DNA from: Xanthostigma xanthostigma
Taxonomy: Eukaryota > Arthropoda > Insecta > Raphidioptera > Raphidiidae
Assembly (NCBI GenBank): GCA_963575645.1
Contig: OY754476.1
Span: 5,208,001 to 5,272,000, forward strand
Direction of reading: 5' to 3'
DNA length: 64,000 bases
Within the stretch, counting starts at the first letter, position 1. Each line of letters starts with the position of its first letter. Shown in pieces: positions 1 to 64,000 of the stretch. Made by a program: the position numbers and the translations under genes. The notes beneath the pieces were generated by a model. It had not been told where the DNA came from. It did not search any database and saw only the letters and a list, made by a program, of their open reading frames with translations.

Positions 1-1236
1 CTCATTTGTTATATTTTGCGTTGACAGCGAGCGGTTCGTTTACTTAAATTTACGCTGATTATTAAATGGCATCTCTTCGAATTATTGCGACGCGAAAGCC
101 GTTGCTTTATTCATCGAATGTCGATTCGAATCAACCGATCTATATGTAATGAGCAACGGAGCTTTAATGTGTCGACAGATAAAGAGGCATGGGAATAGGA
201 TAAGGATAAAAGTATCAACATAGATATAGCAAAGAGAGAGATGATACTAATAGAGAAAGAGTGTGATGGAGTCATGTGCTCGTTGAAATATAGCAGAACA
301 TAAAAACTATTGACAGTGTCGACAGGATACGAGCAGAGCTGTCAATTGGTGAAAATATATTAACACCAAATGAACTAGCGCTAGCTAGATACCTGCCTAG
401 ACAATTAACGCCGTCAGCAAAGTTCTAGATGGCCAGAATATCCTTCTCTCGGAAAAAGGTTAACTCCCGCGAAACTTCTCCGGGCTATTAGATTATTTTC
501 AAAGAATTCATAGAATTTACTTGTTTCTTTCACTATATCACCGTGAGATGATTATCTCACCAAAAACATAAATGTGAAACAGTAGCCAAGTTCGCTATGG
601 AAAAGAATTGACATCTAAAAGGCTGTCAAGCTTTCTCTTTGCAAGTTTTTTTATGGTTTATGTTATAAGCAACTGACTCTAGTGTGGAAAGTTGCCAAGA
701 GAAAGTTTGGCATCCTCTTAGATTTCAATTCTATTTTGTACTGAACTTGATTCCTTCTTTCACATTTATTTTCTGGGTGGAATATCATTTTTTTTTGTTA
801 AGTTACATTCTACTAAATATTATAGTTCTATATTTTAATATGCGTATCTGGTTTCGTACTTCATGCAATCTGGTCTTCAATTTCGGCTGTTCTCGATACA
901 CGATTGGCTGTTTTCTTTTTGTTTGTTTTAATGACGTAACTTCTATCAAATTGCAAGGCAACCGGAAGTGATTTTGTTTTACAATGACTAAGTGATTCAG
1001 TCAATTAGTCAGGCAGTGGGTGTAAAGAGTAACGATATTCGGATAATGATATCCTGAGAATTATTTGAGATTTTTTTTATAAAATTTGGGAATCTGGGTA
1101 ATTGAAGAGGCCCTTAATAGGTACGCAAAATTACACATGTGCATGTCAAATAGATTTTGAGTTATTGCGGGATCAATAAAAGCGCGTAATGGTCCGTGCA
1201 ATATACATAGCCTCTTGGCTGTGTTTAATTTGTTGT
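1..1236. other. Intergenic, no gene seen
   Basis: No exon-like reading frame with splice signals or family similarity was found. The longest frame (684-971) is hydrophobic and AT-driven and matches nothing I recognise. This is upstream flank of the Corin-type gene. Confidence 0.5.
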
Positions 1237-1244
1237 TTATTAAT

Positions 1245-1629
1245 CAGGGCCGGATTTAGGGGTGGGCAACCGGGGCTGCAGCCCCGGGGCCTCCACAAAA
1301 GAGGAGCCCCCACAATAGACTTAAAAAAAAAAATAATCAAATTTAGACTAGTAAACACTAGTAAACAACTTTTCCTTTGATATTTTTCGGCGAAAAAAGC
1401 TCGGAAAGTTGCGTTCGTTAACGCTAAAATTTAATTTCAGACAATTCTTGTTTTCGATTTGATTTATATGTTTGTTAAATAAAAGAATCTATACTTGGTT
1501 TCACAATAAATTATTTATTGGAAAACTAGAGTGGAAAAAAATGTCCATTTTTTTGGAAAATAATTTGGGGCCAGGGGGCCTCCAGTCCTTTGTTGCCCAG
1601 AGGCCTCCAGACCTCTAAATCCGACATTG
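1245..1629. mobile_element. Non-autonomous hAT element (385 bp)
   Basis: The left end reads CAGGGCCGGATTTAG and the right end CTAAATCCGACATTG, imperfect terminal inverted repeats (TIRs). It is flanked by a perfect 8-bp direct repeat TTATTAAT (1237-1244 and 1630-1637), the duplication length expected for hAT. GC-rich subterminal stretches (CCCCGGGGCC) sit inside both ends. No transposase is visible. Confidence 0.85.
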
Positions 1630-1637
1630 TTATTAAT

Positions 1638-4064
1638 GTTTCCTTGCTAGGAAAAATCTCCTCATTCCCAGGATAAGTAAGTTTAGAATAACTATTCTGC
1701 CTTTGTAAAATATAGGTGTTTTGCTGAAATGGTAAGGTAGATAAGTTGGGTGACTGCAACATAAACGCAGACAATTAATAGTTTTATATAATAATTAGAT
1801 CGGTCAGCAAGAGTACGTCGGCGGTCCTGTCAATTATACCGGTGGGTACATGATATTATATACCCGCAGGTACGTTGGTAAGAGAGGAGTACAGACGCTC
1901 CCCGTACGAGATAAGGAAAACAAACGGGTCAGAAAGAGATAGAAAAGGGAGAAGTACGGCGGGGGAGGGGAAGGGTAAACGTAAAATGTACGCGTGCGAG
2001 AGAAAGAGAGAGAGAGAGAGAAAAAGAGAGAAAAGAAGGGAACAGAACACAAACACATAGACATAATGCACACATATTGACATCACAAGGCCGAAGTCTG
2101 TCATCTCTGTATTCCCGTAATGCTCCGGCTAGCGGCTTACGGCCGTTGTTCGTTAGTGTGTTTGTACCCTTAATTGACGGTAGCAGCAAGCCAAACGCTC
2201 GTCGTACAAGACTAACTTAATCATATTCATATCGTGCTAATCACAAATGAATTTTAACGCATTTCAAAACGACATATGATTAGTTATAAGTTAAAATAAT
2301 CGTACTTCTTGCCGTCTAGAAACGAAAACGTTGTTTTCAAGAAAATCTTTTTATATTTATAAAAATATATATATTTATCTAAAGCGCGCGCTCTTTCATT
2401 AGTCGTATATTAAATATTATATTGTTGCTTCCCGGTTGTCAAAATAGCACAAAATCTCCGTGATATAACTAGTTAATATCAAATTTTAAAACTAACGTTT
2501 TTTTAATATTAAAATTATATTTACGTAACGTTTTGTGGTTTGTGGCGATGAAGAAGTGATCGAAACCGGTCAACTGTGTTTAATGTAAGTTTGTTGATTT
2601 TTTCTTATGCTAGAAAACTTTTTTATATAAGTATTGGTGTGATAAATTTTCATCATAGTTAAAATTATTTTAAACAGCAGATCGTCTGACCGGCGTAAGT
2701 TGATGACAATCAGTTCGTTAGACACGGTGACCTATCCGAAATTATTACAGCGCATCAACTTCTGTCTACATTTTGCTAAAAAAATTTTCACTTGGAGAAC
2801 TACATTGTTTAGGGCAAGGCTTGATTTATAGCGACTATATTAATCAGCAAAAATTGTCACAAACAAATTTTAGGGAATGTTCATTGTATCAATCTTTGAT
2901 GTTCCCTGTCAAAAAAGATCGAAATTCTCTTATTCTTTGGAAGATGACCCTTTGTTATTTTTTTGAGTAAAAGCATTGCAGAAATTGCCCACAAAAGTAA
3001 AACAATACTTTTCGCACTATTTTAGGGTTCCGTACATCCGATGATAGATAACTTTCGTGTCTGTCCGTCTGTCAGCTTATTTTTTCCGAATCTACTGCAC
3101 GAAAAAAGCTGCAATTTGGTACATATATTATAGAGTTAGATGACTCAGTCACGGTGGATAGCATAAAAAAACGTATTCCGATTTTGGGGTTTAATTTTGA
3201 GCGGGAAATTAGGAAATTAAAAAAAATCTAAAGTATCATGTAACGTATCAAATCAAAGAACTCGTTATACAAATATGACGGAAAAAATACAAAAGTATAT
3301 AAGTTTTAAAACGCCTCAATTGTCGAATTACGTGTTGATTCTCGTTAATTTTCTTTCTCGTAACATTCGAAACTAAATTACCTTAGTCAATGAGTGACCT
3401 CTAGAAGGAGGTGATCAGGTGGCCTGTAATAGTCAAAATTCGGATACGAGGAAGTGCCCGACGCCCAATTATACGGCTGCAGTTTTTTTGAGGATTATAG
3501 ATACTCGATTTCTAATAAACTGGGTAGCCTTGTGTAATTTTCAAAAAAAAAACAACATAATCGACAACTTTGTTGCCATAATCAAGTTAAATGAGAAAAT
3601 TAATCAAACCTTTGCAATTACCCTGAAAAGACGTTAAAATTAATTGAATGAATTGTGAAATAACAGTCTAGTTATTAGTTATAATTAATTGTTAAATAGT
3701 TTCGCATTCCGCAAAGCGTGTTAAATTACTACAAATAACTACAAACCTCGAGCAATACTCAACAATGTTATGTGCGATTATATAGCTTCCTTTCGATGCA
3801 ACGAACTAACTTTTGAAACTTTCTTATTAGGTTCACATGATAGGTTTATTTCGACAAACTGAAACAATGAACATTTCCTAAAATTGGGATATAGACGCTG
3901 ATAACCCCAGATGTTTAGCGTCTATAATCTACAACCCAAACTAATATAAAATTGGGACATCTTATTAATTTTTTAAAATTAATATCCAACATATAAAAAG
4001 TCAGAACTTCATCTTAATAAACCGCTTGTTTATAACATCCGATTGACGCATCTTTTTTTTTTAG
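1638..4064. other. Upstream region of the Corin-type gene
   Basis: No protein-coding exon is recognised. A GA microsatellite lies at 1997-2036. A donor-like GTAAGT at 2585 could end a non-coding leader exon that splices to the acceptor at 4063-4064; this is inference only. From about 3028 there is repeat debris with the phrase GGGTTCCGTAC and a run of TGTCCGTCTGTC, a style common in insect dispersed repeats. Confidence 0.3.
1997..2036. repeat. GA-rich microsatellite
   Basis: Purine tract dominated by (GA)n with short interruptions. The open frames on both strands here are products of this low complexity. Confidence 0.8.
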
Positions 4065-4090
4065 AAAATATTGTTTTTTACAAAAAAGTT

Positions 4091-19267
<15,177 letters not shown>

Positions 19268-20709
19268 ACTATTACTGATTGTAATATGGTAATTGTCTGC
19301 GCCATGTTGTTTTGTATTATTATATTGCTTATTGTTTGTCTCGCTGGAAATAACTAAATGGATCTATCAAGCTGCGACCAATTGCTCAATATTGAGAAAA
19401 AGTCATCCAAATCAATGTTTGCAGGAAAAAGTCCCACAAAAATTATATAATCGAATCATATTAGATAAAATTTTTGTGTCCGGTTGGGTTAACTTAGTAA
19501 CTACATGTAACCCCAGTGCCGAATTTATTTATAAAAAATCTTAAGAAATCATAAGTATCTTGTTGGATTTTTTTTGGTTAAATGTTAAACGTTTTATATC
19601 AACTGTTACAGTATTATTGAATTACAAAGTTTATCAAAAGTTGTACTAAGTATTTAAATTTATATGTGTTAGTCCGGTCGAAGATAATCCACTTAAAACA
19701 TAAAGATTGAATTTTTTCACGAAAAAAATGATAAATGACATACAATAATATTATACTAACAATCTGTATTGTTTGTATTCAATTGTACCACTGTTCTTTC
19801 AGGCGCGATTGCACCGTTTTTAGTTAAATTTTAATTTCTATTTCAGCTCCATCCAGATTGGTTAAATTAACATACAGTAGAACGCCGATTATCCGAATTA
19901 ATTGGAACCGGGGTCGATTCGGATAATCGAAAATTCGGATAATCGGACATGTAGTGTCTTGCCTCTAGCTCTCAACCATAACAGTTGAAATATATCTGGA
20001 TTCCAGCGAGTTCCAACTTCGACGTGTGTTGATACCATTTAGCGTCTACACGGCAATTGTCACTCGCATTTTTGTATTATTGCGTCCCCACAAAACTTAT
20101 TTTTATTGAAAAATTACTTGGTTTAAATTTATTATATTACGCTTAGGACCGATTCGGATAATTGGCGATTCGGTTAATCGGCGTTCTACTGTAATATAGA
20201 GATGAATGAAAATTTAAGTAGAAGCGGTTCAACCGAGTTTTAGTAAAATATACCAGTGTAGTAAAATATACGACATTTTAGCGTATTTCTAAGTAAAAAC
20301 ATATCGCTCTGCCAATTAGATTTAGGGAACAAACTAATTATTAGATTAATCTTAAAATAACATAACAATGGGCGCCAACATTTAGATATCACACAAGCAT
20401 ATCCCTTTTATATAAATATTCGATTTTTTTTGTCTATGGATTTGCAGCAACTAATTATATCTTGGTATACTAAATGCGGTTCCAAGAGAGATGATTACTT
20501 GTTCAGATCCATGAAATGGTACTTATTTTTATAGATAAGTAGGAAACGTTCTGGGAAAATTTTCAAATTCAATAGTGATTACATAACATTTGCATTAAAA
20601 TTGCAAATTATAATCGCTTAATGAAACAAACGAAATGCTGAACCATACATTAAGATTCAAATTTGCTACGCATTTCATTATTATCAAGAAAATAATCATT
20701 AACATCGTC
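19268..20709. other. Region downstream of the Corin gene
   Basis: It contains the Corin 3' UTR, whose end I cannot place, and a Tigger-like MITE at 19875-20191. The frame at 19293-19544 starts inside this UTR and has no family match, so it is not called as a gene. Confidence 0.4.
19875..20191. mobile_element. Tigger/pogo-like MITE (317 bp)
   Basis: Ends CAGTAGAACGCCGATTATCC and CGGCGTTCTACTG, flanked by TA on both sides. Internal echoes of GGATAATCG are typical of pogo-type TIRs. A second family member lies at 50795-51136. Confidence 0.85.
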
Positions 20710-20717
20710 TTCAAGAT

Positions 20718-21077
20718 CAGGGGCGCATGGGCACAACTATTCCGGCCCCTGAACATACATGTCACCGTGGACATAGGTTTTGTATCCACCGTGAACATAG
20801 GTTTTGAAAGAAAGATTCCGATCCCGCATTGAATACTATTTTTTTTCATACAGAGGACCAGCAATAGTTTTTGTGACACTCTCCATTTGCCGCCATAAGG
20901 ATTATAGATGACGGCTATGAGAGCAACAAAGAGAAAAAACGCATTATAAATTTTTTTAAAAATAAAAAAAATCATTCTAGTTAACAATAAAGATATAAAC
21001 TGATCAGCCTAGCGGGCTCGGCGGGCCCCGACCTACCGGGAAAACTCCCAAAATCCCTGTGGGCTGATCCGTGCCTG
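20718..21077. mobile_element. hAT-type element (360 bp)
   Basis: Bounded by CAGGGGCGCATGGGC and GGCTGATCCGTGCCTG, with a perfect 8-bp duplication TTCAAGAT (20710-20717, 21078-21085). TIR similarity is weak beyond the first bases. GC-rich ends surround an AT-rich middle. Confidence 0.75.
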
Positions 21078-21708
21078 TTCAAGATTCTAATTATGGTAAC
21101 GAAAAGCATAACGCTGCTTTAATTTTAGTCTTCTAATGTTTAGGATACCATGCTTTTTTGACAATAATAAAATTAGAAAAAAACACGATAAAATAATCTT
21201 AAAAATGTTTTTGAGAAATATTCTCCCAATAATGGTTCAGCGTTATTTTTTGTAGTATTTATAAGGACAATAACTCGAGACATTTTTTGAGATTTTAATA
21301 AGTCTTTTTTATAGACGAAATTTTCCACAAATCGTAGACAAAACAATTTTTGCTAATAGAAACTAGCTGAGCTTATTGGTACAATTCACTGTGAATCTTA
21401 AAGCTGTGAAATATAATAATTCCCCTCAAGTGTATTGTGATTTGATAATATGTAACAATCAAGTCTGTAGTACTGTACATACATATCTCCCTCTATGATC
21501 ATAATATCAAATAAATCGCACAATTTATTATTATATGTATGATTAGAGTCAATGTTTGTCAATTGTCTAAATATTGTCAATGTATATCAGGAATGCAGGA
21601 ATTGTCAAATATCGATTTAAATTATTGTTATTCACATTTATTTGGTCTATCAAATAGTTTTGAAATTAACCTCTGAACCTGCAGGGGGCAGGGAGATCGA
21701 GTTTTCAG

Positions 21709-21983
21709 CAGCCCCGGATCTAGGGGGGAGCAAACCGGGGCACCCGCCCCAGGCGGCAGTTTCAGGAAGCGCCAAAATCATGATAGAATATGGTTGAAAA
21801 CCACACCCAATCTGTCTTTTTTCCGATTTACTCAATCTGCTTGTTTTCTGACGATTTCCCATTCACGAAAAATGCCAACAATTATATATTTGTGATTTTT
21901 TAAAAGTAATTTATTTTAAATGCTGGAGAGAGGGGGCGCCATTATATTTCCCCCCGTTCGAAAAAATCCTAGATCCGGGGCTG
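21709..21983. mobile_element. hAT MITE (275 bp)
   Basis: TIRs CAGCCCCGGATCTAGG and CCTAGATCCGGGGCTG are perfect. Flanking 8-mers GTTTTCAG and GTTTTCTG differ at one position. Confidence 0.85.
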
Positions 21984-23427
21984 GTTTTCTGTACAAACTG
22001 TGATGAGAGCTGGAGATTTTGGAAACGGCTGAACCGATTTCAATCAAACATGACTAAGAACCATTAACAGGCAGACAGACGGACAAACAAAGGTGTTAGG
22101 TCTCTTTTTACATAGGGGGTTAAACATAATATAAAAATGAGTTATTTTATATGACCACATAGCTCCTCCGTAAGTCCACAAAAAATATTTTCATTAAAAC
22201 CGGTTTTAGTTTTTTTATTTTACACATGAAAATAAGTTATGTGAAAAAGTGCCAAAATTTCGTGCATTCCTGCATTACGATTTATATTATGTATCCCTCT
22301 TTATAAATCATTCGTTACATAGATACCCCAAACATGCGATAGTATGCATCACATATTGGATTTCATTATTGAAATAGTTTTTTTTAAATAATTTAAAACT
22401 AATAAAACTGATTTTTGAACCGATATATTTTATTAATTGCACAGTTAAGAACAATTTGATAGCTATTAAAAATAATAATAATAAAGTACGGTCGTATACC
22501 AAATAAATATTTACCGTCCTAAATTTTTTGCTAAAAATTAATCTTAGACTTCATTATTGCTCATTATATGTAGACAAAAAAAAAACTTTGGAATTTTTTT
22601 AAGTAAAACTTATTTTGGCACAGTATGGGTGAAATCGATCCATGAGAAACTGGCATACCGCATACTATAAAAACCATCTGTACAAACAGTTTTAAAAAAT
22701 ATCATTTCAATCGATCAATTATTTTCGAGCAGGGTCGATTTAAAACTCTACTATGCTTTTCTTATGGCTTATGGCGAAATATAAGATCATTATCTTATCA
22801 CATTTTCTAACAATGCTTTCTACACTTCGAAATATAAGTGTAAATTTGGCTCAAATCAGTCAAATGGTTTTTATTCGTTTTTAAATCGTGGTTTATAAAA
22901 GGTATACATAATATTATTTTAAACCGAAAGTGGAAGGGTTATTTTAGCTTTCATTAGATTATAGTATAATATAAAAAAACTAGTATATTAATATTAAAAA
23001 TAAAGGAACTAGTCATTTCAATTATATTATACATACTAAAATGATATGACGTGGATTAATTACCAGAAATTACCTATTCTGTGTTATAGATTAATATTAA
23101 AAATATAATATTATTAATTTTCTCACAAAAAGATCGATTATTTAATATATAAAAATTATTGAAGAATTTTGTATTAGAGAATCCTATTTGTATATTTTTT
23201 GTATTAGAATTTAAAATTTGTATACATGGTCAAAATGTCAATCGCAATGTGATACAATGTTATAGGGAATGTCGAAAATACTTTCATAAAATATAATACA
23301 ATTATATCAATGTTTGATGTTGTTTCTTTCCTGCCATTTTAAAAAGTAACTAGTGTGATCTGTGCGAATTATTCGCACTAAATAAGTATAATAATTATCA
23401 CTTTACAAATTTTTTTTTAAATATGAT

Positions 23428-23828
23428 TGCAGGTATTCAATTCGTTTCTAATTTTGCACACTGCTTACAACGTTCTTCTTTTTGTTGTATTACAATATGA
23501 AGCTCAGATGACAGATCGAAGAAATATTTTACGAAAATTGTCATATAGAGGCGCAAGTAGCAAAAGCGTTGAGCTAAGCCGTCAGATGACATCATGTAGC
23601 ATTGCTGTGACGTTGTTCAGCGTTGCTCGCTGTTTCAAAATTAAAGCCGTCAGATGGCAGTATGCAGTATTGTGTCTTAATGTATATATTATGTAAATAA
23701 ATCATTCAACTCAATTTAATGAACCAAAATTTATTGCAGATATTCAATTCGTTTCTAATTTTGCACACAGCTTATAACGTTTTTCTTTTTGTTGTATTAC
23801 AATATGAAGGTCAGATGACAGATCGAAG
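23428..23828 (+). repeat. Direct duplication of a 94-bp block
   Basis: The block at 23428-23521 recurs at 23735-23828 with about 90% identity (both contain TTCAATTCGTTTCTAATTTT and CAGATGACAGATCGAAG). The sequence after each copy repeats GCCGTCAGATGGCAG and TTCAGCGTTGC in a different arrangement. No coding role is seen. Confidence 0.75.
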
Positions 23829-24528
23829 TGTTGACGTTGTTTCAAAATTAAAGCCGTCAGATGGCAGACGTTGTTCAGCGTTGCTGTATTTTAATTAATT
23901 TACAAAAACAAAAGCAATAATAAATTTTTTAGTTGTCGATGTCAGTAGAGCAAACAATTACTTATCTATAAAATGATATACCGGGTGAGGCAAAAGTCCC
24001 GGAACGGTTGAATATATCGCATACTACGCAGTATATACAAAAAATAAAAAAATACGTGTCAAATATTTTTCGCAAAACTATTTTTTGATACCACCCAGTT
24101 GGTGGGGGGAGGGGCAACTTTAAAATTTTAAATAGGAACCCCTATTTTTTATTGCAGATTCGGATTCTACGGGAAAAATTACATCAATTGTATGTAATTC
24201 TTTTTTATTTTAATATTACTATCAATACAACAAATTAAATTCACCCTTCACTAAATAAATCCATATCTACAAACTAACGTTTTCATAAAATTTTTAAGTC
24301 TGGTCCTGTCGGGCCGATTTAATAAAATTTTGGTAGCACATTTTAATCATTACTAAAGGGTTAAATTTCAATTTTGAAACGATTCGGAGAAATTTTTCGG
24401 TATTTTCGGGCCCAAAAATATTTTTCAACCCCTAAAACCCACGGGAAAAATTACATCAATTGTATGTAATTTTTCCCGTAGAATTCGAATTTTAGGTAAA
24501 GTTAATTTCTTGCTATAAAACTATACAA

Positions 24529-24865
24529 GACTAGCGGTCCCGCCCGGTTTCACCCGGGTGCAAAAGAACGACTGGGGGGGAAGAGTCATGAGTACGCACG
24601 TTCATCTTCGTACACCGAGATGAATGTTGCGTCCAAATTTCATGATGATCGGAGTTACCGTTCAAAAGTTCTTGTCGGACGGACCAATTTTGAGTTATAT
24701 TTTGCAACATTTTTCATTGATACTCCGCTCCTATTGGTCGTAGCGTGATATTGTGTAGCCTATAGCCTTCCTCGATAAATGGGCTATCCAACAAAAAAAA
24801 ATTAATTCGAACCAGTAGCTCCTGAGATTAGGGCGTTCAACTAAACAAACAAACAAACTCTTCAG
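24529..24865 (+). mobile_element. SINE/RTE-type 3' sequence
   Basis: It begins CTAGCGGTCCCGCCCGGTTT, contains a stretch around CCAAATTTCATGATGATCGG, and ends with (AAAC)n and CTCTTCAGCTTTATATATTA. This matches a repeat style frequent at the 3' ends of insect RTE-type retroposons and their SINEs. It is followed directly by the 7-bp satellite, which could have grown from its tail. Confidence 0.55.
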
Positions 24866-24866
24866 C

Positions 24867-25046
24867 TTTATATATTATATAATATATATTATATATTATA
24901 TATTATATATTATATATTATATATTATATATTATATATTATATATTATATATTATATATTATATATTATATATTATATATTATATATTATATATTATATA
25001 TTATATATTATATATTATATATTATATATTATATTATATTATATAC
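24867..25046. repeat. 7-bp tandem repeat (TATATTA)n
   Basis: About 25 nearly perfect copies of TATATTA, with minor irregularity at both ends. Confidence 0.95.
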
Positions 25047-25435
25047 ATATGGAAGAGCAAGTTTACGTATCGAATTGAGCGTAAGCGTTTTCAATAAGCA
25101 TACAAAAGGTGGTCGTAAAAATCATCTTGGAACTATGCTTTTTTTAGAATCAGATTATCGAGTTCGGCCCTGGTATTATTTTTCTGCTATTTCTCTATAT
25201 AATAACTAAAACAATACAATTTTAGTGAGATTTTTAAAAGGGCAAAAAATGCGCATATCTTATCATGTCGACACATTTTTATCAAACATTTCTGATAAGA
25301 TTAAATCATCCTTTGATAGGTTGTTATTTAGTAGGTAAAAAATTGACAGACCGCCATACAAATCATCTTTGTATAGGTGCTTTGATATTAGTTTATACTA
25401 ACAATCAATAAGAATTACGGTTATTCTTGTTCAAT

Positions 25436-28400
25436 ATGGACAATCAAAAAAATACGTCAAATCGTGAAAGAGAAATAACTTTAAGACCTATAGCATCAGG
25501 TTCTACAGGTAACTTGTATTTACATTTTTTTATTCATTAAAACGTTTAATAGTATCATTCCTAATTGAGTAACACCAAATTCCAGATAGGTGAGATTAAA
25601 ATGTTGAATGGATCGATTTCAATTTTTTCACAGTTTAAAATAGAGCATATAAGATACTACTAAATCAATGCACCACAACAAAGGGTAGATGAGCAGTAAT
25701 TGGCAATTGGCACCCCGACGGAATTATTAAATAAGATGTCACTTTTTAGGTTTTATTATTGGCAAATGTTTCTGAACCCAATTCCTTTTTAAGTGAACGA
25801 AGTGTCATTTTAAAAAATCATATAGTGCGTCTTTCTACCTAAATAAATATTTATTATTTGTTTATATTTTCTAGCTGGCAAACTTAACATTATTTTCCAA
25901 ACATTTCTTTTATTACTAACTGATCAAAACGTACTGCAAGATATTAATTGTATTGTGATAAAACTTGAACGAATTTAAAAATAGCCACGACATTTATTAT
26001 TACTCATCTATTTTCGTCAGATAATTTAGAGAAGTTTCAAAGTTGAACGTATTTTTTTTCAGAATTAGAAATACCTGTTTACAATGAAAGAGTGGCAATA
26101 ACTTCACAACCCGTTCCTACAAATGAAAGTAAGTTTTCAAAATCCGTAGAAACGAACCTTTATCAAGCATATCTCTGTTACATAATTTCAAAAGTTCTCT
26201 GTTAAGGCCCCCATACACCTCGTTCTTTTTTGGCAGTTTTCATCGTCACGATAAAACACGTCGGTCAAAACCGAAGTGTATGGGCAAAAACTGTCGATGA
26301 AACACGGCAGTTTTTTTATCTGCCGAAGCTTGATTTTAAACACGACGTGTTTGCTGGTTGTCGTTTTAAATCGTAATGTGTGGCGCTTTCCGATAAGAAT
26401 CGACGTGTTTATTCAGTGGTGCGACGTACAGCAAATAAGTCATATTAATTAAATGATTGTAATTAGTTTGAGTATTGATTTATATTTTAACCGTTTTAGT
26501 GCTAAGCAATTTTGACAAAAATAAATGAAAATTGCTATAAACATATTGATTAATTTAGAGGAAAAAATAATGGTGTCAAATAAAACACTCTAATTTAGAC
26601 TAATATCAATCAATTTTATTAATTATTTTTGCATTATATTGTTTATTAATGTTTATTAAACATAAAATAATATCAATATTATTGTATTTTCCATCAAAGC
26701 AGATCGTATTAATGATGCCACGACTTCAGAAAAACTGAACGAAACTACGCCTCTGTGTTTAAATTAACCGTACAGTTTTACCAGTGCGGTTAAAACTGCC
26801 ATAAAAGAACGAGGTGTATGGGGATGGCCGTTGTTCGTGTTTAACCGTACAGTTTTACACGGCGGTTAAAACTGCCAAAAAAGAACGAGGTGTATGGGGG
26901 CCATTATAGTACATAACATATTTTTATATGAAATTTTTTCATTAAATGCAACCACATTTTTTAATGGAAAAATATGGTATAATCGTTGCTAACTAGAAAA
27001 AAAATATTTTTTATTCTAAATTAATACGGTAGATCCCTTTTATATACTTTAATACATTTTTCAATAAAATATTGTTTTTCACCATGTCAGATTCAATTTT
27101 TAAGCGCCGTGACAGCGTTTTTTTTATAAACAAATTAGCTTTTACAAGGGCCGTGTCAAAACACCGCCTTAATTTTTTTCTGAAAGAAGGTTTGACATCT
27201 ATTTTATGCATAAAAATTGGTCTGTCAGCGAAAAAATGTTTTTTACTATGACAGACTTCATAAACAAAAAAAATTATAACAAAATATGAAGTCTGACCAA
27301 TTTATTAACAAAAATTGTCAGCCAGACCAGTTGTATTAGATAGAAGAGATCTTAAACTTTATTTAAAAAAAAAAATTCAAGGAGGTGTTATGAAATGTAT
27401 TTTCATAAAAAAAATAATTTATAACAAATGAAGTCTGACAAATTTATTAACAAAAATTGTCAGCCAGACCAATTTTTTCAAAAATAGTACATTATTTACT
27501 ACAAATTGTATAAATTTCAAGCAGGTGTTTTGGAAAGTAAAATCATGTTTTTTTTTAAATTCAAAAATTCATAAAAAATAACAATTAACAAATTTTTACT
27601 TGTCTGGCGGGCGTAACATGTTTCTGACATGTTTTTCAGCCATTTTCACTTTATAATTTTGAGGTGTTCTTTGGGGTAACTTTTTCTGTCATGGGAGCTT
27701 AAACTATAAAGATGACCTTCTATTAAATTTTTTTGAAGATATTTTCCCTGGTAACAGACGTCCAATTCCTGTTTCAACAATTGAATGGCAGTCAACAAAT
27801 ATGACACAAATTGTCGCAAGAAGTGGCTTAGACTTTTTAGACGGTGTTGATGGCCTTTACATTCAACAAACAATTGAACTAGATGATAGTAAGTCAAGAT
27901 AATAATTACATTTTTTAAGATAAGACAAGACTATTATTCGAAATCGTATCATCATTTTACTTGGTACCAATATTTTTTATCAAACGAAACGTTAAAACCA
28001 AAAAGTCTTAGGCCTAGTTTATATGAGAGGCGTTCAACGCGCGTTGGCCCAACGCGCGTTTACAGTTTCTATACAATTGTATAGAACTGTTTACATGATA
28101 ACGCGCGTTGGTTGCGCGTTGAACGCGCGTTATCATATAAACAGTTCTATACAATTGTATAGAAACTGTAAACGCGCGTTGGGCCAACGCGCGTTGAACG
28201 CCTCTCATATAAACTAGGCCTTAGGCCTAGCACACATGAAGAGCGTTCAACGCGCGTTGTGCCAACGCGCGTTTACAACTTCTATACAATTGTATATAAG
28301 GCCTAGCACACATGAAGAGCGTTTAACGCGTGTTGGCCCAACGCGCGCTTACAGTTTCTATACAATTGTATATAACTGTTTACATGATAACGCGCGTTCA

Positions 28401-30584
28401 ACGCGCCACCAACGCGCGTTATCATGTAAACAGTTATATACAATTGTATAGAAACTGTAAGCGCGCGTTGGGCCAACTCGCGTTGAACGCTCTTCATGTG
28501 TGCTAGGCCTTATTTGCGATGCCGAAGGACGTGATGCGCTTATTGCGCCTTTACAACGATCCGCCACTGTTTCTAAGGTGTAACTCAAAAAATGAGTCTA
28601 CTATCTAATCATTTTTGCGTTCTGAATGACAGCATTAAAATATTATGTTATTCTATTATTTGTTTTTGTAGTATTGTTAAATGTGGAATCAGAAAATCGT
28701 TATACGGTGAAAGTGCCTCGAGGAGAATCGTTATATCTAGCAACTGAATCATCTACATCATGCCATAGAACTTGGTTCGGTTCCAATCGAGCTTTCAGCA
28801 TGAGATTGTACGATCAGACACGACAAGAATCGTTGCAATTTAGACGAAAATTTGCATGTATCAGTTGTATATTCGGGTGCTATTTACAGGTAATGACGAA
28901 CGTTTTGGCAACAAAGCCTTTTTACGTACGCATATTATTATTGTTGTAACAATCAAGTCGATTGTTGATCCACAACAATCCGTGTGTCATTGTTAGAATG
29001 ACGAGCCGATTGTTGTCTCACGAAATTCTTTGTCGTCCCAACGGGGAGCGTGTAACAATATTATATTATTTTGTAAAGACCGCTGCACACGAGGCAAGTT
29101 TTGCGCTGGAACCACTGCGGGTATTTGCGTGCTGGCTATTTATCAAAAAATAAAATAACTCTATCCAGTGTGGATACAACTTCTTAAACTATTGTCATAT
29201 AGCTCTTAAAGTAGTAGATCCCCACCTCAAGTATCTGAATAGACACATAGGTAAAAATGTTTGTTCCAGGAAATGGAAGTTTGGCTACCTCCTGGCGAGT
29301 TTTTGGGTGTTATACAACAACAGTGGTCTTTACTAAATCCCACTTTATTCGTACTGACTCCTGAAGGTGACACAATTCTATTTCGTATTGTTGGTCCAGC
29401 AAGTATGTGTGTTTGCACTATATCGAAGGATGTTGAATTTAAGGTCAATATAATAAGATATACATCTTTCATTTTTACAGATTATCAACCAAATACATAC
29501 GATTAATTTAATTTATAAATAGATCAGATTGAATACAATATTATAATTAAATATTTCCACAAAATATCAGCTAGTCTTTTAAAAACATTCAGGATTCCAC
29601 TAAAAAACTCTTGCTGAAATTTTTAAAAGAAATATACAGTACTTATGTAAACACGTAAGGTGCACATAGGGAAATTAGCATTGGGAAAAAATACTTGAAT
29701 CAGAGTTAGTCATGACTGCATGAATTGTTATTTCTACTGAATTATCGTGGTAATCTTGAGGATTTCTATTTTATTTTGATTTATTTTTATTTTACTTGGC
29801 TTTTTTAACAATAAAAAGCTCTTATAAATCATTATTTTAATTTTTTTGTACAAAAATAAAACAAAAAAACAACTCCATCTGTTTGGAAACATTTCATTCA
29901 AAAATTGTCTGACTGGTATGACGTATGCGCGTTGGTAAATCAGTGACCCAATGTCTTTAGGTTCAACACGAATAGGCGGAGATATTTGATCTCGCACCAT
30001 ATTTAAGTATTTTTGGGAATTTAATGTCCCATTAATAAAAAAGAATATTTTCTTCGGTAGTATACACATTCATTTTGCAAAAGAATATTATCTGTTAAAT
30101 TGAGAAACAAGATTTCAAGGCTCACTCTGATCCAGTCATTTTTTCCCAATGCTAATTTCCCTATGTGCACCTTACGTGTTTACATACTGTTTATTAATTT
30201 TTGTCAATGTCCCCAATAGCCAAGCAGATAAAGTAATAAATCGTAAATAAATATATTATTATATTATTAGGTTTTAACAGGCGACGGAACACAAACAATA
30301 GGATCTATTTCACATCAATGGGACCATTTGTTGGTGGGGTATAATATGTGTGTTGACTTTCCAAATAGAAGTATGGATAAAAAGCATAAGGCTTTGCTTC
30401 TTGGAGCTGCATTTTTATTGGTTTGTAAAAATACGTTTTAATGCTTGAATTCATCTTTTAACCTTCCACGACGGATACAGATAGTAGATAAATAGACATA
30501 TTTAATTATATGTTTTTATCATTCCAGGAATACATGTATTTTGAAAGGCAAAAATCTACCAAATGCTGCAAGTGTGCTTGTTAA
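25436..30584 (+). CDS. PLSCR: Phospholipid scramblase, complete (7 exons)
   Basis: Exons: 25436-25508, 26063-26128, 27739-27888, 28672-28889, 29270-29443, 30271-30420, 30528-30584; all phases agree, giving 295 aa. After a short polar N-terminus come family hallmarks: SGLDFLDGVDGLYIQQ, NRYTVKVPRGESLYLATE, TWFGSNRAFSMRLYD, EVWLPPGEFLGVIQQQW, and KALLLGAAFLLEYMYFE near the C-terminus, which corresponds to the single hydrophobic helix behind the Ca2+-binding segment of human PLSCR1. These proteins are linked to Ca2+-dependent, non-specific lipid movement between membrane leaflets. The PLSCR1 Cys-rich palmitoylation cluster is reduced to CISCIFGC. The C-terminus ends in a Cys cluster (CCKCAC) that could be lipidated (inference). 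The exon 5 donor is an unusual GTCAAT. Introns hold a Harbinger-like MITE, two palindromic elements and a mariner relic. Confidence 0.93.
26206..26902. mobile_element. Harbinger-like MITE with long TIRs
   Basis: The left end GGCCCCCATACACCTCGTTC pairs with GAACGAGGTGTATGGGGGCC at the right over more than 30 bp. A second partial copy of the right end lies about 80 bp inside it (near 26805-26825). The 3-bp flanks do not match. It lies in scramblase intron 2. Confidence 0.8.
27274..27620 (+). repeat. Degenerate ~145-bp tandem repeat with GCCAGAC core
   Basis: Two clear copies share GAAGTCTGAC, AATTTATTAACAAAAATTGT and CAGCCAGACCA (core GCCAGAC at 27321 and 27463). A weaker third follows, with GTCTGGC in inverted orientation at 27602. 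TTCAAGNAGGTGTT lies between units. Located in scramblase intron 2. Confidence 0.65.
28011..28220. mobile_element. Palindromic Harbinger-like MITE, subtype A
   Basis: A near-perfect 210-bp palindrome. It starts GGCCTAGTTTATATGAGAGG and ends with its complement, flanked by TTA on both sides (28008-28010, 28221-28223). Each arm carries several copies of AACGCGCGTT, making it far more CpG-rich than its surroundings. Located in scramblase intron 3. Confidence 0.85.
28224..28509. mobile_element. Palindromic Harbinger-like MITE, subtype B, with duplicated head
   Basis: Abuts the previous element, sharing its TTA. A 76-bp partial head (28224-28299) is followed by a complete 210-bp palindrome (28300-28509) starting GGCCTAGCACACATGAAGAG. 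TTA follows at 28510-28512. Arms repeat AACGCGCGTT as in subtype A. Confidence 0.8.
29637..30189 (-). mobile_element. Tc1/mariner-like element with transposase fragment, copy 1
   Basis: TIRs of about 60 bp include GTAAGGTGCACATAGGGAAA. On the minus strand about 29880-30025 encodes a decayed DDE transposase segment (NSQKYLNMVRDQI, then IPVRQFLNEMFPNRW), the family stretch preceding the second catalytic Asp region. The region beyond is missing. A TA lies at the left edge. Copy 2 is at 39373-39952. Located in scramblase intron 5. Confidence 0.75.
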
Positions 30585-30726
30585 ATCCATAGGCGTAGCT
30601 AAGGTGGAGTGGTCGATGAAATCCGACACATTCTATAAAATATATGAACAAAAACTGTCCAGACAGACGGGCCCCATCCCTGCTTCAAATCTTCTAGTTA
30701 CATCAATGCTGTTGGTATTAGCTCTG

Positions 30727-30860
30727 TCCCAACCTCCCTACGAACGGTACCATAACCGTCACAGTCATGCGCAGTAGCTAAAACGAAACTGTATCGGTTA
30801 TTGAGCTACTGCGCATGACTATGATGCTTCTGTTACCGTTCGCAGAGAGGCTGGATCAGA
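30727..30860. repeat. Small fold-back element
   Basis: The arms pair across about 20 bp; the left contains AGTCATGCGCAGTAGCT and the right AGCTACTGCGCATGACT, with an outer pairing of CTACGAACGGTA and TACCGTTCGCAGAG. It lies just 3' of the scramblase stop, inside or near the 3' UTR. Confidence 0.75.
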
Positions 30861-30950
30861 GCTATTAAAATACGTACCTACTAATTTGACAATATATTTA
30901 TTTAATTAAATAATTTGTAATGAAACTGCCCTGTTCAGCTGTGTTATGAT

Positions 30951-31718
30951 TAGAGAATACAATCCCGAGAATGTTTTTCAGTCCCGGGATTTTTGATGCG
31001 TAATCCCGGGATCCCGGGGCTATCCCGGGATTAGGCTATGTGATTTCTATTTGGGGTCAAATGAAAAAAACTTGAGTAATTTCTTAAAAAATGTTTTTAA
31101 AATAGTTGCACAACACAAATCACAATATAGTAAGAAAAGAAAATAGATAAAACAAATAAAAACTTTACTTTTGCAAGAAATCAAAAAGACAACACAAAAA
31201 AACTATTTAGAATTTAGAAAATACAATCGCAGAAATATCAAAGCATCCAATGTTTGACTTCCAAGCCTGCTTCGTAGTTTATTGCCAACATAGCAGCAGC
31301 TGAAAACGCTCGCTCAGGTTCTACGCTCGTTGGAGGAATAGACAATAGATACTTATATGCTGTTTCTAAGTGATATCCACGAACTCCTCCATTTTCGAAC
31401 AGGCTATTTCACGTCTAATACTATTTGCCAACCCCGATTCATTTTGTACTTGTACTTCAGGATATGGAGAATGGAGATTTCATATTCTTACATATCGTAC
31501 CGCGTATTTAAGGATTGTTTTTTGTCGTTATGTAATAAATAATATTAATATAATCTAGGCAAGGTAATTGTCAAGGCGCAACGGATTACGGAATGCAAAC
31601 TAGATCTGTTTTTGGCAATCCCGAAAATCCCGAGATTAGCCAAGTAAGATCCCGGGATTTTCGGGGTCAGAAAACGGCCGGGATCCCGAGATTCGGGATC
31701 CCGGGATTGTATTCTCTA
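30951..31718 (-). mobile_element. hAT element with transposase C-terminal remnant
   Basis: Ends TAGAGAATACAATCCCG and GGGATTGTATTCTCTA, perfect 8-bp duplication GTTATGAT (30943-30950, 31719-31726). On the minus strand about 31210-31350 encodes a hAT dimerisation motif (LLSIPPTSVEPERAFSAA), followed by a frame change into the usual downstream segment, so it is a pseudogene. Subterminal repeats of TCCCGGGAT are abundant. Confidence 0.9.
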
Positions 31719-31726
31719 GTTATGAT

Positions 31727-34199
31727 AAATTATTTGTTAAATTGTTTTAATTAAATAGCAGCGAAGCGTAGTCCAGTGGCGAATAAATAGGTACTTTTCT
31801 TGATGTCAGTAGTTAATATTTAGCATGAATCGGTATATAAAATAAAAAAGATTCCTAATTATAAATATAATAATTATGAGTGACGTACGTTAAATGTGGG
31901 GAATATTGAAGTTAAAGAAATTGATTCAAAAATCGGGGAATTTTTTTGTTGTAAAATAAATGAACTAGTTTATTACAAAATAATAATTAATTAATCGTCA
32001 TGCACGCAAGTGTAATTTCAAGTGTTTTAAGGCTTAATTAGCACTAATTTTGTACTAACAGAAAATACACACTATCTAAATTAAATGTAGGTAATATATT
32101 TTATTGTTATTTTACCAATTACTTTATTGTTTTAATGTCAGTGTTATTACTCACAGATATATGTAAAAAATGTATACGTAGTACTAAGAGTTATTGTTTA
32201 GTAATTAATTAATGATTAATAAATGTTACTACCTACTACATTTTTTTTATTTTCAAATCGTTAGTCGATATGAGACGTGTGTAAAAATCAACATAACTGT
32301 TCATACGAATTGCAAGCATTTTATGCTGACGTATTTTTGTTTGGTATTTGTAACAACGTAATGTGAATACATAATGTTGACACGTTAACTGCTAATTGCC
32401 ATAGGTTTATCTTTTATTTGTTTAATTGAAATCCCGTTTTATGTGATATATTTGTCATTTAATATACAGCATTCCGCTTTTTTTTTTAAATAAACATGAT
32501 CGAATTATCTCGTTGTTGTTTACCAGACAGTCGTCTACGAATTATTGATACACGGCAGTTAATGTGTTAAATGGTACTTTTAACTGTATGTACAGATTAA
32601 ACATACAGAATGTCTCAATTTAAATGGAACAGCTGAATATTTTTGAAATTCCTTAAAAAAAATGTGCCTGTTAAATCTCGTCAGTGCTTGTTTTCAACAT
32701 AATGTTACACCTCATCGTAATATGTGTCTTCACGCAACTAAAAATGCAATCTGTTTTTCCATACGAACACACCTTAAATCGGTTATCAATAAAAAGTAAA
32801 CTATATATCAGTGGCTTAAAATCGTTTTTCCGCTTCCTAGCTGCCGTCTGGTTAGTTCGGGCCTGTACGAGATAAAAGCGGAACAATCTACCTGCTTCAC
32901 CGACCGTAATTCCAGTAAAGTGTACAAAAATACAATAAAATAGGCAAAAATGCTTTCAAAGAAGAACGGTGTGGTTTGGTTTTGAGCTATTTATACACTG
33001 CCGGCCAAACGAGTGGAAAAGAGTGACAAGAATTCGCAATTTGCAGTCGCTGCTATGCCCTCATGTGCATATTGTTAAACAGCGATCTTGCAGCTGTTGG
33101 TCGGAGATCATCGGAGAACGAGTTGGCTAAGAGAATGTGTTGTAAAAATTATCTAATGTACTATAAATAAACTAAACGAGCATTTGCCATGTGATAAGAT
33201 AATTGTTTTTTTTTTTAATTTTATACGCGCTTATGTTTAATTTTAATGTCATTTTAAAATTTAGTTCGTAAGTTAAATGTTGTTGTCTTTTTTGTTTATA
33301 AATATTATTGACATTAGTGTAGGTACATAAATGTTTTTGTCGTTTACAACCGGTTTTAATATATTGTTTACACAGTTTATCAATGTTGATTTCAATAGAT
33401 TTGCGGTGATAAGTTGACTTTTAGATATCTTTTTCCTCACTTATTTTTACGTTAATGTGACTGGAAGACGTTGATTTAAGGTAAGTTTGTGTTCAAACAT
33501 TTTTTCTATTCTAACCTATAGAGAACACCTGTTGCACACAATAGAATCAAATCAACAAGTGTTAAAAAAAACAGTTATATTATATCCAAAGGTCGTATCT
33601 ACACTTGCTTTTTGTGATTTCTGTTTTGTTTTTTATTATATTATCATTATAGTAATAGGTTTATTTCCCTCCAATTTTGCAAAAAATAATAACATTTGGA
33701 TGTTACACAGTAACGCTTCCTTAATAATTTTGCTATTATTATTATCTTTATGCACGAGATAATAATTAGAAAAAAAAATGGCAAAATGCTTTATGATAAA
33801 CAATTTAATTTATTCGTCTCGTAACATTTAGTAACAAAAAATCGCACATTCTTAAAATAATAACTGCTTTAGAAATCAGTAAAATAAAAAACCTAGTGAG
33901 TGCAAGATTAGGATACGACCTCAACCTCTTTAAATTGATTAATTTGCATAAATAATCTTAATAGTGCAGTAATTTCTATAATGTCGTTGTTATTGAAATA
34001 CTTCCCCCTAGTAAAATTGCATTTCCACACAAAATGGTAACACGTTATTGAATCATCGGGAATAACCAATATTAATACATTTCCGCTTTTCTGAATATTT
34101 TACTTTAGTTTAAACAGTTGTTCTTTTATTTGAATTTTATGGAATGCTTGTAATTATATTGTCATATAATATATAATAATTAATGTCTTGTTTTTGTAG
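31727..34199 (+). other. 5' region of the TNF-type gene
   Basis: No coding exon is recognised. A TATA-like CTATTTATAC lies at about 32988. A strong donor GTAAGT at 33481 could end a non-coding first exon whose intron closes at the polypyrimidine/AG acceptor at 34198-34199. This leader model is inference. Open frames at 32671-32886 and 33487-33762 lack family support. Confidence 0.35.
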
Positions 34200-34305
34200 A
34201 TGTTTCATAAAGAACAATGGATTATTTGAATGAATATTATAATAAAAAAAAAATAATCTGAAAATGTAATCTGTACAACGTAACATGTCGATATTAGTAA
34301 GCTAA
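34200..34305 (+). promoter_or_regulatory. Four uORFs in the TNF-type 5' leader
   Basis: Between the acceptor AG and the main ATG (34307) are four upstream ATGs, each closed before the main start: 34200-34229 (9 codons), 34217-34261 (14 codons), 34264-34269 (ATG directly followed by TAA), and 34285-34305 (6 codons, ending one base before the main ATG). Such leaders usually lower or condition translation of the main frame. This depends on the acceptor at 34199 being used. Confidence 0.5.
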
Positions 34306-34306
34306 A

Positions 34307-37300
34307 ATGTCATCAGCGAATAGGATAGTAGTGACTGAAGCAAACACCAATGACCAAGAAAAAGTTAAAGTAACATTGACATCTTGCACAGATAAGAAAT
34401 GTCCAAGAACTAAGAAAAAAGAGCCACATACTTCAGTTTTATTGCCTAACAGTAAATATTATTATTATTATACATAATTTAAGGGTAGTACTACAGAAAA
34501 CATTTATAGACAGGCAACGTACATTAACGTAATTCCGCGGCAAAACATGAAGACAACTAGCCACGTTAATTGACGTAATGTCTATGCAGGGCCGGATTAA
34601 CCCTGTCCGGGCCCCTAGGCAATGCAATCAGGTCTTTTCAAGTTGATGAAGGGATGTGAGTAACTTCCGGCATCCTGTTACTTCAATGTCTTATGTGGTA
34701 TTGTAACAACATGATTACTTTGACTAGATGCTGCAGCATCGCCTTACCTGACTCGTTAGCTTTATTGAAATGGTCTTAATCAATAGGCTATAGATAATTG
34801 ATGATCCAGGTTTTTTGATGGGTCAGGAAAGAGAAATGAGACGTGACGTACTTATTTAAAATTTTATCTTGTTAAATGCAATAAATTACAATAAACAACG
34901 AAAGAAAATAATATTGTTGTTGGAAAATTTCATGCAAATTTTCAAATAAAATTTTCGTTCAATGAAAAGTTTTTTTTCTTGGTGCGTGCACGGGCCCCTA
35001 GTCGATGCGGGGCCCCTAGGCAGTTGCCTACTCTGCCTAATGGTTAATCCGGCACTGTGTCTATGACAATATATTATATAAATTACGCAAACTCGCAGTT
35101 CATGTTATCAACGAAATATATTTTTACAAACTGCTTCTGTTTAGAAGATTTTAACGTTATTATAAAATCTGCCACAGTTATGTTTTTTGCTTAGTCTAGA
35201 AATAAATCATTTTCACTATTTAAAAACAATCACAAAACTCGAAGTTATTAACTACTTCTTAACCATCGTTTTAAAAACCGTCAAAACTACCTGCTGCACT
35301 CTGTATCATTTATATGATTTAATGTAGATACGCAATTTCTTTGTAGGTAACATAGATGGAGAAATTGATGTTCATATCCAAACTCACATTGCGTTTGAAA
35401 ATAGACGAACAAAACTGTACATTCAACTAAATTTGTTAATATCTTTAATTATTATAATATTATCTTTCGTTGCCATTGCACATTTAAAAACTGAACTTAA
35501 CAACGTTCAAAAGAAATTATTGGTTCTTCAACAAGAATTATTAACACTGTCTATTAAATATGAATATTTTGACGCGACTTTAGCGTCTATGAATACAACC
35601 GTTAATACAAATTATGAATATTTAAAAGTAGACGGTGTAGATAAAAGTAACATTGGTCTAAAAAATCAGACAAATGATGCACAAGAAAATCTTTTAGTCG
35701 ATGGAAAGGATCCTCTTTATGAATATACCGATGAGTATGTCGAGGAAGGTGTCTTGGCAGGTGACAATAGAAATTTCGATTATAGAAGAGTAGCATCGCG
35801 AAGATTTCCAACTCCAAAAATAGGTGGGTTTAAAAAAAAGTGTGTGTCACAACATCCGAACTAATTATTATGCAGTACTTAAAAACAGTAAAGCTCGACT
35901 TGTTTTTATGAGTGAAAAGAAAATGAAATATAGAGTGATGCAGAAATAGAGGCGAAAAAAAACCTACTTATAATGAAGTGTAATGCCGGCACTTCACATG
36001 ACTATTTGTATTTGGCATATTTGGCAAACAATTATCAAGTGTGGACAGTCTATTTGACAAAGTGTTGGCCTTATTTGCCTATTTGACAAATAAGGCCAAT
36101 ACCAAATACGCGCTACCGTGCGCTTGTCGGTTTTTCGAGACACATCAAAGGAGTCAAATACGCAAATAAACCGTCCACACAATGACCATATTCAGAAGCG
36201 CACGTGCCGTGAACCTGTACGGACGTGCAGTATTTTTGTGTCTGTGCTGTGAGCGAGAACTGGAACAATTACTATTGAAAATGAATTGGGACAATGAAAC
36301 AGTGCTAAAATTTCTGGAATTTTGAACCTTACGTTCTGCTGCCAAATGTTTGTGTGTTTGCTATTTGACTGCCATGTGTAGATGGTCGTATTTGCCTCTA
36401 TTTGCATGTTGGCCTTGAACGTCATATATTTTGCCAAATACAACAAACACCCAATAGCGTACACAAATAGCCATGAGAAGTGCCACCTTTAGAGATCACG
36501 TTAGCAAAGTTTAGAATTACAGGCCCGTAGCCACGTAAGGGCATGTACGGGCGATGCCCGTACTAGCGATTTGTTTGCCCGTTTGTTGTTATATAATCTC
36601 GCCCGTCCATCGTTCTTATTTGCCCGTACTACGATTTGGACCTGGCTACGGGCCTATTTAGAAATAATTTAATTTTAAGTTTCCGACGTTTGTGGAAATT
36701 GTATTGATTCCGTGAGTTTTATTTACTTAATTAACATAAAAACAAAGGCATTTCTAATTTTATTGTTCAAACGGGAGAAAACAAGAATTGAAATAGGCGG
36801 AGAAAATTCAAATTGACTAATTTATTGATTTTTGTTGTTAATATTCATATAGCTAATATTTTTTTATTCAAACTACAGATGATGGAAAAACGTGCTCATA
36901 TTAAATTTATTGAATTCCTCGCTTTATTATCGAAAATCCAAGATGAACACATTTTCCAAGATCTGAAGAACTTATCTGTAGTATCTAATTAAATTTGATA
37001 TTTTGACGTGATAACGTCTTATAAACTAATGAAACACCGGCTGCACGCACGAAAAAGTGTCACGTTCCGCCTGAGCCTGAGCGTGCAAGCGAGAGCGCGG
37101 TATAAGCGATAGAGAGGCACGATCGGCCCAAGCGTCGGCTTGTACGCATTTCTCTCTCTTCTCGCGTGACGTCAGAGAGTTCATCAATGTTTCTTTATGA
37201 CGTTATCACGTAAAACTATCGCCCGTAAACCGACTTTACAGACAACCAATTTTTTTTTTACCTTCAATTGTATTATTTCAAAAGGAATGCAAAATTAAGA

Positions 37301-39236
37301 AGTAATATACAATAACATGGACTTACCCAAGACTGGAAACTTTATTATGCAATGAAATTCACAAGTTCACAAATGCTGCATGCTTCTATTAAAATTTCGT
37401 GCTTCGGAGACACTACGCGCTCGGAAAAACGGTTAACATACTGTTTGTGTGTTTCTGCCAGCTTTTAATTCACCATTATAATAAAAACATATCCGCTAAT
37501 TAGAAAATGTTATGCGGTAAAGTTTTTAAGACTAAATTAATAACAGTAAGATATAGCTAGAGTTTGCCACAATTTTTAAAAAACACTCATATTATATATT
37601 AGAAAAATGTATTGTCAAACACTGTAACATATCTGTTAATATTCGTAAAAAGGGACCACTTTTGTTTTATCAGCATCATGGCAGAGCAATCGCTAATAAC
37701 TGATCATAAAATGCATTTAGTTTAAAAATTCACAGCAGTTACATAATCAGTATAGATGTTTGACTTTGGTTAGTCCTTGAAGGCACAATACGAAATTCAA
37801 TTCGCCAGTGGCGGGTGCATTTTTTAAAAGAAACTTTTATTTTTTTTCTAAAATGAACCTGCCGATTTCTTTCATATTTTAAGATACTGAAGATTTAAGC
37901 TTATTTGATTTCTGAATTTTTTTCCACCTCTATTTCTGAATGAGCCTGTATATTTAAATAAAAAACGAACATTTTTTGTATTGCTGAGCGAACAATAGTC
38001 TCAGAATGATAAACTGTACGTTAAACATTTGTATTTTTCTTAGGTGTGTTGTCTGCCCACTTCAAAGGTGGAAGGCCAGATTTGAATGTCTTAAATGGAG
38101 GTAGTATGTACCGATCTGATATTTTTTTATGTTTGACGCAAACAAACCACTAATTGTTTCCACTTTTAGGTAAAATAGGGCCATGGAGTCATGACATATC
38201 GGCAGGGGGGAAGTTTAATTTTTCCAAATACAAATTCGAAGATAAAAATTCCACATTGTATATATTGGAAGGTGGATTATATATCGTATATGCACAGGTA
38301 TGCCTTATGCCGGCACTTCACATGGCTATTTGTATTTGGCATATTTGGCAAACAATTACCAAGTGTGGAGGGTCTATTTGACAAAGTGTTGGCCTTATTT
38401 GCCTATTTGACAAGGCCAATACCAAATACCCGTTATCGTGCGCTTGTCGGTTTTTTCGAGGCACATCAAAGGAGTCAAATAGGCAAATACGCAAATAAAC
38501 CGTCCACACAATGGCCATATTCAGAAGCGCACGTGCCGTGAACCTGTACGGACGTGCAGTATTTTTGTGTCTGTGCTGTGAGCGAGAACTGGAACAATTA
38601 CTATTGAAAATGAATTGGGACAATGAAACAGTGCTAAAATTTCTGGAATTTTGAACCTTACGTTCTGCTGCCAAATGTTTGTGTGTTTGCTATTTGACTG
38701 CCATGTGTAGATGGTCGTATTTGCCTCTATTTGCTTGTTTGTCTTGAACGTCATATATTTTGCCAAATACAACAAACACCCAATAGCGAACACAAATAGC
38801 CATATGAAGTGCCACCTTTATGCCAAGGCATTAGTCAAGAATAATGATTGTTTAATTTATTTTTCTCTGCATTTAATGGCCACATATTATATAATTCCTT
38901 TTTTGTCAGAAGCCATTTCGAAAATAATGATTGTTTTTGATGTTTTAGATGTATTATGAAACATCGAGCTTAACTAATAGCTTCTCTATAAATTTGATGC
39001 GCAAAGAGCATCCCCTATCGACAATTATTGCAAAATGCAGTACGATAGGAGTAAGGACAGCTGATTTATCAGCCGATACGAGCTGTTATACATCTGTAGT
39101 TTACAATTTGAGATCTCACGATCGTTTGTATATTCAGCAAACCGAAAAAAATCGAACTGTGATACTTCGCAAAGGACACTCATTTATAGGACTTGTCAAA
39201 TTGTCTCAAGAGTTACCGACGTCTTCAGTTACTTAA
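34307..39236 (+). CDS. egr: Eiger-type TNF superfamily ligand, complete (5 exons)
   Basis: Exons: 34307-34451, 35347-35823, 38044-38100, 38170-38297, 38949-39236; all phases agree, giving 364 aa. Layout: cytoplasmic tail of about 70 residues, a single membrane anchor at about 72-93 (LNLLISLIIIILSFVAIA), a heptad-like stalk (VQKKLLVLQQELLTL), an acidic linker, a dibasic site (RRVASRR, about 195-201) suited to proprotein cleavage, and a C-terminal TNF homology domain from about residue 210. The domain shows AHFKGG, LEGGLYIVYAQ (the GLYxVYxQ signature) and the final FIGLVKL strand. Type II topology and the spacing fit insect Eiger, which signals through Wengen/Grindelwald to JNK. Poly(A) signals follow the TAA. 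Introns carry a hAT MITE, two Harbinger-like elements and other debris. Gene identity is family-level; orthology is not tested. Confidence 0.88.
34587..35057. mobile_element. hAT MITE (471 bp), copy 2
   Basis: Same family as 7863-8317. Left end CAGGGCCGGATTAACC, right end GGTTAATCCGGCACTG, perfect 8-bp duplication TGTCTATG (34579-34586, 35058-35065). Lies in intron 1 of the TNF-type gene. Confidence 0.9.
35986..36487. mobile_element. Harbinger-like element with MADF-like remnant, copy 1
   Basis: TIR GGCACTTCACATG facing CATGAGAAGTGCC. Subterminal repeats of ATTTGGCA and CAAATA fill both ends. On the plus strand at 36281 a frame starts MNWDNETVLKFLEF and then stops; this resembles the beginning of MADF/Myb-like proteins that accompany PIF/Harbinger transposases. 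Copy 2 is at 38310-38817. Confidence 0.7.
36518..36656. mobile_element. Short hAT-type MITE (139 bp)
   Basis: Ends carry CAGGCCCGTAGCCA and TGGCTACGGGCCT. Flanks TTTAGAAT and TTTAGAAA match at 7 of 8 positions. Internal CCCGTAC repeats face each other. Confidence 0.7.
36998..37262. repeat. Dispersed repeat with GATAACGTC termini, copy 1
   Basis: Bounded by TGACGTGATAACGTCTTAT at the left and ATGACGTTATCACGTAAAAC near the right. Interior blocks (AAGCGAGAGCGCGGTATAAG, ATCGGCCCAAG) recur in inverted orientation at about 61183-61712 inside the Ig-protein gene. Superfamily not assigned. Confidence 0.65.
38310..38817. mobile_element. Harbinger-like element with MADF-like remnant, copy 2
   Basis: A close relative of 35986-36487, with TIR GGCACTTCACATGGCTATTT and its complement. 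It is inserted in the last intron of the TNF-type gene, 12 bp after the exon end, between the two largest TNF-domain exons. The frames it carries on both strands are element-derived. Confidence 0.75.
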
Positions 39237-39249
39237 ATTTAGAATACAA

Positions 39250-39315
39250 AATAAATAGAGTTATGCCCAAACTTTTACAATGAATTCTAGGATACAAAAT
39301 TTCGAAAAAAATAAA
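39250..39315 (+). terminator. Poly(A) signals of the TNF-type gene
   Basis: AATAAA at 39250-39255 and again at 39310-39315, 14 and 74 bases after the TAA, on the sense strand. Confidence 0.6.
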
Positions 39316-39372
39316 GCTGAACATGATCAGTACAATATGCCTTCAGAATTAACAGCGAATGTCTAACACATA

Positions 39373-39952
39373 CAGTATGTAAACGCGTAAGGTGCACATA
39401 GGGAAATTAGTATTGGGAAACAATACTTGGATCAGAGTTAGCCATGACTGCATTAAGTGTTATTTCTATTGAATTATCGTGGTAATCTTGAGGATTTCTA
39501 TTTTATTTTAATTTATTTTTATTTTACTTGGCTTTTTTAATAATAAAATACTTATAAATCATTATTTTATTTTTTTTGTACAAAAATAAAACAAAAAAAC
39601 AACACCGTCTGTTTGGAAACATTGCATTCAAAAATTGTCTGACTGGTATTATGTATGCGCGTTGGTAAATCAGTGACCCAATGTCTTTAGGTTCAACACG
39701 AATAGGCGGAGATATTTGATCTCGCACCATATTATTTAAGTATTTTTGGGAACTTAATGTCCTATTTATAAAAAAAGTCCGATTATGTTGTAATCATTTG
39801 AATATTTTCTTCAGTAGTATACACATTGATTTTGCAAAAGAATATTATCTGTCAAATTGAAAAACAAGATTTCAAGGCTCACTCTGATCCAGTCATTTTT
39901 TCCCAATGTTAATTTCCCTATGTGCACCTTACGTGCTGTACTGTACATACTG
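39373..39952 (-). mobile_element. Tc1/mariner-like element with transposase fragment, copy 2
   Basis: Ends CAGTATGTAAACGCGTAAGG and a complement ending ACATACTG, with TA on both sides (39371-39372, 39953-39954). The same transposase relic as at 29637 lies on the minus strand (MVRDQISPP; IPVRQFLNAMFPNR). Confidence 0.8.
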
Positions 39953-40160
39953 TATATACAGGAATATAACAGTAGAACACTTTTTATGGGCACCGTGCTA
40001 TTATTAAGAATATTTTTTTTAATTTTCAAATTTATCTGGGTGACTCAAGTGAGTAGCAAATTTAGGACAGGGGTTCAAAATAATTTTATTATTAACACAT
40101 TATTATCCAATCATTACTAAGGTGTGGCCAATAAGAATCTTAACTGTATTTATCAGAACG

Positions 40161-40284
40161 CAATGGTGTAACTATACCGTTTAAGGCTCGTGGAAAATTT
40201 TACGAAATATTGTAAGAATAAATGTTAGGATGCTTCTGTCCTGTAGCATTTTGCCCGTTCTGCCATCAAATTGTTACGCCACTG
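40161..40284. mobile_element. Minimal hAT MITE (124 bp)
   Basis: Ends CAATGGTGTAACTATAC and AATTGTTACGCCACTG. Flanks TCAGAACG and TCAGAATG agree at 7 of 8 bases. Related by its ends to 13774-14024. Confidence 0.75.
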
Positions 40285-40356
40285 TCAGAATGATAAAAGT
40301 AATAAAGGCAGCTACACACGGTCAGATAAACTGTACAGTTAAAGCTCTTCAATTAA

Positions 40357-40774
40357 GGCCGTGTTCAGATGAGGCGTTTTACGCGCGAGTCCACTCGCGC
40401 GTTTCAATTTCTATTGCGTCCAGATACCGCATTTTACGCGCGTTTCTGCGCTGAGCTCGCTGTGGCGCCAGTTACAAACATGGACTCGGAAACTGCGGTT
40501 GTGTTGTGGCTTGCATACCCTCGATCGAAACATCGCAACGGACTCGCGCGTAGTACTGGACGCAGCAATTGGCACCCGAGTATCTCGACTCGCACGGCGC
40601 TCGCGCGTAAAACGCGCGAGTCGAGAGTCCCGCTCATTGCACGCGTTTTACGCGCGAGTTAGGAAACGCGCGTAGGCATCTGGACGGGATATATGTAGCT
40701 CTGGTATCTCGAGTACGCGCGACTGTCAACGCGCGAGTGGACTCGCGCATAAAACGCCTCATCTGAACACGCCC
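40357..40774. mobile_element. CpG-rich fold-back element, TAA target site
   Basis: The left end GGCCGTGTTCAGATGAGGCG pairs with CGCCTCATCTGAACACGCCC at the right. TAA flanks both sides (40354-40356, 40775-40777). Arms are filled with ACGCGCGAGT-type words. Frames on both strands are by-products of the palindrome. Confidence 0.85.
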
Positions 40775-41213
40775 TAAATCGTATGTACGTGGGGCCTACA
40801 CACGTTGAGATAAATCTATCAGTCCCTTACCTACAGTTTATGATAATATGGCCTCGACTACTTACGACGTTCTAGCGGTGGTCAGATTAATATCTGCCAT
40901 GAAAAAGACTCATAAAAGATGACGCAGCATATGGTGTAAATATAGATGAGAATACCTATCTAAATCTTTTTTCTTTAGTTACACCATTTACGGAAAAGAA
41001 ACATAACTGTCATGCGAAATGCTATCCCTCCACATCAGAGGTTTTTTTTTTACTATTTATAAGCTCGCATGGGATCCTTTTTAATTTTGAGTATGCAGCA
41101 TCTCTTTTCGCACAGTCGCGGTATAGACTGTATTTTCCAGAGATAATATTCGTTTCTATTTTCTGTAAATTCCTCAAACCACTCTCGTTGACTTCATGGA
41201 CTGTGTTGACATT

Positions 41214-41624
41214 GGGTGTGTTTGGCCGAAGTAAGTACTTACTAAACTTAGTAAACCAGTAAGCATAAAAAAATTAAAATCTTACAAGCTGACTATAGCG
41301 CTTTTCGGCCAGGACAGACTTACTGGCTTGTCATAACTCAAAACACCGGTTTACGTTATATCCCGTACATAACCTCATAGATTGAATATAATTGACAGTA
41401 CTAAATTTATCATTATAATTTAATTCATGTAAATAAATTACAAATGGATAAATGAGAGGTATGGTACTGTTTGTTTTGTTTACATCAACAATAAGCAAAA
41501 TGGCGTCTTATATTAAGCCATGCTTACTGCGTTAGCACTTATTTTGTGTTCCGGCCGAAAATTTTGTAAGTGTAGTAAGTGACTTACTAAATTTAGTAAG
41601 TACTTACTTCGGCCAAACACGCCC
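41214..41624. mobile_element. Fold-back element, ATT target site
   Basis: The left end GGGTGTGTTTGGCCGAAGTA pairs with TACTTCGGCCAAACACGCCC-type sequence at the right. ATT flanks both sides. Repeats of ACTTACTAAA and TTTAGTAAGT occur in the arms. Confidence 0.8.
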
Positions 41625-41894
41625 ATTGTTTTGGTGCACGTGAAGCTTGACAGTAAAATATAATTAATGATTGTAATTTGCAATCACTATCATTTATCAA
41701 ACGAGTTTTTGTATTTCATCAGTTCAACTGATACACACGTTCAACACCATACACACGTTGCGATTTAACTAAACAGTTTTATAACTGGCAGTTTAACTGA
41801 CCGTGTAGCTGCCTTTACAAAATTGTAATTTTAAGTGCGAGAGAGAACAAGACTTTTTTTCTCTCTCTGACATTCATTACAGTAGATAGCTTTA

Positions 41895-42570
41895 GGCCTA
41901 GCTCACATGAAGAGCGTTCAACGCGCGTTGGCTCAACGCGCGATTACAATTTCTATACAATTGCATAATATAACTGTTTATATGATAACGCGCGTTCAAC
42001 GCGGCGCCAACGCGCGTTATCATATAAACAGTTATATACAATTTATTGTATAGAATTGGGCTTTTGAATGAAATTTTTTTTTGTCATAAATGGAAAGATC
42101 GTATATAAGTTTTATAACAAAACTATTTTTCTTTTTTTTATTTTCGTTATAATTCAAAAGTTATATCAAATTAAAAATAAATTTTTGTACTCAGTTCCGA
42201 GAACGCGCCGACTTTTCCCGAACATGATGTGACGTCATAATGGTAATTTATATTATTATAATAATACATGTAGAAGCCATTGATAGTATACTGCGTATAT
42301 ACATTTTAACATTATGACGTCACAACGGTCATAAACAATTTTAGTGCGTTTGCAGTCACGTGATTTTTTTTAATATTTTATCAATTTTAAATTGCTTATA
42401 ATTAATTTAAAAAAAGTTTTTTGAAAGTTTTTCGCATCGATTATCAATATTATTTATAATAAAGTTTTAAAATATAACAAAACAATCGATAATTATTTTT
42501 TTTTCAAAAGCCTAATTGTAAACGCGCGTTGAGCCAACGCGCGTTGAACGCTTTTCATGTGTGCTAGGCC
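41895..42570. mobile_element. Palindromic Harbinger-like MITE, subtype B, interrupted
   Basis: Starts GGCCTAGCTCACATGAAGAG and ends with CATGTGTGCTAGGCC. TTA lies at the left and ATA at the right, probably a mutated duplication. The right arm is split by another element at 42058-42513. Confidence 0.8.
42058..42513. mobile_element. Nested MITE inside the palindromic element
   Basis: The unbroken arm at 55790-55800 reads TAGAAATTGTAAAC; here ATT is present on both sides of the insert. Ends GGGCTTTTGAATG and CAAAAGCCT are inverted repeats. The interior is AT-rich with GACGTCATAATGG-type words. Confidence 0.75.
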
Positions 42571-43543
42571 ATATTGTTATGTCCGTTTTTTTTGTATTTT
42601 ATCACAACATTTTGAAATTATTTGTGCTGCAAAAAAACTTTGAATACCTATGAAACGAAGTGCCAAGGGTACATATATAGTCATTTTTAGATTTAATTAA
42701 AAGTGTATGGTTTATACATTTTGCATACTTATTATGTTTGTTTTTTAATTAAGTTTATATTTACTATTTGTATATAACTTCATTTAATATAATGAAAAGG
42801 CATTAAAATATAATTGAAGCGGTTATTTCAAGAATTGTGTTAAATCTTAAATTTGTTAATATCAGTAGATATATTTTCAGAGATTTAAAAGTCTGTGAAA
42901 GCTTGTTTATAAATTGGAAAAAATTGCAATTTTTACGGTATTCTGCAAGGGAAAAACAAGCTATTGTAAAAATGTCATTGTCTGTGTTATTTTCGATTAT
43001 TGTAACATTAATTTTACGTTTTTTACCAATGATTAAGTAATCTGACGAAAACCATACGTTTTTTCAAATAAAAAATACAATTTTACAATTTTGAAATAAA
43101 TTTTTTTATTGAAAAATGGTTTATTTTTATTGACTTACATTATTTAAATAAGCATTAACAATAAATCATAAACAATTTTACTTACATAAAAATAAATATA
43201 GTTCTACACAATATATTTTTCAAATCACTTGTGTTACAACCGAAATAAATAGCTTTAGCTAATCTTTGATTATAAAAAATGTCCAAATTGATCGATAATT
43301 TTATTTATATAAAAAATATCTTTTAAACGAAACTTCAATTTTCACAAACACATTCATGGTTTATCCGCCAGTACGTTGATATTGTTTTTATGTAAGTATA
43401 TTGTTTTGGAATGTGTATCCACTTATTTAGAATTTTACATATAATGCGTAACGTTTTTTCAATTGTCGTCTAATTTTTGTGTGATAACTTTTCATTTAAA
43501 TAAAACACATTTTTTTGAACTATTAAATTCACAGCGGCGGTAA
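42571..43543. other. AT-rich stretch, nothing recognised
   Basis: The only frame of note (42837-43040, LILRFLPMIK at its end) lacks family similarity and splice context. It may hold the far 3' flank of the GPCR gene. Confidence 0.4.
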
Positions 43544-43818
43544 CAAGGGCGTAAATATTTTTTTCTGGGGGGGGGGTAAAGCAAAAAAGTCAATATTTTT
43601 TTTAAGTTTTATTAATATCACACTAGAATACTCACGAAGCAAGGTGTCAAGTAAAATATAAATTCCCACACAAATTTTACAAATTCCTTTTCAAAAAGAA
43701 TTTCAAAATTTTATTTTTTAGCCAGGTATTCGTATTATTTTCAGTTTTATTTTTTTATTATTATGATCCTGGGGGGGGGGTAACTATCCCCTTTACCCCC
43801 CTTATATCTACGCCCTAG
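43544..43818. mobile_element. hAT MITE with poly-G tracts (275 bp)
   Basis: Ends CAAGGGCGTAAATAT and ATATCTACGCCCTAG, perfect 8-bp duplication GGCGGTAA (43536-43543, 43819-43826). A run of at least nine G occurs near each end. It lies about 110 bp downstream of the GPCR stop. Confidence 0.85.
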
Positions 43819-43929
43819 GGCGGTAAACTTAAAATTAACATTTTCTATAATCAAAGGTACAACTTATAGAGAACACCAATACTAATCGTACTCAAAACTC
43901 TTAGTTGGGTTGAATTAAGGAGCGTTGAA

Positions 43930-46900
43930 TCATATCCTTGCGATTTTTATTTGCGGGTTACCGTTAGGGGGTCTGTTTGGTGTGAATACAACAGACATTA
44001 ATGTCCTACTAGGTATGTCTGTTGCAGTAGTTGGTGTAGGCCTAGTCCATCCGCATCGTAAGACTTCATAATACGCTTGTCTGTATTGCTTATTCATTGT
44101 AACGTAAATTATTGGATTAATACACGCTGATAGAAATAATAACAAATACCCTACTATATGCGCTACTGTAATAAACAAAAAAAAAAAACGAAATTATACA
44201 CTGGAAAAATATGTTTACATATTATGGTCATATAAAACTTTGGCTATTTGGCTATTTACAGAGGTTTAGAATTATACCTATGGAATGGTGAACAAATATG
44301 GCAGTGAAGATTTTCGGTATATTTTCCCAGTCAACAAACATCGATAGAATTATTCGGTTTGTTATTCTAAGCAAAATTCATATAATATAATATGTAGGGG
44401 AGGGGGGGTCCGATGGGTTGGGGCGGAAAATGCGTTAGAAAGTATTGCATTTTTTTCCAGTGATAAAAATAGTTCTATTAGTGAGAGATATAGTGATGTT
44501 AAAAAAAAATAGTCTGACTAATCTGTAAGTATGGGTAATATGTCTGGCAGGTAAAAAATTGGAAAAACATAATCAAAACTATTGCCCTTATTTTCACAGC
44601 CCTAAAAATTTGTCAATTGACAGTTTATATTATAATTACAGCTGCAATTAATATAGTCTGGCTAATGTGGAACACCCCGGAAGCCTTGCCACACTCGTCC
44701 AACGCTCGTCAGGCGCGCTCATTTAACTATCTGAGTTGTAGGTCTGGCGGGGCTTTCGTGATTGTAAATGACAGCCAGACGTGTATTTTCTATGAAATTA
44801 TAGTATTATTTATCATGTGACAAATTTTCAAGTCCGGGAAAATAAGAGCAAACATTTTGTAATTTTTACGATTTTCAAGATGCCGCCAGACTCATTTGCC
44901 AATTTCGTTAATCAGCCAGACTTACTTTTGATTACAGTTTATGATAGTATAAAATGATACCTACGTTAAATTCAAGAATGGGAAAATAAGGGTTACGGAT
45001 TTCAAAAATCGGTCAAATTTTTGCATCCGCAAATTTTCAGCCAGACTGACTTTCCTCCACTTGGGATGATTCACTTTAATTAATGTCAAATATTTATGAC
45101 TGGGAAAATAAGTGAACTCGTCTTTTATTTTATCTTGTGAACCCATCCAAAAATTTTAGCCAGACTCACAAATTGTCGTTTTGTATCACCATCCAAAAAT
45201 TTATTTCATATTCACCGACTGGGAAAATAAGTACAAAAAAATTCACTGCCTCCTGGACTATAAAAAATGACATCGATAAATGATGGGGTATTACCTACTT
45301 ACTATTTAGAAATGCCATCGAATGATCTAATATTAAATTATCTAAGTTATTTACCTGGGTATGCAATCCTTTGATCAGCAATTTTTACAGTCGTTATTGG
45401 TAAATAGCATACAAGAAATCCAAGAAAAATTGCGAAAATCATTTTTGTCAGATTCCATTCAGTTTTTTTTTCAGTGCCCGTTGCGCCTCCACCACTTGTA
45501 TGACGCTGCAGCCTTGCGTGCGATCTTATAATAAAAATAATAAAAAAAGTTACGAGAAAGGTTCAAATAATAGTACATTTAAATATATTATATCTACCTT
45601 TTGACAACGACAAAAATTAAAGTGTAACAGCCAATAATAATTACACAAGGAATAATAAAGGCGATCACAAACAGTGGTGTTTTTGCATTTCGTCCAGATT
45701 TGTCATCTGTAATACTGCAAGTCCCCAGATCTTTGTCATATCCAAATTTTCCTGAAACACACCATAAATATCTTAATAAGAAATTGCGAACGAATATGAT
45801 CTTGTTCGCCTCAAGTCTTTAATTATATAAACCTCTTGAAGTTTGCATTATTCACAAATAGGGTTCGGGGATGTAATGAATTCTGCAATCATCAATCTGA
45901 AGCAGAGGTGAGCTAACTGGGAGAGCAACTATCAAGGTACGTTGGAAGTGCATCATCAAATGAAAACCATTCCTCTAGAGCAGGCAAAGACCACATAGTG
46001 GCAAAATGAAATAAATGTTATTCATCATCGTTTTGGCAAGAAATAAATGAGAACTTCTAAATAACTAGGTAGTATACATGCGAGTCGAAGCAAAATGTTA
46101 TGAGATTTTTGAGTGTCATAGCTTTTGAGGTCGGCAGTAGGCTGCAGCTTTTGTGGATGTGACAGATTTCAGTTTAGGCGCGAAATAAAAATATTTCCAA
46201 ACTATTTACAAAACAGTCACGGGCCGCGGCTAGCCAAGCGCTGCTCTAGTGTCTACAGCTCGATAATACGAGTGTTCTTATATCATTGCGGCTTTGATAG
46301 ACGCATTCGGTAAGCGCTTAAAACAAGCTTACCCCAGATTCCAAGAAAGGTGGGAACTTGCATTCCATAACTGAAGATCCAGCAAAACGCAATCAGTGCT
46401 ATGACAGTTTTTTTAGTGTAGACCCTCGGATAGATGTGAGGCCAAGCAATAAGGAGATAACGGTTGATTGATATCATAGTTATTGATAACAATGATACTC
46501 CTACATTTCCATATCTCAGAAATGGAATCAGAGAACATAGAAAGTCACCGTGTACCCAGGTGCGATGCAGGAAATGACTTGCTGAGAATGGCAAAACAGT
46601 CACACAGAATAATAGATCGGCACAACACAAACTGAAATAAAAACATAATTTAAAGTATCAAGCAACAAATGATAGATTTTGAAATCTTCTCAACAAAATA
46701 TTTTACGTTTCATAATTTATGAAAGAATTTATTGTGAATTCTTATTATTATATTGTTTCATTGCTTTGCCGCTCCATTAGCGAACCGTATTATAATGATG
46801 AGATATCTCTTAAATTTTAGTCACAGACTACAGGCAGTATGAAGTGAAATAGACACTGAAAATCTTCATCTTTTTTATACGCATATGTCTTTACAAAATA

Positions 46901-47046
46901 TTTACCTGATGATAAATGCAGCGGCTATCGTGCGAATTTTGGAATGCCTTGCTAACGCCACAATAGTGAGTAGATTTCCAAAAAGTCCGGTAACCATCAA
47001 TGCGATAGTGACAGTCGCAGAAAGGTACATAAGTACTTCGGAACAC
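43930..47046 (-). CDS. Tre1: Rhodopsin-family GPCR, Tre1/moody type, 5' end missing
   Basis: Exons in transcript order: 47046-46906, 46631-46333, 45751-45598, 45524-45355, 44165-43930; phases agree and give 332 residues to the stop. The first exon enters in phase 2, so at least one upstream exon with the start is not found. All seven helices are covered: TM1 GLFGNLLTIVAL, TM2 AAFIISLCCADLLFCVTVLP, the TM3 end SITMISINRYLL, TM4 to extracellular loop 2 VPTFLGIWGKFGYD, TM5 IIPCVIIIGCY, TM6 FLGFLVCYLPIT, TM7 SACINPIIYV. NRY replaces the usual DRY and NPIIY the usual NPxxY; both are hallmarks of Drosophila Tre1, which guides germ-cell and neuroblast polarity. The related blood-brain-barrier receptor moody is the main alternative. 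The intracellular tail is short and Pro/Thr-rich. Confidence 0.85.
44542..45231. repeat. Spaced GCCAGAC / GGGAAAATAAG repeat field
   Basis: GTCTGGC at 44542, 44656 and 44742 is followed by its complement GCCAGAC at 44774, 44885, 44915, 45040 and 45159. GGGAAAATAAG recurs at 44836, 44980, 45102 and 45221 (spacing 144, 122, 119). Sequence between these words is AT-rich and poorly conserved. It lies in the last GPCR intron. No transposon ends are visible. Confidence 0.6.
45981..46243. mobile_element. hAT MITE in a GPCR intron (263 bp)
   Basis: Starts CAGGCAAAGACC and ends GCTAGCCAAGCGCTG. Flanks CTCTAGAG and CTCTAGTG agree at 7 of 8 positions. GGGCCGCGGC near the right end is a common hAT subterminal style. 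Confidence 0.7.
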
Positions 47047-47244
47047 CTACGAAACATTGTTTGAGTCTTTTTAAAAAATATCTTTTATTTTTTTGTAAAT
47101 AAAATATTAAACCATAACCGTATTTCAGTGATACACAGTTGAACTAATAATATTTTGATATCATGACTGTATTATAGGTACATAAAAATTGATAAATACA
47201 GTTGAAACCTTTTTACATCAACAATTTTTAATATAAAATACACG
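47047..47244. other. GPCR 5' intron, start of unresolved region
   Basis: The exon with the start codon should lie at or beyond here on the minus strand. I could not find an ATG exon with a phase-2 donor that I trust anywhere up to 59 kb. The GC-richer stretch 52700-53560 is a possible promoter region. Confidence 0.3.
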
Positions 47245-47252
47245 CTTTATGT

Positions 47253-47744
47253 CAGTGGTTTCTAAACTTGATGTTACTACGCCTCCCTTAAAAATAATTA
47301 ATCATTTGGCGCCCCCCCTGAAGATTTCATAAAATAAAAACACAAACATTTTTACTCTTATAAAATTTATTCATACAAACTAATGGAAAACGATATTTTA
47401 TTATTGTTTTTAATGAGATGGATGTGCTTGTCTATTAGCACAAAGTTTATCAAATCTTGGTGTTTGTGACGATATAGCTACTCGTAGCTCTTTTTCTACA
47501 ACTAAACGAGCTCGATATTTGGATTTCATTGCAGCCAAGGCAGAAAATCCCGTTTCGCATAAATAAATAATTGAACTATGCGCGATAAACCACGATGGTA
47601 TTTTTTCATTTATTCTCTCATTTTTTACATAGAAAACTTTAGCAGTAATTTGGAAAATTGTTCACTGTGACTAATTTTCGCGGCTCGCTGTAGACTAGTC
47701 CGCGCCTCCCTAGGGAGGCGCGCCTCCCAGTTTGGAAAACGCTG
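47253..47744 (-). mobile_element. hAT element with ZBED5-like transposase tail (492 bp)
   Basis: Ends CAGTGGTTTCTAAACT-like and CAGTTTGGAAAACGCTG. Flanks CTTTATGT and CTTTGTGT match at 7 of 8 bases. On the minus strand 47566-47410 encodes the C-terminal hAT dimerisation tail (YLCETGFSALAAMKSKYRAR, then QTPRFDKLC) down to a natural stop. The rest of the transposase is deleted. Confidence 0.9.
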
Positions 47745-47999
47745 CTTTGTGTCATCATAACTCTTCAATAGATGGACCGATTTTCATGCGTTTTTCTTTA
47801 CTCGACAAACACTTTTTGTGGAAAAGTTTATAGGAATAGAAATATAAAATGCAAATTCAATCTAAGTAAAAGAGATACCAAATAAATAATTCAAAAACTA
47901 CATGATATTATTAATATATTACAAGATCTTGATCTACGTGGTGGACCCATCATTCTTATCCCAGACCGAATATATTTTTTATACAATATAATATATAAA

Positions 48000-48366
48000 T
48001 AATTCAAATTCAAAATTCAAATTCAAATATTTATTGTCAAAAGGAAAATAACATTTCGTATGACTTGTCAAGTACAAAAGCTAATAATCAATATTTAAAA
48101 TCATTTACTGAATATAAACAAAGAGAGCATAATCGACTTTTTATTTGTGGTTTAAATTTGGAATATGGCAGTGAAGTCACCTGTACTGGCAGTGTATTAT
48201 ACATTCTCAACGCCGAAAATTCAGGGCTTTTATAAAACAAAGATAGATTGCACTTAGGTAGAATAAGTTTATTATTATGGCGAGTTTGATAGTCGTGCTT
48301 AGAGCTAAGAGGAGAATACCTATTTTTATGTCTATGAATGTAGCATAAAGAAAAATAAATGTACAT
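48000..48366 (-). mobile_element. 5'-truncated LINE, reverse transcriptase C-terminus
   Basis: The minus-strand frame 48366-48088 encodes the terminal part of a non-LTR retrotransposon ORF2 (HDYQTRHNNKLILPKCN, SPEFSALRMYNTLP, FKPQIKSRLC). It is followed by a short 3' UTR and a tail of irregular GAATTT repeats at 48000-48030. The clade is not determined. Confidence 0.75.
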
Positions 48367-48419
48367 TGAAGGGATAGTTAAAATATTATGTTTTACAAAA
48401 AACTCTTTACAGCCTAGGG

Positions 48420-49355
48420 GGGTTATTACCCTATATCCGGCCTAGGGTATTTTTAATCAAAAATTGTTTAATTATTTTTTTTACTAGTACAAGAACTTTT
48501 TCCTTCGAAAATATATAGTATGTATACCTACCAATGCCATCATCAGCTAGCTGTTAAGTTCTCATTCAGGTCGTCAAAAATCGGTCAAATATTTACAATA
48601 TTATTATATTCTTAGTAATTGGTAATAATACAAGTTCAACTGTATGTTTAATCAGAATAATTTATGTGTTTCCCAGTAAGGATGTTCGTGGTTGATAAAA
48701 TTATTGCAATAATTAATAATCATTAATCACTCATTATACTAAGTTTTATAGTTTAGTAATACGATTATAATGCGTGAATAAGTTTAACAAAAAACACATT
48801 TTGCAAGTACAACACGCGGCACGGGAGTCATTTACGTTCAGGTTGAACAAACGCAGTAGTAGACCAACCTCGGAACCCCTAAACAAAGATCTACAGTGTT
48901 CGAAAAAGGTTATTACTTTGCCAATACATCTCAGTAAGATTTGAATCAAATTTTGCGATCCGATGTCATTTTTAGGTTTGGCGGCCATTTTTAAACCCCG
49001 CCAGTAAAAACTGTATTTAAGCATTTCCTCCCTTTTACACTTCTGTCATTATTTTACCGTTATAATTAAAATCTTTTAAAAACCAATTTTCAAAGAGGAG
49101 GTAGGTATATAGTGTCGTTTGATCAGGATAATTATGTGGTTCAGACTAAACTATACGTAAAATAGTTAAAATTATTTGAGTTCTATAGAAAATATGAAAT
49201 ATTCATCATTCAAAGTACAGCAAATAAGTTTAATCAAAATAGGTTCAGTGGTGTCTTAAGCGCCTCAAAAACTCGTAAGATATTCTACTGAAAGGGACTG
49301 CCAGCAGAGCCGTAGGTAAAAAAAATAATACATTATTATTAACGTTGAAGCCGTG
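48420..49355. other. AT-rich stretch, nothing recognised
   Basis: No gene, and no transposon ends that I can delimit. The frame at 48746-49024 on the minus strand lacks family similarity. Confidence 0.4.
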
Positions 49356-49358
49356 AGT

Positions 49359-49949
49359 AAAGGCCGCTTTACACAGGTGTAGTAGCAGGCGCGGTCCGAA
49401 GGGGGGGGGGGTCACAGGGGACATGACCCCCCCCCAAAATCTAAGGTCAAATTGAAAAATTTCAAAAATTTGCCAAATAATGTTTGTGCAATAGATAATG
49501 TTTATTTTATTCCAGATACCTATTTTTTATTAGTGTAGTGAGTGACCCCCTCCAAAATTTCAGGCTGCAACCGCGCCTGTGTAGTAGCTAAAGCAAGTAG
49601 CTAACTTTAGCTACTTGCATTGTGTGAACAGTTTAGTATAGTAAAGTACTGGCGTTTTAGTAAAAGTTTTAGTCAAGTAGCTGGCTTGTCATCTTATTCA
49701 TAAAGCAAGTTGGTCCCCCACCACGCGTCGTAGCAACTAAAACGTGTACTAAACCCGTCTGGACAATCCCAGTTTAGAACAGTGTGGTTGTCTTGTTTAA
49801 TGATCTTTGAAGAAATTTTAATAATATTAATTTAGCTACTAAAAATATTGATAATGTGTGTAGACATTAGCTAAACGGTAATTCACTCAAATTTAGTTAC
49901 TTGCTCAAGCTACTTGCTTTAGCTACTACACCTGTGTAAATCCGCCTTT
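49359..49949. mobile_element. Harbinger-like MITE, AGT target site
   Basis: The left end AAAGGCCGCTTTACACAGG faces a right end reading CTGTGTAAATCCGCCTTT. AGT flanks both sides (49356-49358, 49950-49952). Arms repeat AGCTACTTGC and AGTAGCTAAA. A hAT element has landed in its left arm at 49386. Confidence 0.8.
49386..49579. mobile_element. hAT MITE nested in the Harbinger-like element (194 bp)
   Basis: Ends CAGGCGCGGTCCGAAG and TGCAACCGCGCCTG, perfect 8-bp duplication TGTAGTAG (49378-49385, 49580-49587). It contains poly-G and poly-C tracts near the left end, as does 43544-43818. Confidence 0.9.
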
Positions 49950-49976
49950 AGTCTAGTTACTGGTATATAATAAATA

Positions 49977-50255
49977 TAGTTTAAAAAAACTAAAAAACAC
50001 ACTTTATATCGAACTATAAGTAAAAAATATTTTTTTTTTAAATAAGCTTAAAACAATAATGAATAAAAAATACCAGTATTATTGTAAAAAAGCGTGGGGC
50101 GCTTTGTTACACATTTTCGTACATCGAGCGCCCCACGCTTTTTTCACAATAATACTAGTATTTTTATTCATTATTGTTTTATGCTTATTTTAAAAAAAAT
50201 TGTTTTTTACTTTTTAGTACGATATAAAGCGTGTTTTTTAGTTTTTTTTAAACTA
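49977..50255. repeat. Long fold-back repeat
   Basis: Arms of about 115 bp pair around a centre near 50113. The inner stem is AAAAAAGCGTGGGGCGCT against AGCGCCCCACGCTTTTTT. Outer parts pair AATAATGAATAAAAA with TTTTTATTCATTATT. Confidence 0.85.
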
Positions 50256-50321
50256 TATTTATTTTCCACTTTTTAGTTCGATTTATTGTCAAAAATTTGC
50301 CGAAAAAAAAACAATTTTTTT

Positions 50322-50412
50322 TTCGGCGTGGACGGGATTAGACCCCACGACCCGTGATTCCGAGAGTTGACGTCAGCAAAGACCCGTGCCTTAGACCGCA
50401 CGGCTAACCACT
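50322..50412 (-). mobile_element. tRNA-derived SINE head or tRNA pseudogene
   Basis: Read on the minus strand: GTGGTTAGCCGTGCGGTCTA carries a box A (TAGCCGTGCGG), and GGGTCTAATCCCGTCCAC stands where box B and the T arm belong, about 60 bp later. The layout is that of a tRNA-Leu/Ser type. Box B is altered (GGTTCGA expected), and the acceptor stem does not close well, so it is not called as a tRNA gene. Confidence 0.55.
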
Positions 50413-50479
50413 GTAGTTACAGTGCTGGCATATTATACTACAGTAATAAACCACTTGCTGTAGTCCAAACGAAGGTTAC

Positions 50480-50512
50480 AAACAAACAAACAAACAAACA
50501 TACATACAAACA
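50480..50512. repeat. (CAAA)n / (CATA)n simple repeat
   Basis: Several CAAA units followed by CATA units. Possibly a retroposon tail. Confidence 0.7.
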
Positions 50513-50794
50513 TAAAGCGTGTAAAAATAATGAAAAAAACGAACCTTCCAAATTCTCCCATACCAGTAGTAGCTTCTGGTTGTAACACATGGTTTCCGTC
50601 GACAAGGTTGTCAGTATTTTCGAAATGCATTTGTTTAAACGCAACTTGATCACAAATAAATAAATAAATAAATTTAAATCGTTCACAGCTAGTTGATTAT
50701 TTATTCTCCATAATTAGAATGACCATTTCTCTTACAAAAATCAGTGACACAATTATATTGAATTCAATATTATATAAAAATGTAATATTAAATA

Positions 50795-51136
50795 CAGTAG
50801 AACCTCGATTATCCGAGCTCTCGATTAACCGAGCCAATCTAATGCGAGGTACGCGCGTCTATGATCCAGATTAATCGAGCCACTAAAGACCCAATATCCG
50901 TATTAACCTAAAATATAGTATGTAATGTAGGTACATATTTCTATTTAAAATCGTCGGGGCGATAAAATAATTTATTAATAAAAATATTTACATGGTAAAA
51001 ACGTTTATAAACCGTTTGAAGTACATTTGTGTTTATTTTTTTAATGAATAAAAAATAAATCCGGATTATCCGAGTTTTCAGTTATCCGAGTAGGGTGCAG
51101 TTCCCCATGTTACCTCGGATAATCGGGGTTCTACTG
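50795..51136. mobile_element. Tigger/pogo-like MITE (342 bp)
   Basis: Ends CAGTAGAACCTCGATTATCC and CGGGGTTCTACTG, with TA on both sides. Internal GGATTATCCGAG words face each other. Same style as 19875-20191. Confidence 0.85.
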
Positions 51137-51833
51137 TATGTTTGTAACTCACCAGTCAATGAGTCATGACTATTGTGATGCGATAGAATTTAATTTTTTT
51201 ATAATTTCATAAAACCGCAAAAGAAAAATGGCAGTTTTTAAATTTTTTATAAATTTATTTAATTACCAATTTTTCAGTAGTGTTAGATCGAAAATTAAAG
51301 AATAGTTTATTTTAAATAGTATTTTCAAAACCTATTTTAAAATAACAGTTTATAACTTTTAGAAACTAATTTTTGTATAAATAAAAAATATATAGATCCA
51401 CAACAAAAGAAACATTGATATTTATTATTTAAATAATAATAATTTCTTGCAACGAAATGTTTATATTATCAAACTAAAAATCATACCCATCAATTTACAC
51501 TACTAGTGAAAACCATTAAATATTTGCTTATTTACAATTAAAAAAAAGTACCTCATTTCTTTTAAAATTACTTTCACCGTAACCGCACTAAAAGGGACAC
51601 ATTTAATGTGTCGTTTAATGAAAAATATTAATGTGGAAAAAATTATTCCAAATGGTAAAATTTTATTTCAATGTATTTACGTAGGGATTTTTTCCTACGA
51701 ATTTGTCTAGAAGTGACTATAAGCACTACGACTGTTAAAACTTAACTGATTAAACATCTAATAATGTAGTAAATATTGTACGGGGTAGAGGCACTAGTTA
51801 GTGCATTAATTTGGTGCAGTAAAGTTATAGAAT

Positions 51834-52593
51834 AAGAGCCCGCGGCAGCCAGACCTTCGTCTTTTTATAAAAGCTGAAAATTTTTCTATGGATGTCTCCA
51901 ATACAGGTAAGAATGATCCCCACCCATGAAACCTTTTTTGTAGTAAATGAGTCTCGTGATCCAGATTTCATACTCAAACTGATTTTTTTCCATTGGCGTA
52001 GAAGTTTTAGATGTTTAATTATCGAAAAAATCAAGTTCTACGCCCATGGAATGATATTCATCATTATTATGATATGGGTTTTATTGCCCAATAAAGCTAT
52101 GCCAACGTACCAAATTTGAGTAAAATCTCATGAGCCGTTTCAAAGTTATAAAGCAAAAACGATTTGAAAATTGTACACTTTTAATGCGTCTGGCAGGATG
52201 ATAGAACCCTCGAATCTGTCTGGCTACTAATGAAACATTATTTAATAGTTCTCCAAAAAATATATATAAAATTCAGCTTTTATAAAATAACGTAAATATA
52301 ATTACAAATTATAATAGTTTAAGGGTGTCTGGCAGGGGGTTGGAACCATACTAAGTGTCTGGCAATGAGCGACGCGAGTTTTAATATTGTTACGAATAAA
52401 ATATAAAAAAATTGAGTTTTATACAATGACGAATTTGAGATGGAATTTTATACACCTTTGCTACCTGTTACCTGCCAAAGCCACCACTACTCAGGTTTCA
52501 TGGGTGGGGATCATTCTTACCTGTATTGGAGACATCCATAGAAAAACTTTCAGCTTTTATAAAAAGACGAAGGTCTGGCTGCCGCGGGCTCTT
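51834..52593. mobile_element. Fold-back element with ~100-bp TIRs and GTCTGGC words
   Basis: The left arm starts AAGAGCCCGCGGCAGCCAGA and the right arm is its complement. Pairing extends over about 100 bp (CATGAAACC facing GGTTTCATG). Between the arms GTCTGGC occurs at 52188, 52218, 52327 and 52357; the arms add GCCAGAC at 51848 and GTCTGGC at 52573. Confidence 0.75.
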
Positions 52594-52699
52594 GGGCTAT
52601 TAGACTTCCATCCCATTCTAAATTAAATTGACAGCCGCTGTACCGTTATGATGGTAACACATCTATATGAAAATTTATACTTATTGTAACAAAGATAAA

Positions 52700-53576
52700 T
52701 AGAATAAAAATTATGTATAGGTACAACAAAGACGTGTATAGTACGCGCCATGAATCTAAAAGGCTCGGAAGTTAGATGCGAATGCAGGCTTGTGCTTGTA
52801 CAGTCTGTTAAAAACTACAAACTCGCAACTCAACAAAACTAAATAGCAATAACAACTTGACAATAGCGTACTCGACTGTACTTTAAAGCAGGAAAGCGAC
52901 ACGTGACAAAGACAACGAGCGATCACGGCCAATCACCGACGAGCGCACGTTTCGTGCAGGTAGCTGGGAGGTGGTGGGAGTATCAACGGCTCTAAAATGT
53001 GCCTTTGCGACGCTGTTTGTGACTAACTTCCGATCCTTTTAGATCCGTGGCGCGGACTATAAGGGTCATCTTAAAAAAAATGAAAGTTTGCGATCCGCTC
53101 CGCAGCTCGACCTGTATACAACAGGTGGACCGCCATTTTCATTTTCGTAGATCGAAACCAAATTTTGGTAAAATATGTTTGAAATCGGAGCAATAAAGTA
53201 AATTTAATATTACCTGCGTGTAAATATCATAATACTTATTACTATCCGTTACGCAGGTCACCGCACGCGGCTACATACTGTTGGATTTTTAAAAGAAGAC
53301 CGGTCTATGGAATGTAGTCCTATGACCTTATTGCAGAAGAGCGCACATGTATTGTATATTAGTAAAAGGTAATGATCCTGGAACCGCTTCTATGCAATAA
53401 GGGAGTCCAGTCGACCAAACGATTCACAATTGTCGTATCGCGATAATTGTACTATTGCCATAGCTGTACAACTATACAGCGACACTTGCTAACAGTACAA
53501 AAAAATCATACACCAGACAGTACATAGGTGTGCGTTCACGGACTAAGGTGAGGGGTGTTGTCTGAATATCATCAAA
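52700..53576. other. GC-richer unassigned stretch
   Basis: No coding exon is recognised. CpG-containing words are more frequent than in the flanks (GATCACGGCCAATCACCGAC, GCGAGCGCACG). It could be a promoter for the GPCR on the minus strand or the 5' leader of the small frame at 53577; neither is demonstrated. Confidence 0.3.
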
Positions 53577-53735
53577 ATGGAAAGTAAAAATGGAAAAACA
53601 GTTAGAAGTGGCGCTAGGGAGGTCATAGCGAATGTAATTAAAATGTGCGAGTTAGAGGCTCAAAATAATGCCTTAAAATTTAAAGCTATACATTGTTTGC
53701 ATGCCTTGCTATGCGCCGCCTATGAATTCCGATAA
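53577..53735 (+). pseudogene. Transposon-associated N-terminal ORF fragment
   Basis: A 52-aa frame begins MESKNGKTVRSGAREVIANV and continues IKMCELEAQNNALKF before losing sense and stopping. This start resembles N-termini of repeated insect proteins tied to Tc1/mariner-like DDE elements with a helix-turn-helix. I recognise the style rather than a specific family. Downstream conserved parts are absent, so it is likely a relic or a lone first exon. Confidence 0.4.
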
Positions 53736-54701
53736 TTTGGGAACACATCAGCGACTTCTTGCCCTTTCCCCACCGGTCTTCTTTCGCCGATCGCACAGTA
53801 AATTTTATTTTGTTTCTTACGTCAAACTCTCTATATATCTTTAATTGGAATGGTCCTATCGCCCAATTGGCTGGAATTTTAATTTTTGTTGTAAACTTGA
53901 AAAATAAAATGAGCAAACATGAATAGCGGTTACTGTGGAAATAATTACGGTTTTTATTTTGACGCAGCTTGTATATTAACGAACTCCCTCTAAAGCATAT
54001 AGTTAATTAAAGTCAATCATTTATAATAATATAACAAATATTAATACGTAGTATTTGTGTGGGTATTGAAATTATGGTATGTAATGAAGTACATACTAAA
54101 AATACCAGCACGATCTTGTGGTATATGTATACTTATCAAATCTAGCATAAAATGTTTTAATTCCGGTTCTACTGATAGTCGAAATACTGATCAATTCATT
54201 GCTTCATCAAATATCAATTCGTCTATTTCATGTTAATATACCGCAACATAAATTCCACGCGGACGAAGTCGCGGGTAACAGCTAGTTTACGTATGAAATT
54301 ATTATTTAGCTGTGCGCCTGATACTTTTGTGTTTACATTATTGACTGACGAATTTTTAAAGATTGCTTAATGTCGAATGCTGCATATACTGCAGTCCCAA
54401 ATCAACAGGTCATGACTGTAATTTTACAGTTTTGAAATATTTAGACTTGAAAAGCTAAAACATTAATTCCTCGTTTTCTTCTTTATCAAACGTATTATGC
54501 ATGCATAATATCCATTTACATTAAATAGATTTAACACTGAAGTGATATATTTTGATGTTTTACCAGAACTCTAAATTATAAATATATACAAAAATACAAA
54601 AAAAAACTGTTTTGGTACCAAATTAATTATTATTATACCTGCTTGTTTATACTCTATCAAAGTCGAATTTTAGGACTATTATGCAATTATATAATTTCAA
54701 T
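53736..54701. other. Repeat debris
   Basis: A block near 53835 (GGTCC then CGCCCAATTGGCTGGAATTT) recurs at about 56531 in the same orientation. At 54256-54290 a retroposon-style end reads CCACGCGGACGAAGTCGCGG and AACAGCTAGTTTA. No gene seen. Confidence 0.45.
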
Positions 54702-54709
54702 ACTGTGGG

Positions 54710-55057
54710 CAGGGCCGGATTATTGTATGGACAAATGAGACAAATGTGTAGGGCTCGGTTTTTAGAAGGACTCGGTCAAACTGTCTATTTTGAACAGATT
54801 TGTAAACAAGATAGTTTACTTTTCTGTTGGACAACTGTGTATAATAATCAAATAAATCCAAAAATGTGTCGCTTTTTATATGGTTATTCGACAATCCAAA
54901 GAAAATGTGTTCTTGTTTCTTTTTAGAAAAAACTATTTTTTTTGATAATTTAGAATTATTTTTATACACTCAAAAAAAAGAAATATGTATTTGAATTGAC
55001 TTTTTTTAAACTATTTTTCAGATTTCAAAAAGGCCCAAGTAGATTAGTCCGACCCTG
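54710..55057. mobile_element. hAT MITE (348 bp)
   Basis: Ends CAGGGCCGGATTATTG and GATTAGTCCGACCCTG. Flanks ACTGTGGG and ACTGTGGA match at 7 of 8 positions. Confidence 0.85.
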
Positions 55058-55229
55058 ACTGTGGAAGGGGTTAAAATTTTAAAAATATAATTAATTAGAT
55101 AATAGTCTGACGTCTTGCTTTATTCGCTATAAATACCTCTAACTGTTTCTGGGTGCCGGATAGCAAATTTCTGATATTTACGTTTTTTGTACTATTTTTC
55201 ACTTTTTCTTAATATAAAAAGTCCAAAGG

Positions 55230-55616
55230 CTGACAGACAACGCACAGCCTAAACCGGTAGGTCTAGAGCAATGAAATTTTGCACATGAGTTCCTTATATA
55301 ACGTGGATGTGTACTTATAAGGGTTTTTGAAAATTAATCCCCAAAGGGGGTAAATCTACTTAGCTAAAACTCCATTAGACTGTACAACGCACAGTCTAAA
55401 CCGGTGAGTCTAGAAGCATGAAATTTTGTACAGAAGTCCCCTATATGGCGTAAGTGAGCACTATGAAAGGATTTTTGAAAATTCATCCCCTAAGGGGGTT
55501 AATTTACTTAGTTAAAACTTAAAACTCTAACACTAGGCTGACGTACAACGCACAGCAAAACACTAGGTCTAGAAAGCATGCAATTTTTTCACAGAAGTCC
55601 TCTATATCATGGGTGT
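55230..55616 (+). repeat. Tandem repeat, ~150-bp unit
   Basis: Three units begin near 55230, 55379 and 55538 with variants of ACAACGCACAGCCTAAACCGG. Inside each are TCTAGA, ATGAAATTTTG and CCCTATAT, then TTTTTGAAAATT and CCCCNAAGGGGGT in the first two. The third is cut off at about 55616. A fourth, separate unit is at 56690-56803. Confidence 0.75.
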
Positions 55617-55653
55617 CACACTGATTTTTCTAAAGGACCGTTTAGAAGATTTA

Positions 55654-55841
55654 AGCCTAGCACACATGAAGAGCGTTCAACGCGCGTTGGCCCAACGCGC
55701 GTTTACAATTTCTATACAATTGTATATAACTGTTTACATGATAACGCGCGTTATCATGTAAACAGTTATATACAATTGTATAGAAATTGTAAACGCGCGT
55801 TGGGCCAACGCGCGTTGAACGCCTCTCATATAAACTAGGCC
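55654..55841. mobile_element. Palindromic Harbinger-like MITE, hybrid of subtypes A and B
   Basis: TTA flanks both sides (55651-55653, 55842-55844). The left end is of subtype B (GCCTAGCACACATGAAGAGC) and the right end of subtype A (CCTCTCATATAAACTAGGCC). The 188-bp body is otherwise a near-perfect palindrome with AACGCGCGTT words. Confidence 0.85.
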
Positions 55842-55844
55842 TTA

Positions 55845-56689
55845 GGGTGTGTTAGCCGGCCAGACTCTAAATTAAAAACTAAAACACATATACTAAATTG
55901 AAATCTTTTACCATTCCAACCCACAAGTGGGGAATGGTACTAGTTTAGGTCAAAAATCACTTTTCAAAAATTTTACAATATCTTTCCGTTTTGAGGTCCC
56001 CCGAATCCAAAAAACATATTTTTGAAAAATCTCTGTGCGTCTGTTAGTCTGTTTGTCTGTGAACACGATACAGGTCAAACGGATGAACGGATTGAAACCA
56101 AATTTTGGGAGGATGTTTGGTATGCAAATATGAAGAGCTCTATTGTTTTTGGGGAAAATCGGCGCATGCGCAGAAGAGATATATGCTAAAAAGGTGTTTT
56201 TATATAATAATGGTATACTTTGCATAACGGATTATTATTCTATTTATTTTTCCAAGAAAGTTTTGTAAAATTTTTTTTTTCTAAACTTTATAGTTTCAGA
56301 AATATTTTGAAAATAAAAAAAAAGTCAATCGCTCTTTTGTTTTATGGATCTGTCAGAAAAAAACAGTTCGGCATGCTTTGATTAATGTTTACATGACGTG
56401 GAACATATTATGTAGACTATGGCAACGAATAGCAAATATATTGAATACTAGCGATTACCCGCGTCACCTCACACGATATCAAAAATTTTATTTTCTGTAT
56501 TATAATCAAATGTCAACATTTTTAAAGTTGGAATGGTCCCGTCGCCCAATTGGCTGGAATTTTTTTATTTGCTGTGAAATTTCTCCAGAAAATCGTGTTG
56601 ATCGATTTCGCTTTTCGAATTAGGTATGTGTAAATGGCAGCTGGTAAAGGTAGGTAAAGTTCCCTCTAGAATAAAATCGTTGCTACGCT
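55845..56689. other. Transposon-derived AT-rich DNA
   Basis: Dispersed-repeat phrases occur (CAGGTCAAACGGATGAACGG near 56070; ACTAGCGATTACCCGCGTCA near 56447). One GCCAGAC core lies at 55860. No gene. Confidence 0.4.
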
Positions 56690-56803
56690 TATAAACGCAC
56701 AGCCTAAACCGGTGGGTCTAGAAGCACAGGAGTCCCTTATATGACGTAAGTGAGCACTAAGAAAGGATTTTTGAAAATTCATCCCCTTAGGAGGCCAGGC
56801 CTA
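56690..56803 (+). repeat. Displaced unit of the 55230 tandem repeat
   Basis: Contains AACGCACAGCCTAAACCGG, GGTCTAGAAGCA, GTAAGTGAGCACTA and TTTTTGAAAATTCATCCCC, aligned with the second unit at 55379. Confidence 0.75.
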
Positions 56804-56835
56804 TTGAATTCAGTGAAATAAACTATTTTTTTTAA

Positions 56836-57160
56836 AGTGAAACTTTTATTCTATCGCCCCGAATTTTTCTGGCCGTCTGTTGCATGTCGCATTACAGGCG
56901 GCCGCGGAGTAGGGATTAAGTGAAAGGCGTTCGGAGTAGGCGCTCAGTAGAGCAGCCAAGGCCAATATGGCGGCGCCCATGGTTAGCATCAGCTGACCGT
57001 GTAGTATGTGTAACACATAGTCAGTCTGTCATGCGGGCAAGTGCTGTACAGTGTTTACATGTTTTTATTCGTGTATTCATGTGAATATTGTTGTTTATAA
57101 TTAATCGTGATGGATAAGTGTCTACAATCCAACGCCTACAATCCAATAAAAGTTTCACTT
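56836..57160. mobile_element. MITE with AAGTGAAACTTTTATT ends
   Basis: AAGTGAAACTTTTATT at the left and AATAAAAGTTTCACTT at the right are perfect 16-bp inverted repeats. No matching flanking duplication was found. The interior is GC-richer than its surroundings. Confidence 0.6.
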
Positions 57161-58563
57161 GCGTCGTGGTTTCTTAAAACCACACAACTGTTTTTTTTAA
57201 TCTTTGATTATTTTTGCTACGACAGAAAAAAACATGTGAACAATTATTAAATATTAGTTTATATTTTATTTAATACAGTAAAATATCTACATTAGATTTA
57301 ATTTCTTAAGCTGGGTGCTTAAAAACAAACTTAAATGTGTTTTATATAGAAAGAAAAATAAATAAATTTTATTTTAATATACAGAGGAAGATGGCGCTTA
57401 AATAAATAAATTTTACTTTATCACATGCTTATTGACACTTAAAAAAATCGTTTATTTTATAATTTATAAAGCAATATTCTTGCGAGAGAAACGCTCAGTG
57501 ATATTTTTTCATTACTATACTACACATTTTATAAATGTCATATACAAATATATAATATATAATTTTTTAAATATAAATAACAAACAACAATATCTGAAGC
57601 TATTTGTTTTGAATAATTTGAGCAATTGTACAATTGTATATACAAATTCTTCAACGTATTTTCATCTAAAATTATATTTCGCATTCGAATACGGGTTATT
57701 CCACGTAAATTGTTAACAAATACTATCTGAATCTGTATAAAAATATAATATATCAAATAATATTCATTTAAACAGCTCTGTTATTCAAATAATCTGTATT
57801 GAGATTACGAAATATCACTGTTGAAGAATACAATATACGAGAGAATAAATTTAGCGTTGATATAATAGGGTAGTGTAAATATTATACGACGTTTAGCATT
57901 TGTCCAGGAATCGTAAAAGCAGCGTCGACAGCAAAAACAATAATACATCATATCCAGGTACATTAACGATACACGATGGGCGTTTGATATTTCTTTGAGG
58001 ATGCTGGCTCGTTACATGTACGGGAATGAGTGCCATTCCAGGGAGTCGATTCTTTTGTCCTCAGGAATCTATGAAAATTAAAGTTCGTCTGATACCGATG
58101 GAGAATTTGTATTTATTCTCCTGTCCCCGTAAATAAAACTAACGGTAAATAGTTGATGTCTGTTTTACTTCAGTGAGTGGTGCGCACTAAGTAAAATAGG
58201 CATCGTATCTGGAAATTATACCGTTCGCCTTATGTTACATGAATCTTATCGATAAAGAAGAGGTATCGATTCCCTGGAAGTACCGTAATAATGCTACGCA
58301 AACGACATTAGACAAATATAAAGGGTGAACACTGAACACCCAGCGCAGTAGCGATATTATCGTAATGGATATAATAAATACATAAAATAATACATTGATA
58401 TAAACCTAACAGAATACATTTACATTGAAGTTCCTCCTGTTTCGTTTCCATTTCTTGGTTTCAGTGCTTCTTTAAAACAACATCTTCGTGTTAGGTGACT
58501 TGCTGAAACAATAATATGCGTAATTTACGTAATATCTGAATAGCCCATGAATTGCAACGTATA
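57161..58563. other. AT-rich stretch, nothing recognised
   Basis: No exon, and no repeat boundaries that I can place. Frames on both strands are short and driven by composition. Confidence 0.4.
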
Positions 58564-59030
58564 CAGGTGAGTTTTAAGTTGATGCTTTTTTTTACAGCGT
58601 GTAAAAATCAAATAGACGAGCAAATATTTCAAATAGTTTTTTTATCAAAACTCAAAAATAAAAGAGAAACAGCCTTTCGAAGTTTAAATAAATTTTATTA
58701 AATTTTCTTTAATTTTGAGGTCGGTCCTGGGGTTATATTATGTCACTATGGAAATAAGTTGTTATTATCAAGTATGTGTATTGTTCTGTTTTTGAGAGAA
58801 TTGTGTGTGCCTCAATTATTTTTGATAATAATAACATATTTCCATAGTGACATAATATAATCTCAGGACCGACCTCAAAATTAAAGAAAATTTAATAAAA
58901 TTTATTTAAACTTCGAAAGGCTGTTTCTCTCTTATTTTTGAGTTTTGATAAAAAAACTATTTGAAATATTTGCTCGTCTATTTGATTTTTACACGCTGTA
59001 AAAAAAAGCATCAACTTAAAACTCATTCTG
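58564..59030. mobile_element. Near-perfect fold-back element (467 bp)
   Basis: Arms of about 215 bp pair almost perfectly around a spacer of about 40 bp near 58800. The left arm contains CAAATAGACGAGCAAATATT and GAGGTCGGTCCTGGG; the right arm holds the complement. Ends CAGGTGAGTTTTAAG and CTTAAAACTCATTCTG sit next to TA, suggesting a TA-targeting MITE. Confidence 0.9.
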
Positions 59031-59306
59031 TATATTATATGTACGAGAGGAATTTGTAAGAAACATACAGCATAAAATATATTAATTTTTAGATAAGGGA
59101 TTGTGGACATCAGACAGTTATAATATTCGATATTGTTTAGTAAAAATCCAACAAAACAAAATATGGATGGTTTCCTAGAAAAAAAATTAGATTAGAAAAA
59201 AGTTTTTGAATAAATTAGTGCAAGAACTAAATAAAACAAAATTTTTTTAAATTATCAAAATCTTCAAAGCTCGAATATTATAAGTCAGATTTTAATATTA
59301 ATGTAT

Positions 59307-59688
59307 CGTCGTTGGTTATGTAATACCTCTTATGTGCAAAAAGTAAAATTTGCAGGAAAGGCCAAAAAGTGGTTATTTCAGCAATGGATGGCAAGAACTA
59401 GCAATTTCAGAGGTATATTACTAATTCATACTTATCTTCACTATACGTGTTTAATTAAGACGAAGTATTTTCTTAAAAAATATTTAACGTTAATTTCGGA
59501 TTTATTGGCACATGGGAGGAATTATTTGATACAACTTTTTACGTAAGAGTTACTTCCCCTTGTTGGTTACTGCAAAATTAATTTGGAGGTATTACCGGTG
59601 TATAGAGCTCAGTTTCCTGAATCTTTTCATCTAAAAAACGTAAAATCTGCCAATTATGCACGTAAGAGCTATTACAGAACCAACGACG
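59307..59688. mobile_element. MITE with 4-bp TSD, copy 2
   Basis: Ends CGTCGTTGGTTATGTAATA and TATTACAGAACCAACGACG-type sequence. GTAT flanks both sides. It is the reverse-orientation relative of 12224-12595 and lies about 100 bp downstream of the Ig-protein stop codon. Confidence 0.75.
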
Positions 59689-59750
59689 GTATTCGATATC
59701 CGTCCATTGAAAACTTTTTCCTACGAAATAGAAGACTCGGATCACCTTAA

Positions 59751-59793
59751 TTTATTATAAAAAACTACCAAGACATTGTAATCATACTTTATT
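59751..59793 (-). terminator. Poly(A) signals of the Ig-protein gene
   Basis: On the minus strand AATAAA occurs at 59792-59787, overlapping the stop codon TAA (59791-59789), and again at 59756-59751. The first would give a 3' UTR of only a few tens of bases. Confidence 0.5.
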
Positions 59794-62700
59794 GGTCCCC
59801 TGTTGGACACACATTTAGCGAAAATGCAGCGAAAGATTCACCCTTCTTGCCAATAGCTTTGACTTGATATTGACCAAGGTCACTGGAATCGCACGAACAT
59901 ATTTCAAGTTTGAATTTATTTCCATCGACTGAGAATTTGTATTTGGAACTCTTCTCTGGTACTGTTTTACCATCTTTAAGCCAGTCGAGTTTCAGTGGCG
60001 TGTCTACAGTTTCGACGGTAAACGTCGCATTCTCTCCCGTTGAAATAGTCGCCGAAACCGGGAATGTTTTGAATGCTGGACCTTTCGGCTGTTCACCTGG
60101 CACCAGAACACTAAGCGTACATGAACTGAAACTTTCGCCGGCGTCGTTAAATGCTTCACAAGTATATGCTCCCGAATCCTCTGGGAATATTTCCGCTATT
60201 TGTAGTTTATATATATTGGCTTCATTTGAATATTGGAAGTCTTTGCTCGGTTTTATTTCTTTGTTGTTGTGTAACCATACGACGTCAAATTGTTCGGCGC
60301 CTATTATTCTGCACGATAGCGTTACTGGCTCTCCATCATTTACTAACGCCGACTGTAAGTGACTCACAATTCTCGGAGGTTTGTCTTTGCTCGTTTTCTT
60401 TTCACCCGTCGAATTTGTCATTGCTGAAATAATAAAAAAAATATATTTATAAGACCACGGGAATGTAAATTACAATGTTTTTTTGAAGCCTTGCTATACT
60501 TACGTTTGATTGTTAATTTGCATTTAGTTTCTGTTACACCGATTGTATTGGTTGCCCTGCAGATATATTCACCTTCATCTTCTGGAAATACTTCATTAAT
60601 AGACAGGACCGCTACACCATTCTTATATTTAATATCCATAATATCAGATGAGCTCAGTTGCTATAAAAAATTTTTAAATATTAATCATCGATCGCATATA
60701 ACGAGCAGAAAACAGTCTGCAAAATAGTAAGTATATTATACAAACCTTGCTACCCTTGAACCAAGAAATTTGAGGATCAGGGTCTCCCTTAACACTACAA
60801 CTTAATGTCAATTTATCCCCATCATTTATTACTAAGTTCTTGAGTGCTCTCGTGAATTCCGGCTTACACATCAAAGAATCATCTGGAGGCACTAAAATTA
60901 TAGATGTAAACATTATAAAACTGATATTAATTTTAAAGGTAAAGTTTGGATAAAATAACTTACGGGCCAGTTCTTTAGTGGTGCTGCGAGATCTATTTGG
61001 ACTACCTGTTGAGTCTAATCGAGCGCCATATTTCTTTATAGATCGTTTATCCATATCTGACGTACTTAGACTGGATGAAATATGACTTGAGCTTACGTTT
61101 GTTCTCGATGAGGACTTAAAAAAAAACAAAATGATATTATAGTCACAGATGATTTTTTACAGAGACTTACAAAAAAAAAATTGGTTGTCTGTAAAGTCGG
61201 TTTACGGACGATAGTTTTACGTGATAACGTCATAAAGAAACATTGAACCATACTCGTAAAGTGTTGAAAAATAACTTTTTTTATTTTTCACATTATACGT
61301 ATACGTTTCCAAACATTTATTTTTACATATTTAAATAGTAAAATTAGAGTTCTAACCAACTGTAGAAACGGTTTTTAAATATAATGAACCGTTTTCAAAA
61401 TACACGCAGTTTTAATAAACGGACGGTCGGGTGGTGTGGATTTTTCACTCCCTGTAAGTATATATACGAGCGAACTGTGGCAGTCTATTGGAAGTTTGTG
61501 TCTTGTGATCTTTAATAAATAATTTTTGTAGCTGCCAAACTTGGGCCGATCGTGCTTCTCTATCGCTTATACTGCGCTCTCGCTTGCACGCACAGGGTCA
61601 GGCGGAACGTGACACATTTCGGAACGTGACACTTTTTCGTACATGCAGCCGGTGTTTCATCAATTTATCAGATTGGTGTTTCATCAATTTATAAGACGTT
61701 ATCACGTCAAAAAAATGTAATACATACCTTATGTACAGAACTGTGCGAGTTTGTCGACGCGTAATTTGTTGAGGAATGACTACTTGTTACATTCGTCTTA
61801 CGAATTATTGGTGGTGGAGCCTGTTTCAATGGATGTTCAATATATTTGCGATCTAGAAAACAATTTTCATTAACATAATTAAATCCTCAAAGTTAGTTAT
61901 TGCTTTTTCATTCATTTACCTCCTGAATGGAGAATCTTTTGTGCAATTTGTGATTGTTCTGATGTGCTTCTTAGACCTTAAATTCAACAAATTATGTAAA
62001 TTATAAAACGATATAACGACTTGTGACATTAAAACAGATAATATAATTGTGTTATTTACCTTCAACTATCACGACAGCAGAAGTTTCGTCAGAGCCATGG
62101 CAGTTAGTAGCAATGCAGCTATATTTTCCGGAATCTTCAGGTTTGCAGTCAACTATCTCCATGGTAACAACACCATCAGCGCTCGACATCGCAAATTCAT
62201 ACTTACTTAGCTCTCGTTTATCCTTATACCATTTTACGGTTGGGAACGGTTTACCACTTAAGCAGCACAGCAATTTACAAGTATCGCGCTCCTAAAATAC
62301 GATTATTTTTTAACAAAATTAGTTCTTTTTTTAGGAGCAACATGTAGAGGATCTCTTATTTGTCCTAAAACGGGATATCAGAAAAAGCTTAATTTTTTTA
62401 CAACAATGCACTTCATACGTAAGTGCAACAAAGACTTCAATTCTTCTTAAATCTGTCACTCTAGGCTCAGACTGCACTAGCCTAATAGGCTCCACTCACG
62501 ATCAAACTTTATGCCACAGTTCAGTGTTCAAACTTATAGTTCAGTGAAGCATGATAATGTGTGGGACAAATAAACACTGAAACCAACACTGAAGTTAGGC
62601 ATGAACTCATTAAATGCATCTTAATTTTTGAACGACTTTTAGTTCAGTGTTCAAGTAAACTGCTGTGTGTGTGCGTTTTTTTCAGTTCAGTTTTTGGAGT

Positions 62701-63862
62701 TCTGTGTTTTGTACAACCAGAAGCCAAAAATCTCAATGTTGTTGCAAGTCTCTTTTGTACAGAAATAGATTTTCGCATATTTGTGTCCTGGTTCTTAATA
62801 AATAGGGTAACTAATTTCAGTAAATAATTGTAAGTTAATTCATCCATTCGTAAATAATTATTCCAATCAAGCGGTTCAAGATGTAATTCATTAATCAAAT
62901 AAACATGACTTCTTGAATCACGCATTTCTAACAAATTTTTAACCCATATTCTTCTTTTTTTTCTTATTTCCCTGTTTTAAATACAATCCCATAGCTATGA
63001 ACAGCCAATCCTCACCATTTAAATAACTCATTTAGTTCTTATCTATTAACTATCTATAGTATAATATTATAGTATGTATATAATATATATTTTATATGTA
63101 TATCTATTCTCGACGAGTGTATGCCAACAACTGAACCAAACTGAACACAAAAAATTTAAAAAAATGAACAGTTTGCATGAACTGTGTGTGGTACCAGTCA
63201 GTCTTTCGATTAATCGGTCCAACTTCACTGAACACTGAACTGTGGCATGAAGTTTGATCGTGAGTGTGGCCTATTACGTTTGGGTGCTGTATTTTTTATG
63301 TAATATTTTTTAAAGGTAGGTACATACTTGCATGACACGAGGACGCAAAAGGAATGTGAAACTAGGCGCGCATTCTGCTTCTTCTTGCCAGAACGTATAT
63401 GGTAATGGTTCACGTCTTCGCGTTGCTTGTAATTCAGGCTTATATTCCGGTATAACTTTGGGTAATGCTAAAAAAAAACACGTGATAGACCCGTTATTCA
63501 TTTATGTTGGGGTCGATGTTTAAAAAATTAGACTAAATAATTAAAGTTTATCGAGATACATTGACACTTACGTTGAACGTTAAGGAAGACCACTTCTTCT
63601 CTGAATCCATAATGATTTTCAGCCCGGATAACGTATTCTCCGCGATCTTCCAATTTAACTCTGTTGATGATGAAGTAATAGTCATCACCCGCATATCTCT
63701 TCATAAATTTAACACTTTGTCTCAACTCTTGGTTGTTGTGTGACCACGTTAATGTTGGTGTGGCAATTGCAATCACACGACAATATAATTTAACACTTTG
63801 ACCTTCATAACAGAATGCACTTTGAGGCTTAATGACAAAGCGTGGCGCTGCTTGTCTCCTAT
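59789..63862 (-). CDS. bt: Projectin/twitchin-like Ig protein, C-terminal part (9 exons)
   Basis: Exons in transcript order: 63862-63572, 63467-63328, 62291-62060, 61976-61920, 61852-61728, 61114-60964, 60891-60746, 60660-60504, 60423-59789; all phases agree (643 aa to the stop). It encodes five I-set Ig domains: Ig1 in the first exon (APRFVIKPQ, LEDRGEYVIRAENHYG); Ig2 over exons 2-3 (KWYKDKREL, PEDSGKYSCIATNCHG); a Ser-rich linker over exons 4-6; Ig3 over exons 7-8 (PDPQISWFKG, DEGEYICRATN); Ig4 and Ig5 in the last exon (FPEDSGAYTCEAFNDAG; SSDLGQYQVKAIGKKG). Five Ig domains after the kinase is the known C-terminus of invertebrate twitchin/projectin, the titin-like thick-filament and connecting-filament protein of striated muscle. 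Ig1 with KQSVKYMKRY-like sequence fits the first domain after the kinase. The kinase itself would lie beyond 64000. Alternatives are stretchin-MLCK or obscurin/Unc-89. Confidence 0.82.
61183..61712. repeat. Dispersed repeat with GATAACGTC termini, copy 2
   Basis: The left side contains TTACGTGATAACGTCATAAA and the right TTATAAGACGTTATCACGTC. Blocks such as TATACTGCGCTCTCGCTTGC mirror 36998-37262 in inverted orientation. This copy carries an extra AT-rich middle and a duplicated TGGTGTTTCATCAATTTAT. It lies in an intron of the Ig-protein gene. Confidence 0.65.
62488..63271 (-). mobile_element. PIF/Harbinger element with transposase fragment
   Basis: Inverted ends GGCTCCACTCACGATCAAAC and its near-complement at the right (GTTTGATCGTGAGTGTGGCC) enclose about 784 bp; subterminal AGTTCAGTGTTCA words repeat in both orientations. 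On the minus strand 62934-62644 encodes the start of a HARBI1-like nuclease (WNNYLRMDELTYNYLLKLVT, IKNQDTNMRKSI, QKRLATTLRFLASG) and then ends; the catalytic part is missing. It lies in the intron between the second and third listed Ig exons. Confidence 0.8.
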
Positions 63863-64000
63863 CTAAAAATTCCAAAAGTGTTCATTTATTAGTGGCGATG
63901 TTGAAAAGAGAAAACAACCGTATAATTAACAATAAGTGTGCAAAAGAAATCTAAACGCAATATGACATTAAACTTAGAAATAAAATAATAAGAAGATAAA
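63863..64000. other. Intron of the Ig-protein gene, cut by window edge
   Basis: AT-rich intron sequence upstream of the acceptor at 63863-63864 (minus strand). No exon is visible before the edge. Confidence 0.6.

Follow-up and report, generated by a model that had tools for sequence, protein, structure and literature searches.

Can one transposase mobilise many unrelated palindromes through a very short code at their ends? This question is raised by a 64,000-nucleotide stretch of the Xanthostigma xanthostigma genome (the window), for which the initial annotation listed 12 loci of fold-back elements. Each was described as beginning with GGC or GGGTG followed within a few bases by a YACA-like word, and a single Harbinger enzyme was held to have moved them all. 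We re-examined the limits of these elements, their flanks, their ends and their remaining coding sequence.

Fold-back elements and their flanks

All 12 loci were confirmed as inverted-repeat elements. A mechanical search recovered a partner end, mismatching at 0-4 of 18 bp, for 11 of the listed starts; the partner of the twelfth, 55654, is the other end variant, located at 55820-55841. The elements are listed here with the family letters used below, while loci are named in the text by the start first assigned to them.

26205..26903: A element; ends (A/T)GGCCCCCATACACC; TTA/TTA only with limits extended by one base
28011..28220: B-family fold-back MITE, near-perfect palindrome; variant-2 ends GGCCTAGTTTATATGAG, without YACA; duplication TTA
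28224..28509: B-family fold-back MITE; variant-1 ends GGCCTAGCACACATG; duplication TTA; left end doubled (76-bp unit, second GGCCTAG at 28300)
35984..36488: E family, copy 1; ends contain GGCACTTC; no exact duplication, TAA/TTA at these limits
38308..38817: E family, copy 2; TTA/TTA at these limits; right flank runs on as TTATGCC
40304..41816: S1 element, host of C and P; AAA, GGCAGCTACACACGG at the left, GCC, TTT at the right; no 3-bp duplication (TA if the end is AAGG)
40357..40774: C element, inside 40304-41816; ends GG(C/G)CGTGTTCAGATGAGG, homologous to B ends; duplication TAA
41214..41624: P element, inside 40304-41816; ends GGG(T/C)GTGTTTGGCCG; duplication ATT
41895..42570: B-family copy with a different interior; flanks TTA/ATA, duplication absent or decayed
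49359..49949: S2 element; AAA, GGCCGCTTTACACAGG at the left, GCC, TTT at the right; AGT/AGT beyond AAA/TTT (TA if the end is AAGG)
55654..55841: B-family hybrid, palindrome without spacer; left end variant 1 (first base A), right end variant 2; duplication TTA
62488..63271: I element; ends GGCYMCACTCACGATC; flanks TAATA/TATTA, read as a 2-bp TA, as AT one base out, or as no duplication
62716..62976, minus strand: open fragment of 87 aa in the I element; putatively HARBI1-like, no Pfam match

Nesting and decay are both seen among these inverted-repeat elements, 40357 and 41214 lying inside 40304-41816. The left start GGC or GGG was present at the assigned position of seven of the 12 loci. The other five depart from it: 55654 begins with AGC, 35986 and 38310 start with CCG and 40304 and 49359 with AAA, GGC following two bases in for the former pair and three bases in for the latter.

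The four 3-bp duplications that had been named are real where the flanks match exactly, which is the case at six of the 12 loci when the limits of the initial annotation are kept: TTA at 28011, 28224 and 55654 and TAA at 40357 (four TTA/TAA sites), ATT at 41214 and AGT at 49359, most families being single-copy in the window so that the duplication rests on single sites. The flanks of the other six do not match exactly (TAA/ATT at 26206, TTA/ATA at 41895, ATG/CTT at both 35986 and 38310, AAT/ACA at 40304, ATA/TAT at 62488). Extension of 26206 by one base on each side and of 38310 by two yields TTA, and extension of 35986 by two bases yields TAA/TTA. Random pairs of window positions showed any 3-bp match at a rate of 0.024 and a TTA/TAA match at a rate of 0.0026; the four TTA/TAA sites are therefore not a product of chance, with the restriction that 28011 and 28224 have one TTA in common and the four are not all separate.

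Terminal sequences of the elements

The YACA word, counted within 20 bp from the GG at the 24 ends of the 12 loci, was found at 14 ends, compared to 15.5% of window positions as background, an enrichment to be read with the reservation that the word was picked post hoc and that the copies are related and not independent. It occurs at both ends of five loci (26206, 28224, 41895, 40304 and 49359), at one end of four (55654, 35986, 38310 and 62488) and at neither end of three (28011, 40357 and 41214), all three of which have 3-bp duplications. The word is thus more frequent than expected, but it is not common to all elements; nor is it required, because variant 2, which does not contain it, makes both ends of the TTA-flanked element 28011-28220.

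No excess of GG starts was detected among the 24 strong families obtained by an automatic inverted-repeat scan of the window: GG[CG] was located at most 10 bp from both outer edges in 3 of 24 families versus 25 of 144 inner 10-mers, some edges having been misplaced by the scan. A count by eye from the same scan gave six GG families out of 24. About 1.2-1.3% of positions in the window are the start of a GG[CG]. It stands exactly at the duplication in B, C and P, three families with exact 3-bp duplications, and not in 51828-52599, which starts with TAG, or in 49359, where the sequence is AAAGG. The pattern AAAGG[CT]NGC has six matches in the window, five of them inverted-repeat ends. At ends starting with AAAGG, a T precedes this word in six of six cases.

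The view that the palindromes are unrelated was contradicted when 12 end sequences were compared pairwise (66 pairs, with 300 shuffles for each). The B-C comparisons reached scores of 36 and 40 versus shuffle maxima of 26 and 25, so that none of 300 shuffles attained them and the 28011-type and 40357 ends are homologous. Consequently, two supposedly separate families, 28011/28224 and 40357, form one lineage. It comprises 28011, 28224, 55654, 40357 and the decayed 41895, and carries TTA/TAA next to ends of the GGCC/GGGC type. The TWA duplication that serves as the PIF/Harbinger criterion is exact in four of its five copies, the exception being 41895, and a PIF/Harbinger origin of this lineage is well supported. 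Because the two families are homologous, the solid Harbinger evidence in the window comes down to a single lineage; for 26206, 38310 and 41214 such an origin is plausible. The other GG-ended elements of the window bear differing insertion marks, and TWA was found at the initial boundaries of none of 40304, 49359, 41214 and 62488.

The likeness of S1 to S2, of S1 to 29075 and of S2 to 29075, where 29075 is a solo end included among the compared ends, was considered as a sign of one S family. It was reached by 2, 2 and 5 of 300 shuffles and was rejected as no better than that of A to I (3) or P to I (5).

Relation to published transposon ends

One end per window element (nine) was compared with eight ends taken from print, using 300 shuffles per comparison and four controls. 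For four of the nine ends at least one comparison was reached by none of the 300 shuffles, namely B1 with mPing, C with BmMITE-6 and with BmMITE-9, P with MtPH-A5, and E with mPing and with mPong. The best comparisons of B2 and I were each reached by one of 300 shuffles. A, S1 and S2 were unremarkable, with lowest values of 33, 12 and 6 of 300, and none of the four non-GG control families came below 11 of 300. Given eight comparisons per end, we take these values as moderate evidence of a likeness to Harbinger/Tourist ends, best for B1, C, P and E, and one that belongs to a superfamily present in both plants and animals.

Passages of the respective reports describe Medicago PIF ends as starting mostly with GGG or GGC followed by GTTTG (PMC2213677), give the primers from which mPing is read to start with GGCCAGTCACAATGG and mPong with GGCCATTCACAATG (PMC2836001), and list silkworm TWA families starting with GGG or AGC beside one ATT family starting with GG (PMC2997013). 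As similar ends are found in rice, Medicago and silkworm, GG-type ends look like a signature of the superfamily and not like a local code. The window elements resemble PIF/Harbinger Tourist-like MITEs (mPing/mPong, MtPH, BmMITE-4/5/6) in being short and in having ends rich in GG, several of which include a CACA-like word or GTGTTTG, and B and C also in their TTA/TAA duplication; a point of difference is the near-perfect palindrome formed by each of the B copies 28011 and 55654. When viral contigs were scanned for exact patterns, those of B, C and P and a transposase peptide pattern gave no match in any case. The S pattern matched at five loci, one of them having a partner with 3 mismatches at a distance of about 5.4 kb and the remaining four no partner, and these were judged to be chance matches.

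According to passages of PMC4482050, the groups of the PHIS superfamily have a common type of transposase and differ in their targets (TWA, A|AT|T, ANT, CWG, CTNAG, or AAATTT without duplication), and ISL2EU elements usually start with GG, Pangu with AG or GG and PIF/Harbinger with A or G. Spy elements are described in a further report as found only in invertebrates, mainly arthropods, with AAA/TTT flanks (PMC11304231). The flanks in the window fit several of these classes, those other than TWA none conclusively, and likeness to Spy, Pangu and ISL2EU here means agreement of flanks with published descriptions and not of compared end sequences.

In the manner of Spy, 40304 and 49359 have AAA before and TTT after ends starting with GG, and no direct duplication at that point. 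Unlike Spy, which does not require it, both conserve a T outside the AAA; moreover, a 2-bp TA duplication can be read at both and a 3-bp AGT duplication at 49359, and as both are single copies, target and end are indistinguishable. The ATT duplication and GG start of 41214, seen at a single site, recall Pangu (ANT) and the silkworm family BmMITE-9 (ATT, GG start), although its ends are closer to Medicago MtPH-A5 than to BmMITE-9. The flanks of 62488, TAAT/ATTA one base beyond the GG end, recall ISL2EU (A|AT|T, GG ends), from which the element differs by an extra A/T between AT and GG; with limits at 62487/63272 an AT duplication is read and the end starts with AGG. An ISL2EU domain was not detected in the fragment of 62488 that was scanned.

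Candidate mobilising enzymes

The reading that we favour, and consider probable, is that the elements are non-autonomous MITEs of the PHIS type (PIF/Harbinger, Spy, ISL2EU, Pangu, Nuwa), each moved by the transposase of its own group. Excision and insertion in trans would, for every family, have been the work of a DDE transposase belonging to its PHIS group; these enzymes, and their number, we infer. Their substrates would be GG-rich inverted ends, whose common start would be a feature of the superfamily and not the code of a single enzyme. Less firmly, 40304 and 49359 may be Spy-like insertions at AAA^TTT without duplication, 41214 may be Pangu-like, its ATT agreeing with ANT, or may be of the Tourist type with an unusual duplication, and 62488 is perhaps ISL2EU-like. 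The TTA seen at 26206 and 38310 with shifted limits speaks against this reading insofar as it would put both in Harbinger proper. Taken in this ordinary way, the locus offers little beyond its annotation: a compact set of PHIS-type MITEs, two of them nested in a third, and one hybrid of two variants.

The original proposal, in which one PIF/Harbinger transposase with a Myb/MADF partner moved all listed families by means of a GGC plus YACA code, draws on the frequency of YACA (14 of 24 ends against the 15.5% background) and on precedents of mobilisation in trans, since Ping and Pong proteins are each stated, in a passage of PMC2836001, to move mPing. The idea of one transposase for dissimilar MITE families is already in print for silkworm, where a passage suggests that such families with the same duplication may have a common enzyme (PMC2997013). 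Within this window, however, the type of duplication differs from family to family, the kind of outcome that the initial annotation itself had set against its proposal, three of the 12 loci (28011, 40357 and 41214) have 3-bp duplications without YACA at either end, and the families were chosen for their GG start out of at least 24; we consider this proposal quite improbable. Had one enzyme indeed served all elements, a very short code would suffice for transposon ends, and the marks left on insertion would not be a fixed property of the enzyme. A variant of it, a single PHIS transposase with relaxed cutting that recognises a minimal GG-plus-CACA end on several unrelated palindromes and, according to the substrate, leaves TTA, ATT or no duplication, appears to us highly improbable.

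It is somewhat easier, though still unlikely, that all families belong to PIF/Harbinger proper, with separate autonomous partners and with odd flanks that are decayed TTA/TAA. The TTA at 26205/26903 and 38308/38817 with shifted limits and the resemblance of the E and I ends to those of mPing agree with this, but 40304 and 49359 have AAA/TTT flanks in common in which no decayed TWA is obvious, and the ATT at 41214 is exact. The end grammar might instead be largely an effect of selection, with 40304, 49359 and 62488 belonging to another superfamily with TA duplications: the automatic GG rule held for 3 of 24 families, without excess over inner sequence, and TA is readable at all three loci. As the likeness of B, C, P and E to published Harbinger/Tourist ends exceeds that of shuffles, in contrast to the four control families, we rate this explanation as very unlikely.

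Coding remnants and genomic setting

The reported HARBI1-like transposase fragment was assigned to no Pfam family at E values up to 1 (110-aa ORF) or up to 10 (nine fragments), and the MADF-like starts ascribed to two elements likewise found no support in Pfam among the nine fragments at E up to 10. Over the whole set scanned, seven of the 16 ORFs of at least 110 aa plus nine fragments, no Pfam match to a transposase, Myb/SANT or MADF domain was obtained. MITEs need not encode a transposase or a partner protein, and the window yielded no autonomous partner. The 87-aa fragment of 62488 resembles, as we assume, the N-terminal part of HARBI1-type transposases. A search of PDB sequences with it returned four matches with unrelated names (best E value 0.57), and no relative was confirmed in viral or genome contigs. 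An alignment-free structure model predicts an all-helical fold of five helices with moderate confidence (mean pLDDT 75.3). A second stretch, at about 40848-41040 within S1, may be a transposase remnant; kinship between the fragments in 62488 and 40304 was dismissed as weak, the score having been reached by 3 of 200 shuffled queries.

The window has a G+C content of 33% and contains animal genes. A tRNA scan and an Rfam scan of it gave no matches, and among the seven ORFs scanned with Pfam one belongs to the rhodopsin-type receptor family and one to trypsin. ORFs near the 3' end of the window presumably contain muscle exons of the immunoglobulin type. Transposons of other types carry other marks: 8-bp duplications were found at 15409-16809, which we take to be a hAT element, at 7863-8317 and at 4318, and the CGTCGTTGG family has 4-bp duplications, ATTT and GTAT. 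Finally, 51828-52599 is flanked by a TTA duplication, yet its start is TAG.

Irregular ends among the fold-back elements

The right flank of 38308-38817, the second copy of the E family, reads TTATGCC and is identical to the left TTA together with the initial four bases of the element. This 7-bp direct repeat is unaccounted for by a 3-bp duplication. Unusual ends were also observed in two copies of the B family of fold-back MITEs. In the palindrome 28224-28509, a 76-bp unit at the left end is present twice, so that the GGCCTAGCACACATG end occurs three times within a single element. The copy at 55654-55841 is a spacer-less palindrome and a hybrid, carrying two differing end variants on one fold-back. 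At 29075, AAAGACCGCTGCACACG stands alone, no partner end having been noticed for it; it resembles the ends of the elements at 40304 and 49359.

Elements with other ends

The following elements and families were also recorded:
51828-52599, element with a TTA duplication
29638-30192 and 39382-39937, two-copy family with CGTAAGGTGCACATAGGG contained in its ends
15409-16809, element whose 8-bp duplication, CCATCTAT, is perfect
12224-12595 and 59307-59688, family that has CGTCGTTGGTT at its ends and duplications of 4 bp (ATTT, GTAT)

The ends of 51828-52599 start with TAG(AAT/CCC)AAGAGCCCGCGGC and differ from the end code proposed in the initial annotation, a GGC or GGGTG start followed by a YACA-like word. 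The peptide fragment of the two-copy family appears mariner-like; the open reading frame 29734-30069 gave no match to Pfam. Element 15409-16809, which we take to be hAT-like, contains further inverted repeats. The family with 4-bp duplications resembles the silkworm MITE family BmMITE-10 in its start and duplication length (PMC2997013).
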